Positions 1 to 64,000 of a stretch of 64,000 nucleotides of DNA are shown here, piece after piece. The stretch lies in the IMG/VR virus record IMGVR_UViG_3300035670_011573, positions 1-64,000 of that record; one strand, given 5' to 3'. This DNA comes from a virus. Within the stretch, counting starts at the first letter, position 1. Each line of letters opens with the position of its first letter. The position numbers and the translations under genes were made by a program. Below the pieces are notes generated by a model. The model ran no database searches, was not told where the DNA came from, and saw only the letters and a program-made list of their open reading frames with translations.

Positions 1-238
1 CACGCGGATCATATTTCTCTGTTCTTGTTCTCTTCAGAGATAGGACGTGTTCTTGATTTATAATAAAAGGCGCACCCTTTGTTGGAATTATTTTAACCAT
101 TCTATCTTGACCACGAAAAAGTTTTAGAACTTTTCTTTCTTTTGAGTCTGGACCCATTAAAATATCACCAACAACAATATCCTCTACAGATTTTGTTGAA
201 CCATCAAACATCAAAATCTTAGTGCCCTTGGAATGACA
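1..238 (-). other. Intein, N-terminal splicing (Hint) domain, in helicase Walker A motif
   Basis: The intein begins at Cys127 of the helicase frame (codon 238-236). Block A is clear: C-H-S-K-G-T-K-I-L-M, then DGSTKSVEDI and VGDILMGPDS, the usual Hint pattern. Block B follows as PFIINQEHVLSL with the conserved His. The insertion point is right after the PTG of the nucleotide-binding loop, a classic intein site because it cannot be lost imprecisely without destroying the enzyme. The C-terminal splicing blocks and any homing endonuclease would lie beyond base 1, so I cannot say whether it is a mini-intein or full length. Confidence 0.9.
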
Positions 239-616
239 GCCCGTTGGAGACTTTATGATTCCGCCACCATGCTTCCAGGCTTTTTTAACAATAGCTGCCT
301 GGTAGTCTCTAACCTCAAATCCACTGTTTGGATCTAAGGTTAGGCTTTCACCATAAGTAAGAACATCCCTATTATCTTGAATCTGATAAGAGGCATCATT
401 CTTCTTTAAGATTTTTTCAATGGCAGGCAACAAACCAATCGGGAAATAATGATTCTTGGTAAAAAGCCTTTGCCTACCATCCCAGTTACTTGCCTTATTC
501 ATAAACTGAAATCCTTGAACAGAATAGCTTAGCTGTTCATCGATCTCATCAATAATCTTTGGATCCCGAAGTCCGATTATTTTGCACTTAACATTTCCAA
601 CAATTATAGTTAGCAT
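1..616 (-). CDS. Superfamily 2 helicase (UvsW-like), N-terminal part, interrupted by an intein; runs off window
   Basis: The frame is open from the ATG at 616-614 to the window edge (205 codons). Residues 1-126 are host protein. They include the Q-motif-like stretch EVRDYQAAIVKKAW and end in KSPTG, the first half of a Walker A motif of the xxPTGSGKS type seen in SF2 helicases such as T4 UvsW. The next residue is Cys127, and the sequence changes to an intein N-terminal splicing domain instead of continuing with SGKT/S. The rest of the intein and the helicase motor lie beyond the window. UvsW-type enzymes remodel recombination and replication intermediates, which is family knowledge. The upstream gene is the tubulin-like GTPase, 89 bases away. 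The assignment to UvsW rather than another SF2 helicase rests on the first 126 residues and is moderate; the helicase class is firmer. Confidence 0.8.
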   Translation of the reverse strand, partial: MLTIIVGNVKCKIIGLRDPKIIDEIDEQLSYSVQGFQFMNKASNWDGRQRLFTKNHYFPIGLLPAIEKILKKNDASYQIQDNRDVLTYGESLTLDPNSGFEVRDYQAAIVKKAWKHGGGIIKSPTGCHSKGTKILMFDGSTKSVEDIVVGDILMGPDSKERKVLKLFRGQDRMVKIIPTKGAPFIINQEHVLSLKRTRTEKYDPR

Positions 617-639
617 AATACACCATTCCAGTGTATTAT
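615..639 (-). promoter_or_regulatory. Inverted repeat with -10-like TATAAT across the helicase start
   Basis: ATAATACAC (615-623) and GTGTATTAT (631-639) form a perfect 9-base inverted repeat with a 7-base spacer. The left arm covers the helicase start codon (616-614), and on the minus strand the right arm lies next to a TATAAT hexamer (640-635). It could be an operator, an RNA hairpin sequestering the start, or both. No good -35 box is present, so promoter activity is uncertain. Confidence 0.4.
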
Positions 640-705
640 ACTAAACTATTATTAATTAAGCACCTGCAATTTTATAAAATCTGCTTCCTTTTTTCGGCTT
701 AGAAT

Positions 706-2118
706 CTAGCGTCTTCGCTTATCAATAATCGAAGTTCTAGCGGTAGTGCCTTGAAGTTTATTAAAGCCAGAATTCTTGTTTTTAATCTTTCTCTCAATCT
801 CGTCTTTAACAGAGCTAACCTTATCTTCACCAAGGTCGAGAGTCATTGCATTAGCCCTTCCCTTTTCCTTGTCAGCAAGCACTGCAGCTTGTGCTTTACT
901 TTCTTTCTTTAGATTTTCAATACGATCTTGTGGCAGACCCAATCCCGCAAACCAACTATAAATTTTAATGCTATCATTATCCATATCATCTATAGCATAG
1001 ATACCCTGGAAGATGTTGGCACCATTAGTGGATTCTGAAATCATGGAAAAGCAATAATCAATATTGATGGCTGGAAGTTTGCTTAGTGCCTCCTGAGAAC
1101 CTAAGATGATTACGCCACCAGTTCTTGTCTGTGTTAGATCAAAACCTTCTGCAAGCATATTGCTGCTTAGACTCTTCATTACAGATTCTGCTAGTGCTGT
1201 TTCTTCTAGATAATCCTCTACCTCTACCATGCCGTAAACTGAGCAATCACCACAAGAAATAATCTTTCCAAAGTCACTTGGGTCTAATGAAGTAAATTGT
1301 GATGGCTGTGAAGTTAGGGTATTAAAAATATTGATTGGTTCCACAATTGCGGAGTTGGCTGTAGACCAAAACTGGGCTTGACTTAAACCACCATAAATTT
1401 GCTCAATTCTAGCATTATCTACCACAACTAGTGATGATATTACATTTGTAGAAGTTAGTTTGGCTAATCTAGCTAGGGTTTCAATAGAATTTTTCTTGGA
1501 CTGAGCATCTTCTGTGGCTTTAGGAAGAACATAAATAACGCCAATAGGCATACCTAGGCTAAATAGTAGTGGAACCATAGTATCAACAGAAGAAGAACCA
1601 GTTCCGCCACCACCTGAGATGGCTAGGTACATCATATCATTACCATCTGCGATGGCTTCAACAAACTCCGTTAGTTGTTCTGTACTTTGTTCAAAAATTT
1701 GTCTTCCTAAATCTAGATCCTTTCCAGTTCCGCCAAGACTTCCTTCCAGAAGCAGCTTTTGATTTGGGGCAACATTAATGTAAGCTAAGTCTTGAGCCGA
1801 GGTATTAACCACGCCTGCGTCATAGCCTAGCCTATGAAATTCTTCTGCAATTCTAGAGCCGGCCTGACCTACACCAATAACACCCATATTAATGCTAACT
1901 GTTCTTTTGGAAACTACTTCTGGCATAACATCACCTTCCACTTTGTTTTTTTCAGCAAGTTTAGCTTTAAGAGCTGCTAGTTTTTCTGGATCCACTTTCC
2001 TCTCCACTTTTTGTTCTGAAAATGCTGCTAAAAGTTTGTCGTTTTCTTCTGATATTTCTTCTGAAGATTTATTTTTAAATGCTGCATCATTTTCTTTAAC
2101 TATTACTTTTTCTGACAT
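706..2118 (-). CDS. Tubulin/FtsZ-superfamily GTPase
   Basis: A 470 aa cytoskeletal GTPase. The glycine loop GVGQAGS (residues 82-88) and the tubulin signature GGGGTGS (169-175) are both intact, followed by PIGVIYVLPK, the strand after T4 in FtsZ/TubZ folds. Residues 1-72 form a Lys/Glu-rich, probably helical or disordered extension absent from ordinary FtsZ. The last 50 residues are also charged and end in DKRRR, as in a filament tail. Phage relatives (PhuZ, TubZ) form filaments that centre the phage nucleus, move capsids or segregate DNA; whether this one does so is inference. The reading frame overlaps the upstream glycosyltransferase by 23 bases. It is not a bacterial FtsZ: there is no usual FtsZ C-terminal peptide, and the context is viral. 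Confidence 0.85.
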   Translation of the reverse strand: MSEKVIVKENDAAFKNKSSEEISEENDKLLAAFSEQKVERKVDPEKLAALKAKLAEKNKVEGDVMPEVVSKRTVSINMGVIGVGQAGSRIAEEFHRLGYDAGVVNTSAQDLAYINVAPNQKLLLEGSLGGTGKDLDLGRQIFEQSTEQLTEFVEAIADGNDMMYLAISGGGGTGSSSVDTMVPLLFSLGMPIGVIYVLPKATEDAQSKKNSIETLARLAKLTSTNVISSLVVVDNARIEQIYGGLSQAQFWSTANSAIVEPINIFNTLTSQPSQFTSLDPSDFGKIISCGDCSVYGMVEVEDYLEETALAESVMKSLSSNMLAEGFDLTQTRTGGVIILGSQEALSKLPAINIDYCFSMISESTNGANIFQGIYAIDDMDNDSIKIYSWFAGLGLPQDRIENLKKESKAQAAVLADKEKGRANAMTLDLGEDKVSSVKDEIERKIKNKNSGFNKLQGTTARTSIIDKRRR

Positions 2119-3118
2119 AATGCTCCTCGTATACTTTTTTCATTTGTTCATAGATTGTTTCACTTGAAACCTTTGCAATAGGGACTAGGGAACCATCCCA
2201 TTCGTAATTAGATACCTTACACAAGTATTTAGTATTAACTGAATTCATGGGGGGATAATCCGTGGTTATAATGTCGCAACCGCTAGCTGCCGCCTCGTAA
2301 AGACTTAAGCCCAAGCCTTCACGGCTAGAAGGTGCTACTACGCAATTAACCATTTTATAAATGGCAGCAATTTCATTTCTATCTAGTATTTGATTAGAAA
2401 CTTTTATGTTATCTACTTTGTTATCAGGATAGTTGCCTGTAATAATTAAATTTACAGGATATTGGTCCTTTGACTCTTGTGAAAGCTTTAAAAAGGCCTG
2501 AACTACTGCTTGTGTATTTTTACTAGAGTAATTATTATTTAAAGAAGCTTGGTGGTAAAAGTAAAATTGATTGGGGTATCCTCGATTATTGCTATTAAAA
2601 AGATCTTCATCTACGTAATTCCAGTTTATCCGTTCTAAGTTTTTATATCCGGCACGATTAAATGTATGCCAAGTATATTCCGTCAAGCACCAAACTTTAT
2701 CAAAGACATTATAACTCATTTTATTGAAATGATGTAGTGGTACCCATTCTAGCATAGGAACATCTACCACTTTAACCTTATTTCTTTTGGCTTCGTTAAT
2801 CCACCCAAGATCTGTCATAGATGTTTCCAAAGAAACAATAAGATTGGTTTTTTGTTTCTCTACCGCATCTTGAACCACCTCATTTTTCTTTAATCCATCT
2901 CTTTTAAATTTAAAAAGGTGTGGTACTGGACCTTTTACCTCTGGATATTCTAGATAATATCTTCCCTGTTTTTTTTCAAAGATTGGCTTAGGGATTAGGG
3001 ATACATTATGTCCTGCCGCCAATAATGTTTTATAGAGGCTTAGACCAAGGTATAATAATCCAGAATCATGACTGTAAGTTTTAATCAGGATATTCTCATA
3101 ATCCTTTAGTTCTAGCAT
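2096..3118 (-). CDS. Glycosyltransferase, GT-B fold (GT4-like)
   Basis: A 340 aa protein whose C-terminal half carries the retaining GT4 nucleotide-sugar signature SREGLGLSLYEAAASG (around residues 258-273), with the E-x7-E spacing that contacts the donor sugar. The N-terminal half has the opening expected of an acceptor-binding Rossmann domain (ILIKTY, LYKTLLAAGHNVSLIPKP). It transfers a sugar from a nucleotide donor, probably to a lipid- or protein-linked glycan; donor and acceptor cannot be read from the sequence. It is the last glycosyltransferase before the tubulin gene. It overlaps the GT2 gene upstream by 23 bases and the tubulin gene downstream by 23 bases, so the three are probably co-translated. 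Confidence 0.8.
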   Translation of the reverse strand: MLELKDYENILIKTYSHDSGLLYLGLSLYKTLLAAGHNVSLIPKPIFEKKQGRYYLEYPEVKGPVPHLFKFKRDGLKKNEVVQDAVEKQKTNLIVSLETSMTDLGWINEAKRNKVKVVDVPMLEWVPLHHFNKMSYNVFDKVWCLTEYTWHTFNRAGYKNLERINWNYVDEDLFNSNNRGYPNQFYFYHQASLNNNYSSKNTQAVVQAFLKLSQESKDQYPVNLIITGNYPDNKVDNIKVSNQILDRNEIAAIYKMVNCVVAPSSREGLGLSLYEAAASGCDIITTDYPPMNSVNTKYLCKVSNYEWDGSLVPIAKVSSETIYEQMKKVYEEHYVRKSNS

Positions 3119-3806
3119 TTATTCTCTCCATAGAATCTTTTTTGATTTCTTCTATATTTGAAAGATGATTTTTTTGTATATCTTCCCGTTGCGTCAGCCT
3201 ATTACTACCACGCACTATTCTGTAAAAATATAAGACTTTATGAATATATTTAATTGGATATAATTCAGATATATGTAGCCAAGTTGCATAATCTTCACCG
3301 ATCCAATACTTTTCATTAAAGCCGCCAATTTCTTTTAAAACATCCCTTCTTACCGTGGTGGAACCTGATGCAACCAAATTAATCTTCATCAAAGATTGGT
3401 GATTAACTTTAATACTCATAGGATAAAATGGTTTCATTAATCTACCGTTGGCAAAAATTTGGTAATTGCCACAGGTCATGCCTATGTCCTTATTCTGTTT
3501 GAACTCTTCAACAGAATAAAAAATTTTATCCTGGTTCATAATGTCATCATCATCTAAGAAGCTTACTAGATCCCCACTCGTATTTTTGATGCCAAAATTT
3601 CTGGCAGCCGCTGGCCCAGAGTTTTGTTCTAGCCTAAGATAGTTAAGTTTTGGGTATTTCTTTTTGACAAAATCTATCTTATTTTCAGAAGCATCATCCA
3701 CAATATTGATGGTGATATTTTTATAACTTTGTGCCAAGCAACTATCTATAGCTTCAAAGATATAAGCGTTTGGATTATGTGTTGGAATAACAATATCTAC
3801 TTTCAT
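3096..3806 (-). CDS. Family 2 glycosyltransferase (GT-A)
   Basis: A 236 aa protein with the complete GT2 pattern: VDIVIPTHNP at the start, IVDDASEN (residues ~36-43), AARNFGIKNTSGDLVSFLDDDD (DxD metal site near residue 90), and GEDYATW (~170), which matches the catalytic-base ED motif. It inverts the linkage on transfer from a nucleotide sugar. The length matches a stand-alone catalytic domain with no membrane segment, so it acts in the cytoplasm. It is the only GT-A enzyme in the cluster. Its start follows directly on the stop of the upstream gene (3807), with no gap. The acceptor is unknown. Confidence 0.88.
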   Translation of the reverse strand: MKVDIVIPTHNPNAYIFEAIDSCLAQSYKNITINIVDDASENKIDFVKKKYPKLNYLRLEQNSGPAAARNFGIKNTSGDLVSFLDDDDIMNQDKIFYSVEEFKQNKDIGMTCGNYQIFANGRLMKPFYPMSIKVNHQSLMKINLVASGSTTVRRDVLKEIGGFNEKYWIGEDYATWLHISELYPIKYIHKVLYFYRIVRGSNRLTQREDIQKNHLSNIEEIKKDSMERINARTKGL

Positions 3807-4724
3807 TTAATTCTCTAGGTATTTCTTTATATAATTTTTTGCCGTATCTGTAAAGTTATTTTTAATAAAGTTAATTGCGCCATTCTTAAGTTGTGTATAA
3901 AGCAAATTATTTTCCATAATTTCAGTGATTGCTTCACAATAGGAACCTATATCACGATTTGTAATAATTCCGGTTTTATAATTCTCACCCAGCAGATAAA
4001 TTTTAGGATGTGTAACAGATGGGAGGCCGCTACACCAGCTTTCGCATAATGCTAATCCCATAGTCTCACTTAAAGAAGTTGAAAAGTATAAGTGACAGTC
4101 TTTTGCTTTACTTACATGTTCTAAATAGTGATATGGTTGTGGATATCCAATAAATTCAAACTCATATCTTTTTAAAATTTTAGAAACTTCTAGTCCAAAG
4201 TTTATATCTTTTACTAAATGATAACTATTACCCTTCCATAAAATTCTTCCATTATCTCTGCCGGATGGTGCCCATAATTCTTGATCTGGTCCTACCATTA
4301 GAACATCGAACTTAGAAATATCTATATTATACTTCTTGGAAAGCAAAAACTTAAGTCTTTCGTTGACAACTAAAATTTTATCATATTTAGCATATTCAAG
4401 AAAGGTTCGCTCTTCGGAAGAGACGCCATCGATCACATTAGGACCAATAATTTTTTGGCCTTGAGCCATATTAATCAGCCTAATAAAATCATTATCTAGC
4501 CCACTCCATTGATGAACTATTTTAGATTTTTTTATACTGTTTGGTGCCTTTTCAGAACTTAGGGGGTTAACACTTTGATCCCAAGATTTTAACTTAGAAA
4601 AAACTTCGACAGTTACTCCTAATGCTCTTAAATCTTTTACAAAGTTAGATAGACAGATGCCGGGGCCATTTGCATAGCGCCCGGCATTACCATAATTAAA
4701 GGTAAGGAAAGTTACATCTGGCAT
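3807..4724 (-). CDS. Glycosyltransferase, GT-B fold (GT4-like)
   Basis: A 305 aa protein opening with VTFLTFNYGNAGRYANGPGICLSNFV, a glycine-rich acceptor-domain loop. The donor-domain signature is SLSETMGLALCESWCSGLP (around residues 213-231). The sequence between them (KILVVNERLKFLL, DVLMVGPDQELW) fits the usual GT-B hinge region. It ends within a few bases of the GT2 gene and begins 4 bases after the thioredoxin stop. Substrate unknown. It may act as a sequential partner of the neighbouring GT2 enzyme. Confidence 0.75.
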   Translation of the reverse strand: MPDVTFLTFNYGNAGRYANGPGICLSNFVKDLRALGVTVEVFSKLKSWDQSVNPLSSEKAPNSIKKSKIVHQWSGLDNDFIRLINMAQGQKIIGPNVIDGVSSEERTFLEYAKYDKILVVNERLKFLLSKKYNIDISKFDVLMVGPDQELWAPSGRDNGRILWKGNSYHLVKDINFGLEVSKILKRYEFEFIGYPQPYHYLEHVSKAKDCHLYFSTSLSETMGLALCESWCSGLPSVTHPKIYLLGENYKTGIITNRDIGSYCEAITEIMENNLLYTQLKNGAINFIKNNFTDTAKNYIKKYLEN

Positions 4725-4728
4725 GTGT

Positions 4729-5058
4729 CTAGAATGTTACACCTGTGTTTTTAATAATAAACTGGTCCAAGCTTTCTTTGTTTTTGAAGCCAGTCATATA
4801 ATCTACTTGTTTTCCATTTCTAAAAGCAATTAGGTGTGGTACGCTAATAATATTATATTTTGCAGCAATCTCTGGGTAGTTTTGAATATTTAATTTGGCA
4901 ATATGAATATCGCCTTCTGATTTTTGTGAAATAAAGTCTAAGTGGTTTGCAAGTGCCTTGCATGGCATACAGAATGTGGCCCAAAAATCTATAATAGAAA
5001 CTTCTTTTGATTTAATAAAGTCTTCAATGGTTTCGGCAGTTAATTCTGTGATGTACAT
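4729..5058 (-). CDS. Thioredoxin-like protein (CMPC active site)
   Basis: A 109 aa single thioredoxin domain. The redox motif is WATFCMPCK (residues ~26-34), so the active site is CMPC rather than the usual CGPC. The downstream IISVPHLIAFRNGKQV contains the conserved cis-Pro before beta-4 (VP, ~75). There is no signal peptide, so it is cytoplasmic. Phage thioredoxins usually supply electrons to ribonucleotide reductase or act as processivity factors. Neither gene is in this window, so its role here is open. A strong GGAGGGAG ribosome site precedes the start. It is in the same run as two acidic small genes and the glycosyltransferases. Confidence 0.88.
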   Translation of the reverse strand: MYITELTAETIEDFIKSKEVSIIDFWATFCMPCKALANHLDFISQKSEGDIHIAKLNIQNYPEIAAKYNIISVPHLIAFRNGKQVDYMTGFKNKESLDQFIIKNTGVTF

Positions 5059-5066
5059 TCTCCCTC

Positions 5067-5279
5067 CTAATTTAGGGCGTAATTATCGATAGACATATCT
5101 TCTATGATCATACTCAAGATATCAGCCTTTTCTTCGGCAGATAACTTGTCAAAGTTGTCAAACATTTCTCTTGCCAATTTATTGGCAACTATAATTTTGA
5201 CTTGCTCTTCAGTTTTTACATTTTCATAAGCTTTTAATACAGTTAAACAATCCTCAATCTCTTGTTTTGTCAGGAACAT
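5067..5279 (-). CDS. Small acidic helical protein, unknown function
   Basis: 70 aa, not recognised. It is rich in Glu, Lys and Asp and predicted by eye to be almost entirely helical (LTKQEIEDCLTVLKAYENV, LSAEEKADILSMIIEDM). It has one Cys and no membrane segment. The start overlaps the end of the next upstream small gene by 26 bases, and the stop is 8 bases before the thioredoxin start, so it belongs to that operon. The coding assignment rests on codon use, packing and the overlap. Confidence 0.6.
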   Translation of the reverse strand: MFLTKQEIEDCLTVLKAYENVKTEEQVKIIVANKLAREMFDNFDKLSAEEKADILSMIIEDMSIDNYALN

Positions 5280-5442
5280 TATATTCTCCCGATTCTACCA
5301 AACCCTCTGAGTCTTCGGTTTCACTAACTAGGTCATCTACGGTATATCTTACCTTTTCTTTATTGGATGCCTGCTTATTATTTAAATCTTTAACAATTTT
5401 ATCTTTAAACACTTTGGTTTCACCATCTTTAATAAAAGCCAT
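5254..5442 (-). CDS. Small charged protein, unknown function
   Basis: 62 aa, not recognised. The composition is highly charged and low in aromatic residues (Lys/Glu/Asp-rich, with VSETEDSEGLVESGEY), which suggests a disordered or partner-dependent protein. The ATG has a good AAGGAG site 5 bases upstream. A 91-base gap (5443-5533) separates it from the GDP-mannose dehydratase gene. That gap is AT-rich and holds a TATAGT hexamer on the minus strand but no convincing -35, so a weak internal promoter for the 5442-706 genes is possible. Confidence 0.6.
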   Translation of the reverse strand: MAFIKDGETKVFKDKIVKDLNNKQASNKEKVRYTVDDLVSETEDSEGLVESGEYNVPDKTRD

Positions 5443-5533
5443 CGTAACTCCTTAGTAGACTTTTGATACTATAACTATTTTTATTGAAATAACGTATAAA
5501 AATTGTATTACCAAGACTTTTGCAAAGGTTATT

Positions 5534-6502
5534 TTACGCAGTATGGTAGTCAAACAAATACATCTCTTTTAATAGATCTTTCCAATTATATTCCGGCTCC
5601 CATCCCAAAGCATTCTTAGCTAAGGATGGGTTACCTAGTAAGTAAGGTACATCTGATGGCCTCATATATCTGGGGTCTTGTTCGTAAACCTGATTGAAAT
5701 CTAAATCGGCTAACTGACAGACATACTCCAGCATTTCCCTAATCGTTGCTCCATCACCTGTTGCAACAACAAAATCCCTTGGGTTCTCCTGTTGCAGCAT
5801 TAAATACATTGCCCTAACAAAATCTTTGCTATGACCCTCATCCCTAAATGGCTCTAAGTTTCCCATTTTAAGTTTGTTTTTTAAGCCCAGTTTAATGGCA
5901 GCAACACCGTGTGTAATTTTTCTAGTTGCAAAATCAAGGCCTCTTCTAGGGCTGCTGTGATTATGCAGGATCCCATTACAAGCATAAAGCCCATATGATT
6001 CCCTGTAGTTTCTAACGGCCCAGTACGCTGCCAATTTGGCCACTGCATAAGGCGACCTAGGGTTAAGGCTGGAAGATTCACTATAACCTTCCTTGGGGCA
6101 GCTTAGACCACCAAACAACTCGCTAGTACTTGCTTGATAGTACCTGGTTGATGGTGAAACTTGCCTAATTGCATCAAGTTGTGTGATTACAGCAGTAGCA
6201 TTAGTTGTAAAAGTTTTAACAGGATTTATAAATGATTGACCTACGTGTGATTCCGCTGCTAAGTTATAAAATTCATGTGGTCGATAATCATAAATAACTC
6301 TGTATATAAAGGTTGGATCGCAAATATCACCATAGATTAATTTAAAGTTTTTATCTTGAAGGCACTTTTTAATATTTGCTGATTCTTGATTGGTGCTACT
6401 CCTGCGTGTTACACCTATAACATTATAGCCTTTGGATAAAAGCAATTCAGCAAGATAAGAACCATCCTGACCACAAACACCGGTAATAATAACATTAAGC
6501 AT
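5534..6502 (-). CDS. gmd: GDP-mannose 4,6-dehydratase
   Basis: A 322 aa short-chain dehydrogenase/reductase that converts GDP-mannose to GDP-4-keto-6-deoxymannose, the precursor of GDP-fucose, GDP-rhamnose or perosamine. The NAD(P) loop is GVCGQDGSYLAELL (residues 8-21), followed by VTRRSS, typical of the GMD clade. STSELFG (~127) provides the catalytic Thr/Ser and Glu region, and YAVAKLAAY (~147) is the YxxxK motif. NHSSPRRG (~180) is the GMD substrate loop, with the usual E replaced by S. It is slightly shorter than bacterial GMD (about 345-370 aa). An AAGGAG site precedes the ATG. No GDP-fucose synthase lies beside it, so the final sugar is unknown; the epimerase gene at 6826 might supply a later step. 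Confidence 0.88.
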   Translation of the reverse strand: MLNVIITGVCGQDGSYLAELLLSKGYNVIGVTRRSSTNQESANIKKCLQDKNFKLIYGDICDPTFIYRVIYDYRPHEFYNLAAESHVGQSFINPVKTFTTNATAVITQLDAIRQVSPSTRYYQASTSELFGGLSCPKEGYSESSSLNPRSPYAVAKLAAYWAVRNYRESYGLYACNGILHNHSSPRRGLDFATRKITHGVAAIKLGLKNKLKMGNLEPFRDEGHSKDFVRAMYLMLQQENPRDFVVATGDGATIREMLEYVCQLADLDFNQVYEQDPRYMRPSDVPYLLGNPSLAKNALGWEPEYNWKDLLKEMYLFDYHTA

Positions 6503-6770
6503 TCTTAGTACGCTCCTTAAATCTTAGGACTTCATTTTTAAAATCTAAATATCTAAGCTTAGATAGCTCTTCCAAGCTATTGATATTAAACAAGATATAA
6601 TCTTTGTCATCCTGGGTGAAGTCTTCAGAAGATAGAAACCACTCTAATCCGTCTGGCTCTTTTAAATATCTAAGCCTTGAGGATATTATGGAAAACTTTA
6701 TCATATCCCGTCTTTCTGTGGGAGATTTTTCTTTTAATTCTGGGAGACTAGATTTTTTAACTATATGCAT
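6495..6770 (-). CDS. Small protein of unknown function in sugar operon
   Basis: About 92 aa from the ATG at 6770-6768. The same frame stays open to a TTG at 6821, which would give 108 aa, and there is another ATG at 6797. I prefer 6770 because the stretch upstream of it forms an inverted repeat, but ribosome sites are weak for all three. The product is hydrophilic and helical (FSIISSRLRYLKEPDGLEWFL, LEELSKLRYLDFKNEVLRF) and not recognised. It overlaps the GDP-mannose dehydratase start by 8 bases, suggesting coupled translation. Confidence 0.55.
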   Translation of the reverse strand: MHIVKKSSLPELKEKSPTERRDMIKFSIISSRLRYLKEPDGLEWFLSSEDFTQDDKDYILFNINSLEELSKLRYLDFKNEVLRFKERTKNA

Positions 6771-6773
6771 GGA

Positions 6774-6809
6774 ACAACACCCTGGCAAACTTACCATACC
6801 GGGTGTTGT
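6774..6809 (-). repeat. Inverted repeat / RNA hairpin after the epimerase gene
   Basis: ACAACACCC (6774-6782) pairs perfectly with GGGTGTTGT (6801-6809), extended inside by GG/CC around one bulged base. It lies 17 bases past the epimerase stop and just upstream of the ATG at 6770. No T-run follows, so it is not a canonical terminator. It may protect the 3' end of the upstream mRNA or hide the next ribosome site. Confidence 0.5.
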
Positions 6810-6825
6810 AAAATAGAACAATAGG

Positions 6826-7761
6826 TTAATCAGTATTTTTAATATACCAGTTAATAGTTTCTTTTAAGCCATCCTCAATATCAACTAGGGGTGTATATCC
6901 AAGTATTTCTTTTGCTTTAGATATATCAGCCTGTGAGCAGGGTACATCGCCTACTCTTTCTTCAAAATGTTTGGGTGGCAAAGCATTCATCATTTTTACT
7001 AGATCATTAATGCTAGTTTTTTTACCGCATCCTACATTGAAAACTTCACCGTTTAATGGTTTGCTATGGTTAGATGCTTTTACAATAAAATCAACAACGT
7101 TGTCTATATAAGTAAAGTCTCTGAAGAAACTTCCATCACCATAAATAATTGGGCTTTTGGAATCTTTTATTGACTGACAGAAGGCTGATATGACGGATGC
7201 GTAAGGTGAATCGCCATATTGATTTGGACCAAATATATTGAAAAATCTCATGCTTACAGTGTCTAAACCATAAAAGTAAGAATACATTTTACAATATTCT
7301 TCTCCAATCATTTTTTGTAAGGCATAAGGACTCTTGGGCGCTAAGGTTATACTTTCTGGTGTTGGCAGTATTTTTGATCCGCCATAAACTGAGCTGGAAG
7401 ATGCAAAAATAACTTTTTTTATATAATACTTTCTTGCAAGATCTAGGATTTTGAGCGTTCCCGTAACGTTTGTATCATTAGTTTCTAGTGGATTCTCTAC
7501 AGAATACGATACTCTTGGGATTGCTGCCAAATGTATAATTTGCTCTATATTTGAATGATTCTTAAAAATTTCATTCATCTTATTATCATCTAAGATGTTT
7601 GCATTATAAAATAAAAAATTATTTTTAATATTATCTATATTTGATTCCCGACCACTTCTAAGATTGTCAACACCAACAACATTCCAGCCAATACCTGCTA
7701 GATGTTTTGATAGATTGCTTCCTATAAATCCTGCCGCACCAGTAATCAAAACAGTTTTCAT
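6826..7761 (-). CDS. NAD-dependent nucleotide-sugar epimerase/dehydratase
   Basis: A 311 aa extended short-chain dehydrogenase. GAAGFIGSNL (residues 8-17) binds NAD, VDNLRSG follows strand 2, FASSSSVYGG (~119-128) carries the catalytic Ser, and YALQK (~146-150) is the YxxxK pair. RFFNIFGPNQ (~174) and GDGSFFRDFTYIDNVVD (~206) are typical of UDP-glucose 4-epimerase and UDP-glucuronate epimerase or decarboxylase relatives. The length is full for the family. The exact substrate cannot be assigned. The UDP-sugar dehydrogenase is directly upstream (18-base gap), so UDP-glucuronate or UDP-galactose derivatives are plausible. Confidence 0.85.
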   Translation of the reverse strand: MKTVLITGAAGFIGSNLSKHLAGIGWNVVGVDNLRSGRESNIDNIKNNFLFYNANILDDNKMNEIFKNHSNIEQIIHLAAIPRVSYSVENPLETNDTNVTGTLKILDLARKYYIKKVIFASSSSVYGGSKILPTPESITLAPKSPYALQKMIGEEYCKMYSYFYGLDTVSMRFFNIFGPNQYGDSPYASVISAFCQSIKDSKSPIIYGDGSFFRDFTYIDNVVDFIVKASNHSKPLNGEVFNVGCGKKTSINDLVKMMNALPPKHFEERVGDVPCSQADISKAKEILGYTPLVDIEDGLKETINWYIKNTD

Positions 7762-7779
7762 AAATATTTTTCCTTTTAA

Positions 7780-8613
7780 TTAATCTTTTCTCATTTTATT
7801 TCTTTCAGAAATACAAGAATCTATGATAGAGTTTGGTGTACCCATTCTTTTCATGAAATGGTTTAAGGCATTAGTATCTTTTGGAAAGCAAGCTCCACCA
7901 TAACTCAACTGCCCATCTAAGCCTATTGTTGTATGCATAGGATTTATCCATCCATTTTTAAGCATCATAGACTTTACAGTAGGATAATCTGCACCAATTC
8001 TCTGGCAAAGTAAATAAAATTCATTAAATACTTGTACTTTAATTGCATAAAAATTATTACAGAATAATTTCATTGCCTCTGATTCTTCTGAATTACATAT
8101 TGATATTTCTGCTTCGGGATATAAATCTTTATATAATTCTGATAAAATATCTGTACTTTGATACTGAGTACTAATCCCCTTTGAATCTTGTGTGGCCACA
8201 AGTCTATGGTGTCCAATTACAATATGCTTTTGACTATCAAAATCTTCAAATGCAGTTCTGGCGGTTAAAAATTCCGGATTGTGACAAATATTTAAGTGGT
8301 AACTTTCTGAAAGTAATTTTGTGGTTCCTGGCTCAACTGTGCTTTTTATAACTACTAAGCCCTGATACCTTCTGTAAGGGTCTCTGGAGTTGGATAAGAA
8401 GCTTAAGTTTTCTTGTAATGCGGATATATTAAAACCATGGCCTTCCACGTATGGTGTTGGTAAGCATAAGAATACAACATCAGTATTTAAAATGGATTCA
8501 ATATTCCCAATACCTTTAAATTTGTCATATACTAAAACTTTTTGACCTTTTAATTCAAAACTTTTTTTAAGTGCGCCGCCGACAAAACCTGCCCCTATTA
8601 GACCAACCTTCAT
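7780..8613 (-). CDS. UDP-glucose/GDP-mannose dehydrogenase family protein, short form
   Basis: 277 aa. The N-terminal Rossmann motif GLIGAGFVGGAL (residues 4-15), KSTVEPGTT (~91-99), NPEFLTARTAFEDF and the catalytic-cysteine motif GGACFPKD (~237-244) are all present. These enzymes oxidise the C6 alcohol of a UDP- or GDP-sugar to the uronic acid with two NAD+. The usual C-terminal UDP-binding domain (about 100 further residues) is missing; the protein ends shortly after the catalytic domain. Short forms occur in phages and may still be active as dimers, or may have another substrate. The ribosome site AGAGG is near the start. The 89-base gap upstream is described separately. Confidence 0.82.
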   Translation of the reverse strand: MKVGLIGAGFVGGALKKSFELKGQKVLVYDKFKGIGNIESILNTDVVFLCLPTPYVEGHGFNISALQENLSFLSNSRDPYRRYQGLVVIKSTVEPGTTKLLSESYHLNICHNPEFLTARTAFEDFDSQKHIVIGHHRLVATQDSKGISTQYQSTDILSELYKDLYPEAEISICNSEESEAMKLFCNNFYAIKVQVFNEFYLLCQRIGADYPTVKSMMLKNGWINPMHTTIGLDGQLSYGGACFPKDTNALNHFMKRMGTPNSIIDSCISERNKMRKD

Positions 8614-8702
8614 TAAGCACCTCTAATAATTTCTCGTAATATTTATTACATAAAATTAATTATACTATAAACATATTATATCTTATTATTTTAAACTTAG
8701 CC
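8614..8702 (-). promoter_or_regulatory. AT-rich gap with two TATAAT hexamers
   Basis: An 89-base gap separates the glycosyltransferase stop from the dehydrogenase start. On the minus strand it holds TATAAT at 8680-8675 and again at 8664-8659, both without a recognisable -35 box. It could be an internal promoter for the nucleotide-sugar genes, or plain AT-rich spacer. No terminator hairpin is visible. Confidence 0.3.
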
Positions 8703-9614
8703 TTAACTTTGTTTTTTTATTTTATTAAAAATTTCAAAGTACTCTTTCCATATAGTACTCCAACAGTGATTTTTGTGTATAGTTTCTTGTATGTTATTTG
8801 ATGTAATATTTAACAATTCTTTGTTTTTATATATTTCTAATATTTTTTTATTTAAGCTATCTGATGTTCTATCAATTTTGAATCCATTAAAATTATCTAC
8901 TAGTATTTCACCAAATGCTGATCTTTCACAAGATGATATCGTAGTAACACCACAGGCTCCCCCTTCAAATGGGGGAAGCGGCCCCCCTTCATCTGTACTC
9001 ATACATATTATTAAGTCTAATTTGTTATAAAAATCCGGCATTTCATTAGGCTTAACCCTATCTTCTTTATCATAAGATGCTACGTAAAAATTAACATACT
9101 TATCCAGGTTTTGAACGGCTTGTTTTATCAGGGCATATCCCTTGGAATCATTTGGCCTATTTTTATTTCCAATAAAACCTATATTTAACTTATTTGCGTT
9201 GGTTTTATTTTTATTTTTACAAAAAAAATTAGTATCTACGGCTACTGGTATATGCTTAATTATATTAAACTTATCACTAATTTCTAATTTCGCCTTTTTC
9301 TCTATTTGCTTGTTCATACATATAAAATATCCAAAATTTTTTGTGTTTATTTCAGACTGCTTTTTGTAATCACCAAAAGATGAAAATCTAACGGCAGTAT
9401 TTTCACTGCTATATGTTATGTTTTTTGCTTGACGTGGATAAAGAAGTACAGAGTCATAAGAATTTCTTATTTCTGAAGATAATTTTTCATAAAAAAATGG
9501 ATAAGAGTATGTATCTACAATGCATTTTGTATTTTTATTTATATATTTTTTTAAACCAACCGCCTCAGAATAGTAAGCCCAACCAATCACATCATATAAT
9601 ATGGCAACCTTCAT
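8703..9614 (-). CDS. Glycosyltransferase, GT-B fold (paralogue A of three)
   Basis: 303 aa. The N-terminus VAILYDVIGWAYYSEAVGLKKY is shared in pattern with two other genes of the cluster (starts 13760 and 15665): short beta strand, then D-x3-W-A, then a helix with LK. The donor signature is STDEGGPLPPFEGGACG (around residues 203-219), a GT4-like E-x7-E. The donor-domain opening NIGFIGNKNRPND is also visible. It is clearly Lys/Asn/Ile-rich, reflecting the AT-rich DNA of 8.7-14 kb. Its start is 2 bases from the pyruvyltransferase stop. Sugar and acceptor unknown. Confidence 0.75.
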   Translation of the reverse strand: MKVAILYDVIGWAYYSEAVGLKKYINKNTKCIVDTYSYPFFYEKLSSEIRNSYDSVLLYPRQAKNITYSSENTAVRFSSFGDYKKQSEINTKNFGYFICMNKQIEKKAKLEISDKFNIIKHIPVAVDTNFFCKNKNKTNANKLNIGFIGNKNRPNDSKGYALIKQAVQNLDKYVNFYVASYDKEDRVKPNEMPDFYNKLDLIICMSTDEGGPLPPFEGGACGVTTISSCERSAFGEILVDNFNGFKIDRTSDSLNKKILEIYKNKELLNITSNNIQETIHKNHCWSTIWKEYFEIFNKIKKQS

Positions 9615-9616
9615 GA

Positions 9617-10516
9617 TTATCCAGCCCTTATTTTATTTTTAATAATTGTACTTTTTTGTATTAAATCATTTACTATATCATTTATTTTTTTATCTGAAAT
9701 TATTTTTTTATCATTTATTTTCATGCTTATTTTTTCATAATCTATATCTTTTATATCCAATGGATTTTCATCATTAATTGATTTTGCAAACCCATCTATT
9801 TTATAATCTTTTGATATTGCCAGAACTTTTTTACCTAGGGCTGTTGCTATTATATAACCATGTAACCTTGTAGATACTACAAGGCTTGCTTTGTTATATT
9901 CATCTATTGTTGATTCAACTTGTGAAGAATCTCTTGCTATATTATTAACCTGAGAATATTTTAAATTATTCACTTCAGAATATTTTTTTAATATTTCAAT
10001 TATCTTTAAGTCATTACTTTTTCCAACTAATGACTCATGACTAACATACAAAAGTTTTTTTTCTACATTTTCTTGTTTTTTATAATTTTTAAATATATGA
10101 TATATGCTTGGACAAAAGGTTTCTTTTACCTTATCATTATGAAATGGTAGAGGTGCTCTAAAGTATGTAGCCTCTGAACTATTAATTATATTTTCAACAA
10201 GGCTTTGTTTTAAAACAGTATTTTTATCAACATTTTTGTGTTGGCACACACCTACACCAAATATATATAATTTAAAATTATTCATTTTTTTATATTTTAA
10301 TATTTCTAACCAATATTTTTCAAAATAATCTTTTAATAAACCACCACCACCTATTATAATTGAGTCGTTTGAGTTAATATTTTTTAATTCTAAGTCTAGT
10401 GCCTTATTTCTTTCTAAAAATAATTCTTTACCTGATATATTAATAAGTTCTTTAATGCCAAGCATAGATATGTAATCACCAATATTTATATTGTTTGCAC
10501 AGCAATAATATATCAT
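9617..10516 (-). CDS. Polysaccharide pyruvyl transferase family protein
   Basis: A 299 aa protein of the CsaB/WcaK type, which ketalises sugars with pyruvate from phosphoenolpyruvate. Seen in the sequence: NINIGDYISMLGI at the start, IIIGGGGLLKDYF (residues ~54-66), LYIFGVGVCQHK (~84), a central YFRAPL, and the C-terminal VVSTRLHGYIIATALGKKV (~211-229), the hallmark RLHG of the family. The length is normal. Pyruvate caps add negative charge and can anchor S-layer proteins. It overlaps the upstream methyltransferase by 4 bases (ATGA), so translation is coupled. DNA here is among the most AT-rich in the window, a hint of a separate origin. Confidence 0.85.
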   Translation of the reverse strand: MIYYCCANNINIGDYISMLGIKELINISGKELFLERNKALDLELKNINSNDSIIIGGGGLLKDYFEKYWLEILKYKKMNNFKLYIFGVGVCQHKNVDKNTVLKQSLVENIINSSEATYFRAPLPFHNDKVKETFCPSIYHIFKNYKKQENVEKKLLYVSHESLVGKSNDLKIIEILKKYSEVNNLKYSQVNNIARDSSQVESTIDEYNKASLVVSTRLHGYIIATALGKKVLAISKDYKIDGFAKSINDENPLDIKDIDYEKISMKINDKKIISDKKINDIVNDLIQKSTIIKNKIRAG

Positions 10517-11106
10517 TTTTTACCCCATCTGTATATACTTCCATTTTTATATAAAAGATTAAAATCTGGATGAGACCAATTTTCTATATATTTTTTTCCA
10601 GAATCATATATCTCACCAACATTTACTCCTAAAAGAAATCCTTCTTTTGATATTCTGGAAAATTCATTCAATACATTCGGCCAAATGCTAATAGGCTTAA
10701 AGAATGTTATTGCACCATAACAAATTAAAAAGTCAAATTGTTTATTTTTAAAAGGATAAGGCAAAATAGAACCATCATGAACTGTGCATTTTAAATTTTG
10801 AGATTCTATCATTGGTCTATATATCCAATCACCATCCTTAAAACCTGGTGAATAATCCATTCCTACAGCAGCATGACCATAGAAATTTAATACTTCCAAA
10901 GTGGCTCCATTACCACATGCTACGTCTAGAATCTTTTTTTTATTCTCTGAAAATAAAACATCTGGTATGTGGTGTTCTAATCTAGCTATATTTATTTTTA
11001 AAGTCCTATCCCTACCTAAAAACTTATGTTCTTTAGAACCCTTAAACTTATCTTTAATGCTTCTATCCTTCCACTCTCCAAATAGCTTGCTGGTGTCTTT
11101 TTCCAT
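10513..11106 (-). CDS. SAM-dependent methyltransferase (class I)
   Basis: A 197 aa Rossmann methyltransferase. Motif I is ILDVACGNGATLEVL (residues ~60-74), the acidic end of strand 2 is AVGMDYSPG (~80), and the motif IV region is FDFLICYGAITFF (~128). Between genes for sugar modification it probably O-methylates a glycan or its precursor, but the target is not readable. It shares an ATGA overlap with the pyruvyltransferase. Its start lies 22 bases from the glycosyltransferase stop upstream. The N-terminal 50 residues are basic and hydrophilic with no recognised domain. Confidence 0.82.
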   Translation of the reverse strand: MEKDTSKLFGEWKDRSIKDKFKGSKEHKFLGRDRTLKINIARLEHHIPDVLFSENKKKILDVACGNGATLEVLNFYGHAAVGMDYSPGFKDGDWIYRPMIESQNLKCTVHDGSILPYPFKNKQFDFLICYGAITFFKPISIWPNVLNEFSRISKEGFLLGVNVGEIYDSGKKYIENWSHPDFNLLYKNGSIYRWGKK

Positions 11107-11128
11107 ATTAAATACTCCTACCTTATAT

Positions 11129-12268
11129 TTATTTAATTCTCATATTTTTAAGCATATCTTGAGCTCTAAGATTCCAAGAATTATTTTTAATTGTAATTTT
11201 TGATATATTTTCTTTGTCAAATTGTCTTTTTGAAATAACCTTGATTGCATCAGTATATTCCCTTATATTGCATATATTTTCAACTATAATTCCGGCATTA
11301 GCTTTTTTTATTAAATCTGTATTACCAGTGCTAATTTCTGTAATGACGGGAAGTCCTACTGTTAAATATTCTAAAAGTTTAGCATTGCCTGCCGAACTTT
11401 TATTTTTAGACCATGATGGTGATAAATCTATTCCCAAGTCTGAATTAATTAAATAGTTCCAATGCTCACCCCATGATACTGGCTTATGAACTGTAATATT
11501 TTTTGATTTTGAAAAATATTTTTTTAACCACTGAAGATTATCAGAAACCTCTGGCCCAAATTTATTTTTTCCATTTAGATTTAATTTATCCAGCATTTCG
11601 GGCGGCTTTGCAAAACTACCTGGTAATATATTTAAATGATACTCTTCTGAAAAATTATTCATTACATCAATTAAAAAAGGCATTTTAGATGGAGAATGCA
11701 TCATTCTGCCCATATAAATTAAGTTATGCTTTCTTTTTAAGAATGGCGCATCTTTTAAATTATCTTTTACATATTCTGTGCCCATTTCTGAATAAAAAAC
11801 CTTTTGCTGTGGATCACCATTAACTTTTTTCATAGAATTCATAAAACCTATTTCTTGACAAAAAAAGAAGTCAGCTGCTTTATATATATAATCAAAAGAA
11901 AACTTTGATTTACTAATCCAATTATGTGTCGCGTGTTTAATTACCAGCAAAGTCTTTGTTTTTATACCTGCTGCTTTCTTATCCATTAGATTCTTAAGCG
12001 GCTTTATCGAATCAATAACTTTTTCTATTGCTAGGTCTAGTCCTAATATTATTATATCAAAACTTTCTAATAATTCAAAATCTATTTTGGAATAAGGCAT
12101 CATCTGTATATTATGTATTTTATCTAGTTGCAATCTTGAAACATAAAAAACTTCATGGCCTAAATTAGAAAATCCTTTTGCCAATCCAAAAGATTTATAT
12201 ATACTATAATGTATTTTGAATTCATTTTCAAAAGGTGAGGCTGTATTTCCTGCAATTAATATTTTCAT
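11129..12268 (-). CDS. Glycosyltransferase, GT-B fold
   Basis: About 379 aa from the ATG at 12268, which overlaps the upstream methyltransferase stop as ATGA. A TTG four codons earlier (12280) is possible but less likely. The N-terminal strand MKILIAGNTASPFENEF starts an acceptor domain. The donor domain shows LIYMGRMMHSPSKMPFLI (~190) and SWSKNKSSAGNAKLLEYLTVGLPVIT (around residues 278-303), a GT4-like donor site in which the first Glu is replaced. NLIYMG and VTVHKP fit the hinge and strands. Substrate unknown. The altered signature could mean an unusual donor or reduced activity. Confidence 0.72.
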   Translation of the reverse strand: MKILIAGNTASPFENEFKIHYSIYKSFGLAKGFSNLGHEVFYVSRLQLDKIHNIQMMPYSKIDFELLESFDIIILGLDLAIEKVIDSIKPLKNLMDKKAAGIKTKTLLVIKHATHNWISKSKFSFDYIYKAADFFFCQEIGFMNSMKKVNGDPQQKVFYSEMGTEYVKDNLKDAPFLKRKHNLIYMGRMMHSPSKMPFLIDVMNNFSEEYHLNILPGSFAKPPEMLDKLNLNGKNKFGPEVSDNLQWLKKYFSKSKNITVHKPVSWGEHWNYLINSDLGIDLSPSWSKNKSSAGNAKLLEYLTVGLPVITEISTGNTDLIKKANAGIIVENICNIREYTDAIKVISKRQFDKENISKITIKNNSWNLRAQDMLKNMRIK

Positions 12269-12753
12269 TTTTTTACACAATAATAGATTGACTGTTGTGG
12301 TGGTAAAACCAAATCTTTCTTAAGAACTTCTATTTTATAATCATTTATAAATAATTTTTCAAATGAATCAAAACTTTTATTTAGACATGAAAAAATGAAA
12401 TGATTGAAATTTTTTTGTATATATAAGTTGAAACTTTTTTTATCATCTATGTATTCTAATAGTCCAAGAAAAAGTCCTAACCCTGGATCTTCAATATTAG
12501 GCCTATCTATATTTAAATCAACTAAAATTGTTAAATCTGTATGTTTAATACTATCAAACCCAAAATATTTTATATCTTTATTTATAAAGTTAACAATGTT
12601 TGAGTCACCACAACCAAAATCATATAGATATTCTGGATTTACTTCGTTTATTTTTTTTGCTGCCGTCATCATTCTTTCTGACCAATCTAAACCTTTGTTA
12701 GCTGGATAATCCTTAAGTAATTTGCAGCCTTTTTCCGCCCATCTATTTGCCAT
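12265..12753 (-). CDS. Small SAM-dependent methyltransferase-like protein
   Basis: 162 aa. Motif I is YLYDFGCGDSNIVNFI (residues ~41-56), strand 2 ends in YFGFDSI (~64), and there is a second acidic strand, LTILVDLN. The C-terminal half is short for the family and ends in SIYYCVKK, resembling the antiparallel strand pair closing class I folds. It is compact but plausibly complete. It is coupled by ATGA to the glycosyltransferase downstream, so glycan methylation is the natural inference. Target residue and sugar are unknown. Confidence 0.68.
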   Translation of the reverse strand: MANRWAEKGCKLLKDYPANKGLDWSERMMTAAKKINEVNPEYLYDFGCGDSNIVNFINKDIKYFGFDSIKHTDLTILVDLNIDRPNIEDPGLGLFLGLLEYIDDKKSFNLYIQKNFNHFIFSCLNKSFDSFEKLFINDYKIEVLKKDLVLPPQQSIYYCVKK

Positions 12754-12770
12754 TAGACCTCCCTTCTAAA

Positions 12771-13760
12771 TTATGCATCACATATATTTTCAAAAAATAA
12801 TATAACTTCTTCAATTCTTTTTTCATAGGTCCAATTATTAATAATTTCTTTATATAGATTTTCCGAAATATCTTTTCTTAAACTTTTATCATCTTTAATT
12901 TGTATTATTTTTTTTGAAATATTAAAAATATTATCATCAACGATTAATCCATTGAATTTATCAACAACAATATCTCTAGACAAACCAACATGCGTAGTAA
13001 TAACTGGAATAGCGCAGGCTCCAGACTCTAACATCATCATTGGACCACCTTCAGATTTGCTTAGGCAAATAACAGCATCCAGTTTATTATACCATTTATT
13101 TAGTTCTATTCTATCCAGGTCTTTTGCAGCCTTAAGGATAACCCCAGCCATCGTGGCAGATTTACTAACCAATTCAAAATTCTTTATAGGATTATTAAAG
13201 TTTCCAGACCATCCCAGCGTAAATTTTTTATTTTCTACTAAGATATTATTTCTTTTTATACAAAAAATTTCATTATTAATTGCTTGTGATACACGAAATA
13301 TATTTGGATGTAATCCTTTAAAATTTTTAATAATAAAAGAATTACAACAAGCTAATGCTTTTGTACCTTCAAAATATTTTTTGTAGGTAGTTTGCGCACC
13401 TTCATTTACCCATTTTTCATTATTTATACACACACCAACTTTATCTAGAGGAAAATCTGTAGATAATAGCCTACCGTCCCAAATTGCTCTGTGATATAAG
13501 AAAACAATTCCATCATATTTAGAATGATCAAAGATATTTTTTTTTCCATTTTTAGATATAAAATTTTTTTTATATTCTAAAAAGCTTTCCATATTGCTAT
13601 AAACATTTGCATTATTTACTTCTTCATTTTTTACACTACTATATTCTTTAAGATAAAGTATCTCTATATTATACTTTTTAAAGAGAAGTTTTTTCCAATT
13701 TTGAACGGCATCATCATATGCCCACCCCCTTACATCTACAATCAAAAGAATATTTTTCAT
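12771..13760 (-). CDS. Glycosyltransferase, GT-B fold (paralogue B of three)
   Basis: 329 aa. The opening NILLIVDVRGWAYDDAVQNWKKL matches the N-terminal pattern of the genes at 8703 and 14787. The donor domain has FTLGWSGNFNNPIKNFE (~180) and LSKSEGGPMMMLESGACAIPV (around residues 228-248), with the E-x7-E pair intact. The ATG forms a TAATG overlap with the upstream glycosyltransferase stop at 13760, so the two are translationally coupled. Very AT-rich coding sequence, heavy in Asn, Ile and Lys. Substrate unknown. Confidence 0.76.
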   Translation of the reverse strand: MKNILLIVDVRGWAYDDAVQNWKKLLFKKYNIEILYLKEYSSVKNEEVNNANVYSNMESFLEYKKNFISKNGKKNIFDHSKYDGIVFLYHRAIWDGRLLSTDFPLDKVGVCINNEKWVNEGAQTTYKKYFEGTKALACCNSFIIKNFKGLHPNIFRVSQAINNEIFCIKRNNILVENKKFTLGWSGNFNNPIKNFELVSKSATMAGVILKAAKDLDRIELNKWYNKLDAVICLSKSEGGPMMMLESGACAIPVITTHVGLSRDIVVDKFNGLIVDDNIFNISKKIIQIKDDKSLRKDISENLYKEIINNWTYEKRIEEVILFFENICDA

Positions 13761-14794
13761 TAGATAATCTCTTTCATCTTTTCAATAAGCGAATTTTTAT
13801 TTAAAACATTAAAAGCAACCTTATTTTTTAACAAATAAGATATTTTATTTATCCATTCTTTTTTATCATAAACATCATCACATATAAACTCAGATGGGTA
13901 TGATTCATACCACCCGCAATTTCTACTCATTAATATATTTGATCCACATAAAATTGCTTCTTTTATTGTGTTAGGTGAAGCATCATAATAGGAAGTGCAT
14001 AAAATAACTTTTGTATTTTTCATTATCTCAAGAACTTCTCTCTGCGAAGATAGGTCCCTACATTCCATATTTTTAATACCATTAAAAATTGAAGAATTCT
14101 TACCAACCACAATTTTTTTGTTCATATCAAACTTTTTTTCTGACATAATATTTATTGCTAATTCAGAATTTTTAACCTTCCTAGAAAGGTTGGAGCAAAT
14201 AAAGGCCAAATCCCATTTTCTATCTGTGAAATTTTCACCCAGACAAATATCGTTGTTAAATGCCAAAGAAGTGTCTATGGGGTTTGAAAACTTCTTATTT
14301 TCACCATAATTTTTAATTAATAATTTTTTACCTAACCAACTATTTGGAACCACCAAATCAGAAGCCCTGATACAAGCCTCTTCCTGCTTGAATCTAATGA
14401 TATTAAAACCAGATAGATATTTTTGCGCAGAAATTCCATTTTCTGAAGCAGATGACATTTGAGGTGACCCAGTTACCAAATACACTATTTTTACATTAGG
14501 AAATAATTCTTTAGAAATAACAGGTGCTGCATAATTTTTTCCAAAAATGACATCTGGTAATCCGCCCAACTGCCTAGTTATTAGCCTATTTAAAATACTC
14601 TTCTTATCCTTACCTGGATCAAACTTCCAGACACCACCAATTTTATCAGGATCTACATTTACCCTGCTAGATTCAAAAAATACTCCTGCAACCATATGGC
14701 CAAAACTTCTAAGATATTTTATTAAGGCATAGCTGTTGGTTGCTGCACCGCCATAATAAGGATATTGTGTACTTGTTATAAGAATTCTAGCCAT
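13760..14794 (-). CDS. Glycosyltransferase, GT-B fold
   Basis: 344 aa. RILITSTQYPYYGGAATNSYALIKYL has the glycine-rich GGAATNS loop found in GT4 acceptor domains, and CTSYYDASPNTIKEAILCGSNIL (around residues 263-285) is the donor site, with DASPNTIKEA replacing the common EGxPxxxLEA. AFICSNLSRKVKNSELAI (~196) is the first strand and helix of the donor domain. It overlaps its upstream neighbour by 8 bases and its downstream neighbour by one base. Substrate unknown. Confidence 0.75.
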   Translation of the reverse strand: MARILITSTQYPYYGGAATNSYALIKYLRSFGHMVAGVFFESSRVNVDPDKIGGVWKFDPGKDKKSILNRLITRQLGGLPDVIFGKNYAAPVISKELFPNVKIVYLVTGSPQMSSASENGISAQKYLSGFNIIRFKQEEACIRASDLVVPNSWLGKKLLIKNYGENKKFSNPIDTSLAFNNDICLGENFTDRKWDLAFICSNLSRKVKNSELAINIMSEKKFDMNKKIVVGKNSSIFNGIKNMECRDLSSQREVLEIMKNTKVILCTSYYDASPNTIKEAILCGSNILMSRNCGWYESYPSEFICDDVYDKKEWINKISYLLKNKVAFNVLNKNSLIEKMKEII

Positions 14795-15665
14795 AACTAA
14801 TACCTAAAAATGGTTGAAATCCTTTTGATCTAGTCTTCCAAGACCACTCTTTATATATATGTTCTTTAATAATTTTTCCATACTTAGATATCAAGGCAGG
14901 ATTATTTTTATGAAATTGAATGGACTTTTTAAGTTCTTCCTTTTTAGATGCAGATGTAATTGCTCCACATTTTTTAATCTGAATTACATTCCCTACGTTG
15001 GTAGATATAATAGACCTTCCACAAGCACCTGCTTCCAAAATAGGGTTAGGCGTACCCTCTGATTCGCTAAAACAAATTAAGGTACCAATAGAATTATAAA
15101 AGTCTAACATCTGCTTAGCGTTTAAATTATCAGACTGAAAAGCAGTTTTAAGTTGATAATCTGGACCTAAGGTTTTGAAGATATCATTTATTATATCGAA
15201 TCTTTTCACTGCCCTCTTGTGATTGCCTACCCAACCAAAAACACTGCTATATTTAGAAGGTTCCGTTGTACTGTAAAAATTTTCTGTGTTGACACCGAAA
15301 GGAGTATTGTAAACCTTCTTAGGATAAGCAGGCCTAAACTCACTAAACAACAAATTACTAGAGGTACTAATAGCATCGTAATTATTTAAAACACTAGATA
15401 TGCTTAGCGGTCCATTACGACCAACATGGCTAGATATTGTTGTTACCAAACGATAGTTACGCCTAGCAGATATTTTTTCACGAATATAAGTATGGATAGG
15501 CCAATTCAAAGAATAAACTAGATCAAAATTATTAAAGTTTAAATCATTAACATCTCTAAAGTGCTTTATCAAAATATCATGTTTTGAGAAGTATTGTTTA
15601 AGATTAGCTGCCCTATTAGCCAACGCCCAGGTATAACTATCCACAATAAACAATGCTCTAGCCAT
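14787..15665 (-). CDS. Glycosyltransferase, GT-B fold (paralogue C of three)
   Basis: About 292 aa from the ATG at 15665, which forms a TAATG overlap with the upstream stop. An ATG nine codons earlier (15692) is in frame but would add residues before the first beta strand. It begins RALFIVDSYTWALANRAANLKQY, aligning by eye with the genes at 8703 and 12771. The donor-domain opening is VFGWVGNHKRAVKRFD (~150), and the signature is FSESEGTPNPILEAGACGRS (around residues 200-219). It is less AT-rich than its paralogues. Substrate unknown. Confidence 0.77.
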   Translation of the reverse strand: MARALFIVDSYTWALANRAANLKQYFSKHDILIKHFRDVNDLNFNNFDLVYSLNWPIHTYIREKISARRNYRLVTTISSHVGRNGPLSISSVLNNYDAISTSSNLLFSEFRPAYPKKVYNTPFGVNTENFYSTTEPSKYSSVFGWVGNHKRAVKRFDIINDIFKTLGPDYQLKTAFQSDNLNAKQMLDFYNSIGTLICFSESEGTPNPILEAGACGRSIISTNVGNVIQIKKCGAITSASKKEELKKSIQFHKNNPALISKYGKIIKEHIYKEWSWKTRSKGFQPFLGISYG

Positions 15666-16582
15666 TAAATCATTCCAAAGATCTGATTCCATTTTAAAAG
15701 ATAATCTTTTATATGAAATTTTTCAATAGCAATTTGACGTGATGATAAGCTGTAATCTTTTTGCATATTTTCATTATTAATCAGCATTTTTAACCCAGTC
15801 AACAGCTCATCTTTATTATTTGATAGAATGGCAGTCTTACCATTTTTAAAGTACAAGTCTATATCAAAATTATTAGTTGATACCAATGGCATTCCGCACA
15901 TCACTGCTTCGGCACGACTTCTAGGCATTGCAGATGATTGTGTTGGGTTAAAATAAACATTGTATTTATTATATATTCTTACAAGAGCTTCCAAACTTTC
16001 TGCCACATTATCATTTCTGTTGATGTCCGTATTTCCATGGCCCACCAAATCTATAAGCCCTAATTCATCGCTGATGCCTTTCCATAAATTATATCCCATA
16101 ATTTGGGAACGCTTCTTGAAAACATTGGCAACAGTTAGGATACGATTATTTTTTTCTAAGTCTATCTTTTTAAATTCTTCAGGATCAAAACCATGAACAA
16201 TATGATAGTGATTCATTTTAGGATAGCGATGCCTGTTAGAATTTAAAACCGACAAGCAGTTCCAAACTACATGCCTACATTCTCTTGGAAATGGAAATGC
16301 ATTAGTGGTTTGTACTACTGCAATAGGTTTCGCACCACGCCTAATAACATTTGTATATTTTATAGGTAGAATCGGGGAACGAATTATCACCGCATCAAAA
16401 TTAATCTTGCTAATTTCTTTTTCATAAATTAAATTAACATTACTATTTAATGGCCTGTGCATCCCATTCCAGTTTGGCTTACCACCATCAATACCCACTA
16501 GATAAAAATCATGACCAGTTTTAAAAAACTCATATTGATGACCTTGGTGACAATACCAGTCTAAAATCTTTAGTTTTTTCAT
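15665..16582 (-). CDS. Glycosyltransferase, GT-B fold
   Basis: 305 aa. The N-terminal domain begins LKILDWYCHQGHQYEFFKTGHDF, a form seen in glycosyltransferases of phage and marine bacterial clusters. ILTVANVFKKRSQIMG (~142) opens the donor domain, and NPTQSSAMPRSRAEAVMCGMPLVST (around residues 208-232) is the donor site, with Arg-Ala-Glu-Ala in place of the LEA motif. It shares an ATGA overlap with the gene upstream and a TAATG overlap with the gene downstream. Substrate unknown. Confidence 0.75.
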   Translation of the reverse strand: MKKLKILDWYCHQGHQYEFFKTGHDFYLVGIDGGKPNWNGMHRPLNSNVNLIYEKEISKINFDAVIIRSPILPIKYTNVIRRGAKPIAVVQTTNAFPFPRECRHVVWNCLSVLNSNRHRYPKMNHYHIVHGFDPEEFKKIDLEKNNRILTVANVFKKRSQIMGYNLWKGISDELGLIDLVGHGNTDINRNDNVAESLEALVRIYNKYNVYFNPTQSSAMPRSRAEAVMCGMPLVSTNNFDIDLYFKNGKTAILSNNKDELLTGLKMLINNENMQKDYSLSSRQIAIEKFHIKDYLLKWNQIFGMI

Positions 16583-17670
16583 TTGAAATCCGAAAGCTCT
16601 CTAGAGATAATTTTAGATACAGATTCAATATCAAAGCTTTTTCCAATCTCCCTAGCTTTTTCAGCTTTATGTCCATACTTATCATGATTCTCGTAAACAT
16701 CTCTAAATAACTTCATAAGATGGTTAACATCTGGATAGGCCCAATTTTGATAAGAACCATAAAGCTGGCACCAATCCATATCCACCACTGGCCCAAGAGA
16801 ATGATTTATAATGTGTGCAGACTGATCAGATAGCCATTCTGTAACACCACCATACCTTGTAACAATTATTTGCTTCTTGCTTAGCATTGCATCATGAATT
16901 GGCATTCCCCAACCTTCACCATGATGTGAGCTAACAAAGCAGTCACCTATATTATGGAGGGCTCTAATTTCTTCTGTTTTTATAATATCTCTCATCAAAT
17001 AAATTGGAGGATAATATTTTTGATTAAGCTTTCTTTTTATCTCTAAAATATCTTGCTTAATTCCCTCATAATTGGAGCCTTTTATATTAAGTGGGTTTAC
17101 TTTTAAAAGTAGAATAACCTTGTCACCCTCTTTGAAGGTCTTGTAATAAGCATTGAGTAAGGTTTTGTATCCCTTTCTATTCTGCCACTGAAAAATAGAA
17201 TAAAATTTATAAACATCATTACTAACGGTATATCCGTCTGATAAGTTTGATGGGATTACAGCTCTTTTTTCTGTATAGAAATCTTCTGATGGCGTTGGAA
17301 CGACTTTTATTTTTCCCCTAAAGCCAGCACGTTGGCAAGCCTCTTTGGTTAGATTACATGGTGCCCAAATTTCATTTAAATAACCTAAACTGCTAGCCCA
17401 AAACCTTGGTAATCTATCTGCTTCCCAATAAAAATAACCAATTTTATAACTTTTGGACTTGTGACGATTGTAAGGTGGGCAGTGTAAGTAAAAATCTACA
17501 TTTGTTATAGAGTCATAGTTATTTAAAGAATCTAATAACCCAGAGGTTCCACTTCCATTTAAAACAAACTTAGTTCTAATTCCTGACATAGAAAATGCTT
17601 TAGTAAAATTAATTACTGCATTTCCATATCCAGTATGTGTATTGGCAGGACCAAAAAACCTAACTGGCAT
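16579..17670 (-). CDS. Glycosyltransferase, GT-B fold
   Basis: 363 aa. VRFFGPANTHTGYGNAVINF carries the GxGN acceptor loop. The middle includes KIGYFYWEADRLPRFW and LNEIWAPCNLTKEACQRAG, a pattern common in family-4 enzymes of O-antigen clusters. FYSIFQWQNRKGYKTLL (~152) starts the donor domain, and SHHGEGWGMPIHDAMLSKKQIIV (around residues 241-263) is the donor site, with Asp where the second Glu is usual. It abuts the large glycosyltransferase upstream without a gap. Substrate unknown. Confidence 0.8.
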   Translation of the reverse strand: MPVRFFGPANTHTGYGNAVINFTKAFSMSGIRTKFVLNGSGTSGLLDSLNNYDSITNVDFYLHCPPYNRHKSKSYKIGYFYWEADRLPRFWASSLGYLNEIWAPCNLTKEACQRAGFRGKIKVVPTPSEDFYTEKRAVIPSNLSDGYTVSNDVYKFYSIFQWQNRKGYKTLLNAYYKTFKEGDKVILLLKVNPLNIKGSNYEGIKQDILEIKRKLNQKYYPPIYLMRDIIKTEEIRALHNIGDCFVSSHHGEGWGMPIHDAMLSKKQIIVTRYGGVTEWLSDQSAHIINHSLGPVVDMDWCQLYGSYQNWAYPDVNHLMKLFRDVYENHDKYGHKAEKAREIGKSFDIESVSKIISRELSDFK

Positions 17671-19278
17671 TTAGATATACTCACCCTTTAAAACAACAAC
17701 ATTTCTTTCCGCCTCTTGTTTTTTAAAGAAGCTCTGTACTTCAAAAACTGTATTAACAAATTTTTGGCTATTAACAACAGCATTATGATTATCACTTACA
17801 AATTGCATTGCTGCGCCAATCACTTCTAAATTACCTATATTTTCTTTGATAACATTAGATGCTGCTTCTACATCTGAATCAATCTTAAAACCAGTAACAC
17901 CATCCTCTATTAGGGATGGAATCGATCCGACCATATTAGAAAAGACTGGGACACCGGAAGACATTGCTTCTATAATTGAAATGGGTGTCCCCTCCATATT
18001 GGAAGCCAAGACAAATCCATCAAAAATATTATAATATTCCTCTGGATTATTTACATGTCCTGCAAAAATAACATTTTTAATATTGTCGTTATTAACTGCC
18101 GAAATTAAATTATGTTTTTCTGGCCCATCACCCACTATGACAAAATAGCAGTCCTTCATTACTTTGGCTAAAGATATAATATAGTTAAGGTTCTTTTCTT
18201 TGGATAATCTGGCTACAGTTCCTAGCACTGTAGCATACTTTGGGATACCCAATTTTTCTCTAAGCTGAAAATTTTCCTTAGGCATAAATCTATCTAGATC
18301 TATACCAACCGGAACTACTTCCCTTAGAAAAGTGCCAGAAATATCGTGGCCTAATAATTTAGAGACAAAGATTACTTTATCTATGTTTTTTCTTTCCTTC
18401 TTTAAGGATAGAGCGCCAGGCCAAGTAAAATCACTATGATAGATTTCTATCAGCGAGCTAGCCATCTCATTATCTTCTTTCATCTTAACTAAGGTTTCAT
18501 AAATATCTAGTCTGTTATAGTAAACTATAAAATCATAATAATTACTTCTAAGTACACCAGGTAATTGGTCCAGACTTTTTACAACTTTATGTACAACGCT
18601 GGGCCTGGTTATTTTTTTCTGTAATATATTTTCATTTAAATAAAGAATTGTGATTTGATATTGTTCTGGAATTCTATTGATAATACTCTCTAAATAGACT
18701 TCTGCACCGCCATAAATATGATAGGGAATAATAAATGCAATCTTGTTAAACATCCCATTTTCAGGGGTAGGGATAAAAATCTTTTTTATATCCTTGTAGT
18801 TTACTCTGACTGGTTTAAACACTTTTTCAAGGCCTATACTTCTTACTTCTATATTCTTTTCTGTTGGATGTGCAGCTTTAATTATTCCTGTATCTAAGGT
18901 TTTTTCTTGCTGTTCTACATCCACAATTATCCTGCTTAATTCTAGACTCCCGTAAACATTGTTTTCTCTAGATATCTTAATGCTAGACAATCCAAAATTA
19001 AAATTAGATTCGTAAGTGTAAGTTTTTTCGGTTAAGGAATTCCCTTCAAATTGAATTAACTCTTTGAATAAGGATTCTCCTTTTCCTCCGATGATTTCTA
19101 AAAACATTTTCCCATCGCCAGTTCTTTTTTTGCCAATTATTTTAATATTATGCTTACCCTGCCTAATATTAATTGGCTGCATAAAGTTGGCTGATTTAAG
19201 AACTAGGATTGAATCACTTTTGATATCTAAACCTCTACCTGACCAGCTTTTATTTTTAATAGTATCAAAAATTCTCAT
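17671..19278 (-). CDS. Two-domain glycosyltransferase (beta-rich N-terminal domain plus GT4)
   Basis: 535 aa, much longer than its neighbours. Residues 1 to about 145 are beta-rich with alternating hydrophobic strands (INIRQGKHNIKIIGKK, KMFLEIIGGKGESLF, SLELSRIIVDV) and look like a carbohydrate-binding or jelly-roll module. Residues ~165-520 are a canonical GT4 enzyme: YGGAEVYLESII, GTVARLSKEKNLNYII (~341), FVIVGDGPEKH (~363), and SNMEGTPISIIEAMSSGVPV (~419-438). The N-terminal module may hold the growing glycan. Of all enzymes in the cluster this is the one with the most complete GT4 motifs. Substrate unknown. Confidence 0.83.
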   Translation of the reverse strand: MRIFDTIKNKSWSGRGLDIKSDSILVLKSANFMQPINIRQGKHNIKIIGKKRTGDGKMFLEIIGGKGESLFKELIQFEGNSLTEKTYTYESNFNFGLSSIKISRENNVYGSLELSRIIVDVEQQEKTLDTGIIKAAHPTEKNIEVRSIGLEKVFKPVRVNYKDIKKIFIPTPENGMFNKIAFIIPYHIYGGAEVYLESIINRIPEQYQITILYLNENILQKKITRPSVVHKVVKSLDQLPGVLRSNYYDFIVYYNRLDIYETLVKMKEDNEMASSLIEIYHSDFTWPGALSLKKERKNIDKVIFVSKLLGHDISGTFLREVVPVGIDLDRFMPKENFQLREKLGIPKYATVLGTVARLSKEKNLNYIISLAKVMKDCYFVIVGDGPEKHNLISAVNNDNIKNVIFAGHVNNPEEYYNIFDGFVLASNMEGTPISIIEAMSSGVPVFSNMVGSIPSLIEDGVTGFKIDSDVEAASNVIKENIGNLEVIGAAMQFVSDNHNAVVNSQKFVNTVFEVQSFFKKQEAERNVVVLKGEYI

Positions 19279-19286
19279 CTTTAAAC

Positions 19287-20393
19287 CTATTTGTAAAGAT
19301 CTGTAATTTTAGTGGCTGCACTTTCCCAAGTGAATTTTTGACAAGTATTTTTGGCTTCTTCTGCAAACTTTTGCTTAAGCAAAAGACTATTTCTATAAGC
19401 CATCAACATAGACTCAATAATCAACTCTTTCTTGGGGATAAATGTTTTTGCACCAGGAGACGCAATCCAATATTGGTATTTGGAACCAGCATCAATAGAC
19501 TCTACATCCATTAGTAATGAATTTTGATTATTTAAAAAGTCTAACTGCCCAGAGCATCTTGGCGCTATGACTAAATTACCTGCAGCCAACCCCTCTAATA
19601 GAGGCAATCCAAACCCTTCAGATGATGACGTGCTAATTAATGCATCGCAGGCCTTATAAAGTGGAATCATACTGGGAAGGTTTTGCTGTATGATTTCAAT
19701 TCTAGGTAAACCTCCTGGACGGTCTTTATGCTTAGCTTGCAGAAGCTTTATAGCATTTCTAACGTCTATTTCAAAGTTATATGGCTTTCTATCCTTTGGC
19801 ATATCTAAGCTTGTTTTTAATACCAGGCATACATCATCCTTATCAGAGAAGGTGGTGTAGTATGCATCAATTAAAAGGTCTATATTTTTTCTGTAATGTG
19901 GGATAGATATATTTAAAAACTTGAATTTTCTATCAGTTTTAAGCTTAAAGGTTTCTTCCGTAGAAAAATCATCTAAGTTGATGCCGTGAGGAACTACCAC
20001 ACATTTAGATTCTGGCCACCCAGAGTTAACAAAAACCTCTTTTGAGAAATTGCTAGATGGCAAAACAAAATCAACATGCTTAATTGAATCTAACCACATC
20101 TTTGGCATGATTTCTGTTTCGTAATTATAAATTGCCATTTTTAGTTTAGATTTCTTTTTAAATCTAGAATAAAAATTTCTAGGCAACGTGTAGCAAATAT
20201 CAATATCTGGAATTGCAATATCTCGATCAATCCTGGAAAGTAAATCTGGTGGGATAAAGTCTTTGCCATTGATACTTTTCAAGTATAGCTTATGGCCCTT
20301 GCTTTTAAATTGTAATAGTAAATTTCTCATAGTAATGGCCCAACTGTGATGGGTTCCCAACATAGATTCGCTTCTAATATTTAATGTAGACAA
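19287..20393 (-). CDS. Glycosyltransferase, GT-B fold; first gene of the glycan cluster
   Basis: 368 aa from a TTG at 20393. An ATG ten codons in (20363) is the alternative, and is favoured if transcription starts just below the TATAAT at 20414-20409, because the TTG would then have almost no leader. GTHHSWAITMRNLLLQF is the acceptor loop and helix. FKFLNISIPHYRKNIDLLI (~160) opens the donor domain, and STSSSEGFGLPLLEGLAAGNLVI (around residues 247-269) is the donor signature. It is the promoter-proximal gene of the run reaching to 2096. Substrate unknown. Confidence 0.8.
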   Translation of the reverse strand: MSTLNIRSESMLGTHHSWAITMRNLLLQFKSKGHKLYLKSINGKDFIPPDLLSRIDRDIAIPDIDICYTLPRNFYSRFKKKSKLKMAIYNYETEIMPKMWLDSIKHVDFVLPSSNFSKEVFVNSGWPESKCVVVPHGINLDDFSTEETFKLKTDRKFKFLNISIPHYRKNIDLLIDAYYTTFSDKDDVCLVLKTSLDMPKDRKPYNFEIDVRNAIKLLQAKHKDRPGGLPRIEIIQQNLPSMIPLYKACDALISTSSSEGFGLPLLEGLAAGNLVIAPRCSGQLDFLNNQNSLLMDVESIDAGSKYQYWIASPGAKTFIPKKELIIESMLMAYRNSLLLKQKFAEEAKNTCQKFTWESAATKITDLYK

Positions 20394-20408
20394 AGTACAC
20401 CACCCGCG

Positions 20409-20436
20409 ATTATATTACGTGCTATATATTTAACAA
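20409..20436 (-). promoter_or_regulatory. Sigma70-like promoter for the glycan cluster
   Basis: In the 65-base gap between the 1511 aa gene and the first glycosyltransferase, the minus strand reads TTGTTA (20436-20431), 16 bases, then a perfect TATAAT (20414-20409). The -35 matches four of six consensus bases. It points into the glycosyltransferase genes. No terminator hairpin for the upstream structural gene is visible in the gap. Confidence 0.55.
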
Positions 20437-20458
20437 TCTATCTAGTTTATTATTTATT

Positions 20459-23400
20459 TTATAAAGTACATGGGAAAGGGCCTTCTACGAAGACTCCTAC
20501 TTCCGTGCTTCCGGTGATGAAATAACATTGATCATCTATAACAACTGGTGATTCAAAACAGGAGCCAATTCCAATTCGGCTTAAATCATCAACGCTTAAT
20601 TCGATATCCTTATTCTTAAATCCTGCTTTCTTAAGGTAAACACCAAAATTTAAAACAGTCCTATTGGTCTTGGTCATAGCATCGAATAGAATATTCCTTG
20701 TGTTAAAAGTAGCAATACCAGTATTTGGATTCAAATCTATGCCAACCTTAAAGATCATTCCGGTGCTATCATCTAGATATTCCACTACAAGTTTTATATT
20801 GGAAGATATTGTGAAAGAAGTTGTAGTGTCTGCATCTGGCTCAATTACAAGACCCTTTATAAATCCAGGAAGATGACCTAGCTTTATTTGCAAAGAAGTA
20901 TATAAAGATGTAATATCTATACTGATTTCGCTACCAGAGACTATAGACCCAGGGCTAAAGCTTTTCATTAATGAAAGATCTTGTTCTAGTGGTATATTAG
21001 ACCACTTTCCAATATTATCTGCATTTAAAAGCACCAAAGGTATTATATTAAAGAAGTCTGTTAAAAAGTCGGTGGTTTCTGATGTAAATACCAAAGTGGC
21101 AGACACTATATTTGTTTTTCTTGGCAGACTAAATGGCAAAGTAATTATTGCTCTATCAACTACACTTGTTAAAGAATCTCTACCTAATGTTAATGAACTT
21201 GGTGAGCTGTCTGTTGTGTAACTTGAATTGAAAATTACTTCACTCAATCTAACAAAGAAAGATAGGCCTGCTGTAGGTGCGTTCTCTTGATTAATTTCAA
21301 AGCTCATCGTAGCTGGGCCTGTTCCAGGGTGCATCTCTGGGTTGGTTCCTATTTTAATATACTGCCCGAATGAATCGACAGTAGATTCGAACAACTTATC
21401 TGGAATTACATAGTAAGCTGATATAACATCATTTATTCTTCTAAACCTAAAGAGTACATCATCACCTACAACATCTGGTGCATCTACCTCAAAGTTAAAA
21501 GTGCTAATTATAGTGTTTAAATTATTTTTAATAACACCACCATAGAAAAGCTTGGTTGTATAGCCTGCTATAATTTTCCATCCTAAATTAAGGGTTGCGG
21601 TTGTGTTTGCATTAACAACTTCCAAGGTTGCAAAAGAATAAACCGCACCATTTATTAAGGAACTAGAAGGCCAAGTGGTTCTTGTTGCCTTAAAGTCAAC
21701 AACGAAATCACCAGTAAAATTTTGAACAGAAGCTGGTGAATTTAAACGCCCAAACCTTTTTCCTGTGTTAGAAGATGTAGTTAGTTCAAAAATCGCTGGT
21801 GTATTTATTATAGCAGGATTGCTGATACTCACAATAGGATCATTTAAACCATCCAAGGTCCAATTATTAAAAGCATTGTAAGAAGCATCTATAAAGTTTT
21901 CTGTAATGACCTCTATTGCACTTGATGTATCAGTGGCTTGACTTAAATCCGTATACCCATCAATATATCCATCAACCAACGCATCGACGCAAATAGAAGC
22001 CACTGCTGTAGAAAACTTAACTCTTCCCTTTGTAATGTCCGTATTAGACCCAATATCTTCACAGCCAACCAAAGTTCCATCTGAATATCTCATAGCAGGA
22101 AAACCGGCTGCAGTTAGGCAACTACCATCTTTTGACTTAAGGAAGCTGGAATATAAATCTACAGAACAGTTAGTAATGCTTCCTGGTGGAAGTGGTATTT
22201 TAATATTGGTATATTCAAAATCGCCATGATGTGGAACACCTGGGGCAGACAAGATATTTCCATCTGGAATGTATAGATCACCAGGTATGTAAGTTTGGTT
22301 TTTATATATTGGACTTGCTTCATTGGTTGGGAGACAATCCGTCTCTACGCACTGGCAACTACCGTCTTTTTCTTCGATAAAAGAAGAACCCACGAATCTT
22401 CTTAAATCATAAATCTCAACAAAAGAAGATTGATAAGGTGCATCTATAAAGTCAATTTCAAACTCGAAAGATGAAAATGGTATAGATAGAAGCTTAGGAT
22501 TATCTGCAAATAAATTAACTTCAGAACGACTAGTAATTTCAAAATTAAGACCAGTGCTACCATTAAAAGTAGTTTCTTCACCAAATAAATCTGTTACGCT
22601 TAAAGTAACTGTATAACCATCGGGTGCTATTTCTTTGCTAGCAATTAGGTATTGACTTCCAGCCCCTGGATCATCTAAAGTTAAAACATCACCAACGCTT
22701 ATGGCTAAGGCAATCTCTTTGCTTGGTGAAGTGAAAGTTGCTGTGGAAGCGCCGACAGCTGTAGAACCTGTAAATAGATCATCCAAGAAAACTCTTGGGT
22801 AGTTATTTTCTTCCAAGATGTTTTCTAGATATAAGGTTAAGGTTTTGAATTCTTCTGGAATAGAGAAATTTATGTAACCATCTATGGCATTTTCCAAAAT
22901 CTCTATATCAGTTCCATCCACACTTCCATCTAGATTTAGATCCGCCTTAATAAAATCAACAACGTCTATCTCACGATTTAAAATTTTTCTTTCTGTTTCT
23001 TCAGAATTTATGGTGTTGCCAACTAGATTTAGCATCTCGCCTAGATCTGTAGTTGTTAGCTCCTTATCATCATTTAGATCACCTGCTTTAACAACCTTAC
23101 ATTCTACCTTTACGATTCTATATCTATAATTACAATTACAGTTTATATCTGGTGTAACTACTCTGTTTATTAGATTTGAATTTAATAAATCCTGGCTTGG
23201 ATTTACAATAGTAATTGTATTTAGTCCAATCAACCCTGGCTTGTCAAGTAAGCCGCTGATTCTGTAGGCACTCCTTACGTTATTATCATTGATTTTTGCC
23301 AAAAGTAAAGGAATACTTTCTGATGTAATTTTTTGAAGTTCTTCACTATTAACAACAGAAAAGGATGGTGCATCTAGAACTCTGGTAAATACAAAGTTAT

Positions 23401-24994
23401 TAGTTCTTGGATGAACATTGGGGTCGGAAAAGGCTTCTTGTTGTGAAAGTACTAGGTAATTATCACTACCTTCTGCTACAGTTCTTAAATTTAAATATCT
23501 TTCAAAATAAGAAATTTGTGTGCTTCCAACGAAATCTGTTGTTTTTGGAACGGTGACTGCAATACCGCTATCTGTATAAGCGGTTCCATCTGTAACTTCA
23601 ATTGCGTCAGTATGAATTACATACCATAGTGAAGAATTTGAATCATTTATAAATCTTTTAGTGATGGGGTCATATTCTATATACTTAGATTGTTGCTTTC
23701 CAAATCTTTCTAATACAGTAAGTGGTACGCCTAAATCAGACTTTTTATAAACCTTATCAAATCCTTTTTCTACGATAACCGTACCGACCTGGTTATTACC
23801 CCTTCTTGATATCAATATCGCATAGTATTTATCTTTCTTGATGCTTGGATCAATATTGGGGTCTGCAATTAAAGTTCCTGCAAAGTTAAAACTTACAACC
23901 TGTGGTGTATCATTTAGTTTATAGCCTAAGGTTTCTAAGTCTTCTTGGCTAAAAGAAACCTCTGCTAATGGTGTAACTTCTGGATCAAAGTCTATAAGAT
24001 CATCTGGTACTGCATCTGAGCTGCAAACTACGCTTGTAACTAACTCATGAATGCTTACTACTAAGTCGCCAGAGAAGTCAAATTTATTTTCCAGCGGAAG
24101 CGTGGTATCGCCCTCTACTGAAAGTAATAAATCTACTCTTTGTATGTTGTTAACTTTAGATAAAAACTTTTGACCATAAGAAATGGATACTAAGCCAGAC
24201 TTTTCAAACTTAAGTTTTTCGCTACCTTCCAATTCAATATAAAGATCATTAATATTGTTATTTGGACCCAAAGCTATTTCAATTTCTTCTTCCATAGATT
24301 TTCCAACGGAGGAAGAAATATAATTGTTGATATCAAAGTTTGGTGATTCAATTTGGTAGCTTGCCTTTTCTGATGGATATGCAGATAGTGGTGGTGCCAC
24401 TCTAACAATCATATACCCATTATTTTTAGAAATAAGGTTAAGGCTTTCTACTTCTGGGTCTTCATAAGTTTTACCTATGCCACCAGAAAAATTGTTAAAG
24501 AATACGGCTATAATTGATGTGTAGAATTTTTTAGTTACAAGCTTAGTATTTTTATAAAATTCTAAAAATTCTGCAACTAACTCACCTTGTGAGTTTTCGC
24601 CATCAAAAGCTCGTCCCAGGATTAAAATCTTGGTTCTTTTCTTTCCCATCACTTCTGTATTAACTAATTCAAATTCTACCCTAGAACCTTTTACTGGGTC
24701 CGTTGGCTGACGGTCTAATGTAATTCCGCGACCATCATAGGAACCAGATTCTAGATAGAATTGGGATGGGTTTTCACCTGACAAGCAGTACTTAGAAGGA
24801 AACCTTGTGTCTAGTAAGATAACTTCTTCAAATGGGGAACCCCTAACAATGCCACTTCCATGAAAATCAGATGCCAAATTAGATACAATAGCATTATTAT
24901 TAATTTGCTCTGAATCTAAATCCTGCTCTGTGATTCTATGGCCATCATAAAAATTGACTCTTTTGGTAACAAGCCTTTCCTTCTTAGACATCAA
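20459..24994 (-). CDS. Giant virion protein with dockerin-like EF-hand pair
   Basis: 1511 aa, not recognised overall. The start (ERLVTKRVNFYDGHRITEQDLDSEQ) is a form found in phage and contractile-injection-system baseplate or fibre proteins. Around residues 635-700 there are two calcium-loop segments, DLNDDKELTTTDL and DLNLDGSVDGTDI, spaced as in type I dockerins. A CNCNYRY and a CQCVETDC cluster suggest disulphides or metal sites. DGYIDGY (~1010) repeats a motif also present in the next giant protein. The C-terminal third is beta-rich with jelly-roll-like segments (FTSETTDFLTDFFNI, SFTISSNIKLVVEYL). It is the last gene of the tail block, after the LamG protein, so it is probably a baseplate-attached or fibre component; that is inference. 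Confidence 0.7.
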   Translation of the reverse strand: MMSKKERLVTKRVNFYDGHRITEQDLDSEQINNNAIVSNLASDFHGSGIVRGSPFEEVILLDTRFPSKYCLSGENPSQFYLESGSYDGRGITLDRQPTDPVKGSRVEFELVNTEVMGKKRTKILILGRAFDGENSQGELVAEFLEFYKNTKLVTKKFYTSIIAVFFNNFSGGIGKTYEDPEVESLNLISKNNGYMIVRVAPPLSAYPSEKASYQIESPNFDINNYISSSVGKSMEEEIEIALGPNNNINDLYIELEGSEKLKFEKSGLVSISYGQKFLSKVNNIQRVDLLLSVEGDTTLPLENKFDFSGDLVVSIHELVTSVVCSSDAVPDDLIDFDPEVTPLAEVSFSQEDLETLGYKLNDTPQVVSFNFAGTLIADPNIDPSIKKDKYYAILISRRGNNQVGTVIVEKGFDKVYKKSDLGVPLTVLERFGKQQSKYIEYDPITKRFINDSNSSLWYVIHTDAIEVTDGTAYTDSGIAVTVPKTTDFVGSTQISYFERYLNLRTVAEGSDNYLVLSQQEAFSDPNVHPRTNNFVFTRVLDAPSFSVVNSEELQKITSESIPLLLAKINDNNVRSAYRISGLLDKPGLIGLNTITIVNPSQDLLNSNLINRVVTPDINCNCNYRYRIVKVECKVVKAGDLNDDKELTTTDLGEMLNLVGNTINSEETERKILNREIDVVDFIKADLNLDGSVDGTDIEILENAIDGYINFSIPEEFKTLTLYLENILEENNYPRVFLDDLFTGSTAVGASTATFTSPSKEIALAISVGDVLTLDDPGAGSQYLIASKEIAPDGYTVTLSVTDLFGEETTFNGSTGLNFEITSRSEVNLFADNPKLLSIPFSSFEFEIDFIDAPYQSSFVEIYDLRRFVGSSFIEEKDGSCQCVETDCLPTNEASPIYKNQTYIPGDLYIPDGNILSAPGVPHHGDFEYTNIKIPLPPGSITNCSVDLYSSFLKSKDGSCLTAAGFPAMRYSDGTLVGCEDIGSNTDITKGRVKFSTAVASICVDALVDGYIDGYTDLSQATDTSSAIEVITENFIDASYNAFNNWTLDGLNDPIVSISNPAIINTPAIFELTTSSNTGKRFGRLNSPASVQNFTGDFVVDFKATRTTWPSSSLINGAVYSFATLEVVNANTTATLNLGWKIIAGYTTKLFYGGVIKNNLNTIISTFNFEVDAPDVVGDDVLFRFRRINDVISAYYVIPDKLFESTVDSFGQYIKIGTNPEMHPGTGPATMSFEINQENAPTAGLSFFVRLSEVIFNSSYTTDSSPSSLTLGRDSLTSVVDRAIITLPFSLPRKTNIVSATLVFTSETTDFLTDFFNIIPLVLLNADNIGKWSNIPLEQDLSLMKSFSPGSIVSGSEISIDITSLYTSLQIKLGHLPGFIKGLVIEPDADTTTSFTISSNIKLVVEYLDDSTGMIFKVGIDLNPNTGIATFNTRNILFDAMTKTNRTVLNFGVYLKKAGFKNKDIELSVDDLSRIGIGSCFESPVVIDDQCYFITGSTEVGVFVEGPFPCTL

Positions 24995-25030
24995 AAACTC
25001 CGTACTTTTTCCTAGAAAATTAATAGAGGT

Positions 25031-28000
25031 TTAGCACCTTAATTTTTTAAATTTAACTAATGCATTAGTATGAGCAGGTTTTAACCTATTTACCAAGTCA
25101 ATAATTAAATCTTCTACTTCTCCGTTATTTATACCAATAACTTTATTAAAATTATCTAAAACCTCAATATCAAAATTATATATTCCTCTGACTGGATCAA
25201 TTACAGTAGCAAACTTATCTATTTTATTAAGATCTGCATCAAAATCTATAAGTAACGTTGTTGCATCATCTTTTATTACTGGCATAACTGTATTTAAGTT
25301 ACTTGAGTAATTTAAGTCTACTGCATTGCCACCGGAATCTCTAATGACAGTTCTCATAACTCTACTAAATCTAATATTATCCATTCTAGCATTACAGCTT
25401 AATTGACCAAAAACATCTGAACCAATAGAAACAAGCTTGAATTCATCAAATAGATTTATATTATATTCTTTGTTTCTTATCTGACCTTCTTTTTGTGCAA
25501 ACTGGCCGTAGACATATTCAGTTCCGTAGATTAGTCCAGTACCATACGTTACGAAGCCACCTTCTTTGCCATCACAGAATATTCTCATTGTATCATAAAA
25601 AGAATTAGTCTTATACATACAAACTACACGATGCCAAGTATTCTTCTTCCAATCAATATCAATCTTAACAACGTTATCTATTCCTTCTGCGGTGATTCCA
25701 AAAACTAGTTGATTAAATTCATTTTTAAATATAGAAAATCTATCGCCATTAGAACCAAAGGGCACATAAGTAACTACAACGTCCACATTATGTCCTGGCA
25801 AAGACTCTGCCAAATATACCTTCTTACCATCTGGTGATAATCTACATCCAATAGAGAAATTCTTGTCCGACCCAGTTCCGCCCTCTAATCTTCCAGAAAT
25901 AGGACTCCTAGATATTTCATCGAATAAAATTGTATCTGCTTCGCTAGATATATATAAATCTTTAAACTCTTGTGTTTTCTTAAGCAACTTAATAGATAGT
26001 ATCTTTCTGGCAGGGTTAGGCAATTCAATGATTGTGGATGTCATTGACTTGACACGTTCTTGCTTTCCAGAGAATATATCAACATAATATTTTATTTCTT
26101 TGTCAATTGCCGTATCTATAACTGGGCTAATCCAAAGCTCTATAGTCCCTTCATCTTTTCTAAACTTCCCATCATTGTTTAAAAGTAGAAGACCTTTACC
26201 ACTTGTAAAGTTTCCTGACCTCATAAACATATCATTTACACTGTTATTGCTCTTTGGAAATTCTTCTACGTTTCTATAAAATTCCGCTTCATTAAATAAT
26301 GGACCACCTTCTGCACGATGAACCTCATAGAATGTCTTTGTGGCATCATCTAAACTAAATCCCCAGTTTATCATCTTAGAAATAAATCTGGCAGAATCAT
26401 TGACGATTTCTAATAACTGTTCTTGCTGCGTCCTGCTGAGATTGTAAGTTATATTATTGTATGTATCTAAGAATTTAGTTCTTCTAAGTCTTCTTGCCTG
26501 CAATTCAATTGGATTATCAAATCTTAGCAGGGTTAGGGTTTGACTATCGGCACAAGATGGATTAGATTTATTATAACCATCCGTTACACTTCTAGTTCCA
26601 GAAGTGTAAGCTTCTGTTACCCTAGTGTCACTTGACATTTCAGAAATAATTTTAAAGTCATCTATAATACCACCAAACTGCTCTTTCTCATTAAAATTAG
26701 AACCAATATAAAGATCATGGCCAATTTCTGGAAGATTTAAGGTTAGGTAAGCAGGATATTCTAAATTATAAAAGCCTGGGAAAATTTCAAATGGATAAGT
26801 TCCAAATGAGCCTACTGCACTTAAAATAAGATGGCCGTTTCTATATTCAAATACTTCAGCCCTTACACCACCATTATCAGAAACGGAAATTGGATTGGTT
26901 TCCAAAATAGAGATAATTGCTGCTTCTAAATAATCAGGATCAATCACTAGCAAGCTTCCAGCAATCTTAGTTACAGTTTTAAAATACTTCTTGCCGTCTA
27001 TAGTTCCATTTTTACTTACAAAGTAAGTTTCTTCATTGATACCATCGGTAGTTTTTCCATAAATAGTTACTGTATTAATTTGACCATCTAGATAGCCATC
27101 CTGATAACCATCCTCATATCCATCAAAGTTGCAATAGTTTATATTATCAGAATCAAAATATAAAGATAACAACCTTCCTAGATTTTGTTTGAAAACCAAA
27201 CCAGACTCAGAAGTTAAACTATGAAATTTTTCTGAGTTATCTATATTAATAACGAAGTCTACACGATAACCAAGACCGGTATAGGGTGTAGGGTCAACAG
27301 TACTTACGATAGTCTTATCTAAAACTATCCTTGTAATCTTTATATCTTGAAGTGATACGGGCTCTGTGCCATGACTTCTAATGACGCTCTTACCGCTGAA
27401 TAAAGTATCGTTGTCATCATTCTTGTAAGAAGAAGATGATAGTAACAACTTTTGCTTGCAGTTTTCTAAGTTAAGCCCATAAGTCTCTATATGAACATCA
27501 ATATCTGTTGGTTTTACTGTCTCAACAAAATTACAATCACTATCCTCACCAATAAATTCTATAATTTTCTTATCTAAATCTGCCCTAAATTGTGGCTTAA
27601 TAACATTCCTTCCTCTAATAACATTTATTTCGCCCATATTTACTGTATAAAAAATTCCTGACATTTCTTTTTTAGTGCCATCATTTTCAGTTCTAAATAT
27701 AGAAATTCTTGAATTCCTAATGTCAGTTAAAATATTTGACTTAATACCGGCAGTTGCTGGGAACTTAAAGTTAATATCGCTTGCAGAAACTTGGAAAGCA
27801 ACTATATCTATATTGTCACCACTACCCAAGGTAACCTGTGTAGAATCAATTACTGACTTAATAACATATTCTTTTCCAATTAAAGTTGGGGCCATAGTTG
27901 AAGAAACAAAGATGAGGCTTCTTCCAACCATACTTGGTGTAAAGTTTGCTTGATTTGACTTAAAGATTGCACCACCAGCGGAAATTGTACCATCTGTAAA

Positions 28001-31000
28001 TGGGTTAAAAAACTGAATGTCATTAACCAAAAAGTCATAAAGAATTTCTTTGCTAACATCTCTAAATTTATCATTAACCCTGACCGGTACTTTTCCGCCA
28101 AACTTATAAATATTTGGTGCCTCTTGACCATCCACAAATAAGTGCATCTCATCTCTTTCTTCGATAGTGTTAAGCCTCCAACTTGCTGCAATATGATGAA
28201 CTTCGCCTGGCTTAAAATGCTTAATGCTGGTAGCCAAATTAAACATAGCAACCTGATTATCTCTTGCTAAACTATCATCAAATATTCTAAAATTAAGGAA
28301 ACCCTTTCCATCTTTAAAGATAGAGAATCTGCGATCTGCCTCACCAACACCAGTATCCAATAGATAGCGTTTTTTATCGGAAATCATAAAGATTTCATCT
28401 ACACCAATAAAGTCTTTATATCCATCATATCCATCTGGCTGAGCGTATCCATCAAAGTTATCTATGTTAAATTCAAACTCAACCTTAGAATCTGTACTTA
28501 TCAAAATATCATTTGATTCTAGATTAGGTTTGCCAAGTACTTCCATTCCAGAGAAGAATAGTAAGTCAATATCTAGAATGTTTGGTAGCAAAGTATCATG
28601 ATATTCTTCTACGTCCATAAAACTATGGTCAATTAAATAAACAGCAATTACTGGCTCTATGAATTGTGAATTTTCAGAATAAGTTGGGGTAGTAAAATCC
28701 CTGATCAATACTTGGCTAACCATGTAGTTATCTATATAAAAATAGACCTTTTTATCTTCCTCGTCTTTTACTATTCTATATTGATGAAATAGCTGGTCAT
28801 TCCAAACATAAGGTATTGTATCCAAGATTTGATTGATTTCTGCATCAACAATTAGGACTAGTGGCTGACTAGCAGTGCTAAATGCTAAACAAACTTTTAC
28901 ATTTAGACTATGATCGCTAATATGGATGGAGTTTATGCCTGTAATATTTCCTGATGTGGCACCTGAAAATTTTCCAAAATTAGTACTTACTATATTTGGA
29001 TCCACCTGTATTACTTTCAAAGAAGATATTGCTTCAAATTTACCATTAGGACAAGAGTTTCTAGTATAAACAAGATTTCCTAATCCTTTATCTACATCAA
29101 GAACATTTGCTGAGGAGGGACCCATTCTATAGATGCCTTTTGAATTGGAGGTATTATAACTACCAACCTTTCTCCATTGAGATCTTTGAGTTTCACGTCC
29201 TCCAACTATTACGTTTATAAAGTCGGAGTCTGAATCTTCAATCTTTGCCCATCCTGCATCTTCCAACAATTGATTGCCACAATATCTAAATGTAGCATTA
29301 CATAGAACACCAACATCACATCCTGAACTTGACTCGCTACGATAGGATCTTGTTACAGAAGAAAATTCTCCATCAGTAGTGATGTTTCCGGAAAAAGTAT
29401 GTTTTGGAAATAGATATCCATAGATATTCTTATATCCATCATTATTTACAACAACATCTACTGGGTAAAGCAAGTTTCTATCAGACCTCACCCTAAAGAT
29501 CCACTGGCCTGATTCTTCATCTATTGGTGATCTGCACAATTCATCGAACCAAATAAAAATTCCTTCATCTTTGTCAGCATTGGGTGGTTCGCCTACTGGT
29601 GACTTTGGAAAATCTTTTCTATTTAGGGAGAAGATACTTCTATTAGGATTAAAGCCTTCGGTTCCAATATAAACATTATTTACATCATATCTATTATAAA
29701 CAGTTCCGTATGATTTAAGAATTTCTAAGTTCGATATAGAATTATAACCAAATGTACCAATCAAATGTCCTTGTAACTCATCAGGATCTATATTAAGTCC
29801 AATATCTAAATTACAGATAGGCAAAGTATCAGTATAGAACATTCTAAATTGATTGTTATTAATTTTAATATCAACTATGTTTTCTTTTGGATCACGCTCA
29901 ATAGTAAACTCATTAAACTTAGACCAATCAAGAATGTAGCTTTTCTCAAAATTAAAGGCCTGAATAGAGTTACTATAATCAAACTTAGTTAAAATGTCAG
30001 CAGACTTATACAACAACCTTATGGTTCCATCTGGTATTGTTGCGTTTATATCGTCTGTACTTTTTGAAGAAAGTGCGGGGTTGTTAACGCCAAACTTTTT
30101 GATGATAAACTTTTTAGATGTATTTGGGATAGTCTTTGTATTTAACTCATCAGCTTCGTCATAGAACCCAATTATTTGATAAAATATACCATTAGTATCA
30201 ACCAAGAAAAACATTCCGGGGTCATCTGTTAGAATATTAACAGATGATTTAAAGCTTAGAAAGTCAAATGCCTCTACCAATTCTACTGTAATTGTAAGAT
30301 CATTAAACCCGGATAATTCTTTAATATTATTGTTTATATGGCAGGTACAGCCCCTAAGTGGAAATGGTTTGTTATAATTTTGTAAAGTATCGGTAGTTAT
30401 GCTTTCAATATTTGATGGGGTAACTTGTGGGTCAATTTCAAATATAAAACCAGGTACCTGGTTAAGTTGCAATGAAATTCCAGTTACAGTATTTCCATCT
30501 GCAATCATAAAAGAACCAAGAGCATAATTAGTTGCTGGTGCAGATATTCCGCTTGGCCAACCTCCACCTATTAATGAGCCAGCACCGTAAGTTCCTATAG
30601 TAAATCCTGCTTCAACATTTGCATCGCAATTTTCCAAAGGCACGGGTGATTCTGTAATTATTTTTCTTAAATCATTAAAGTGAAAGCCAACCATGCTTAC
30701 GGCCATAACTATCGTTGACTTAGTTTTAACCAATCTATCAAGATTTTTTTGTTCCTTGTAAATACCATATGCGCCATAGTCTAAGCCGAATTCTTGACTG
30801 GCATCTGATTTATAATTGTAAATGGTAATGCTGGAACCAGTAAGATCGGTACTACCAACTAGCCTTGTGGTTGGAACTAACTTCCAATTATTTTTAGAAT
30901 CAAAGGGATTAGTTCTTTCTTGCAGCAAGAACTTCTCTGGCCCTAGATTGTTAATATTGAAGGTCAGGGTTGCATCGTTATTAATACCTGCCCACTCTGG

Positions 31001-34000
31001 CCTAACCCAAGTTTCTATTGTACCTTCATCAAGCGATAATCCAGATAAGGCTGGTACTTTTACAACAACATCATCATTGAAAATTAATCCTTGATTAAAC
31101 TTACCTTCACCAAACTTTAATACACCTTTGTAATCTACCTTGCCAGGGTTTAAATAATCACGACCTAAGATCCAGTTTCCAAAGACCAACTCATTAATAT
31201 TGGGATTTATCTTGGTAAAAGATTTTACTAACTCTTTATAGGAGCTGATCGTTGGTCCCTTTGGGAAAGATTGTAAAGTAGCCTTTATGGCATCACGATA
31301 TAACTCTCTATCTGTATTTACACCAAAAGATTGGAAAAATGGTATGTTAGTTAGGCTTCCAAAATTGACCCGTAAGGCTTCTCTCAACGCGCCGTACTTG
31401 TATGTAACATAGTACTGCTCCCCTTCCTGTAGGGCATCGCTAACGCTCCAATCCAGGGTATTATCACCATACTCATACCAAACCACTATTTCATCTGCCA
31501 GGTAAGAATAATCAACGAAGATAAACCCAAACCTATAATCAATAGCCAACGGAGTACCAATTGCTGGTATCAAATTTGTTAAGTAAGTTACATCAACTAG
31601 GTCACCAGCAGTAATACCTACATCTGTTGGGAATCTTAAAATCATCTGATTGTTAGAAAAAGTAACGGTGGCTTTGACTACAATCTTTGTTGAACCAGAA
31701 GGATCTACAGCCGGCAAAATAATTGTAGGATTGTTATCGGCTGGGGTTTGAACTGTGATAATAGAAAGAAGTGTATCTACTGCTAGAATTTCAAATCTAT
31801 TCCCATTTACATCCAATAAATAATCGCCGTCCGTATCCACAAAGGTTAAATCTATACCAGAACCAATATGAACTTCTGCAGTTCCGGTCTGCTGGTAAAC
31901 TGCAGCTACTTCTAATCCGGATAGCTTGGTTATATTTAAATTCTGATCAAAAATGATTCGGTCTTGAACTAGCTGCTTTGCACTAACAAATGTGGTGGCA
32001 TATTCATCATAAACAGTAATTGATAAAAGTGAACTATCATCTTTATCAACAGACACCCTTCTTCTTTGCTTCTTTTTGAAATCAATAACATTATCTTCGT
32101 AAGTTACCGAAGTTACATCGTATAAATTTCTTCCACCTTGTTTCACGGGCGTTAAAAGATCATCTTTAGAATATTCTTCTTTTCTATCCAGAGGGCTTGA
32201 AGACTTGAGATTCTTTCCTTTTAAATCAGAAAGGTTGTAGATACTGTTTATAGAATTTATGTTATATGGAACTACGGCAGTATAGTCATCCAAAACCACA
32301 CAGGTAGTTACCATTTCACCATCTTTGTTGTTAGCCTTGGTAACTCCGTCATATATAGATAAGGAATTTTCTAAATCTATAATCTCAATTTTTTCAGAAG
32401 CATTATTTACTTTATCATAGATGATATTAGACTGGATTGCGCTTTCTGGACTATTATTCTTTTTGTAAGCACCAGATGCAGTTAATATGTTTTTATTCCT
32501 AGTCTCTACATCACCATAGTAATACTTAGCATTTCCTACTCTAATATCTTGACCTACTTTAATGGCAACATAGATGATTCCATTATAATAGTCAACTGCA
32601 AAATCACCAACCTTTCTTAATCTTGATAGATTTTCTTCGAACTTAGTACCCTTGGTTTCTAAGAATGCACGTGAAATACCACCCAGACTGGTTTGTGATG
32701 GTGTAGTACCCGTGCTTATTGTTTCAAACCATTTTTCATTAGTAAAAATAGAGTCTTCACTCAACTCTAGTGATGAGTTAACTACTGTACCAATGCTATC
32801 TAAATTCTGATTTAAAATTCTTTCATTCTGTAAATTTATTATAAAACCCTTGGTGCCTATTAGAACTTGACTTCCGACAGATGGTTTATTAGCCGTTGCG
32901 CTAATTCCAGCAGTAGTGATCAGATTATTGGCATCAGGACTTCCAAAAAATTTAATATTAATATCTTGAACATTATCTTCTGACATCTCTCTAAAGAAGT
33001 AATCAGTAGAGTTTTGAGATATTAATTCTGCTGGAATTCCTGGATAAAATATAATACTATTATTAGAGGCATTTGAAACAATTCTAGTTCTAAAAGCTGG
33101 AATAACAAACTCACCAACTACAACAAGTTCTTCATCCTGAATTCTTGAAAAGCTTGCTTCTTCAGAAAGGACTGTTTTAACTTCTGGTGATCTATTTCCA
33201 GAAAAGGCCACCTCGGTTTTTGTATGATATAATAAATTGTAAACTTCACCAGTGGTTTGGTTAAAGATCCTAAATACATCTGTTATTGGTGAATTTTTCG
33301 TGGTCAACCTAAATGACTGACTTAACCTATTCTCAACAAACTCGGGCATAACTTCAATATGACTTTTGGCAATATAGTCAACACCTTCTGTAAAGACCTG
33401 ATCGTATCTAATGAAAATTTGCGCTTCATCGTTGGCTAGTTCACGATTAGGAATTGCTACGATATTTTGCTCATGTATAGAATAATCTATGTCTTTTGTA
33501 AATTCTTTTCTATAAAAATATGTAGCGATAAAGTTATTACGCCCAGTTCCCTCACCAATCTTTGATTCTCCAACAACAAAGACTTCGCCTGTGTTATAAT
33601 TAACGGAATATTCTCCAAGCTTAGATGGAAGCTTGCTAGAATCAAAAATTAATTCCTTAGAGAATGTTTTTGGAACCAACTCTGAATTTTCAGATAACTT
33701 AAACTGTACTCCACGTAGTGTAACGATCTCATTTTCTTCATTTACTATGGGAGCATTGCTTAAAAAGAATTTGGTGATGTTGGAAGGAATAGGCTCATTA
33801 TTTTTCTTTTCAACCCTAGAAACCTCTACCTGATCTTCTAAAATATATTTTCCAACATTCTTATAAAGATAGGATACAACCAAGGTATCTAGAGTAGATG
33901 GTTTGGGCAAATTTCCAAACTCTGATATTAAAACTTGATTACTTTCTAATTGATAAAATTTAAAAGCATAATCTGGATCATATTGATTGTCTTGAATAGA

Positions 34001-34852
34001 ATACTTAAATGTTTCTACATCATATTCAACACCCAAATCACCATTACAATCTACTTGTTCATTGTTTTTTATATATTTAACTGATAGTAATTTTATTACA
34101 TTTTTATTTTTTAAGTTAATCAAAAAACCATCAAAACTATTTCCAGTTGTCTCGGAGCTAATTACTTCATTTAAGACTGCTACTTCTTGTAGCGAAACTG
34201 GGTGATATGGAAATAAGCTACTTCTAGGTGCTTCATTAGATGCGGTGTAATTTAAAATTTCAAAAGTTGGTGTATCACCAGACTGATTTCTAGAAACTCT
34301 AATGATATCATAAGCATTTTCGTTAGCCAATCTGTCTGTTGCACCAGCAGTTCTGGTTCTTAATTCATCCACTACATCTACTGACAGGTAGTTATTGCTT
34401 AAAACTTCCCCGATTGTCTTTTGTGCCGTATAAAATTCTTCTGCATGTGCGGAAAGTATATTCTTTAAGTTTGTATTTTCTATTTGAAAAAGGTCTGGAA
34501 CTGATGCGAACATCCTATCTCTAAATGGATTTACATCATCAATGCCAACGAAAAATAACTCTCTGGAAGAGGTATCATAGGGAATTAACTCACCCTTAAC
34601 TGATTTAAAGACTGTGCTTTGAGTATCTATAAATTTTAAAAGATAATAGTTGCCAGAAACCTGTGGCCTGGTTTTAATAATAGCTGTAATACCTTCAATC
34701 GTAACACCAACCACTTCCAAATCATCAACCGAACCATTCAAAGAAGTGACAGTAAAATTATCCTTGGATAATCCTAAATATAGTTCAGAGCTAAAGGTTA
34801 CCTTTAACTCTGTTGTTGATGGAATTGAAAAAGCAATAGGTCTAAGTGACAT
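25031..34852 (-). CDS. Giant 3273 aa virion protein with LamG/concanavalin-like domains
   Basis: The largest gene in the window. At least three LamG-like jelly rolls are readable: around residues 1260-1340 (LDEGTIETWVRPEW), 2110-2260 (FSIFKDGKGFLNFRIFD, HHIAASWR, HLFVDGQE) and 2880-3160 (DEGTIELWISP, FSIFKNEFNQLVFGI, WHRVVCMYK, IFCDGKEGG, DNIRFSRV). Such domains bind sugars or proteins. Asp-Gly-Tyr repeats (NFDGYAQPDGYDGYKD; FDGYEDGYQDGYLDG) resemble calcium-loop linkers. The N-terminus contains HAEEFYTAQKTIGEVL, a helix compatible with baseplate anchoring. It follows baseplate J with an 8-base gap, where tail fibre genes sit in P2-like phages. Role as receptor-contact or tail-decoration protein is inferred. 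No catalytic site is seen. Confidence 0.78.
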   Translation of the reverse strand: MSLRPIAFSIPSTTELKVTFSSELYLGLSKDNFTVTSLNGSVDDLEVVGVTIEGITAIIKTRPQVSGNYYLLKFIDTQSTVFKSVKGELIPYDTSSRELFFVGIDDVNPFRDRMFASVPDLFQIENTNLKNILSAHAEEFYTAQKTIGEVLSNNYLSVDVVDELRTRTAGATDRLANENAYDIIRVSRNQSGDTPTFEILNYTASNEAPRSSLFPYHPVSLQEVAVLNEVISSETTGNSFDGFLINLKNKNVIKLLSVKYIKNNEQVDCNGDLGVEYDVETFKYSIQDNQYDPDYAFKFYQLESNQVLISEFGNLPKPSTLDTLVVSYLYKNVGKYILEDQVEVSRVEKKNNEPIPSNITKFFLSNAPIVNEENEIVTLRGVQFKLSENSELVPKTFSKELIFDSSKLPSKLGEYSVNYNTGEVFVVGESKIGEGTGRNNFIATYFYRKEFTKDIDYSIHEQNIVAIPNRELANDEAQIFIRYDQVFTEGVDYIAKSHIEVMPEFVENRLSQSFRLTTKNSPITDVFRIFNQTTGEVYNLLYHTKTEVAFSGNRSPEVKTVLSEEASFSRIQDEELVVVGEFVIPAFRTRIVSNASNNSIIFYPGIPAELISQNSTDYFFREMSEDNVQDINIKFFGSPDANNLITTAGISATANKPSVGSQVLIGTKGFIINLQNERILNQNLDSIGTVVNSSLELSEDSIFTNEKWFETISTGTTPSQTSLGGISRAFLETKGTKFEENLSRLRKVGDFAVDYYNGIIYVAIKVGQDIRVGNAKYYYGDVETRNKNILTASGAYKKNNSPESAIQSNIIYDKVNNASEKIEIIDLENSLSIYDGVTKANNKDGEMVTTCVVLDDYTAVVPYNINSINSIYNLSDLKGKNLKSSSPLDRKEEYSKDDLLTPVKQGGRNLYDVTSVTYEDNVIDFKKKQRRRVSVDKDDSSLLSITVYDEYATTFVSAKQLVQDRIIFDQNLNITKLSGLEVAAVYQQTGTAEVHIGSGIDLTFVDTDGDYLLDVNGNRFEILAVDTLLSIITVQTPADNNPTIILPAVDPSGSTKIVVKATVTFSNNQMILRFPTDVGITAGDLVDVTYLTNLIPAIGTPLAIDYRFGFIFVDYSYLADEIVVWYEYGDNTLDWSVSDALQEGEQYYVTYKYGALREALRVNFGSLTNIPFFQSFGVNTDRELYRDAIKATLQSFPKGPTISSYKELVKSFTKINPNINELVFGNWILGRDYLNPGKVDYKGVLKFGEGKFNQGLIFNDDVVVKVPALSGLSLDEGTIETWVRPEWAGINNDATLTFNINNLGPEKFLLQERTNPFDSKNNWKLVPTTRLVGSTDLTGSSITIYNYKSDASQEFGLDYGAYGIYKEQKNLDRLVKTKSTIVMAVSMVGFHFNDLRKIITESPVPLENCDANVEAGFTIGTYGAGSLIGGGWPSGISAPATNYALGSFMIADGNTVTGISLQLNQVPGFIFEIDPQVTPSNIESITTDTLQNYNKPFPLRGCTCHINNNIKELSGFNDLTITVELVEAFDFLSFKSSVNILTDDPGMFFLVDTNGIFYQIIGFYDEADELNTKTIPNTSKKFIIKKFGVNNPALSSKSTDDINATIPDGTIRLLYKSADILTKFDYSNSIQAFNFEKSYILDWSKFNEFTIERDPKENIVDIKINNNQFRMFYTDTLPICNLDIGLNIDPDELQGHLIGTFGYNSISNLEILKSYGTVYNRYDVNNVYIGTEGFNPNRSIFSLNRKDFPKSPVGEPPNADKDEGIFIWFDELCRSPIDEESGQWIFRVRSDRNLLYPVDVVVNNDGYKNIYGYLFPKHTFSGNITTDGEFSSVTRSYRSESSSGCDVGVLCNATFRYCGNQLLEDAGWAKIEDSDSDFINVIVGGRETQRSQWRKVGSYNTSNSKGIYRMGPSSANVLDVDKGLGNLVYTRNSCPNGKFEAISSLKVIQVDPNIVSTNFGKFSGATSGNITGINSIHISDHSLNVKVCLAFSTASQPLVLIVDAEINQILDTIPYVWNDQLFHQYRIVKDEEDKKVYFYIDNYMVSQVLIRDFTTPTYSENSQFIEPVIAVYLIDHSFMDVEEYHDTLLPNILDIDLLFFSGMEVLGKPNLESNDILISTDSKVEFEFNIDNFDGYAQPDGYDGYKDFIGVDEIFMISDKKRYLLDTGVGEADRRFSIFKDGKGFLNFRIFDDSLARDNQVAMFNLATSIKHFKPGEVHHIAASWRLNTIEERDEMHLFVDGQEAPNIYKFGGKVPVRVNDKFRDVSKEILYDFLVNDIQFFNPFTDGTISAGGAIFKSNQANFTPSMVGRSLIFVSSTMAPTLIGKEYVIKSVIDSTQVTLGSGDNIDIVAFQVSASDINFKFPATAGIKSNILTDIRNSRISIFRTENDGTKKEMSGIFYTVNMGEINVIRGRNVIKPQFRADLDKKIIEFIGEDSDCNFVETVKPTDIDVHIETYGLNLENCKQKLLLSSSSYKNDDNDTLFSGKSVIRSHGTEPVSLQDIKITRIVLDKTIVSTVDPTPYTGLGYRVDFVINIDNSEKFHSLTSESGLVFKQNLGRLLSLYFDSDNINYCNFDGYEDGYQDGYLDGQINTVTIYGKTTDGINEETYFVSKNGTIDGKKYFKTVTKIAGSLLVIDPDYLEAAIISILETNPISVSDNGGVRAEVFEYRNGHLILSAVGSFGTYPFEIFPGFYNLEYPAYLTLNLPEIGHDLYIGSNFNEKEQFGGIIDDFKIISEMSSDTRVTEAYTSGTRSVTDGYNKSNPSCADSQTLTLLRFDNPIELQARRLRRTKFLDTYNNITYNLSRTQQEQLLEIVNDSARFISKMINWGFSLDDATKTFYEVHRAEGGPLFNEAEFYRNVEEFPKSNNSVNDMFMRSGNFTSGKGLLLLNNDGKFRKDEGTIELWISPVIDTAIDKEIKYYVDIFSGKQERVKSMTSTIIELPNPARKILSIKLLKKTQEFKDLYISSEADTILFDEISRSPISGRLEGGTGSDKNFSIGCRLSPDGKKVYLAESLPGHNVDVVVTYVPFGSNGDRFSIFKNEFNQLVFGITAEGIDNVVKIDIDWKKNTWHRVVCMYKTNSFYDTMRIFCDGKEGGFVTYGTGLIYGTEYVYGQFAQKEGQIRNKEYNINLFDEFKLVSIGSDVFGQLSCNARMDNIRFSRVMRTVIRDSGGNAVDLNYSSNLNTVMPVIKDDATTLLIDFDADLNKIDKFATVIDPVRGIYNFDIEVLDNFNKVIGINNGEVEDLIIDLVNRLKPAHTNALVKFKKLRC

Positions 34853-34860
34853 GATTTACC

Positions 34861-37800
34861 TTATGTAATTTTAAAATCTTTGCGTGAAACGGCAGTAATT
34901 CTTACATCTCCGGCCGCAATTGATTGATTATTAAGTGCTTTTATATAAGTCCTTCTTCCAACCGACCCAGACTCATTAAAGAGTGAAATGTTGACGGAAT
35001 CAACACCAGAGATGGATGTAACCGAATTTATGATATCTGAATAGTCTATTGTAGAACCAAGGGTGGAACTATTTAAAAGATTAACTACGGAATTTAAAGA
35101 ATTTTCTATAACAGTATTTGACTCTGAAGTAAAATCATTATTTACTATAATTTCACCTCTTACATCTACATATAAAATTGGGGCTTCTTTTACAAGCACA
35201 TCTGCGGTAATACATCTTACATTTTCTAAGTTTACTGTAACATCTGAAATAAGTCTATTTAAATTATATCTTACTGTAAGTCTTTCACCTTCAATTGGTG
35301 CAGTAAATTTATAATCTGAAGAATAAGATAATCCAACTGATGGCTGACTTGTTGGGTCAATTCTAATTGTGCCAATTAAAGAACCTGCTGGGCTTCTAAA
35401 ACCAGAGGAAACGGAAACCCTATTGACCCTAGAAAAAACCTTATTTGTAATAACCTTAGAGTTACCAGGAAAATATAACTCTTCTACATCATTAGAATTA
35501 TATACCAATAGGTCTACAACAACTTTTTCACCGCTAGAAAAAGATAAGGCATTATTATTGGCTGTTGCTGGCAATTTAAACTTTGTAGGACTTAACGTTG
35601 TATCTAATTCAACAACACCTAATCCATAAGTATTGTTAGATAGCACATGCCCCATCAAATCAAACTTTTTGCTGGAATCATCTATTGATTCAATATTGTC
35701 TACTCTTGCAATTCCAAACGTGGCAGGAAAAGTAGTTAAAGATAGTGCAAATTTAATTGCAGAAGTTAAATCAAACTGTAATCCACTAATAGAGGTTCCG
35801 GCTACTACTTCTAACTGAAGCCTAGTTAAAGTCTCACCGTTTACTTTGATTTTGCCTGCTCGTGTCACTGAGGAAATAGTTATAGATAATCTTGTGGGGC
35901 CAAATCTTTGTGTGCCTAAGATAGTTCCTGCGTTGGAAATATTATAAAATACTGGCTGATTACTTCCAGAAAGTTCTGACAAGGTATTATTAAATAACCT
36001 ATTAGACAATGAAGTTCCGTTAATTGGTAATAAAGTTAAAGAATTAGAAGGTAATAATTCTGATATTTGTGCAATATAATCTACATAAATTGGCTCGCCA
36101 GTTAAATAAAGGCTATCTACTTCGTCTAATATAGCATTGGTTGTTAAAATATCAGATGATGGTAAGGTTATTATATTATTAGAAAACGCACCATCACCAT
36201 TGCTAATGGTATAGAGCTCTAATTTGTTGTAGAAAACTGTAGCGTTAATAGAGCTACCAACTGGGGAATCAGATGGAAGATATATAGTTTTTCCAGAAAA
36301 ACTACCGTCATTTTTAATTGTATTATATAATTCTACGCCAGTTTCATTCTTGACAGAGATTATATTAGTTATATTGACTTCTGTGCTGGGAAGAACCACG
36401 CCATTAACCAGCATCCCGCCAATCCCTTGTACTAATTGCACCGTTCCAGTTGCTGTAATGGCAGAATATAGAGAGGTTATTCTGCTTATATCATTAGAAA
36501 CAGAAACCTGATATTCTAAACCATCATTTGTTTTTTCAATTACAGAAACCTCAGCCTTGATTCCATTGCTGGTTCCCCAATCAATAGAATCATTTACAAA
36601 TTGATCTACGAATTGAGCCCCAGTATATTTTCCATTATAATCAATATATTTATCGAAATATAATCTCCATATATAGTTAACACTCAAAATATCAGATGGT
36701 GATGGCAAGGTTTTTCCGGAAATAACAATTTCACCAGTTAGATTAATTGCCGCATCTGGATCTAGATTTTGATCTTCTACTACATATACCTCACCAGTGG
36801 TTTTGTTTAAAACACGACTAACAGTGACTACTGGTGAATGATTTAGTTTTATTATGGTACGATCTACTGAATTTACCTTGGAATTTTCTGCATTAACAGA
36901 GATATCTTGATATACGTTATTAACTATTTTAATACTGGAAAATCTTAATGGGTCTACGCTATTGAGAGATTGTTTAATGATTGATTCATTAACTACTTGC
37001 TTTTCACTAGAAATAAATCTAATCTTATCAAAACCAAAGGGGCTTCCACCAGTTTCTGGATTTGTATCTTTGATTAATTCATAGTTGCCAGATACGATAC
37101 CATTTTGGTCAACTAATTTTTCTGCCAGTACGCCTGATTCGCTTCCAATTACAGAAATAACGGCAGTTGCTGGTTGTTGTGGTAAGATGCCATTGTTAAA
37201 TGCTAAAACTCTTCTTTCTTCTGAAGTTAAAGTGGTATCTAAAGTTGATTGACCTAAAATATAATCATTTCTTTCGTCAGAAGCATTACCTGTGCCAGAA
37301 CGGTCTGTAAAGATATAAGATTCAACGATCTCTTCTAGTTGTTGTCCCAGAATATATAAATCTACTTTTCCACCAGTTCCAGAATTTAAGATTCTAAAAC
37401 TTCCATCATTTACTTGTATCGTCTCTGTGCCATCCCTAAGCATCAAGGTGTTTCCTGGCTCTATTATAATGGCGTCATTAACACCCGTTACACCTAGTGC
37501 CGCATTTCTATATCCAAATGCGGTACCTGTATTAGCACCGCTGAAGACAGAAAAAACTCTGGCTCTAAAAACTGAATCACTCTCTGTATTGGTACCACCA
37601 TTAAAAGAAGTAAGATTGGTAACCCTAACGCTATCTCTTAAGTTATGCTCTATCACTTGTAAGCTAGAAATATTGCCTGTGGTTCCAGAATTAATAGCCC
37701 TAACGGGTATTTCAATAGCAAAGCTATCATTAATTCCTGCTAGGTCTAAGGAACTTCTTAATCTAGTTGCTGTTGCTGCAAATCTATTTTTTTCTGCAAC

Positions 37801-38178
37801 AGACATTACGAAGTTTCCAATAGTTTTATATTGAAGATTGCCCCTGGTAGTTACAACCGTATTGGCAGGTATGGAAATATCTGTATTTAGATTATTTACT
37901 GTAAAGACTACTATTCCGTTAGCAGGCGCACCAGTTCTTCTTGTAATTCCAAAGTTATTTGCCCAACGATCTAAATCTTTACCAGTTGCCAATTCGGGAG
38001 ATTGCTTTTGTGAAACAGTTAACATAGAACTATGAAGTCTTTGTAACTGATCGGCCTGTACATCAATAAATAGATCCCTAGCCACAGTACCTGGCTTTGT
38101 ATCCAGGTTTGGCTGTGTTAATCTTAATCTTTCAATGATAGAATTAACTATCTCGCTAAAAGTTCTAAATATTGCCAC
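34861..38178 (-). CDS. Baseplate J-like protein, extended
   Basis: 1105 aa. The first ~260 residues are typical of baseplate J (P2 gpJ, PBSX XkdT, T4 gp6 core): KPGTVARDLFIDVQADQLQRL, TGKDLDRWANNFGITRR, RAINSGTTGNISSLQV, and FNGGTNTESDSVFRARVFSVFSGANTGTAFGYRNAALGVTGV. Ordinary J proteins have about 300-400 residues, so some 700 are added, mostly beta-rich repeats of the form SVFYNKLELYTISNGDG. The C-terminus returns to a J-like end (DYSDIINSVTSISGVDSVNISLF). It forms the wedge that joins hub to periphery. Its stop is near the giant LamG gene, and the gp25-like gene lies upstream. Confidence 0.9.
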   Translation of the reverse strand: MAIFRTFSEIVNSIIERLRLTQPNLDTKPGTVARDLFIDVQADQLQRLHSSMLTVSQKQSPELATGKDLDRWANNFGITRRTGAPANGIVVFTVNNLNTDISIPANTVVTTRGNLQYKTIGNFVMSVAEKNRFAATATRLRSSLDLAGINDSFAIEIPVRAINSGTTGNISSLQVIEHNLRDSVRVTNLTSFNGGTNTESDSVFRARVFSVFSGANTGTAFGYRNAALGVTGVNDAIIIEPGNTLMLRDGTETIQVNDGSFRILNSGTGGKVDLYILGQQLEEIVESYIFTDRSGTGNASDERNDYILGQSTLDTTLTSEERRVLAFNNGILPQQPATAVISVIGSESGVLAEKLVDQNGIVSGNYELIKDTNPETGGSPFGFDKIRFISSEKQVVNESIIKQSLNSVDPLRFSSIKIVNNVYQDISVNAENSKVNSVDRTIIKLNHSPVVTVSRVLNKTTGEVYVVEDQNLDPDAAINLTGEIVISGKTLPSPSDILSVNYIWRLYFDKYIDYNGKYTGAQFVDQFVNDSIDWGTSNGIKAEVSVIEKTNDGLEYQVSVSNDISRITSLYSAITATGTVQLVQGIGGMLVNGVVLPSTEVNITNIISVKNETGVELYNTIKNDGSFSGKTIYLPSDSPVGSSINATVFYNKLELYTISNGDGAFSNNIITLPSSDILTTNAILDEVDSLYLTGEPIYVDYIAQISELLPSNSLTLLPINGTSLSNRLFNNTLSELSGSNQPVFYNISNAGTILGTQRFGPTRLSITISSVTRAGKIKVNGETLTRLQLEVVAGTSISGLQFDLTSAIKFALSLTTFPATFGIARVDNIESIDDSSKKFDLMGHVLSNNTYGLGVVELDTTLSPTKFKLPATANNNALSFSSGEKVVVDLLVYNSNDVEELYFPGNSKVITNKVFSRVNRVSVSSGFRSPAGSLIGTIRIDPTSQPSVGLSYSSDYKFTAPIEGERLTVRYNLNRLISDVTVNLENVRCITADVLVKEAPILYVDVRGEIIVNNDFTSESNTVIENSLNSVVNLLNSSTLGSTIDYSDIINSVTSISGVDSVNISLFNESGSVGRRTYIKALNNQSIAAGDVRITAVSRKDFKIT

Positions 38179-38187
38179 AGTTTTTCC

Positions 38188-38619
38188 TTATGCTATTCTG
38201 ATTGTAACAGATTCTGTAATAGTAGTAAGTGCGCCAGTTTGCACACCAATAAATATATTGTATAGTCTAGGATCAATAGTATCTCTTTCCACCGAAACTT
38301 TGGATATTCCAATTAACCTTTCACCAGGCGTTAAAAACTGACTTCTGGACTGTCCCTTTTGTAAAGCTATAATTTTTTGAATAGAGTTTTCTACCGAAGC
38401 CTTGAGGTCAGTCTCTAAGAACTCTAGATCTGGAATATTACCAATTTGGATACTCCCAATCTCGCTTCCATATGTAGGATGGTATTTATTTTCACCTAAT
38501 TTAGTTAGCAATATTTTAACTATATCTTGCCTAAGCTTATAATTATCAAATACAGTAGATACAGTTCCATCTGCATCAATTTTAATATCGCCACCCTCTA
38601 TTTTTAAATCAAACGACAT
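38188..38619 (-). CDS. Baseplate wedge protein, gp25/GPW family
   Basis: About 143 aa from the ATG at 38619, where the family begins (MSFDLKIEGGDIKID). The frame is open to an ATG at 38688 and a TTG at 38691, so a longer protein is possible. LRQDIVKILLTKLGENKYHPTYGSEIG is the characteristic gp25 core, with the Gln-Asp, the GE and the YGS. This lysozyme-like-fold wedge protein starts sheath polymerisation in T4 (gp25) and matches PBSX XkdS. It sits directly before J, as in xkdS-xkdT. An AAGGAG lies 13 bases before the preferred start, longer than usual. Bases 38620-38724 hold only the possible N-terminal extension. Confidence 0.88.
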   Translation of the reverse strand: MSFDLKIEGGDIKIDADGTVSTVFDNYKLRQDIVKILLTKLGENKYHPTYGSEIGSIQIGNIPDLEFLETDLKASVENSIQKIIALQKGQSRSQFLTPGERLIGISKVSVERDTIDPRLYNIFIGVQTGALTTITESVTIRIA

Positions 38620-38724
38620 TAACTTTAACAATCTCCTTACTATTTTATTAAAAATAATAGAAAGAAAATTGTTGAAGGATGTAATCATCAACTTTCAAAG
38701 ATAAATATTTTATCTAGTATTTTT

Positions 38725-40683
38725 TTAGAAAATATCTAAACCTTCATTACCCTCATCATCAAATAATTCTTCATATTCTGTGCTTAGCGGTTCAGTATCG
38801 TCAGGTGTCGAATCTGGTCTAGAGTCTGATTGAATTTCTTTTAAAAATAAACTATAGCCCTCATGAATAAGCTTTGTTAATTCGTTTATAGATGCAACAG
38901 AATCATTTCTTTCCGTATTAGTTAACAACTTCTTAAATTCACCATTTTTAATTCTGTCATACTGTGCCTTTGAAAGTAATCCAAGTAAGCTTTCCTCTGA
39001 TATTGTAAATAAAGCCAAAGAAAAAACCGCCAAATCAATTGTTCCAATCCCAATATCTGTTCCCATGCAAGTGTTGATTTCTTGCATCTTTGGCTCAACC
39101 GCCTCACTAAAATGTTGTTCACGCGCATCATTTATTTCAACCAGCCTTTGTGAGATGCCTTTTCTTGGAACATCTATAACATCTATCAGTCCACTCATCA
39201 TGTGAGAGTCATAAATGCTAGAAGTTCTTTGTGTTTGGGCCTGCAAATCCAAAGCCTCTGAATTATCACCTAGCAAGAACATGATAGAATCTTCAACTAG
39301 TTTTTGTTGGTTCAATAAATCTATATCGTAACCATAGAATGACTGAGGATTTGCCGGCTGATCTACGTCTGTAGATGGAGAGCCAGCCTCTGCAGAAGTC
39401 CTTTCTGTACCCTGTAGATCATCATCCGAATTTGTAGATGGCCGTGTGTTTGATTTCTCCATCTCGCTTATAATAACATCAATATCTGCAACCAATTTTT
39501 TTGCCAATCCAGAAATAGCACTCCTTAGGCGCAAAATAAATAAAGACTCCAAAATACCATAATCGTCAGATCTGACATCTGTTCCGTCTAATTTAAATAA
39601 AGCATCATCCTCTTCCAGTACGCCTTTTTTAGTAAAAGTATTAGTACCACTAGCCTTATCCAACCTGATTCTAATTACACTTTCTAAGAGTGCAGGCCTT
39701 GTTTTTACATTATTAATTTTTTTAACTTTAGATGTTGTAAAAAGCGGAGCAACAATTTTTTCTGGTTCATTTATATAATTTGCTATTCCGTAATCTTGAA
39801 TTGGCGGAACTAACAAGTAGCAAAATTTCCATATATCTTGGCTAATTTTTGCTATATTAACACTTCTATCTTCATCACTGGCAGTTACGACTAATCGACT
39901 AACTTTTTCATCAGGTATTGGTTCATCTCTAACTGGATTTATAAACGAAGAAAATTGGTCCTCCCTACTTATGGTTGTTGGGAAGGGAATAATAGGCCCA
40001 CCATTGTCGTTTACAATATTACCGCTTTCATCTATGCCCAAATCTAAAAGATCAGCCTTATCTTCGGTGCTAAGCTGGCTAATGTTAATCTCATTGTAAG
40101 AAATGTTGTTTAAAACACCTGTTGAAATATTATATATTGAATTATCAATAAGATAAGAACGCTCTGTTTTTGTTTTTTTTCTTTGTTCCAATATATCTCT
40201 AACTGCAGCGAATGGTTTGAGCTTTAGCTCACCACTTGCTGGATCAATAACATAAATACTATCAGAAGTTCTAATTTCAATATCTTCAATTGAAACCCCA
40301 AGCTCGGCTGTGCTAACCGATGGCATTCCCAACATCCTCAAGAAAGTATTCTCATAGGATTCTAGATTGTTGGTGGTATCCGCCAAGTCTTCTACTTCCT
40401 CTTCTTCATTAGGTGAGTCTGGCTTAAAAAATTCTGTATTTAAATAACTTGAACGCATTTTTCTAATTGATTTAGCAACAGATAAAAACTGACGTGCAAT
40501 ATCTTTTCTGTTAGCCTCATCTTTATATAAATCTGACAGCACACCTATATCTAGATAGTCTCCTTCCGTCTGCCTGGTTCTACCGTAAGATCGGTCCAAG
40601 GAGTCTGCCGTGTTGCCAAAAGACCCCTTTAAAGTAACTTCTGCAGATTTAATTCTCTGTTCTAGCGTTTTTTCATTTGCCAT
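38725..40683 (-). CDS. Tail/baseplate protein of unknown function, 652 aa
   Basis: Not recognised. The protein is hydrophilic, helix-rich and strongly acidic at the C-terminus (residues ~620-652, DDTEPLSTEYEELFDDEGNEGLDIF). The N-terminal ~100 residues contain RQTEGDYLDIGVLSDLYKDEANRKDIARQFLSVAKSIRKM, predicted helical. A polar linker (NSDDDLQGTERTSAEAGSPS) lies near residue 420. A possible amphipathic helix near 560 (TIDLAVFSLALFTISEESLLGLL) is the only hydrophobic part. It is placed between the 2049 aa protein and gp25, where XkdR-type genes are found, and shares the operon with both. Virion component by position only. Confidence 0.55.
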   Translation of the reverse strand: MANEKTLEQRIKSAEVTLKGSFGNTADSLDRSYGRTRQTEGDYLDIGVLSDLYKDEANRKDIARQFLSVAKSIRKMRSSYLNTEFFKPDSPNEEEEVEDLADTTNNLESYENTFLRMLGMPSVSTAELGVSIEDIEIRTSDSIYVIDPASGELKLKPFAAVRDILEQRKKTKTERSYLIDNSIYNISTGVLNNISYNEINISQLSTEDKADLLDLGIDESGNIVNDNGGPIIPFPTTISREDQFSSFINPVRDEPIPDEKVSRLVVTASDEDRSVNIAKISQDIWKFCYLLVPPIQDYGIANYINEPEKIVAPLFTTSKVKKINNVKTRPALLESVIRIRLDKASGTNTFTKKGVLEEDDALFKLDGTDVRSDDYGILESLFILRLRSAISGLAKKLVADIDVIISEMEKSNTRPSTNSDDDLQGTERTSAEAGSPSTDVDQPANPQSFYGYDIDLLNQQKLVEDSIMFLLGDNSEALDLQAQTQRTSSIYDSHMMSGLIDVIDVPRKGISQRLVEINDAREQHFSEAVEPKMQEINTCMGTDIGIGTIDLAVFSLALFTISEESLLGLLSKAQYDRIKNGEFKKLLTNTERNDSVASINELTKLIHEGYSLFLKEIQSDSRPDSTPDDTEPLSTEYEELFDDEGNEGLDIF

Positions 40684-40685
40684 AA

Positions 40686-43600
40686 TTAATTCTCCAGCCT
40701 AGTTCCAAACTCTTGAGGATTTGTATTATTGGTAATATCGCCACTGACCATGGGTATAAATTGATTTGGAGTATCTATAAAGTAAACGCTCAAAATTCTA
40801 TCAACCTTTGTTAAGGCACCTAGTGGTGGTGAGTTTGTAGATATAATACTCTGATTGTCTGGAATACAATCCACTGTAGCTTCCTGCTCTTCACTGATTG
40901 TAATTCCGCTGTATGTTATAGCCTGTATAGTTCTATCACAAATCTTGGCTCTAATCTTAACTTCACCAACACCTTCCGAGGTGACTTTTGCTAAATATTT
41001 GCCGCCATTTTTGGTAACTAAATTATTGTCTGGACCCTTAATTACTTTGGCGGAATTAGTTTGATCACTAATAATCTCAACTAAGATTCTGCTAGAAAAA
41101 TCACCACCTAGTTCGTTATCGTACGCATCCCTTGGAATAATCTCTATGTTGGCTACAGATCCTGTCTTAATTTTAACTGAATCACCAATCCCTGCTGCAT
41201 ACTCTCTGGCACCTGTAAATGCAGCACCCGATCCAACAAAGTTTTCTAATATTTCATCAGTAACTGTGCCATCAACATAACCAGCCAACGGTGTTTGATC
41301 CTGATCTTCCAATATTTTTAGACTAGTGTTCAGGCTGCTAACAGCATACTTACAGATATCATTTGCTGCTTTTTCTAAGCACCTATTTACATCACTATTT
41401 AATCCTTCAAAAGTATCAATCTCAATTCCGCCCAAGGGTAGAATTCCTAATTGACGTTGCTCTGATAGTTTGTTTACCATGCCCAAAAGACCACTCTTCC
41501 AATCAGTAACGCAACCTTGTGCCTGACTAACTATATTCTTAATGTCTTCTACGTTATTATCTTCAAATGGAAAGTTATTTATAGAGGCTGTAGAACAGAA
41601 CTGCTCCAACTGTTCTGCGGCCTGTCTCATATCAAAAAAGTAAAGTTGTGGGAAATCAAATAAATTTACAACACCATCATCAGTACTTGGATCACCATCT
41701 GTATCTAACTCTACTTCTTCTTTTTGAAATTTTTGTTTTGGTGCAGATGAGGCGTTAATAATAGTTGCTTCAATGGATTCTACAAAACCATCGTCATTAA
41801 ACTTAATCCCATCCTTATTTATAAAATAAACATTTAAACCATCATCTAAGATCACCAATTTAGGTATGTTATCAAAGGTTCTAGTAACAATATCTACTCC
41901 AGTCTGAGTGGGAACACCAGTTTGTGGATCGGTAGTTAAGATTGGAATTTCTAAATTTAAAATCAAAGGTTTTACAGTTGCAGTCTTTGTATCTAAATTG
42001 ATATCCAAAAAGTCTTCACCATCTACTGGGCTAAAAATATTTCCATTTTGTGCAATCAATAAGTTGTCATTAGACTTTGTAAATAAAGCGATTGGCGAAT
42101 CTACTGTTTGATTTAAATCAATGCTTTTACTATTCAAAGTGGTTGACAAGCCTCTAGACTTAAAAGTAAAGTTAACTTCTGTAGCCAAGCCACCCTTCTT
42201 TGAACTCTTAGTAAAAGTTGGTGCCATCGTTGGGTTAAAATCTAAATTGCTATTTGCTCTTAGTGAGTCTTGCTCTATATTTAAAGATTCTAAATAGGTT
42301 TGTCCAGAATTATTGGCGACAACATTACCGACATTTGGCTCCACAATATTACCGGCAGATGTACTTCCTGATGTAGTATCGGTAGAATAAGTTTGTGCCA
42401 CAGGAAGTAACTTATCTGGAATTATTTCTAACTCTGGGGCCACAATCCCTGCTACAATTCCCGCAATCATGGTTCCATCTACACCGCAATTTTGTTGAGC
42501 ACCATTTGGATTTATGTTACAAGGAAATCTAAATGTTAATTGCAATAGCTCTAAAAATAAAGAAAATATAGACAATACTGGCTCTAAGATACTGATGTCT
42601 GCCTTGATCTCAAATAAGTACTCTGAAAGGGTTTCTTCTAAGGATTTGATTGCTGTAAAATTAATCGGTGTTTTTGCGGCATCACTAATAGCCTTACAAA
42701 TTTCATTTATAGCGGTAATTGTTAAATTAACCTTATCAACCAAGCACTTAAATAATTCTAGCAAGTGTAAGACTAACCTTAAGAACATTACAGGTACTGA
42801 GAATTGTGGTAAAATTAATATCAGATCCCAGAGAGATTCAAATAACCTTATTACTGCTTTTGCTATTTTAACCGGATTAAGCAAAGAACAAATGACATCA
42901 ATAATACAGAAAATAACTTTAACAGGTACCATCAAGGTTTTAAAACCATTTAGTGATACTTTTAATTCTACAGCCAAATGAAAAGAAAAATCACAGAATG
43001 ATTTAATAAAATTCCTTGGGGTTAATGATTTATCTAAAACCTCCTGAACAAATTGCAAAGGATAGGAAGAAGCCTTATCTGCCAGATCTTCTATGTCTGG
43101 CGCACTACCCTCACCATCATATAACTCTGCTATATCTACAGTGAATGGTCCACCCAGGTTAATTTTGGCACCTTCCCTGGTGGTATTGGTAGTTGAAGCA
43201 CAAACATCAAAGCAGTCTTTTGCAATAATAAATCCTGTTACTTCTGGTGGCATTTGAACTAAGGCTATATAGCTACCAGGTGTGTCATCCACTAAGATCG
43301 GCCTACCCCTTGGATATAAAGGTATATCATTTAATAAAATGACAAAATCTCTTTCTGAGTTTACAACTTTTATTTTATAAAGTTTTTCAGCAACAATTGT
43401 GATTGGCGTTCCAGAGTCTAAAAGTATAATCTCGCCGTCTTCTGGCCCAATCCCGACAACCTCTGAAACATTATGCTTGATAGATGGTAGTTTTGAATTT
43501 AAAATATTAAAAAATAATAAAATATTTTTATCGTATATGCGATAATAATCTTTTAAAAAGATTGCACCGCCTGGTAGCACCAAAACTTTTTTATCTAACG

Positions 43601-46600
43601 AATTAACATCAGGGTAGGGTAATAAACTAAAGATATCCTTATCTTCACCATTTATTTTTAATCTTAGATCGGTAGATGGTGTAATATCAAATGGTAAAAA
43701 AGAATTATAAGATGTTTCAGCATTAGTAGCAGCAGGATTGAAAATCAATCCGTCTGTTTTACTATCCGGGTATACTGCCTCTAAAACATTTGTTGCATCC
43801 CCTGACGGGGTACCTATAAATCCATAAAATTTTGTTGGATCATTTAAAAAAGAATTTAAGTCTGATATGATTTCTGTACTTGAAATATCTAAGTTGGTAG
43901 TAACTTCACCAGTCAATTCATCTATGCTGTATGTTATATTATTAACATCTTTTGTGATCGCGGTACCTTGCGTATAATATCCTGGCATTGAATAATTAGA
44001 ACCAAAGATCTTCTCTTTTTTATCTATTGAGAATGTAAGTATTCCGCTATTACTTGGTTTAAAATTATCAATTTCAAATATAATATGGGCACCACCATCT
44101 TCTATGTGTTTGGCACTCTTTATTTTTCTTCTTTTGATAACTTCATCGCCTAGCTTAATTGTATATCTTTTTCTTAAAAATCTTTCCTTAATCCCAGAAA
44201 CTATGAGCACAACCTTTCTTATTTTTTTAAAAGTATTGGGTGCTTCTAAAATAAACTGCCTATTTCCAAAGTATTCTGAAAAATTAACAGAAGAATAATA
44301 TGTCTTTTCAAAAGTAGAGGAAACTACTGTATCAGTTTTCTCTACTGCTATACCCAAAACTGTTGCTGGCTCAATGAAGGCTGGTGCTTCATTACTACCC
44401 AACCTCAAAATTGCATGTGAAGTATTGTCACGTTCCACTAAATCTAATTTGGTTTCAGAACCAGTCATTTCATCGATTGAAATATTGGTAAATATAAAAT
44501 AAGCTTCTCTTAAAGATTGTAATCCTGAAAAATTATAATTTCTATAATTTTTACCAGGAAATCTTAAATTTGCTTTTTTGTTACTAACTTTAAAAAAGTC
44601 TTCGCTTGTTGAAGCAGAAAAATCATATTTTATGTTTTTAGATACTAAAAATGTTCCAGCGCTAGTGTTTACTTCTATATTTTCTTCTGGCATAGAAAAT
44701 TGATGTAATATTTGCTTAGAAGCATTAGAGTTTGGTAATGCTAAATAAGCATAAACTTTTTTATCACCTTTAAATATTTTATTTTTTGATTTTAATCTTA
44801 ATACTGCACTAGAACCGTTTTTAAATAGTGGGATGCCAATAATAGGCTTAGTACCAAAGTCTAAGGAGACAATATCATCAGTATTAAATTGAGCTAATAC
44901 AGTCCCTTTTGGCGGCCTAGATTCTATTATTGATGTGGAAATATAAATCTGTTCTTCATTTGATTCTTCTAATATATTTGGACATTTTAAAGTTACGCCA
45001 TAACGCTGAGATATTGGTGTAAACTCTAGTTGCTGTAAAGTATTAGGACTTATAATAATCAAAATCTCTTGTGTGGATTGTGTATAAGCAATTAATGGAT
45101 TGGCTAATTGCAATGATATTTTTTTGTTATCTTCCTTACCCCTAAAGATAATTTCATTTACACAATCTAAGTTTTCACCCTTAATTAAAATATTATTTGC
45201 AATATCAAAAGCAATAGGCGAACTATCATCAAATCCGTTTGGTATTATTTCATCAATAGTTGGTCTTTGTTTTTGCAGAGATATAACTGGCCCTATAAAC
45301 TTAGTAACTTGACCAAATTTATCTGCGGCATAAAGGATAAAGTTATAAACTGAAAATGCTAAGCCATCAACGTCTATGCTTGAAAGATCTGATGCAGAAA
45401 TAGTTACTTGATAAGTTTCATCTTCAGATTTAATTGGTGTTTTCTTAATCCATTTGCTTGGAGTATTTAAATAAATCTTTGGTGTAACAGATGCTAACAA
45501 ATTAATGGCACCATATGAAGCAGGGTTATAATACTTGCCCTCGTTTTTGTTATCTGCTACGCCATTATTTGAAAGTAAAATGTCTGGCCTATTTTTAATA
45601 CCGAACCAAACATAAGGATCTACATCATTGGTATATGGTAAATCAGACAAAGGATCTGCACTGGAAATTCCTGGTAAGTATTTTTCTGCCTTAGAATATA
45701 TTGCTTGGTCTTTAGATGATGGAATACTTTTTTCATTAACAACCGCAGCCCTACCTTCTTCCAGCCCTAAGGTTAAAACTGGCACAGAAGTGTACTCTAT
45801 TGAGGTGTCAAATGTCTTTAAAAACCTAGTTTTACCTAAGAGCCCTGACACGTTAATTGGTGATATATAAATATCAACATCTTCATCTTCTAATAGCTCA
45901 AAATTGAAAGTGACGGAGTCAGAACCAAGTGGAAAATTATCTGGAATTTCACCAGTAATAGCGGCTAATGGTGGTGGTTTAAAGGCTTCGATTTTAATTC
46001 TATTGACCACTTGCTCAGATATAATTTCTATAAAGATCTCATCTTCTGAAGATATAGATTGGATAACCTCACCAGCAGAATTTCTGCCAGTAAGGTCCGG
46101 CATCTTGATATAGACGCGGTCATTTTTTATTGTATAATATCCGCCTAAGATAGGGTTACTTTTGGTTGAAAATAAGTCTTCTTGTGATATGTTTATCACT
46201 GGGAAAAATTCTAATACATAATCAACAACATTATTATCACCTAAATTAATTTCATCAAATCTTCTTCCTGAAATTCCAACTGTATCAAAAAATTTACCAC
46301 TAGTAGAAAACAAAGTATCAATTATTTTAGGAAATACTTCAAATGGAATATATTTAAATTCACAAATTCTGATAACATCTGGGCTGAAAACATTAGGCTG
46401 TAATGTTGATGAATCTTGTCCGTTATATATACAAAAATATATGTTTGGTGCTTTTCTATTGTATTCTAAGTTTCTAAAATTTTTCTTAGATATATCAAAT
46501 AATATATTGTTAACAGCAACATGAACTTTAGACAAGCTGGTTAAATTATTATTTAAATTAGTTAACTTTGCTAAATCTTCTGCTTTTTTAGTTATAATAT

Positions 46601-46835
46601 CATCAACCTTTTTATTTGGTTGCAGCTTTAAATCTTTTACACCAATACTAACAATTGCACCGCCAGATAAAGGTAGTGTATTACCCCACTCCAATTCTGC
46701 TTTTTTAGGAAATTCTATTTTAAAAGAAGTATCTGTATTATCAGAGACAATGATTTCACCACAGTAAACTGGCTTTACTTCTATACAATCATTATTTTTT
46801 GCTTCTGGAATAACACCTTCTAAAACGCTACTCAT
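40686..46835 (-). CDS. Giant 2049 aa tail/baseplate protein with IPT-like, Ig-like and hydrophobic regions
   Basis: Not recognised as a whole. Around residues 520-640, RPTIDEIIPNGFDDSSPI, NNILIKGENLD and VNEIIFRGK fit an IPT/TIG Ig-like fold. Near the C-terminus (about 1885-1980), ANIEIIPRDAYDNELGGDF, GGKYLAKVTSEGVGEVKIRA fits an invasin/Big_1-like domain. Between about residues 1290 and 1445 lies a long hydrophobic helical stretch (LMVPVKVIFCIIDVICSLL, LILILPQFSVPVMFLRLVLHLLELF, LSIFSLFLELLQLTF) that would look membrane-active if exposed. A C-terminal Cys-containing helix bundle follows. It is adjacent to the spike and wedge genes, hence probably a central baseplate component. The role is unknown. 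Confidence 0.6.
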   Translation of the reverse strand: MSSVLEGVIPEAKNNDCIEVKPVYCGEIIVSDNTDTSFKIEFPKKAELEWGNTLPLSGGAIVSIGVKDLKLQPNKKVDDIITKKAEDLAKLTNLNNNLTSLSKVHVAVNNILFDISKKNFRNLEYNRKAPNIYFCIYNGQDSSTLQPNVFSPDVIRICEFKYIPFEVFPKIIDTLFSTSGKFFDTVGISGRRFDEINLGDNNVVDYVLEFFPVINISQEDLFSTKSNPILGGYYTIKNDRVYIKMPDLTGRNSAGEVIQSISSEDEIFIEIISEQVVNRIKIEAFKPPPLAAITGEIPDNFPLGSDSVTFNFELLEDEDVDIYISPINVSGLLGKTRFLKTFDTSIEYTSVPVLTLGLEEGRAAVVNEKSIPSSKDQAIYSKAEKYLPGISSADPLSDLPYTNDVDPYVWFGIKNRPDILLSNNGVADNKNEGKYYNPASYGAINLLASVTPKIYLNTPSKWIKKTPIKSEDETYQVTISASDLSSIDVDGLAFSVYNFILYAADKFGQVTKFIGPVISLQKQRPTIDEIIPNGFDDSSPIAFDIANNILIKGENLDCVNEIIFRGKEDNKKISLQLANPLIAYTQSTQEILIIISPNTLQQLEFTPISQRYGVTLKCPNILEESNEEQIYISTSIIESRPPKGTVLAQFNTDDIVSLDFGTKPIIGIPLFKNGSSAVLRLKSKNKIFKGDKKVYAYLALPNSNASKQILHQFSMPEENIEVNTSAGTFLVSKNIKYDFSASTSEDFFKVSNKKANLRFPGKNYRNYNFSGLQSLREAYFIFTNISIDEMTGSETKLDLVERDNTSHAILRLGSNEAPAFIEPATVLGIAVEKTDTVVSSTFEKTYYSSVNFSEYFGNRQFILEAPNTFKKIRKVVLIVSGIKERFLRKRYTIKLGDEVIKRRKIKSAKHIEDGGAHIIFEIDNFKPSNSGILTFSIDKKEKIFGSNYSMPGYYTQGTAITKDVNNITYSIDELTGEVTTNLDISSTEIISDLNSFLNDPTKFYGFIGTPSGDATNVLEAVYPDSKTDGLIFNPAATNAETSYNSFLPFDITPSTDLRLKINGEDKDIFSLLPYPDVNSLDKKVLVLPGGAIFLKDYYRIYDKNILLFFNILNSKLPSIKHNVSEVVGIGPEDGEIILLDSGTPITIVAEKLYKIKVVNSERDFVILLNDIPLYPRGRPILVDDTPGSYIALVQMPPEVTGFIIAKDCFDVCASTTNTTREGAKINLGGPFTVDIAELYDGEGSAPDIEDLADKASSYPLQFVQEVLDKSLTPRNFIKSFCDFSFHLAVELKVSLNGFKTLMVPVKVIFCIIDVICSLLNPVKIAKAVIRLFESLWDLILILPQFSVPVMFLRLVLHLLELFKCLVDKVNLTITAINEICKAISDAAKTPINFTAIKSLEETLSEYLFEIKADISILEPVLSIFSLFLELLQLTFRFPCNINPNGAQQNCGVDGTMIAGIVAGIVAPELEIIPDKLLPVAQTYSTDTTSGSTSAGNIVEPNVGNVVANNSGQTYLESLNIEQDSLRANSNLDFNPTMAPTFTKSSKKGGLATEVNFTFKSRGLSTTLNSKSIDLNQTVDSPIALFTKSNDNLLIAQNGNIFSPVDGEDFLDINLDTKTATVKPLILNLEIPILTTDPQTGVPTQTGVDIVTRTFDNIPKLVILDDGLNVYFINKDGIKFNDDGFVESIEATIINASSAPKQKFQKEEVELDTDGDPSTDDGVVNLFDFPQLYFFDMRQAAEQLEQFCSTASINNFPFEDNNVEDIKNIVSQAQGCVTDWKSGLLGMVNKLSEQRQLGILPLGGIEIDTFEGLNSDVNRCLEKAANDICKYAVSSLNTSLKILEDQDQTPLAGYVDGTVTDEILENFVGSGAAFTGAREYAAGIGDSVKIKTGSVANIEIIPRDAYDNELGGDFSSRILVEIISDQTNSAKVIKGPDNNLVTKNGGKYLAKVTSEGVGEVKIRAKICDRTIQAITYSGITISEEQEATVDCIPDNQSIISTNSPPLGALTKVDRILSVYFIDTPNQFIPMVSGDITNNTNPQEFGTRLEN

Positions 46836-46840
46836 TTTAT

Positions 46841-49120
46841 TTAATCCCTACTTGGTGTAATAAGATTATTAATCAGACCTTTAGAATTTATGGCCTGTAC
46901 CTGGCTACCTTTTAACATTATATTTTCTGTGCTCTCAATTAGAACCGCACCATCATTTCTAATGATCATCGGCTTTCCTGTTTTCATTCCTGCAATAACC
47001 AGACCTTCTTCACTAATTGAAATAATATAATCTGATTGTGCCCCAGGATTTTCACCTGCTTCAAAGCTTGTAGCAACAAATTTTTTATCAGTTACGTTAA
47101 CACGTAACTCAAAACGACCAACCGTCATTTCTCTATCTTGACTGTCAGTTCCTGGATATGTGCCACCAATATTAAAAAGAACTTCTCCATCTGTTTGAAC
47201 GACAAGCGACCTGTTATTTTTATCCCTTCCTAACCAAGAAATAATTGAACCGGCAGTATCTAAAAGAATGCTTTTTTTATCATGATTATCACTACCAACT
47301 GAAACTTCAACAGAACCTTCCATGTTTGCATGGACACTTTTCCCACCTACTGGTTTTGCCTGGCCATCCTCCCCTATATCAATAGAAACTTCATCGTTTT
47401 TAATAGTAGAAGAAAATTGATTTGAATAATTTGGATTATTTGCCTCACTATAAAATTTTCCAGCAATAACCATCCCACCATCTTCACCGCCACCACCATG
47501 ATAAATTGCTGGTGCCTGTGGTTCTACAGCTACTACGGACATATAATTTGGCAATCCTACAGATTCTTCCTCTGTATTATAATTAGCCGGAATTGCCACC
47601 TCAAAAGGCTTGCTGTTTGACAAAACGCCTTCTGTACCAAAAGATTTTGGAATGCTAATAACTTTGATCGTATTTGCAATCAATCTTTCCGCCGCAGCAT
47701 ACATATTATGATATTTGGTTGGATTAACTCTAGATTCTGATGATTGCCCATTAGAATTTACAGATGGAAAATATCCCGACTCACCACCGCTGCTATATTT
47801 AATACCTGTTTTTCTACTGGTTAAATTTTGAGCCCTTTTATCTGGAAAAACTATTTCACCGTTTTCATCTCTAAGCGTAACTGGAACTGGCTCTGTAATA
47901 CTTGGATTAAGAACAGTAACTTCTACACCATCATCTTTTCCAGCATAATTTGCATTAGAAGCAAAAGGGATATTTCCAGTATCAGTAGAAGCAGGAATGT
48001 TTATTTTAAGCAAGCCTTCTTTATCAATATCAAAAACAAAATTTTTAGATGATTGACAAGAATCAGTAGTTCTAGTATTGGTTGTTAATTGAAAATGATA
48101 ACCCACTCCTCGTCGGCTAATTCTGCGAGCTCGATCGTAACTAATTTCAAGATCTTTTTTTGGTACTCTATTATTTTCACTATAAATTAATGGTAGAAAA
48201 TTTATATCTAACAGGGTTCCATTAATGTCCAATAAGTTTCCTGCAATGATTTCAATCAATTCAGCTTCCGAAAGGTAGAGGGTATTACCCTGCTCTCTAT
48301 GCCTAGCTTTACCAGTCAAATCTAGTAAACCAATATCTCCTGCCGCCCTGGCCACCTCTTGATCAAAGCCTGTAAAATAATTATCTGATAAAAACTCATA
48401 AAATACTGTTCTATGTTCTGCTAGTTCTGGATTTCTAGTTCTTCTATCATAGGTTCTTTTAGAAGGTATGCTACTAGTAAAAAATCCATATGGCACTGTT
48501 CTAATTGCATATTCTGGATCTGCACCTAATGGAACCTCAACTATATTAGGCTTGGGCCTATGATTTCTTTTATCACTAGACATCCTTCTTACGGGGCCTG
48601 AGATTACCCTTGATCCGCCAGTATATTCAAAATAATCTTCTACAGCTAATGTTGAGGATGTTCTATTTTGATTTCTTTTAACCCACAAGCCACCGCCATT
48701 AACAGTTGTAAACTGTAAATCACCATAGCTGTTTAATTTGATTCTAGCGCCACGCTCACCTTTGATTACCAAATCCCCTTCGGTAATTCTTGGGTATGAA
48801 GTTGTGCCATTTGGTAAGTTTAATAAAGCATCTTTTTTATAATTTGATGGATTTAATTTTTGATTAGGAATTACTGCAGCAATTAAGGTTAAGTCCCTAC
48901 TATTTCCAGAGGTGTGAACAGCCAAAACTCTAGAACCAACGCTTAGCCCACGAAAGATTCCAGCATTAGAATTGCCCGCCGTATGTGGCAAAGGCACGTT
49001 TGTAATATTTGAATCTTGATTACTATTGCCTGGGGAAATTGTACAGGTACCTGCATCATAGTTGATATCAACTATGTTGGCTTCAAATATTTGATCTGAA
49101 AATTTATTAGTTATAGCCAT
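46841..49120 (-). CDS. Baseplate spike protein (gp5/gpV/VgrG-like OB-fold)
   Basis: 759 aa. The first ~85 residues fit an OB fold found in tail spikes: FEANIVDINYDAGTCTI, VPLPHTAGNSNAGIFRGLSVGSRVLAVHTSG, DLTLIAAVIPN. ARIKLNSYGDLQFTTVNGGG (~130) is the first beta repeat. The C-terminal ~180 residues are short beta repeats (SILLDTAGSIISWLG, SLVVQTDGEVLFNIGG, DYIISISEEGLVIAG, PMIIRNDGAVLIES, NIMLKGSQV), as in the triple-stranded spike helix. The middle (~200-560) is an insert of unknown fold. It punctures the outer membrane or cell wall on contraction. It follows the hub gene, as expected (gp27-gp5, gpD-gpV). Confidence 0.75.
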   Translation of the reverse strand: MAITNKFSDQIFEANIVDINYDAGTCTISPGNSNQDSNITNVPLPHTAGNSNAGIFRGLSVGSRVLAVHTSGNSRDLTLIAAVIPNQKLNPSNYKKDALLNLPNGTTSYPRITEGDLVIKGERGARIKLNSYGDLQFTTVNGGGLWVKRNQNRTSSTLAVEDYFEYTGGSRVISGPVRRMSSDKRNHRPKPNIVEVPLGADPEYAIRTVPYGFFTSSIPSKRTYDRRTRNPELAEHRTVFYEFLSDNYFTGFDQEVARAAGDIGLLDLTGKARHREQGNTLYLSEAELIEIIAGNLLDINGTLLDINFLPLIYSENNRVPKKDLEISYDRARRISRRGVGYHFQLTTNTRTTDSCQSSKNFVFDIDKEGLLKINIPASTDTGNIPFASNANYAGKDDGVEVTVLNPSITEPVPVTLRDENGEIVFPDKRAQNLTSRKTGIKYSSGGESGYFPSVNSNGQSSESRVNPTKYHNMYAAAERLIANTIKVISIPKSFGTEGVLSNSKPFEVAIPANYNTEEESVGLPNYMSVVAVEPQAPAIYHGGGGEDGGMVIAGKFYSEANNPNYSNQFSSTIKNDEVSIDIGEDGQAKPVGGKSVHANMEGSVEVSVGSDNHDKKSILLDTAGSIISWLGRDKNNRSLVVQTDGEVLFNIGGTYPGTDSQDREMTVGRFELRVNVTDKKFVATSFEAGENPGAQSDYIISISEEGLVIAGMKTGKPMIIRNDGAVLIESTENIMLKGSQVQAINSKGLINNLITPSRD

Positions 49121-49139
49121 TATAATTCCGAAAGGTTAT

Positions 49140-52100
49140 TTATTGTTTTACTGTTTCCTTAAGCGCTCTTTCTATATCCAAGAGTCCTATCTCAATAATG
49201 TTAGAAACATTAATTTTGTTTGGATTTAGTGTGTAAGAAAACTCTCCAGATCTAATATCCAACCAAGTTCTTTGCTTAGGCCCACCCTTAGGGAAGATGG
49301 CATCATAATCACTAGAATCTACTTTTTTACCGTTTATGGTTTGACTTGTTACAATTTCTGGATTTAAACATCTAAATTCTGAAGAGGTTCTATCTTTATC
49401 TAGAAACACTATTTGCTCAACAATTTTATTTATTGGTACCGCTGCTACTGGTAGTCCATTAGGCAAGGTTAATGGCGTAGTAGACTTATTATTACCAATC
49501 TGCGCTCCCATCTTATTTAAAATATTTATACCCTGGTCTAATAAATCATCAGCAACATAAGTTGGATTTTCTTGCGTTAAACTAACTGGATTCTGTAAAA
49601 GTTTTTTAAATATTTCTAGATTATTCTTTACCCTCTCTAAATCTTCTTGGCTATTATCTTTTACGAAGCCTCTTAGTAAAACTAATCTATTTCCAATTAA
49701 TATTGTACTTAATTCAGCCATAATATTTACAAATCTAAGCGCATTATTTTTGTGTGATAATAACAAGTTTATATTATCTTCTGTAATATCTAATCTATCA
49801 GGAAAGACTAGTGCGCTATCTGGTTGAAGTACACGATAACTGTCATCGCCTTGTGAATTTCTATAAGTTAGATTAGTACCTACCAGTGGGTCTTTAACAT
49901 ATTGCTGTCCAATTACATCTAATGGGCTTGGCAAATAAGTTCCGGGTGGATGTCCAAACTCTAAGGTTAGAGTAGTGGAAAAAGAATCACCTTGTGAATA
50001 GGAGTGAGAAACTTGACGAACATAATAAATTAATTGTTTTGAAGCAACATAAACAACATCGCCAGGTTCATAATATTCATTACCAACCAACTGAATTGTA
50101 CCAGTGTTGATTTTTAATCTTTGCAATTGCAATAGGAATAAGGCATATGGCCTAGATTGTGTTTCTGCATCATTAATAAATGGGGCGCCACGATTGGGTC
50201 CGCATTTATAACCATACTGCCTACACAAATCAAAGTCAGTTGCACCAGCCCAGAAATAAGTATCATTAAAAGCATTGCTTAGAGCGGCACCTGTAATGGG
50301 GGAATCACCAACAACGTCTACCCTGCAATAATCTGGTGGATCTTCACGAAAGGAACAAGATTTAATATCATGATCATATATAATATGTCGCTTACCAGAA
50401 CCAGGGCCAAGTAAGTTTCTTTTATCATCTGCAATTAAATGATCAAACAAAGTTCCGCTGTTAGCATCACCAGTAAAAATATCGGTAATTGTTTTTGTTG
50501 TATTTTTTGCCCGGTCTAGAATATCTGTAATATAATCAAGACGTTTAAAGGTGGCATTACTTTCTAAAGATAATTCCCAAGTTACTGGTGAAATAGAAGT
50601 TAAGATATATTCTTGGTTTGTATCAACCTGATAGCCTTTTTTATAAAGATCTGATTCTTGATAATTAGTGCTATCACTTAGTCTTTTATTTTCATTTGCA
50701 AATATTTTTAAATAATTTTGGGAACCTAATATTTCAGAAGAAACAATGTCTTCAACTTCATCCAGCTCCCTTTGTTTCTCTGTATTTCTTTTAAGTATAG
50801 TAACTAAATTATCTCTATTTGAAATAGTTTCTTGCAGTTTATTTAAATAATTAGATGCTTTTGTTACATTGTCTGTTTCTGAGGATTCATTATTTAATAT
50901 AAAGTCTGAATCTTTAAACTTACCATTATCCGTAACCAAATCTGAAGCTGGATCTATGCCGGATAATTTTACAAACGACTCTCTAAGATTATTAATATTG
51001 GATGCATTTGCAATTTTTATTGGATTAATATTGCTAGGCTGAATAGCAACACTTAGAACACTCTGGGTAACATTAGTATTTTCTTGAAAGACTGGATCAA
51101 ACTCCCCTAGTATAGTTTCTGTATCACCAAGCAGAACATCTCCTTCGTGACCTAATCCACCAGAAATATTTAATCCTTCGCCAATTAATTGGTTGCCGGT
51201 TTGAATGTTGTTTCCAATTCCAAAGTTAAAATTTCTAGTTCTAAGCTTAACGGCTGCTGAATCTCTGGTTTCTACACCAAAGAATTTTAAGCTAGCCTTA
51301 CCTAACCTAGATTCACTAGAAATAGTGTTGCTTGCAGACTCTTCTGGAATTAAATAAATAGATGCAGATGGATTAAAATTAGGAATCAACCCTTTATCTG
51401 GATATCTATTTAACAGCAGGCATAGAATTACAATCCTAATGTTAAGGCTATGAATTTCTCTACGAAGTGAAGAACTTCTAGTTTGAAAAACTTCTGTCAG
51501 GAATTCTGGCACCACCTTTCTATTTGTTTGCTTGTTAATTTCAAACAACCTCTCTAAAACTGTAAGTGGTGTCTTATTCCATTGTGGTGGCCGAAACTCT
51601 AAGTGACCTTGTGTATTACAGAAAAATTCTAAGTTAACAATGTCTGCCGCCTTAGTACATTTTTCATAAATACTGGTAAAGTTACCTTTGAATAATTTAA
51701 AACCTGATTCTCTTAGTTTAAAAATAAACGGACGAATATCACTTTGTTCATCGTATTGGTCTGAAACAATGAAAAGATTTTTATCTCGATTTAAACGAAC
51801 ATCTTCAATTCTTCTCTGTGCTCCAATCAAGGTCATGGCTCTTGTCAACTGATGATCTGCCGAATAATTTCCTGTAAGTGGTAAGGTTTTAGATCTTCCA
51901 AATAAATTAAAGTTTTGTGTTAACAAGTCTCTAAAGTTTGTCGCCCCGCTATCTTTCAACTTATTAATTTGCTCACGAATTCCTATTTGTATGGACTCTC
52001 TTTCAAAGGTTAACGATTTTGTAATTAAATTATTTTGATAATCATTTTTTTCTAGCTTCTGCAATAAAATATCTAACTCTATTCTTCTCTTCTGAAGTTG

Positions 52101-54107
52101 CCTTATTTTTTCATTAACTTCGTTCCTTAAGATGCTGTTGTTTGCAGTTTGTAATAATGTCTGATTACTCAAAGTAATCATTCGGTATGGTCTGAAGTTT
52201 CCAAAGTGATTATTTTGTCTTCTAACTACATCTAGTACAGCAGACAATGGGTCTGTTGGATTTAAGGCTCCGGTTTGTTCGCTAATATTATGTGCATTAT
52301 AAGCTTGAGTAATAAAGGTTTCTACGTTGTATGGTTGGCCTACAATTAGAAGGCTTAATATATTTGCAATATCCAAATTATTTAGAACATCTTGTGCAAC
52401 ATTTAAACCATAAGTTTGTGCTAGTAACTTTTGGGTAATTTGATTTTCATAAAAAGGATCAACCAGATTAACGCCAGCAGTTGCAGTTATAATTCCCTGC
52501 TTCCATCGGTAAACTAATCCATTTGGATGTTGAAAAATTTTTGTACCAGATAGTGAACCACTACTATTATATTGGCCTTGTAATAAGTTTTTTTCTGTTG
52601 CAACTTGTCCGTTTAAAATTCCGGAATCATAAAATAATAATCCGTTACTAATTAATTTTTTGTTTTCTTCTAAGAGCTGTGGGCCTCCGGCCGATAAGAC
52701 TGTACCCAGCGCATCAGTTTTTATCTCATAAGGTGTTAATGGATCTTCCAAGATCCCCTGCGGATCTTGTAATGCTGGCTGCTCCATAAAGCGTGACCAC
52801 CTCAACCAACCCATATTATCCACACAGCTTACTTCTAAGGTCCACCTACCATTGCTCCAGGCTTCAGTACTTCTTTCTATAAAGCCGCCATATACGTGAC
52901 GCATACCAAATGAGTTGTCACAAAATTGTCTTAGCTTTTTATAGGTATCTAAATCTATTTTCCCATTGGTAAATAAAATTCTTTCTGCATCTAAAACAAT
53001 TTCATCTATGGATGAAAAACCTAAGTCAAAAGATTCTTGGTTCTTATTAAAATCTTGAACCGTCTTCTTACCTCTAATATAAAAATGTACACCATCTCCA
53101 GGGTTTATAAAAGACTTGCCCAAATAAAAAACACGTAGTCTATCTCTGATATAATGAATATCTACTGTAGAGTCTAGTCCACCCAGCCCTAATAACTCCA
53201 ATCCAGCACTAACAACTAACCTTGTATCAACTGGTGGGCTAGATGGGTCTGATAGATATTTTAAGAGACCTACGGTGCCTGTGATTGCTTCCTCTATTGC
53301 TATTTCTATATCACCCTCTGTAATATGCATAATTCTATAAGGGTCTTGCAGTGAAAAGGAACCTGAGCTAGTTTGAAATGTAAGGCCACAAGACGTACTA
53401 AAGTTTGTAAAGTTTCCCAACTCTATAACACCAGTTCCTGGACCAGTCCCATAATTATCTGTATCATTAGGATCTACAACCCAAGTAGTTAATTGTAGAT
53501 CGCTAGCAAATGCATTTCTTTCTAACAGCAACAGGATATCTTGCTTATATGCTTCGAACCCCACTTCTTGAATATTGTAAGATAGAAACTTACCAAGCTT
53601 CTTCCACAGGTCTGCATTCTCTAAAGTTTGTGCATCTGGCTGAATAGATAAAAACTGTGAATTGTGATATAAATCAACCAATAGTGATAGGTTAACTTCT
53701 GCAGAATCTTCTAGACTTTTTTCTAATTTTGTTAAGCTTTCATAAGATCTGATTTGCGCAACCTTATAAGCAAACAAGGCTTTTGTTGCACGTAATAAAA
53801 CTTTCTCAGTTTTATCTAGCCATTGCAAATCATTATTAAACTTAAAAGTAGAAAAAGCTTTCTTTTTAATAAGAATAGAAGCATTGGGTGTAAGAGTGAC
53901 TAAGTTTCTTTGCTTTAGTTGGGATGCAAAGGTTTTATCCTGACCCAATAATATATCAACACCATCATCAAATAAATTTATCTCTGATGAGGTGGGCCTT
54001 GCTACTGATTCATAGTTTTTTCTTAAAGAATAGTCGCCACGAACTGTATTTTTTAAAATTTTATTGATATTAGAATTTATTAACTTTGAAAAATTATTAA
54101 TTGCCAT
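49140..54107 (-). CDS. Baseplate hub protein (gpD/gp27/XkdQ-like), very large
   Basis: 1655 aa. Hub features are visible in two places: about residues 395-445 (GMRHVYGGFIERSTEAWSNGRW, TLEVSCVDNMGWLRWSRFM), as in the first barrel of gpD/gp27, and about 1335-1385 (GNEYYEPGDVVYVAS, YYVRQVSHSYSQGDSFSTTLTLEFGHPPG), the second barrel's closing motif. VNLEFFCNTQGHLEFRPPQW (~855) is another hub strand pair. Residues ~640-700 are a heptad-like coiled coil. Typical hubs have 330-400 residues, so this is about four times larger, with inserts between barrels. It links the tube to the spike. Gene order (XkdP-like, hub, spike) agrees. Confidence 0.75.
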   Translation of the reverse strand: MAINNFSKLINSNINKILKNTVRGDYSLRKNYESVARPTSSEINLFDDGVDILLGQDKTFASQLKQRNLVTLTPNASILIKKKAFSTFKFNNDLQWLDKTEKVLLRATKALFAYKVAQIRSYESLTKLEKSLEDSAEVNLSLLVDLYHNSQFLSIQPDAQTLENADLWKKLGKFLSYNIQEVGFEAYKQDILLLLERNAFASDLQLTTWVVDPNDTDNYGTGPGTGVIELGNFTNFSTSCGLTFQTSSGSFSLQDPYRIMHITEGDIEIAIEEAITGTVGLLKYLSDPSSPPVDTRLVVSAGLELLGLGGLDSTVDIHYIRDRLRVFYLGKSFINPGDGVHFYIRGKKTVQDFNKNQESFDLGFSSIDEIVLDAERILFTNGKIDLDTYKKLRQFCDNSFGMRHVYGGFIERSTEAWSNGRWTLEVSCVDNMGWLRWSRFMEQPALQDPQGILEDPLTPYEIKTDALGTVLSAGGPQLLEENKKLISNGLLFYDSGILNGQVATEKNLLQGQYNSSGSLSGTKIFQHPNGLVYRWKQGIITATAGVNLVDPFYENQITQKLLAQTYGLNVAQDVLNNLDIANILSLLIVGQPYNVETFITQAYNAHNISEQTGALNPTDPLSAVLDVVRRQNNHFGNFRPYRMITLSNQTLLQTANNSILRNEVNEKIRQLQKRRIELDILLQKLEKNDYQNNLITKSLTFERESIQIGIREQINKLKDSGATNFRDLLTQNFNLFGRSKTLPLTGNYSADHQLTRAMTLIGAQRRIEDVRLNRDKNLFIVSDQYDEQSDIRPFIFKLRESGFKLFKGNFTSIYEKCTKAADIVNLEFFCNTQGHLEFRPPQWNKTPLTVLERLFEINKQTNRKVVPEFLTEVFQTRSSSLRREIHSLNIRIVILCLLLNRYPDKGLIPNFNPSASIYLIPEESASNTISSESRLGKASLKFFGVETRDSAAVKLRTRNFNFGIGNNIQTGNQLIGEGLNISGGLGHEGDVLLGDTETILGEFDPVFQENTNVTQSVLSVAIQPSNINPIKIANASNINNLRESFVKLSGIDPASDLVTDNGKFKDSDFILNNESSETDNVTKASNYLNKLQETISNRDNLVTILKRNTEKQRELDEVEDIVSSEILGSQNYLKIFANENKRLSDSTNYQESDLYKKGYQVDTNQEYILTSISPVTWELSLESNATFKRLDYITDILDRAKNTTKTITDIFTGDANSGTLFDHLIADDKRNLLGPGSGKRHIIYDHDIKSCSFREDPPDYCRVDVVGDSPITGAALSNAFNDTYFWAGATDFDLCRQYGYKCGPNRGAPFINDAETQSRPYALFLLQLQRLKINTGTIQLVGNEYYEPGDVVYVASKQLIYYVRQVSHSYSQGDSFSTTLTLEFGHPPGTYLPSPLDVIGQQYVKDPLVGTNLTYRNSQGDDSYRVLQPDSALVFPDRLDITEDNINLLLSHKNNALRFVNIMAELSTILIGNRLVLLRGFVKDNSQEDLERVKNNLEIFKKLLQNPVSLTQENPTYVADDLLDQGINILNKMGAQIGNNKSTTPLTLPNGLPVAAVPINKIVEQIVFLDKDRTSSEFRCLNPEIVTSQTINGKKVDSSDYDAIFPKGGPKQRTWLDIRSGEFSYTLNPNKINVSNIIEIGLLDIERALKETVKQ

Positions 54108-54111
54108 TTAA

Positions 54112-55071
54112 TCAGCTTCCTCTGGTAAATCTATTCCTACTAATTCCTACGTTATTTATCTCAAGATTTGTTGATTCTTGTGTGTTTGAGAATCTAGATG
54201 TTATAGATTGACTAGAACTTACACCTGAATCATTCGAGTTTGCCTGGCTATCTTGCCTTCTATAACTTTCTGAAACTGGAAAAGTTAATTCATCTTCTCT
54301 TGGTCCTTCTACAGGCATTGAAGCAGAACGTGGTTCGTTATTTGCATCATAAGGGTTTCTATGCCAAGGCATAAAGTTTGATCTACTACCAGATCTTTTA
54401 AATGCATGAAATGTAAAGGTATAAGTAAAATTACCCGTTGTTTCTGCACCTTCATCGAAGTTAAAATCTTTAAATATTCCCTGGTATCTTTCACCATGCC
54501 AATACATAATTACACTAGTTGCATAAGCACCTAAAGTTGGAGATAATTCAATTGCGGCAGGATTATTATTTACAATTCCTGCTGCAGCATCTGTTACTTG
54601 TTCTATAATTGAACTAACACCATTTAAAATATCGGAAGCTCCACCTCCAGTAAAACTATCTAAAACACTTGTAGTATCGCTTAAAAAGTTATTTAGCGAC
54701 ACACCATTCCCTATAGTTCTACCTTCAAATGCGCTTATAAATTCTTGCGAGTTATTTGCTGCTCTGTTCCTTAAAATATTTGTAAATTGGATAATTTCAT
54801 TTCTATAAACGTCCCTTAATATATTTATAGCTTCAATGCCACCAGACCCCACCTGACCAGTCACGCTAATATTGGTATATTGTTCGCCCCAGTATTGAAC
54901 TATATATCCACCCTTGGTATTTGACTCATTCATTAGTTTTGAATTTGTAATTCTTATCGTTGTTGGATTAATATATAGTGGGATTACAGACCTTCCCAAG
55001 ACATCATTTCTACCTAGTGACTCAGCAGACACAGGAACTAAAAATTTCATAGTTCTTCTTTGAACTGGCAT
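54112..55071 (-). CDS. Tail protein following tape measure (XkdP-like position)
   Basis: 319 aa. KFLVPVSAESLGRNDVLGRSVIPLYINPTTIRITNSKL and YIVQYWGEQYTNISVTGQVG resemble the opening of phage proteins encoded between tape measure and hub, which cap the tube or connect it to the baseplate. VIMYWHGERYQGIFKDFNFDEGAETTGNFTYTFTFHAF (about 190-227) is a second strand set of the same kind. The last ~80 residues are polar and Ser/Asn-rich, likely disordered. No LysM motif is visible, unlike XkdP proper. The start is 15 bases after the tape-measure stop. Function assigned mostly from gene order. Confidence 0.6.
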   Translation of the reverse strand: MPVQRRTMKFLVPVSAESLGRNDVLGRSVIPLYINPTTIRITNSKLMNESNTKGGYIVQYWGEQYTNISVTGQVGSGGIEAINILRDVYRNEIIQFTNILRNRAANNSQEFISAFEGRTIGNGVSLNNFLSDTTSVLDSFTGGGASDILNGVSSIIEQVTDAAAGIVNNNPAAIELSPTLGAYATSVIMYWHGERYQGIFKDFNFDEGAETTGNFTYTFTFHAFKRSGSRSNFMPWHRNPYDANNEPRSASMPVEGPREDELTFPVSESYRRQDSQANSNDSGVSSSQSITSRFSNTQESTNLEINNVGISRNRFTRGS

Positions 55072-55086
55072 ATATGCTCCTAATCG

Positions 55087-56856
55087 CTATCTTGCAGTGA
55101 GAGTACCGCTGATTGAATTAATTAAAAGATCAATTTTACTTATCAATACGTTCATAACATCTGTTGTGCCATCAACTGCGGTTGCTGCTGCAGAACCAAA
55201 TTGGGTTTGTCTAATCTTATTAAATAAATCATCAAATTCTTGTCTAAGTTCTTCAAAAAATTCATCGATATTACCTGCTGCAGTTTTAATTTTATCGAAG
55301 ACTTCTTCACCAAGCTCATTAAAATCAACAATTGGTTGATTACCATAACCCCTATTAAATTCGGTAATGTCACCCCGAAATCTATCAACCCCCTCTCTCT
55401 GCATCCTTCCTACCAATGCTGCCAAAGTATCCGCACTTAATCGGACACCCTCTGTAAACTTTTTGTTTAATAATTGTAACTCAACATAGGTTGAAGCAGT
55501 AGAGGCAGCAGTTTTTTCTTCATATGATGTGGTTTGATTTCTAGCAGAGATTATTTCCTGTAAGTCTGTCCCCAAGGACTCTGCCAAAGATTGGTCACCA
55601 CTTTTATTAGCTTCGTTTAATTTTTCTAACAACTCCAAAGTTCTATCTTGTGTTGCGGTATCTGTTATTTTATAAATGTCACTTAATAATTGTGTTTGTG
55701 TAAAAAATGCTTGTTGTAGCCTGGGATCCTTATCTGCTTCGGAGACTGTAACTATATTTCCGCCCGCAAATGAAGATAAAGTATTTTTCATTGCATTAGC
55801 TAGATCCATCGCTAGTTCTGATTGGTCACCACCCTCTGCTAGTCTAGCCCTCAAACCAATGCTGGCACCCAATGCGCCCTGTCCAGAGCCAATATCTAAT
55901 CCACCTCTTTGAAAAGTTAAATAAGCGGCAGAATAATTAGATGACAAACCCACCAAAGAATTGCTTAATGTTGTTGACAAGCTTAAAGCATTTTCCATAC
56001 CCAAGCCCATATCTTCTAAACTATCTGCAAAGCCTTCTAATGCTGGACGACCAAAGCTAGCATTTACACCTAGCTTACTGAGGTTGCTAGCAAAACTATC
56101 TAAATTATCTGCTATTTTACTTACCTTAAGACCTGTATCTGCTGATATATCACCAAACATAGCCATTTGCTCTACAGCATCTTGTGCTGATAATCCCTGG
56201 ACCATCATGGCACTAGATAAGCCTTTCATATAATCAGTTAAAGTCATCCCCAAAGAACTAGAATGTAAAAATGCTGTATTTAAAAGATCCATACTTCCTG
56301 CTGCGGAAGTTATTGTTTTGCTCATATTTTCTATAGAAATTCCAGCATCAGCCATTGTCTTTGCAACAGCTACCCTATCTGCTGTTGTAATAAACCCAAA
56401 CTCTGCAGTTGCAAATTGTTGCGCAGAAGTCATTATATAATCGCTATATTTTTTTGCCTCTTCAAAGCCCTTACCAAAGCCTGCTGCATTCTTATACATT
56501 GCCTCGTTTAGATCCCTTGTGTATGCAGTGGCAACATCCATGGCTTTTCCGAAGCTATTTAAAAGCGTAATTGCTTCGCCGCCAACTCCCAATATTGAAC
56601 CAAAAGTTTCGTTAACTTTGTTAAGACCATAGGTAAGCGGACTTAATGCACCAAGTGAAAGCTTGTCGGCAAATGAAGTCATAAGAGATATTGCACCACT
56701 AAGGTTATTATTAACTGCACTAGCAGCCGCCGCAACTTTGTCAAATCCTATACCACCAGAAGCCGCTGCTTTATTTAAGTTATCAAAGGCAGCAATACCA
56801 CTAGCTACAGACTGATTTAGTTTGTTTAGAGCTTGTGTCGCTGAATCTGTTGCCAT
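55087..56856 (-). CDS. Tail tape measure protein
   Basis: 589 aa, Ala/Gly/Ser-rich and almost wholly helical, with FDKVAAAASAVNNNLSGAISLM, YGLNKVNETFGSILGVGGEAI and VAVAKTMADAGISIENMSKTITSAAG patterns usual in tape measures. It follows the frameshifted chaperone by 11 bases, the conserved position. From the rule of about 0.15 nm per residue, the tail would be roughly 90 nm, rather short for a phage with such large baseplate proteins. A short hydrophobic stretch (~60-110) could insert in the membrane. No peptidase or lysozyme domain is seen. Identity is firm from context, moderately from sequence. Confidence 0.8.
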   Translation of the reverse strand: MATDSATQALNKLNQSVASGIAAFDNLNKAAASGGIGFDKVAAAASAVNNNLSGAISLMTSFADKLSLGALSPLTYGLNKVNETFGSILGVGGEAITLLNSFGKAMDVATAYTRDLNEAMYKNAAGFGKGFEEAKKYSDYIMTSAQQFATAEFGFITTADRVAVAKTMADAGISIENMSKTITSAAGSMDLLNTAFLHSSSLGMTLTDYMKGLSSAMMVQGLSAQDAVEQMAMFGDISADTGLKVSKIADNLDSFASNLSKLGVNASFGRPALEGFADSLEDMGLGMENALSLSTTLSNSLVGLSSNYSAAYLTFQRGGLDIGSGQGALGASIGLRARLAEGGDQSELAMDLANAMKNTLSSFAGGNIVTVSEADKDPRLQQAFFTQTQLLSDIYKITDTATQDRTLELLEKLNEANKSGDQSLAESLGTDLQEIISARNQTTSYEEKTAASTASTYVELQLLNKKFTEGVRLSADTLAALVGRMQREGVDRFRGDITEFNRGYGNQPIVDFNELGEEVFDKIKTAAGNIDEFFEELRQEFDDLFNKIRQTQFGSAAATAVDGTTDVMNVLISKIDLLINSISGTLTAR

Positions 56857-56867
56857 AATTCCTCTCC

Positions 56868-57308
56868 CTAAGTATTAAATTTATCTATAGTATTTTTAAT
56901 ACTAGATAAATCAGATGGTAACTTTGCTCTTGATACATCATAATTTTCATTCTGCTTTCCACTTTGCTCTAGCTTTCTCATCCTAATAACTGCATCTAAC
57001 AAGTTGTTATTCTTAAAATCGCCTGTTACGATCGACTTCTCAAACTCAGCGTCATCTTTAAACCTATGGTCTGGTGGACTTTTTCTATATTCTTGAATCT
57101 TTTTAACTGCTTCTGCATTCCAGAATGAAGCAAGATAATCTATTTTTGATAATTGTTCCTCGTGTTCTTGTTTTTTATCTTGATATAATAATTCAGAATA
57201 TAAGACCCATTGATGTATGGTTATATCATCAAAGATAGGATCGTCTATTCTACACTTCCAAAGCTTAGATAATTCCCATCGGAGCCAGATTTCTGGCTCC
57301 TTTATTAG
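56868..57308 (-). CDS. Frameshift extension of the tail assembly chaperone (gpT-like part)
   Basis: An open frame of 146 codons in the -1 frame of the upstream chaperone gene, ending in TAG at 56870-56868. It has no usable start codon or ribosome site of its own. It begins at the slippery site and reads LIKEPEIWLRWELSKLW, then a helical, charged protein rich in Lys, Glu and Asp, ending in SSIKNTIDKFNT. Fused to the first 180 residues it gives a 326 aa product. In lambda (G-GT), P2 (E-E') and many other phages the longer form binds the tape measure while the shorter coats the growing tail. The tape measure follows 11 bases later, exactly as expected. It fills the only apparently empty stretch of the tail block. 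Confidence 0.88.
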   Translation of the reverse strand, partial: LIKEPEIWLRWELSKLWKCRIDDPIFDDITIHQWVLYSELLYQDKKQEHEEQLSKIDYLASFWNAEAVKKIQEYRKSPPDHRFKDDAEFEKSIVTGDFKNNNLLDAVIRMRKLEQSGKQNENYDVSRAKLPSDLSSIKNTIDKFNT

Positions 57309-57314
57309 TTTTTT
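57281..57314 (-). promoter_or_regulatory. Programmed -1 ribosomal frameshift site: slippery heptamer plus hairpin
   Basis: On the minus strand A AAA AAC (57314-57308) lies in frame with the chaperone gene and directly precedes its TAA stop. After a 7-base spacer comes an 8-bp hairpin: GGAGCCAG (57300-57293), loop AAAT, CTGGCTCC (57288-57281). This is the classic X XXY YYZ heptamer with a GC-rich stimulatory stem. Slipping back one base moves the ribosome into the 56868-57308 frame. Confidence 0.9.
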
Positions 57315-57847
57315 GAGTTTTCCTTGATGCCTCCATCATTATATAGACCCATTGATCTTTCGACCATCTTTTCATAATGTTCAAAAATTTTATCTACTAG
57401 CGAGGCTTGAAATTCCATAATAACCTCTACTTTTTGTTCATATTCTGACAGATGTTGCTCGCCAGAGTAAATTTCATTTAGTGACAGACCATTAACTGAT
57501 ACAATTGCCTCAGCTAAAGTATAAGGTTTTATATTAAGAATTCTTTCATCTTGTTCTATCTTCATTAATCTTTTGACTATTTCCTTTTGCTGCCTGCTTG
57601 ATAGTGTTGATATTTTAATTGTTGAATCACCAATAGAAATATCTTCGACCAACTTTCCAAAAAGTGCTAGATTTTTAAACCCAGGGGGAATGGGCTTGTC
57701 TTCTGCTGCCTCATTTTCAAATACTTCCTCGTTAGCTTCACGAACTTTGTTAAGTGCGCCAACAACACCCTGTGGTAAATTACCCATAGCATTCTTAGCT
57801 TTTGTTGCTGTTTGGTGTTCAACTACACCTCGGCCTGTTCTACTCAT
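57305..57847 (-). CDS. Tail assembly chaperone, short form (gpG-like)
   Basis: A 180 aa protein between tail tube and tape measure, the fixed position of tail assembly chaperones. The centre (residues ~55-125) reads FGKLVEDISIGDSTIKISTLSSRQQKEIVKRL and IKPYTLAEAIVSVNGLSL, a pattern I associate with chaperones of contractile-tailed phages. The first 50 residues are polar and Ala-rich; the last 40 form an acidic helix. Some ribosomes slip at 57308 to make the longer form. The start is coupled by ATGA to the HNH-like gene upstream. In lambda gpG the short form outnumbers the long by about 30 to 1; the ratio here is unknown. Confidence 0.85.
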   Translation of the reverse strand: MSRTGRGVVEHQTATKAKNAMGNLPQGVVGALNKVREANEEVFENEAAEDKPIPPGFKNLALFGKLVEDISIGDSTIKISTLSSRQQKEIVKRLMKIEQDERILNIKPYTLAEAIVSVNGLSLNEIYSGEQHLSEYEQKVEVIMEFQASLVDKIFEHYEKMVERSMGLYNDGGIKENSKN

Positions 57848-58455
57848 TTATCACCTCTCTTAATGTTTTCACTAACTTTAATGCACATGGTTATAAATTG
57901 CAAATGCGTTAGATTGCCTTTAAACTTTTGACAATCTATACAACATGATACCAGATTATCAATATTATAACCACCGGAAATATTTATCAACTCCAACCTA
58001 ATTTTTTTTACTTTAGAACTACAATAAAAACAATCTTTGTTCCAAAAGCTATCAAACTCTTCTAACTCAATACTGAATGGCACCTTTTCTTTTTGTGCTT
58101 TTTCTTTATAGATTGCATAACTTCGTGCTGGTTTATAATTATGACATCTTCTGCATTCTGCTCTAAAATAAGGTGGATTGGGAAGTTTTGAAAAATTATC
58201 TAATGTTTTAAACTCACCACATCTTTTACAACTTTTTCCGCCCTCACAATTATATTTTTTTTGTGTATAAGAAGCTCTGCCTGATCCAGCACATTTTCTA
58301 CTGCAATAAACACCCTCTGCATTTCTTCTTATTACATTATATAATGTTCCATATTTAACTTCAAAATCAGAATTACACCAGGTGCATTTGGCAGGAATAA
58401 TTTCTAAATTTTTCCAAATTTCTTTATCATTTTTAAGCTGCTCTAAAGTATACAA
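57844..58455 (-). CDS. HNH-like zinc protein, degenerate nuclease motif
   Basis: 203 aa from a TTG start that has a good AGGAG site 7 bases upstream. It has four Cys pairs: CTWC (~21) with YCSRKC (~50), CKRC (~75) with CRRC (~100), and an HNH-like C-terminus with CFYC (~140) and SCCIDCQKFKG (~180). The C-terminal part has GGYNIDNLVSCC, corresponding to the usual GYxxxNVVxCC of HNH endonucleases. The expected DR before it is EL and the final CN is CQ, so cleavage activity is doubtful. It may be a decayed homing endonuclease beside the tube and chaperone genes, or a retooled DNA-binding protein. Its stop overlaps the chaperone start (ATGA). Confidence 0.75.
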   Translation of the reverse strand: MYTLEQLKNDKEIWKNLEIIPAKCTWCNSDFEVKYGTLYNVIRRNAEGVYCSRKCAGSGRASYTQKKYNCEGGKSCKRCGEFKTLDNFSKLPNPPYFRAECRRCHNYKPARSYAIYKEKAQKEKVPFSIELEEFDSFWNKDCFYCSSKVKKIRLELINISGGYNIDNLVSCCIDCQKFKGNLTHLQFITMCIKVSENIKRGDK

Positions 58456-58540
58456 AAACTACTCCTGTTTATATGTAAAAAAGTACCAGAAATAAATTTA
58501 AAAGACTTTTTTATTTAAAACAGAATTTTTTAAAGAAAAT

Positions 58541-58568
58541 AAAAAACCCCCTAAAGAGGGGGTTTTTA
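58541..58568 (-). terminator. Intrinsic terminator between tail tube and HNH-like gene
   Basis: CCCCCT (58547-58552) and AGGGGG (58557-58562) form a perfect stem with a 4-base loop, flanked by A- and T-runs that add base pairs. On the minus strand the stem is followed by a T-run, so transcripts from the sheath and tube genes would end or be thinned here. The A-run on the other side makes it bidirectional in principle. It probably sets higher expression for sheath and tube than for the genes after it. Confidence 0.9.
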
Positions 58569-58584
58569 TCATTTAAACTTGTGA

Positions 58585-59190
58585 TTAGAATGCAGCGCTA
58601 ATTAGACCAGGGAAGTCTAGGGCACCTCTTCTAGCACCGGAATCTGCCAGTAATTCAACATCATCCAACTGTGTTGGAACCTGTCTACCACCACCAGTAC
58701 CTTGACTCAAGGCTACTGCTTCACCACCGCGGATGGTCCTAACAGTTTCTACTAGTACGTTTGCAGTTTCAGATATTACATAGTTTTCTGAACTGTAAGT
58801 CTTTGATAGAGTCTTGAACCAGCAATTTTGATAAGTGGTAATAACTGCATCATCATCTGTTCCAGTGTATTGATCAATTACTACAATATCAAAAGGTATT
58901 CTTTGTGCCTTTAGATTCTTAAATCCTCTGGAGAAAGCTTCTGGTAAGCTTAATCCATCGAATACAATTCTAGTAATTGTAAGATCTACGTCTGCAGAAG
59001 AATCAGGTACAGCTTCGATAACGCCGTCTGTACCTACTTCACGAATTCTTTTGATCTGTCTATTTTGTGTTTCTTGGAATGACTGAACAGCACCAACAGG
59101 TTCATTATTAACTAGAATAAGAATCTGTGTAGATAATGCTGTTCTGGTAGTTCCATCTAATACAGAGCCAGATTTAGGATAAGTTGCCAT
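58585..59190 (-). CDS. Tail tube protein
   Basis: 201 aa. ILILVNNEPVGAVQSFQETQNRQIKRIREVGTDGVIEAVP is the characteristic first part of contractile tail tubes (T4 gp19, PBSX XkdM). VDLTITRIVFDG and YQNCWFKTLSKTYSSENYVISETANVLVETV are the strands of the tube beta-barrel. Tube proteins are usually 140-200 aa, so the length is normal. It stacks as hexameric rings inside the sheath. Its gene follows the sheath by 12 bases and is closed by the terminator at 58541-58568. AGGAG precedes the ATG. An extra C-terminal tail of ~35 residues (GTGGGRQVPTQ) is Gly-rich. Confidence 0.9.
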   Translation of the reverse strand: MATYPKSGSVLDGTTRTALSTQILILVNNEPVGAVQSFQETQNRQIKRIREVGTDGVIEAVPDSSADVDLTITRIVFDGLSLPEAFSRGFKNLKAQRIPFDIVVIDQYTGTDDDAVITTYQNCWFKTLSKTYSSENYVISETANVLVETVRTIRGGEAVALSQGTGGGRQVPTQLDDVELLADSGARRGALDFPGLISAAF

Positions 59191-59202
59191 TTAATACTCC
59201 TA

Positions 59203-62200
59203 TTATAGGATACCGACTTCAATATCGATAAAGATATAGTTAATTGGATATGCTGGCTGGAATCTCAAATACACATTCCACTGTCTTGGGTCAAGCTTAT
59301 CTCTTTCAACCTTAACATTTTTATAACCAGTAATTAATCCTTGTGAGACTAAGGAAGATAAAATTCCAATAATTCTGGATGTCATTGCACCCTGTGTATT
59401 GTTGTCTTCTACAACGCCAACGAATGCTTTGAGTCCTTGTCTTAGAACTTCTTTAACTCTATCTCTAATGAAGATTATGGAAACTTCCTCATCTTCTACG
59501 AATCCAGACTGGCTAGTAGTCCTACCTGCCAAAACCTGTCCACCACCAACAACTGGCTGTACAACTGTGGCACCAACTGCACCTAGTTGATTTAGAATTA
59601 CAGGGCGGTACTTCTTATCTCTAAGAATTGTGAAGCCTGAAAGAACTTTGTTAGTTAGTGGTATTGCAACGTTTTGTGTAGCAGATAAATAACCAGCGGC
59701 AGCAGCAGCCATATAGAATCCGTCAATAAAGGTGTTTGCACCCTGAATGGATCTTACTACCTGATCTGGATAGAAATAGACGGCTCTATTGCTGGTGTAG
59801 TTATCACTAAGCTTGTAGTTTTGTAGATCTTCAGTATTTCCATCAAGAACTTCTTCTGGATCGTCGCCCTGAATACCTTCTAGAATGCCAATGTCTTCTA
59901 CTGCAACTTCTTCTAATCCAATAAGAGCCTGAGGTGTTACGCCTTGTTGTGCGCCAAACATTGTAACTCTTTCTTTTTGGATTGCAATAGTGCTCATGGT
60001 TTCTACGTGCTGAATTGCAGCGCGGAAAATTCCACCCCTATTTTGTAGTGGTAATGGAACTACAATCTGGCACTCTTCTGCTTCTAGAGCCTCAAATGCT
60101 TCAAACCAATTTGTATCAAAGAAATCTGCATCAACTTCATCAACATAAGAAATCTTAATTCCATCGCCAGACTTTAAAGTTCCGCTAGATACTAAATCTT
60201 TGTGGAAAAGTACTGCGGCTCTTTTGTTGGTAACATCACTCTCATCTTTGATAAAGAATTGCATTTCGGTAGCGCTGTTTGTAAGGCTGGTTGATAAACC
60301 ATCATTAGCAACAACAATAACAGTTTGGTCATCCACAATATCAGTGATTATCAATTCTATACCTACGGTGGTAGAGCCAAATAGTGCAAGGCTAATATCG
60401 TCTGACTTAGTCTTTAAAGAACCAAAAGAATCTTTAAGGCTCTGGACAACTATAATCTTGCCTACGTCTGTACCATCAAAATTTACCTCTGAACTGGTAA
60501 AAGTTTCTGATGAAGCAGCCACACTGCCAGCAAATCCTTGGCCAATAATCTTGGTATCTGTATTGATTATAGTGTAAGAGAATGGATAGGATGGATTTGA
60601 TATAAACTGTGCTTGTCCAGTTGGGCTTTCAATTTGTGAATTGTAAAACTCTACCTTATTTGGGAAGATTTGTGTTTCAACACCCTTTCTGACAACAAAG
60701 AAGTTAACTTGCGAATCGCTTTGTGGTCTTGCTTTTTGTAATCCAGATAGGGGCCTTGGAATTATAAAAGTAAGATCATCTGGTTCACAGTTTGCTGCGT
60801 TGCCACCGCAGGCCTTAAATCCACCTTGACCATTAGAATTTGCTTCTTGAACTAAGAAGGCAGTTGTTCTTCTTGGAATTGGTGGCTTGCACTGTAAGGC
60901 TAGAACATAAGGTGCTTGGTTCTCAAAGCAAAGTCTAGCGCCAAGTGATAAGGTATTTTTAACACTCTCTTGACCATGCTTTTTAGCAAGCTCTTGTGCG
61001 CTGACAAAAAGTTCTGGATCGTTAATATCACTTTCTGCAATATACTTAACTTCTAGTCTATCATTCTTTTTTAGTACTCGGGATTTTACATCGATAAAGA
61101 ATTTATCGCCAACTTCAAATGGAACATTTCCTGCTTTAATTCCAAAGACTAAAACACCATTGGTTTCTAGCATATGGAACTCTAGATCTTTTTCACCTAA
61201 GCCATCTGCATCATCATCAACTAGGTTAGGGAATCCAACATTTGGCTCGCCTAATTTGCTAACTCTTAATCTTCTAGAAGAAGTTACTTTATCTACTCTG
61301 TAGAATCCAGAAAGTCCAGGTGTGTCACCGCCACAAATTGCTAAAACCTTTCCAAGATCGGAACTTGAAAAAGCGCCAGCAGTTGCAGGGGCACCAGTTA
61401 TACCGTTATGTACTACGCTGGGATCATCAATAAATAAATTCTTTGCTCTAATCTCCCAGGCTACATTGAGTGCATCGTAAGAAAAACTATCAGTTACCAA
61501 GGTTAAGGTTGTGGTATCAGTTCCTAAGTCATAATCGATATCTTCAATTTCAATTCCGGTATATCCATCTGCACAAAGAAAATCACCAGGAACTACCTGG
61601 CCTTGTGTTATAAGATCGCCGTCGAACTTAAAGTATCTGGTAGTAAGTGGTGTAGCATCACCACTTAAAACAACCGAGTTACCTAAACCAAAGTCATCGC
61701 TAGTAGCTACAACAAAGCCGTCTTGGCAGACATCTTCATTTCCTGAAACCGCACCCTTGATGCTAGTATAGTAAGAATCATGAAATAAAATTGGTTGACC
61801 ACCTGATGTAGTTATTTGTCCTGATACAGAGCCAGATAATGTAAAAGTAGTTTGGCCAGGAATTGGATCGCCGTTAGAATCTCTGATAACAGAGACTGCT
61901 CTAAGTGTCCATCTTTCTGGTGGTGCGTTTTGATCTAAGATTGAGATAAGATTTACGCTGCCACAGATGCCATCTGGTAAGTAACCATTTCCAACGTTGA
62001 TGCTACTAGCAGACCACTTCTTTCCATCTTGATCACCTATACTAGCGCCCTGAAGTTCAAGGCATCCGGTATCTGGATCAAGCCTAAAATCAAATTGACC
62101 ATCAAATGGTAGTCCATCTAATTCTGCTTCAATACCTCTAAGTGAGGAACCGTTTAAAAATACTTCGGTTCTTCCGCTTATAATTGGTGAAAATTGTAAG

Positions 62201-62421
62201 CTAAAGAATCTACCTGCTGGATTTCCATCGGGACTGCAATCTGGATTGCCATCTCGACCATTACCTATAGCTGCTTCAACGACAGTCTCTTCTCTAAGAC
62301 CTTCACCCATAATGCAGGGAATTCTTAATCCGCCCGGGATTGTTACGCCCCGAGAGATTACTCGATCCCTAGCAAATACGCCAGGTTGTACATATCCTGA
62401 TATTCCTGGGATGTTAGCCAT
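59203..62421 (-). CDS. Contractile tail sheath protein, extended
   Basis: 1072 aa. The C-terminal ~190 residues are a standard sheath domain: TFIDGFYMAAAAAGYLSATQNVAIPLTNKVLSGF, VSIIFIRDRVKEVLRQGLKAFVGVVEDNNTQGAM, NVKVERDKLDPRQWNVYLRFQPAYPINYIFIDIEV. The N-terminal GYVQPGVFARDRVISRGVTIPGGLRIPCIMGEG is the sheath start. T4 gp18 has 659 residues and XkdK about 470, so about 400-600 are inserted in the middle, rich in beta strands (FKFDGDLITQGQVVPGDFLC, VFGIKAGNVPFEVGDKFFIDV). They would point outwards on the tail. GGAGG precedes the ATG. The 63-base gap upstream is AT-rich, and I see no clear promoter there. Confidence 0.93.
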   Translation of the reverse strand: MANIPGISGYVQPGVFARDRVISRGVTIPGGLRIPCIMGEGLREETVVEAAIGNGRDGNPDCSPDGNPAGRFFSLQFSPIISGRTEVFLNGSSLRGIEAELDGLPFDGQFDFRLDPDTGCLELQGASIGDQDGKKWSASSINVGNGYLPDGICGSVNLISILDQNAPPERWTLRAVSVIRDSNGDPIPGQTTFTLSGSVSGQITTSGGQPILFHDSYYTSIKGAVSGNEDVCQDGFVVATSDDFGLGNSVVLSGDATPLTTRYFKFDGDLITQGQVVPGDFLCADGYTGIEIEDIDYDLGTDTTTLTLVTDSFSYDALNVAWEIRAKNLFIDDPSVVHNGITGAPATAGAFSSSDLGKVLAICGGDTPGLSGFYRVDKVTSSRRLRVSKLGEPNVGFPNLVDDDADGLGEKDLEFHMLETNGVLVFGIKAGNVPFEVGDKFFIDVKSRVLKKNDRLEVKYIAESDINDPELFVSAQELAKKHGQESVKNTLSLGARLCFENQAPYVLALQCKPPIPRRTTAFLVQEANSNGQGGFKACGGNAANCEPDDLTFIIPRPLSGLQKARPQSDSQVNFFVVRKGVETQIFPNKVEFYNSQIESPTGQAQFISNPSYPFSYTIINTDTKIIGQGFAGSVAASSETFTSSEVNFDGTDVGKIIVVQSLKDSFGSLKTKSDDISLALFGSTTVGIELIITDIVDDQTVIVVANDGLSTSLTNSATEMQFFIKDESDVTNKRAAVLFHKDLVSSGTLKSGDGIKISYVDEVDADFFDTNWFEAFEALEAEECQIVVPLPLQNRGGIFRAAIQHVETMSTIAIQKERVTMFGAQQGVTPQALIGLEEVAVEDIGILEGIQGDDPEEVLDGNTEDLQNYKLSDNYTSNRAVYFYPDQVVRSIQGANTFIDGFYMAAAAAGYLSATQNVAIPLTNKVLSGFTILRDKKYRPVILNQLGAVGATVVQPVVGGGQVLAGRTTSQSGFVEDEEVSIIFIRDRVKEVLRQGLKAFVGVVEDNNTQGAMTSRIIGILSSLVSQGLITGYKNVKVERDKLDPRQWNVYLRFQPAYPINYIFIDIEVGIL

Positions 62422-62484
62422 TTAATTCCTCCAAAAACCTATATAATAAACAATCATCTCAAACCTTTATATTAGTAGTTAAAT

Positions 62485-63300
62485 TTAAAGTTTTATTTCC
62501 GCAATTTCTATTACATCTTCGAATTTCAAAGATTGTACATCCGATATTGTATTTTTTCCAGGAATTGGTGTTCTTGATACATCAAAATAAAATACAATTT
62601 TTTCAACTACATTTTCTAATGGAATCTCAACCCGCCATTCGGATCTGGTAGAGATTGATATCGTGTGACTAAACACAAAATCATTAGCATATGGTTCCGC
62701 ATTTTCAGCGCTAACATTTAAACTTTTTATAAATAAACCATTTGCTCTTAATTCATTCCAAGATACATATTGCAAAATTAATTTGGTTATTTCTGTTATT
62801 TCCTCTAACTCACTATGACTTTCAGAATAAATTGATATATCAAAATTAACTTCCCAGGCTCCAGCATAAACACGATGTGTCGGTGTTAAAATTTCTTTGA
62901 CTGCACCAAATTCGTCTTCGACCAAATCTTTTCTATACTTAGTAGAATAATTCTGATTAAAACCTAAAGCGACAGAAGTTCCGCTGGAAGTCTTTACCGT
63001 TATAGCAGGGTAAAACTTAATTTCATATCTATAAACATCTGTTATCAAAATCTTGGTTGTAGATGGATCGTCAATCGTCAAACCCGTTAAGTCAGGTGTG
63101 GCTGGATAACCATATTCGTCATGCCTATATGTATAAATATTGTCCTTGCTAAAGTGCTTTCTTAAAGTATCTATCAGCAAGTTCTTGGGCTGAACAATAG
63201 AAACGTTTTGAACTATATAGTTATCAGCAAAAAAATTAGAATATACTCTGTGATCTCCGCTAAATCCTGTTCCTGGAAGATTTTGAGTATCAATTCCCAT
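62485..63300 (-). CDS. Neck/tail-terminator candidate protein
   Basis: 271 aa, not firmly recognised. It has the composition of a virion protein: beta-rich, no membrane segment, no Cys. LLIDTLRKHFSKDNIYTYRHDEYGYP, ILITDVYRYEIKFYPAITV and HRVYAGAWEVNFDISIYSESHSELEEITEITKLIL resemble the strand-helix-strand of tail terminator proteins, which cap the tube and sheath. It lies directly upstream of the sheath gene, the usual place for that role. FYFDVSRTPIPG closes the protein. A functional name is therefore inference from order and fold impression. Confidence 0.5.
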   Translation of the reverse strand: MGIDTQNLPGTGFSGDHRVYSNFFADNYIVQNVSIVQPKNLLIDTLRKHFSKDNIYTYRHDEYGYPATPDLTGLTIDDPSTTKILITDVYRYEIKFYPAITVKTSSGTSVALGFNQNYSTKYRKDLVEDEFGAVKEILTPTHRVYAGAWEVNFDISIYSESHSELEEITEITKLILQYVSWNELRANGLFIKSLNVSAENAEPYANDFVFSHTISISTRSEWRVEIPLENVVEKIVFYFDVSRTPIPGKNTISDVQSLKFEDVIEIAEIKL

Positions 63301-63307
63301 CTGTTAA

Positions 63308-63646
63308 TTACCTCATGTTAATAGGTGTATATCTTATTTCTTCAATAGTCTTTGCTTTTTCACAAAAGTTTTTTATTTTAGATAGGTGACGATCTAAAAT
63401 CTCCCTATCTTTAAAATCTGAATTATTAATAATAATATGTTTCCTTATTAATAATTCTACCACAATCTCATCTTCCCTTGGGAATGGTTCTTTCCCAGTA
63501 ACTATTTCGGTACAGTTATTACTAGAAGTAATTCTAGGCCCTTCTTTACCTAGCTTATCATATATAAAATTTACTATATTATTAACTGTTTTTTCCAGCT
63601 CAAAATTATATTCTGAGTTATTATTAAAAATTTTTACAGAAAACAC
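63308..63646 (-). CDS. Small virion-region protein, unknown function
   Basis: 112 aa from a GTG start that overlaps the upstream TAG by one base (TAGTG), with a GAGGTG site just before. It is not recognised. It has NIVNFIYDKLGKEGPRITSSNNCTEIV, then VVELLIRKHIIIN, and a charged C-terminal helix (REILDRHLSKIKNFCEKAKT). The size and position fit a head-tail joining or tail-completion protein, but the sequence does not prove it. Confidence 0.55.
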   Translation of the reverse strand: MFSVKIFNNNSEYNFELEKTVNNIVNFIYDKLGKEGPRITSSNNCTEIVTGKEPFPREDEIVVELLIRKHIIINNSDFKDREILDRHLSKIKNFCEKAKTIEEIRYTPINMR

Positions 63647-64000
63647 TATTTCACCTCATATTCCAGCATATTTTCTAAAACTTCTATATTAACATTCTTG
63701 GTCAAAAACTTCTTATTAATACCTGTTGGGTCAAGTTCAATTACATATTGCCCAGGTAAAACCCTAGCCTCCCAATAACCTTCCGTATCTGTTTCCCTAC
63801 TTTTAATAAGTATACCCTTAGGGTCGTAAACTTTAATATACACACCCTTCAATGGTTTTCTGGCCTGATTCTTTACCCTACCAAATAACTTTACCGTATG
63901 GGCAGCCTCTGATGTAGGCTTGCTTGGAGGCACCACGGCAGTTGCAGTAGGCATTGCTGGAACTGTTGCAGTGGGTACTGGTAGACTTGCTGCAACAGTC
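63646..64000 (-). CDS. Carboxypeptidase-regulatory-like domain protein, 5' end outside the window
   Basis: The frame has an internal ATG at 63954 but stays open past it to the window edge, so the gene very probably starts further right; only the last ~117 codons are visible. The first ~30 are a Pro/Thr/Ala/Val-rich linker (PVPTATVPAMPTATAVVPP). Then comes a domain of about 80 residues: VKLFGRVKNQARKPLKGVYIKVYDPKG, SRETDTEGYWEARVLPGQYVIELDP, fitting the Ig-like carboxypeptidase regulatory/transthyretin-like fold that phages often carry on virion surface proteins. It is a surface or fibre module by inference. The stop is coupled to the GTG start downstream. Confidence 0.7.
   Translation of the reverse strand, partial: TVAASLPVPTATVPAMPTATAVVPPSKPTSEAAHTVKLFGRVKNQARKPLKGVYIKVYDPKGILIKSRETDTEGYWEARVLPGQYVIELDPTGINKKFLTKNVNIEVLENMLEYEVK

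Follow-up and report, generated by a model that had tools for sequence, protein, structure and literature searches.

A TubZ-like tubulin from a separate tubulin clade in huge phages, predicted to be produced in a long and a short form from one nested gene

The window analysed here, a stretch of 64,000 nucleotides, is the first 64 kb of the 177,932-base virus contig IMGVR_UViG_3300035670_011573, which starts inside a UvsW gene. An open reading frame with an ATG start was identified close to this end, encoding a GTPase of the tubulin/FtsZ superfamily; its location on a virus record agrees with the phage-borne origin proposed in an initial annotation of this DNA. The features of the locus are collected in Table 1. 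Longer start forms of the reading frame were weighed and dropped, as the best Shine-Dalgarno sequence belongs to the first ATG. Residues 79-242 match the Pfam Tubulin GTPase domain (1.2e-12) and residues 266-404 the TubZ-like_C domain (2.5e-6), and in a sequence search of solved structures TubZ/RepX was the best match (2.3e-15).

Table 1. Features of the tubulin locus in window coordinates.
Feature	Position	Strand	Basis or remark
UvsW-type helicase, conserved downstream neighbour, cut by the contig end	2-616	-	Contains the beginning of an intein (Hom_end_hint 1.1e-13)
Long form, tubulin-like GTPase, 470 aa	706-2118	-	ORF, Pfam, AF2 model
Predicted short form, 406 aa, residues 65-470, same frame from Met65	706-1926	-	Putative translation product; second start kept in 61/61 family genes
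C-terminal helix and basic tail ending IIDKRRR, residues 406-470	709-903	-	Kept family-wide
Tubulin/FtsZ-superfamily core, residues 76-405	904-1893	-	Pfam, AF2, fold search
T7 loop TSLDPSDFG with catalytic acidic residues D279 and D282	1267-1293	-	Alignment
Tubulin signature G-box SGGGGTGSS, residues 168-176	1591-1617	-	Alignment
Second start codon ATG (Met65)	1924-1926	-	Family comparison
Charged N-terminal extension, residues 1-64, two predicted helices (19-34, 44-61)	1927-2118	-	Alignment, AF2, selection
Shine-Dalgarno-like GGAAGGTG ahead of the second start	1932-1939	-	Duplex -6.8 kcal/mol
Glycosyltransferase, Glycos_transf_1, EX7E motif	2096-3118	-	Shares 23 nt with the start of the tubulin gene, in a different frame
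Shine-Dalgarno GAGGAG ahead of the first start, within the end of the glycosyltransferase gene	2123-2128	-	Duplex -8.1 kcal/mol
GT2-family glycosyltransferase, conserved neighbour	3096-3806	-	Neighbourhood comparison
Glycosyltransferase-like (group 1), conserved neighbour	3807-4724	-	Neighbourhood comparison

The alignment showed that the nucleotide-binding motifs of the window protein are intact, as had been claimed (T1 GVGQAGS, signature SGGGGTGSS, T6 VVDNARIE), and that the catalytic T7 loop is present (SLDPSD). D279 is invariant across the 61 relatives; the aligned sequences that were displayed have D or E at position 282. A model generated with AF2 from the 61 sequences reached a mean pLDDT of 83.3, with values above 90 through most of the core. 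When this model was searched against the PDB, TubZ structures were identified as the best matches (4ei7, Z 40.0, 2.5 A over 344 residues; 2xka, Z 39.8), followed by CetZ (Z 36.0; 34-36 for the group), FtsZ (about 32) and c-st TubZ (32). The TubZ fold including its long C-terminal helix is present in the model, and, judged from this predicted fold and from the C-terminal GLGLP motif, TubZ is the nearest known protein.

A tree was built with sequences of FtsZ, plasmid TubZ and PhuZ, CetZ being compared by fold; the family stands apart from these three groups as a clade of its own (support 100%). No sister group is claimed, because TubZ is paraphyletic in this tree and the deep branches are long. 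The early impression that the protein is unlike FtsZ, TubZ or PhuZ was thereby borne out, as it neither falls within an FtsZ clade nor lacks the T7 loop; a phage tubulin with an extension was correctly recognised, while the range of options considered for it proved too narrow. Identity to TubZ of the type III partition systems of Bacillales plasmids is only about 20%, although the T7 acidic residues are shared.

No relative of the tubulin was found by tblastn in INPHARED (50,697 phage records). Iterated scans of IMG/VR yielded up to about 90-115 loci per scan, on contigs of up to 481 kb. After removal of copies at 95% identity or more, 61 distinct proteins formed the main set, and 27 further members, found later, were used as a held-out set. 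In the databases searched, the family was seen only in metagenomic huge-phage contigs. The one match among cellular-genome contigs (WLOB01000045.1, an Actinomycetota MAG) carries the same synteny block including the tubulin, and is most likely phage DNA mis-binned into the MAG. One close relative with 42% identity, automatically named FtsZ, is present in BFVD and originates from an uncultured Caudovirales phage. A terminase profile gave no match in the 177,932-base record. Tail-sheath-like and baseplate-like genes make up a large part of the window, among them one for a sheath-like protein of 1,072 amino acids (59203-62421, minus strand), for which INPHARED holds no relative. The phage lineage appears to be uncultured.

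The gene order of the locus is sugar enzyme or glycosyltransferase, tubulin, UvsW, a protein of about 200 amino acids, a small protein, DnaC-like loader and DnaB. The UvsW family, which the clustering merged with the DnaC-like loader, was identified downstream of the tubulin in all 55 loci with sufficient room, and DnaB in 43. The gene upstream is of sugar type in 47 of 62 loci, belonging to an epimerase family in 35 and being a fused or separate glycosyltransferase in 12. The family of about 200 amino acids between UvsW and the helicase loader is present in 51 of 62 loci (for example L037:10798-11400 and L015:14051-14650) and has no Pfam or PHROG match. Small Sm/Hfq-like proteins were also noted around the tubulin and loader genes (L037:7293-8363, L015:14647-15117, L090:11323-11724), one by a weak Hfq match (5.8e-5) and the others by eye. 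Further along the window, positions 5534-20393 of the minus strand hold a long run of glycosyltransferases, epimerases, and UDP-sugar dehydrogenase-like and methyltransferase-like genes, a gene content which suggests that the phage makes its own glycans.

The charged N-terminal extension of 72 residues described in the initial annotation is real and conserved, with 44% D/E/K/R in residues 1-64; the number is fair, because the core begins near residue 76, and the extension itself is counted here as 64-74 amino acids. While 4-7 residues precede the core in PhuZ, 10-21 in FtsZ and 2-33 in TubZ, the new family has 48-136. The extension consists of a variable acidic stretch followed by a conserved, helix-forming KLAALKAK-like motif (DPEKLAALKAK in the clade of the window protein), the helices being modelled by AF2 with moderate confidence. 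In close pairs, dN/dS is about 0.12-0.16 for the extension and about 0.03 for the core, with synonymous sites near saturation; the extension is under purifying selection and is therefore translated. The basic tail is likewise present in the window gene and conserved across the family, where a conserved helix is followed by a (V/I)(V/I)D(K/R)RRK-like basic end. When profiles of extension and tail were searched, no other protein convincingly shared their motifs.

A second in-frame start codon precedes the core in all 61 genes of the main set (ATG in 50, GTG in 9, TTG in 2), in nearly all of them 11-15 codons upstream; for a few genes, such as L015 and L010, an ATG up to 22 codons from the core, outside the exact slot, was counted. 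In the family genes, GTG makes up 11.8% and TTG 18.1% of the codons of their respective amino acids. Met65 of the window protein lies 14 residues ahead of the core and is preceded by GGAAGGTG. At the pre-core Met, the mean duplex with the anti-Shine-Dalgarno sequence amounts to -7.3 kcal/mol; the annotated start reaches -6.5, and the remaining internal Met codons -1.4. Pairing at the pre-core site exceeds that after synonymous recoding (-7.3 versus -3.8; Wilcoxon p 2e-12), which is not the case for other internal Mets, and part of the signal stems from the Lys/Glu-rich protein sequence. When 452 well-filled alignment columns were scanned, a start codon with a Shine-Dalgarno sequence was found in most sequences only at the annotated start and at the pre-core slot. 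The same scan of neighbouring families with at least 10 members gave an internal-column maximum of 0.44, compared to 0.83 at the tubulin slot. The held-out set gave a similar picture: a start codon occupies the slot in 26 of its 27 genes, and a Shine-Dalgarno pairing of -5 or lower was found in 18 of the 27, as against 8% of other Met codons. Weak pre-core sites were found in L033 and in about one third of the held-out genes. Because the site of the window gene alone matches the synonymous expectation (-6.8 versus -6.5), the case for a second start rests on the family, and these counts are not independent events, since the sequences are related.

For seven distinct relatives (L006, L007, L010, L011, L012, L013 and L014), the glycosyltransferase and the tubulin were found to form one in-frame open reading frame without a stop codon. 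The EX7E motif is kept in these fusions, and the long-form start retains its Shine-Dalgarno sequence. In the AF2 model of a fusion, the first domain, of 345 residues, is modelled with confidence and is followed by the extension as a loose linker and by the tubulin core. The initial annotation was right about a phage tubulin with a genuine extension, and what it missed are the second conserved start, which would make the extension optional, the constant position of the gene between those for sugar enzymes and replication, and these fusions.

Taken together, the gene probably codes for a cytoskeletal GTPase of TubZ-like type, belonging to a separate clade of huge-phage tubulins, and is nested, giving a long and a short form, so that the extension looks like an optional module. 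Initiation at the first ATG would produce a long tubulin with a charged, helical N-terminal adaptor, and initiation at Met65 a short tubulin of ordinary TubZ/FtsZ length. Long and short forms should co-assemble into GTP-driven filaments, because the GTPase core, the T7 acidic residues and the basic C-terminal tail are common to both. While the tail would be on every subunit, resembling that of TubZ in place and charge, the extension would be a second docking site carried by long subunits only. The number of adaptors displayed on the filament would then follow the ratio of long to short form, their density being set by initiation at the two starts. In some relatives, a glycosyltransferase-tubulin is expected as a third product. 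A similar layout is that of phage T7 gp4A/4B, a nested in-frame gene with two products, of which the long one has an extra N-terminal module and which can mix in one oligomer; gp4A/4B, however, is not a cytoskeletal filament. The filament would probably be produced alongside the replication proteins encoded downstream (UvsW, the DnaC-like loader and DnaB), and, in infected cells that have no nucleus of the chimallin type, may serve to position virions, phage DNA or replication foci. The co-location with replication genes suggests DNA or replication foci as its cargo, synteny being no proof of such a role. It might further be, though this is put forward as a doubtful generalisation, that a widespread, chimallin-free lineage of huge phages builds a cytoskeleton from one gene whose two or, with the fusion, three nested products, namely bare, adaptor-bearing and glycosyltransferase-bearing tubulin, mix in one filament, with the strength of the ribosome-binding sites setting the density of adaptor or enzyme.

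The conserved pre-core Met would have a different meaning if the long tubulin alone were made: Met and purine-rich stretch would then be retained for their role in the protein, or because ribosomes pausing there help the core to fold, and would not initiate translation. The Lys/Glu-rich character of the stretch, by which a pairing of -3.8 is already expected among synonymous sequences, and the weak site in a few divergent members are consistent with this. However, all 11 genes without an ATG have GTG or TTG near the same place, and the signal, confined to one column, exceeds the level expected among synonymous sequences, which makes the long form as sole product unlikely. A more improbable reading, although TubZ is the nearest fold and the GLGLP motif and TubZ-like_C domain are shared with it, is DNA partition of the TubZ type, in which the tubulin would segregate the phage genome, kept like a plasmid in pseudolysogeny, by means of a DNA-binding adaptor whose gene lies at another locus. 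The basic tail also fits such a function, since in TubZ it is the tail to which TubR and TubY bind and which shapes the filament (PMC5322520). A gene for 98-110 amino acids, however, lies directly upstream of TubZ in all seven plasmid controls, whereas no TubR-sized gene stands next to the phage tubulin, the upstream place being taken in 47 of 62 loci by the sugar-type genes described above. Iteron arrays were not seen in positions 1-4500 of the window, in L004 or in L037, and the plasmid controls were without a clear array as well. In addition, the family lies outside the sampled TubZ sequences and differs from them in its long extension and second start.

The role in nucleus positioning brought up in the initial annotation would imply a PhuZ-like spindle centring a phage nucleus, as PhuZ does in Chimalliviridae (PMC13282480), and here, too, a tubulin-superfamily GTPase of large phages is concerned. 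A single-protein search for chimallin found nothing and had no positive control, hence a profile search with controls was used: the PHROG chimallin profile was absent from all 18 carrier records, which include the window's own, have a single tubulin each and may be incomplete contigs, but was detected in all three nucleus-forming control phages. PhuZ, which occurs together with chimallin, is furthermore only distantly similar to the window protein and in a different clade, has almost no residues ahead of the core, and has PF22334 as its C-terminal family; phiKZ PhuZ matches this family, whereas the window protein does not. Because chimallin was not found, a nucleus spindle of the PhuZ type is the least credible of the explanations, and that role was not borne out. 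Hardly better placed is a captured FtsZ, or an FtsZ poison acting on host division. The superfamily relation with its common GTPase core and T7 loop and the automatic FtsZ name of the BFVD relative speak for it; the match to the FtsZ equivalog profile, however, is weak (58 bits, far below the 295-bit cut-off), an FtsZ-type tail is missing, and FtsZ sequences fall outside the family clade. The nested gene for a TubZ-like GTPase hence remains the preferred reading.

To our knowledge, phage cytoskeletons are known almost only from PhuZ of nucleus-forming phages and from TubZ of plasmids and plasmid-like phages. If huge phages in which chimallin is not detectable have a third, larger clade of phage tubulins, the phage nucleus would not be the only setting in which phages organise the interior of the cell. 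Two tubulin forms from one frame would be new for the superfamily, as far as the literature search reached; it retrieved neither an account of this clade nor one of a tubulin with two starts, work of 2025 being incompletely covered. Phage tubulins as such have been described before: tubulins of two kinds have been noted for jumbo phages in reviews (PMC7824862), and those of the PhuZ type have been reported from huge-phage genomes (PMC7162821).

Two family tubulins (L175:1366-4134 and L178:1513-4314, both on the plus strand) were considered as tandem tubulins, which was rejected, since they carry intein insertions. These inteins, with a LAGLIDADG homing endonuclease, interrupt the T1 loop (GQAG^SR; Pfam Intein_splicing 2e-11 and 5e-11), and no intein in any tubulin or FtsZ was found by literature search. 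Inteins in the GTP-binding loop and the glycosyltransferase-tubulin fusions would both offer further handles on the role of the filament.

Follow-up and report, generated by a model that had tools for sequence, protein, structure and literature searches.

Large glycan-synthesis gene clusters in phages raise a debated question, namely whether their product is destined for the host surface, the virion or the DNA, or whether the genes are stuffer. The window analyzed here, a 64-kb stretch of viral DNA belonging to a 178-kb fragment (relatives' records reach 317–395 kb), contains such an island, and its lineage offers direct arguments on the target: a core that stays fixed around an interchangeable interior, placement after the tail genes, export machinery that was not found, and the fusion of a glycosyltransferase (GT) to a tubulin.

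Organization of the glycan run

The run extends from 2096 to 20393, with all genes on the minus strand and with gaps or overlaps mostly of -28 to +22 bp, the larger intergenic gaps being just 89 and 254 bp. These 18.3 kb hold 12 GTs (11 GT4 and one GT2) and three nucleotide-sugar enzymes, the clustering by which a glycan island is recognized. GT4 calls were made with PF00534, PF13692 and PF13524, and for 19287–20393 also with a PHROG glycosyltransferase profile. All 11 PF00534 matches of the 178-kb record fall inside the island, which under uniform placement has a chance of about 1e-9. The features are as follows, beginning with the tail module.

20459–24994, minus strand: large tail-module protein directly upstream, conserved (adjoins baseplate genes; syntenic in relatives)
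19287–20393, minus strand: GT4 glycosyltransferase, conserved core, first after the tail genes (PF00534; phrog_2170 glycosyltransferase, E=1e-32)
17671–19278, minus strand: GT4 glycosyltransferase with N-terminal beta-sandwich domain, conserved core (PF00534, E=4e-28)
16579–17670, minus strand: GT4 glycosyltransferase, conserved core (PF00534)
15665–16582, minus strand: GT4 glycosyltransferase, conserved core, in 9/9 loci (PF00534)
14787–15692, minus strand: GT4 glycosyltransferase, semi-conserved, in relatives G003, G011 and G012 (profile match and locus comparison)
13760–14794, minus strand: GT4-like glycosyltransferase, interior, also in G011 at 56% identity (PF00534, E=2e-4)
12771–13760, minus strand: GT4 glycosyltransferase, interior, low GC of 26.8% (PF00534, E=3e-16)
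12265–12753, minus strand: possible SAM methyltransferase, interior (motif-like DFGCGDS by eye, without profile match)
11129–12280, minus strand: GT4-like glycosyltransferase, interior (PF00534, E=2.5e-5)
10513–11106, minus strand: SAM methyltransferase, interior (PF13649, E=9e-10)
9617–10516, minus strand: polysaccharide pyruvyltransferase, interior (PF04230, E=1e-15)
8703–9614, minus strand: GT4 glycosyltransferase, interior (PF00534, E=3e-12)
7780–8613, minus strand: short UDP-sugar dehydrogenase, conserved core (PF03721/PF00984; phrog_9148)
6826–7761, minus strand: NAD-dependent nucleotide-sugar 4-epimerase, WbgU/WbpP/TviC-like, conserved core (PF01370, E=5e-60)
6495–6821, minus strand: unknown 108-aa ORF inside the run, without family match
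5534–6502, minus strand: GDP-mannose 4,6-dehydratase (Gmd), conserved core (PF16363, E=6e-105)
4729–5058, minus strand: thioredoxin, also in G002 and G011 (PF00085, E=7e-22)
3807–4724, minus strand: GT4 glycosyltransferase, conserved core, in 9/9 loci (PF00534)
3096–3806, minus strand: GT2 glycosyltransferase, conserved core, in 8/9 loci (PF00535, E=8e-29)
2096–3118, minus strand: GT4 glycosyltransferase overlapping the tubulin ORF by 23 bp (PF00534, E=9e-12)
706–2118, minus strand: phage tubulin of the TubZ/FtsZ superfamily, 3' partner of the island (PF00091, E=1e-12; PF22453)

According to the preliminary description, twelve GTs, three nucleotide-sugar enzymes, two methyltransferases and a pyruvyltransferase share a single orientation in a translationally coupled run, with tail genes on one side and replication genes on the other. 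Profile matches bear out the GTs, the nucleotide-sugar enzymes and the pyruvyltransferase, while ORF coordinates and flank matches bear out the run, bounded upstream by tail and baseplate genes and downstream by tubulin and a helicase fragment. Only the methyltransferase at 10513–11106 is supported by Pfam, whereas the case for that at 12265–12753 is its SAM-motif-like sequence. The tubulin was missing from that account. The first GT lies 51–65 bp from the upstream tail gene or overlaps it in 5/8 loci, and 316–1208 bp away in the other 3/8; a promoter scan gave 104 matches against 102 expected, i.e., chance level.

With regard to the nucleotide-sugar enzymes, Gmd is 60–70% identical in all relatives and scores 342 bits with TIGR01472, under the 415-bit cut-off; in G003 it carries an apparent intein. 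The epimerase matches PDB 4zrm, WbgU and WbpP, with TviC as its best NCBIfam match (under the cut-off of that family), and is, as judged from its sequence, a UDP-hexose(-NAc/uronate) 4-epimerase-like protein. The short dehydrogenase has the NAD and central domains and keeps the catalytic Cys (GGACFPKD), and its C-terminal UDP-binding domain is missing both in the window and in the 395-kb relative. It thus appears to retain a UDP-sugar-dehydrogenase-like role while falling outside full UDP-glucose 6-dehydrogenase membership. For the GT at 17671–19278, the AF2 model (pLDDT 81) consists of strands at 2–122 followed by a GT-B fold; BshA, PimB', HepE and similar GT4 enzymes are among its Foldseek matches, which mostly cover the GT-B part, and no fold of its own was obtained for the beta-sandwich domain.

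A conserved core and an exchanged interior

Comparison of clusters across related genomes reveals nine syntenic loci, each containing 10–11 of 11 genes when the ten glycan genes of the core are counted together with the tubulin. This core consists of seven GTs, Gmd, the short UDP-sugar dehydrogenase and the 4-epimerase. Identities in relatives are 49–61% for the GT at 19287–20393 and 46–57% for the adjoining tail-module protein; the GT at 16579–17670 is 61% identical in the 395-kb relative, and 13 loci in viral contigs encode it at at least 42% identity. The interior, in contrast, comprises 8–37 non-core ORFs in the nine loci and is nearly wholly replaced from genome to genome, with cassettes elsewhere for CMP-Kdo, NeuB, aminotransferases, sulfotransferases and others. 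GC content is 23–31% in the interior versus 32–39% in the core, the pyruvyltransferase having the lowest of the run (23%). Between related phages, therefore, gene content is polymorphic in the interior, whereas core and locus are fixed in 9/9 loci.

Retention of a ten-gene core in nine syntenic loci indicates a maintained system, in agreement with the earlier view that the locus is more than a serotype-conversion cassette; that it might be a silent remnant is rejected in view of this conservation together with purifying selection. The suggested capped and methylated glycan stands for the genes of this genome but does not extend to the lineage, because the pyruvyltransferase and the methyltransferases sit in the variable interior. 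The same comparison bears on the possibility that the island is passenger DNA filling the head without selected function, as has been asked of the LPS clusters in cyanophages (PMC3037559). Intact ORFs, a core kept through nine divergent loci, purifying selection on GT and tubulin parts and the apparent intein in Gmd all argue against such stuffer, which we regard as very improbable.

DNA similarity to named phages is limited to short helicase/terminase-like matches, and tblastn against named phage records returned no relative of the pyruvyltransferase and no match to the tubulin. A GTDB contig with GT and tubulin from an Actinomycetota MAG (L067) was considered as a pointer to the host; it is probably a phage contig in the bin, and therefore no host is claimed.

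The tubulin and its link to the last glycosyltransferase

The tubulin matches TubZ (PDB 4ei7, E=5e-17), which is also its best fold match, and is 62–70% identical in relatives. Its GGGG-G box and the T7-loop aspartates D279 and D282 are invariant, as in the TubZ/PhuZ fold, and it has in addition an N-terminal extension and a basic C-terminal tail. In the window, the last GT overlaps the tubulin ORF as a separate ORF, while in relatives the same GT is fused in frame to tubulin on seven distinct contigs, giving ORFs of 801–831 aa; both the overlap and the fusion are new here, and no report of a GT–phage tubulin fusion was found in the literature. The fused forms make up one clade in the tubulin tree and in the GT tree, and on this ground, with the seven distinct contigs, an assembly artefact is rejected. 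The fusion is present in 7/12 genomes and absent from 5/12, including the window, and is therefore not needed in all.

Each fused ORF has a ribosome-binding-site-like GAGG or AAGGA before an internal ATG at the tubulin start, so that free tubulin is probably made as well in these genomes. The fused forms are under purifying selection by dN/dS estimates of about 0.02–0.03 for tubulin and, in the one pair that allowed the computation, about 0.12 for the GT; these values are rough because dS is saturated. AF2 models the fusion (pTM 0.45) as two domains, each folded, with a linker of low confidence between them; at this pTM, domain placement is not defined.

Two interpretations of this link should be considered. 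In the first, operon compression, a stop codon was lost between overlapping genes and the fusion is tolerated without functional meaning. Gene overlap in the window, the kept internal start and a single fusion origin, as expected of one chance event, are consistent with this interpretation, but no stop has been restored in seven divergent genomes, and GT, linker and tubulin are all constrained. We consider it a serious possibility, somewhat short of an even chance. It should be noted that it concerns the fusion only and fits either a virion or a host-surface target. In the second, full-length fusion and internally started free tubulin would both be made, giving a filament in which a fraction of the subunits bears a GT that would bring the enzyme to assembling particles. 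Such a filament might act as a glycosylation scaffold, its minority GT subunits modifying the particles or proteins carried along it, so that transport and virion glycosylation would be one step; we put this forward as a rather doubtful proposal.

The glycan target and known systems

Three targets had been proposed for the glycan: host surface, virion proteins and DNA. The last would have GTs place an oligosaccharide on modified bases of phage DNA, and DNA-hypermodifying phage GTs do exist (Pyle et al. 2024, as cited in PMC12619734). However, the thymidylate-synthase-type hydroxymethylase PF00303 was found in 0/16 records with controls matched, which disfavours this target, and the number and variety of GTs and the pyruvyl, Kdo and nonulosonate genes go beyond known DNA glycans (a Tet/JBP search also came up empty but carries no weight, its controls being silent too). 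DNA as target is thus extremely improbable.

Host-surface remodelling would have phage GTs modify, at the inner membrane, host intermediates linked to undecaprenyl or lipid A; the host would export the altered glycan, and the new surface would block superinfection or grazing. It is the standard proposal for P-SSM2, with its 24 LPS genes, as well as for pelagimyophages and further jumbo phages, for whose LPS clusters the use of host-exported lipid-linked intermediates by soluble GTs is usually invoked. Kdo and nonulosonate cassettes, a WbgU/TviC-like epimerase and a pyruvyltransferase are typical of cell-envelope glycans, and interior variability is consistent with serotype diversification. Yet neither a flippase (PF01943) nor an initiating transferase (PF02397), for both of which the preliminary description had proposed a search, nor the ABC exporter PF01061, was found in 16 records, mostly fragments, in which controls matched. 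No multi-membrane-span protein occurs in the nine loci, island proteins having at most two membrane-span-like segments each. On these three families and on membrane spans, the locus does not have the make-up of a Wzx/Wzy- or ABC-dependent surface polysaccharide locus. Moreover, a location right behind the tail module points to late expression, a stage at which a changed host surface would be of little use, and the tubulin link is left unexplained. Host-surface remodelling is therefore unlikely, although it ranks second among the three targets.

Virion proteins, of tail or capsid, are the best supported and most likely target, since the run follows the tail module, machinery for export and lipid initiation was not found, and the last GT is tied to tubulin. 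The evidence is best read as glycan assembly in the cytosol, by enzymes expressed together with the tail module. Core enzymes would make GDP-6-deoxysugar and UDP-uronate/epimer donors, from which core GTs would build a core oligosaccharide in the cytosol. The quickly exchanged interior would add genome-specific caps, namely pyruvyl and methyl groups in the window genome and Kdo, nonulosonate, amino or sulfo groups in others, and the island genes would be expressed late, as one run after the tail module. The fusion of the last GT to tubulin in many of these viruses suggests that sugar decoration is coupled to intracellular virus assembly. Taken as a whole, the explanation, i.e., a maintained late-type cytosolic glycan system with a virion target and a tubulin-linked GT, seems to us evenly poised.

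Glycan islands in phages are already known from P-SSM2, S-SSM7 and pelagimyophages, precedents that the preliminary description does not mention. The present island resembles the LPS gene clusters of the cyanophages P-SSM2 and S-SSM7 in being a large glycan-synthesis cluster in a big myovirus. In P-SSM2, however, the genes are split between two clusters, in the vicinity of hli03 and phoH and close to tRNAs (PMC2984593, PMC3037559), unlike the single island here, which lies between tail genes and tubulin, keeps its ends conserved around a variable middle and is linked to the tubulin. The host recognition cluster of pelagimyophages is likewise hypervariable, sits in the structural part of the genome and encodes several GTs, with a UDP-glucose 6-dehydrogenase among its LPS-type genes, but GT8 is dominant and tail fibres lie inside the island (PMC7029224), whereas GT4 and a fixed ten-gene core prevail here.

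Virion glycosylation is established in mycobacteriophages and is phage-encoded there (Freeman et al. 2023, via PMC12619734); here the same outcome would follow from gene content, and the gene set is far larger. Moraphages share with the present lineage a jumbo size, an origin in aquatic metagenomes and GTs in the core genome, and tubulin is unmentioned in the text describing them (PMC12619734). The tubulin itself is similar to TubZ and PhuZ in fold and invariant residues and differs from them in its two terminal additions and, in seven genomes, in the GT at its N-terminus. Glycosylating mycobacteriophages carry few GTs. If functional, the fusion in the present lineage would provide a connection between post-translational modification and a virus-encoded cytoskeleton.

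Composition and setting of the glycan gene run

The island belongs to a linear IMG/VR virus record of 177,932 bases, the first 64 kb of which form the window, and nearly all genes lie on the minus strand. Baseplate wedge matches, together with one tail sheath match, confirm the tail genes; farther along the record, beyond the window, lie genes for portal, large terminase, DNA polymerase and GroEL. Searches with the tubulin and one glycosyltransferase (GT) led to relatives on contigs of 395, 335, 332, 317, 236 and 223 kb, so the record is probably a jumbo phage fragment. The phage-encoded GroEL-type chaperonin lies at record position 108278-109933 (L011:4278-5933), and the large terminase ORF at 94407-97262 (L010:10407-13262) contains a LAGLIDADG homing-endonuclease-like insert (L010 and L011 are stretches of this record).

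20459-24994: tail-module protein adjoining the island upstream, with Dockerin or EF-hand-like repeats in its middle part (DLNDDKELTTTDLG, DLNLDGSVDGTD)
20393-2096, minus strand: glycan gene run
17671-19278, minus strand: GT with an N-terminal beta-sandwich domain
2096-3118, minus strand: last GT of the run
706-2118: tubulin

The preliminary description of a co-oriented run with twelve GTs, three nucleotide-sugar enzymes and a pyruvyltransferase is borne out; of its two methyltransferases, one is supported and the second only possible. The nucleotide-sugar enzymes are Gmd, an epimerase and a short UDP-sugar dehydrogenase. A thioredoxin and two small ORFs without assigned family are also present, and most neighbouring genes overlap or lie ≤22 bp apart. 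All 11 PF00534 matches in the record fall inside the run. Read by eye, the E-x7-E motif is visible in most GT4 proteins and substituted in 11129, 13760, 15665 and 16579. In the GT at 17671-19278, residues 1-122 form a confident beta-sandwich domain ahead of the GT-B domain, conserved in nine of nine loci and possibly involved in substrate binding.

Fixed core and exchanged interior

The cluster comparison proposed earlier reveals a syntenic island in nine loci, namely the window, the 395-kb relative (G002) and seven added loci. Its core comprises ten glycan genes plus tubulin, and each locus retains 10-11 of these eleven genes. Non-core ORFs number 8 to 37 per locus, and island length ranges from 19.7 to 45.3 kb. 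G002 keeps the flanking order (tail gene; four GTs; interior; Gmd, dehydrogenase, epimerase; GT, GT2, GT; tubulin) at 40-66% identity to the window, whereas the interior differs; in the window, interior genes are AT-richer than core genes. The G002 interior encodes, in a row (L018:5471-9288), NeuB, a CMP-sugar cytidylyltransferase and KdsA-, KdsB- and KdsD-like proteins, the latter named from Pfam superfamily matches and an annotated phage KdsA match; together these genes look like a phage-borne cassette for CMP-Kdo and nonulosonate donors. The same interior also encodes an FkbM methyltransferase, a sulfotransferase and a GT29-like protein, and other interiors carry DegT aminotransferases, a GlmS-like protein, GT10, a sulfatase and a nucleotidyltransferase.

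Several further features were observed. In relative G003 the Gmd homologue (L052:3723-5867) is split by an insert that contains LAGLIDADG and appears to be an intein, suggesting that the enzyme is active and conserved. A mobile-nuclease-like protein, identified by eye, lies between core GTs of G002 (L018:763-2157; G002 position 60763-62157), with a homologue at 147942-149495 of this record. In the interior of relative G005 (L057:5564-8950), PARP and NUDIX domains occur together in one 1128-aa protein, which adjoins other large proteins without known function.

Tubulin and its fusion to the last glycosyltransferase

In Pfam the tubulin hits the Tubulin and TubZ-like C-terminal domains, and among solved structures it matches TubZ; its ORF shares 23 bp with the last GT. 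The two are separate in the window, L015/L016, L038, L039 and L050, and fused in frame as one 801-831-aa ORF in loci L040, L041/L049, L042/L046, L043/L044, L045, L047 and L048; the tubulin and GT trees each require one fused/separate change (support 100/98 and 95/96). Since every fused ORF retains the ATG at the tubulin start, with GAGG or AAGGA at ribosome-binding-site distance ahead of it, these genomes probably make free tubulin too. Approximate dN/dS, with saturated dS, is ~0.02-0.03 for tubulin, 0.10 for the linker and 0.12 for the GT (single computable pair). AlphaFold2 models the fusion as two folded domains whose connecting linker is poorly resolved (mean pLDDT 74.8, pTM 0.45), and Foldseek matches the tubulin fold to TubZ. 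That a GT-tubulin filament forms a glycosylation scaffold is a proposed, and on balance unlikely, reading of the fusion. L067 (WLOB01000045.1), a contig assigned to an Actinomycetota MAG, carries the GT and tubulin pair, the tubulin 65% identical; it is possibly a host hint but more probably a mis-binned phage.

The wider tubulin family, with 80 loci kept and its distant members 36-46% identical, lacks the last GT beside tubulin. The island may nevertheless have expanded from an older neighbourhood of GT and tubulin, because about 30 of these loci have one GT4 3-5 kb upstream of tubulin on the same strand, and sampled genomes have only one or two PF00534 matches each. In three more distant tubulin-bearing phages, G017, G018 and G019 (L083, L084, L086), ORFs of 764-789 aa each match GT4 twice.

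Target of the glycan and known phage clusters

The suggested search for a flippase (PF01943) or initiating transferase (PF02397) elsewhere came back empty, as did that for an ABC permease (PF01061), in 16 records, mostly fragments, with bacterial controls positive for these families. By hydropathy, no island protein in the nine loci exceeds two membrane-span-like segments, and only a 2049-aa tail-module protein in this record reaches four. No hydroxymethylase-type thymidylate synthases were found in the 16 records. As most records are fragments, these absences are evidence rather than proof. Together with the late-type position, the tubulin link and the maintained core, the lack of detected export machinery leads us to favour virion glycosylation, which we consider about evenly balanced between right and wrong. 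The envelope-type sugars and the usual reading in the literature weigh against it and speak for remodelling of the host surface, the less probable target, although a serious one.

The island is organised like an O-antigen or capsule locus, conserved at both ends and exchangeable in the middle, yet sits in a phage. LPS clusters are known in phages P-SSM2 and S-SSM7 (PMC2984593 and PMC3037559), and LPS-type clusters in pelagimyophages (PMC7029224) and in jumbo phages generally; their proposed but unproven role is to modify the host surface. KdsA/KdsB also occur in cyanophage S-SCSM2R, and NeuB is rare among named phages. Phage glycan islands are already known; judged by the open-access literature searched, which yielded no report of a GT-tubulin fusion, it is this fusion that is new.

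Follow-up and report, generated by a model that had tools for sequence, protein, structure and literature searches.

The frameshift in phage tail-chaperone genes is reportedly conserved, as described by Xu, Hendrix and Duda in 2004. The slip site of phage lambda differs from the one described here. As at our locus, lambda gpG and gpGT are short and long forms produced by a -1 shift near the end of a gene that lies between those for the tail tube and the tape measure (PMC5009743); in contrast to lambda, the tail of the phage studied here is contractile. Closer still is Bacillus phage G, in which gp181/gp182 are already annotated as a two-piece join, i.e., as a frameshifted chaperone. The window, a 64,000-nucleotide stretch of an IMG/VR virus record (IMGVR_UViG_3300035670_011573), contains a locus that we read in the same way: with a probability of about 0.96, a programmed -1 frameshift yields a short and a long tail assembly chaperone of the G/GT type. 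The features concerned, all on the minus strand, are:

57305..57847 (-): G-like tail assembly chaperone, short form, 180 aa, 0 frame, stop included (ORF, profile homology to phage G gp181, PHROG matches of relatives, and fold)
57308..57314 (-): slippery heptamer A AAA AAC, in phase; a canonical heptamer is present in 78/78 evaluable relatives
57305..57307 (-): 0-frame stop TAA, abutting the heptamer; a position at 0 or 3 nt is kept across the family
57301..57307 (-): spacer between heptamer and hairpin, 7 nt, stop included
57281..57300 (-): predicted stimulatory hairpin, 8 bp (GGAGCCAG/CTGGCTCC) with a 4-nt loop
56867..57308 (-): T-like extension in the -1 frame, 146 codons plus stop, predicted to be made only as a fusion (dN/dS and homology to gp182)
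55087..56856 (-): probable tape measure protein, 589 aa (weak Pfam TMP_3 match, E 7e-4, below cut-off; a long ORF occurs here in all relatives)
58585..59190 (-): tail tube protein, 201 aa (PHROG 985, virion structural protein; 32% identity to phage G gp180)
59203..62421 (-): tail sheath, 1072 aa (Pfam Phage_sheath_1C above cut-off; PHROG tail sheath)

The gene for the short form ends in the phase TCA AAA AAC TAA TAA, with zero gap between heptamer and stop and a second in-frame TAA immediately following. The first-pass annotation had placed A AAA AAC directly before this stop, followed by a 7-base spacer and an 8-bp hairpin, and these details proved exact: on the minus strand the heptamer lies at 57314-57308, the spacer at 57307-57301 and the hairpin at 57300-57281; the stem is perfect, its loop is AAAT, and the region folds with a minimum free energy of -17.2 kcal/mol (z -2.8 relative to dinucleotide shuffles). 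The -1 frame is open from CTA (57308) for 146 codons, up to a stop at 56869-56867, and it lacks a plausible usual start because the first ATG/GTG/TTG is found only at codon 103, in agreement with the earlier description of an open frame without a start of its own. The interval then assigned to the cassette, 57281-57847, covers the G half and the hairpin but falls short of the extension, which continues to 56867. About 440 bases in these genomes that look intergenic, and that had been noted as empty to ORF callers, are coding, which corrects their annotation. The tape-measure ORF starts 10 nt past the stop of the extension, and the tube gene is situated upstream of G, with an HNH ORF also lying between the two.

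This HNH (endonuclease VII-like) ORF (57844-58455, minus strand, 203 aa, TTG start) shares an ATGA overlap with the chaperone start, is present at the same place only in L016, L017 and L018, the nearest clade to the window, and looks like a homing endonuclease insertion. There is also a strong terminator-like hairpin just past the tail tube gene (58542-58567, minus strand; 11 pairs, then T-rich), and transcription of the chaperone and tape measure may therefore be lower than that of the tube, or start at a different promoter. Further upstream, the tail sheath (59203-62421, minus strand) is unusually long for such a protein: its recognised domain is C-terminal and is preceded by several hundred extra residues.

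Under the frameshift reading, a single mRNA would give rise to two tail assembly chaperones. Most ribosomes would follow the G frame to TAA and release the 180-aa short form, and some, slowed by the hairpin, would shift one base backwards at A AAA AAC and translate 146 codons more, producing a G-T fusion of 326 residues with the junction ...ENSKN-LIKEPEIW.... If the two forms act as they do in phage lambda, the tape measure protein would be coated by the G domain, and tail tube subunits would be brought in by the T domain (PMC5009743). Support for this reading comes from sequence, structure prediction and gene order. At that level we can show a slip site that is conserved even as its heptamer turns over, two halves that are both under purifying selection, an RNA structure beyond what coding needs, the gene order and the chaperone homology; cellular slippage, the rate at which it happens and what each form does are inferred.

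The heptamer alone carries little meaning, since AAAAAAC occurs in the AT-rich window about as often as chance predicts (40 copies vs 37.8 expected). In a control set of 322 ORFs drawn from the window and related loci, a canonical heptamer of whatever type preceded the stop by 0 or 3 nt in just five, only one of which also had a long open -1 frame. That control case, near 12265, was rejected as a slip-and-stop site: it is an ATGA gene overlap in which the second gene has its own ATG. The sequence there (AAAAAAATGA, window 12255-12285, minus strand), where the ATG of a 378-codon ORF shares bases with the stop of a 162-aa ORF, is a mimic of a slip-and-stop arrangement.

Searches of viral contigs with the extension as query returned 12 true relatives, and an alignment of these led to 80 loci; with the 180-aa half alone as query, no relatives were found in viral contigs. 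Two candidates (L014 and L015) were rejected as chance matches inside an unrelated protein. The relatives were recovered by means of peptide patterns; as one of these overlaps or adjoins the 3' arm of the stem, it could enrich for conserved sequence there, but not for heptamers. Two of the 80 loci are cut off at a contig end, and the -1 offset, together with a canonical heptamer 0 or 3 nt before the 0-frame stop, was present in all 78 evaluable ones. After removal of near-identical sequences and addition of the window and phage G, 52 non-redundant sites remained, whose heptamers are AAAAAAA (28 sites), TTTAAAA (12), AAAAAAC (9), AAAAAAG (2) and TTTAAAG (1). On a tree built without the RNA-element columns, the exact heptamer changes at least 11 times and the heptamer class four times, with zero losses. 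Three relatives (L041, L044 and L063) carry TTTAAAAAAATAR, which forms two overlapping canonical slip heptamers at once; it is plausibly an intermediate between the AAAAAAA and TTTAAAA types, showing how a slip site could move by one codon.

Transcriptional slippage on the A run, as opposed to ribosomal slippage, would suit the runs of six or seven A present at many sites, but 13 of the 52 sites (TTTAAAA or TTTAAAG) have just three or four consecutive A, and both hairpin and heptamer phase are conserved, as ribosomal slippage predicts; we regard the transcriptional route as extremely unlikely. A sequencing error or broken pseudogene could mimic a frameshift, and the join does fall at a homopolymer. 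This explanation is refuted by the relatives, in which the same offset recurs at 52 non-redundant sites from many samples and with five heptamers, as well as by purifying selection on both halves, and its probability is negligible.

Alternatively, the two halves could be separate genes, in which case translation of the extension would begin at a non-standard codon such as the in-frame AUC at 57290 behind AAGGAG. An AAAGGAG indeed stands 6 nt upstream of this in-frame ATC, and some relatives have an ATG, GTG or TTG early in the extension. Against this, codons 1-20 contain none of these starts in 36 of the 52 sites, no start position is common to the family across the sites compared, and the putative Shine-Dalgarno sequence is buried in the hairpin. 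Independent initiation would also not require a heptamer and a -1 offset, yet these never fail. Homologues lacking the heptamer and possessing an independent start, which the first-pass annotation had named as evidence to the contrary, did not turn up among the relatives: none is without the heptamer and no start is conserved. Initiation of the extension as a second gene is thus very unlikely, and we retain the frameshift reading.

The downstream RNA structure is selected beyond what coding needs. When the -1 frame peptide was kept and synonymous codons were drawn by local usage, 41 of the 52 sites folded more stably than 95% of their recodings (mean z -3.2), and the window hairpin (z -4.3) was matched or beaten by none of 300 synonymous recodings of the same peptide. 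Thirty-seven sites share a common stem register, and two other clades, of 7 and 4 sites, place their stems on different codons. In the common register, 28 cells changed on both sides, compared to 15.5 after shuffling (0/500), and 75.5% of cells were paired, compared to 30-53% when the register was slid, such that both paired cells and covariation exceeded all shuffles and all slid versions. By the synonymous and stem tests, the hairpin is weak or absent in a few members (L022, L063 and phage G).

The stem is followed by T-rich DNA on the plus strand, as would befit a transcription terminator for that strand in place of a frameshift stimulator. The T-rich stretch arises because the complement of the heptamer is TTTTTT, and TTTAAAA members keep the stem without a long plus-strand T run; moreover, the surrounding structural genes are on the minus strand, and G-U wobble pairs occur in 31 cells on the coding strand vs 4 on the other. 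A role as plus-strand terminator is accordingly given hardly any weight beside that of a frameshift stimulator. Upstream of the heptamer, Shine-Dalgarno-like pairing is stronger than elsewhere in the gene, but it does not exceed what synonymous codons would provide (mean z -0.36; 3/52 sites). An upstream stimulator, as in dnaX, is therefore not supported as part of the signal by the synonymous-codon test. Such stimulators are optional in -1 frameshift elements, and their absence is not disqualifying.

Both the G and the T halves are conserved as protein. For the T half, dN/dS is 0.08-0.32 where synonymous sites are unsaturated, the value for the window extension against its nearest relatives being about 0.2, and both halves are under purifying selection. 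At 51/51 loci G has the tube gene on its upstream side, and a long ORF resembling a tape measure gene follows in all of them. Members of the G half match PHROG 2792 (16/50) and PHROG 2992 (14/50), both of which are named tail assembly chaperone. The two halves of the window itself gave no convincing Pfam or PHROG match, so that their identification rests on relatives and synteny; a sequence search of the PDB likewise gave no match, nor did tblastn of either half against named phages. Phage G was reached via its tube protein, and the only named relative of the extension found by sequence is its gp182: in profile alignments (hhalign), gp181 aligns with the G half at E 2.4e-16 and gp182 with the extension at E 2.9e-11. 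In the AlphaFold models of the two halves, the cores are predicted with confidence. The modelled G half resembles gp181 (target TM 0.82) and further phage chaperones in fold, with a weak match to the HK97 chaperone 2ob9 (E 0.16), and the top match of the T-half model is gp182 (E 2.2e-3). Synteny, the PHROG matches of relatives and homology to gp181/gp182 together confirm the predicted chaperone identity, and with it the original assignment to the G/GT strategy.

Two weak matches to the phage G extension were rejected since the arrangement is absent from both: TmpB of Staphylococcus phage Twort, which has no canonical heptamer, and an unverified fecal scaffold, in which a canonical heptamer stands 27 nt before the stop. 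In Twort (L096, 2950-3050), similarity to the phage G extension starts 39 nt upstream of the annotated TmpB start, and this start may therefore be wrong, or a different recoding may be involved.

The least expected feature of the family is the stop at the slip site, which may set slippage and termination in competition. It is located 0 or 3 nt past the heptamer at all sites and is never lost on the tree, even as its identity changes at least 11 times and all three stop codons occur among the 52 sites; the isoleucine codon overlapping the stop is ATA in 39/39 cases vs 458/1074 (43%) elsewhere, both the stop and the ATA counts being inflated by the relatedness of the sites. Without this stop, G would extend 1 to 54 codons further. 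Turnover of identity without loss and the exclusive use of ATA suggest, as a hypothesis, that the stop itself is kept, either because it works in the slip or merely because it ends the short form cleanly. In a bacterial system, frameshifting fell when a stop took the place of the HIV intercodon and was abolished by additional release factor (PMC4373837); a stop after the slip site would thus be expected to compete with slippage. That the stop is a working part of the signal, with slippage occurring partly while it occupies the A site and in competition with release factor, is a tentative and rather doubtful proposal. If true, the ratio of short to long chaperone would be determined both by how fast termination proceeds and by the hairpin. 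The always-adjacent stop makes this family a natural test bed for the disputed slippage that follows translocation, with the next codon in the A site, and the 52 naturally occurring variants, which span five heptamers, three stem registers and all three stop codons, can serve for testing which parts of a bacterial -1 signal matter.

The initial suggestion that heptamer, spacer and stem are close to ideal, and efficiency possibly high, is not supported, given that A_AAA_AAC is weak in Escherichia coli, where A_AAA_AAG is much shiftier on the ribosomes (PMC5009743), and that a stop is adjacent. Efficiency is not readable from the sequence, as it would depend on the host and on the tRNAs that it has for lysine and asparagine; a search of a genome collection for a host or prophage found none.

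Compared to known systems, the locus is most similar to that of Bacillus phage G, whose gp181 and gp182 are homologous to the two halves, lie between tube and tape measure, and are annotated as a join; phage G also has A AAA AAC TAG, again with the stop abutting the heptamer. The two differ in that the phage G extension is 252 aa long rather than 146, its stem is just 5 bp by the stem test, its tube is 32% identical to that of the window, and its tape measure is far larger. In the SEA-PHAGES training set slip site and stop are on average 26 nt apart (PMC10885494), as against 0 or 3 nt in the window family. The chaperones of Vandenendeviridae and Andersonviridae (phage Adele, 2025), likened here by description, also belong to contractile tails and have a conserved -1 frameshift, for which the same comparative argument was made; there too the -1 frame runs uninterrupted through a region that annotations give as intergenic or hypothetical, but their slip motif is GTTTTT (PMC12846349). 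A stop codon directly past the slip heptamer is also known from Rous sarcoma virus and barley yellow dwarf virus (PMC4373837), which are eukaryotic viruses with unrelated genes. The locus thus represents a new, well-supported family of a known kind (G/GT), one member of which, phage G, was already annotated, and through it a large, diverse set of mostly uncultured, contractile-tailed phages, including contigs of >300 kb, joins the known frameshifted tail chaperones.
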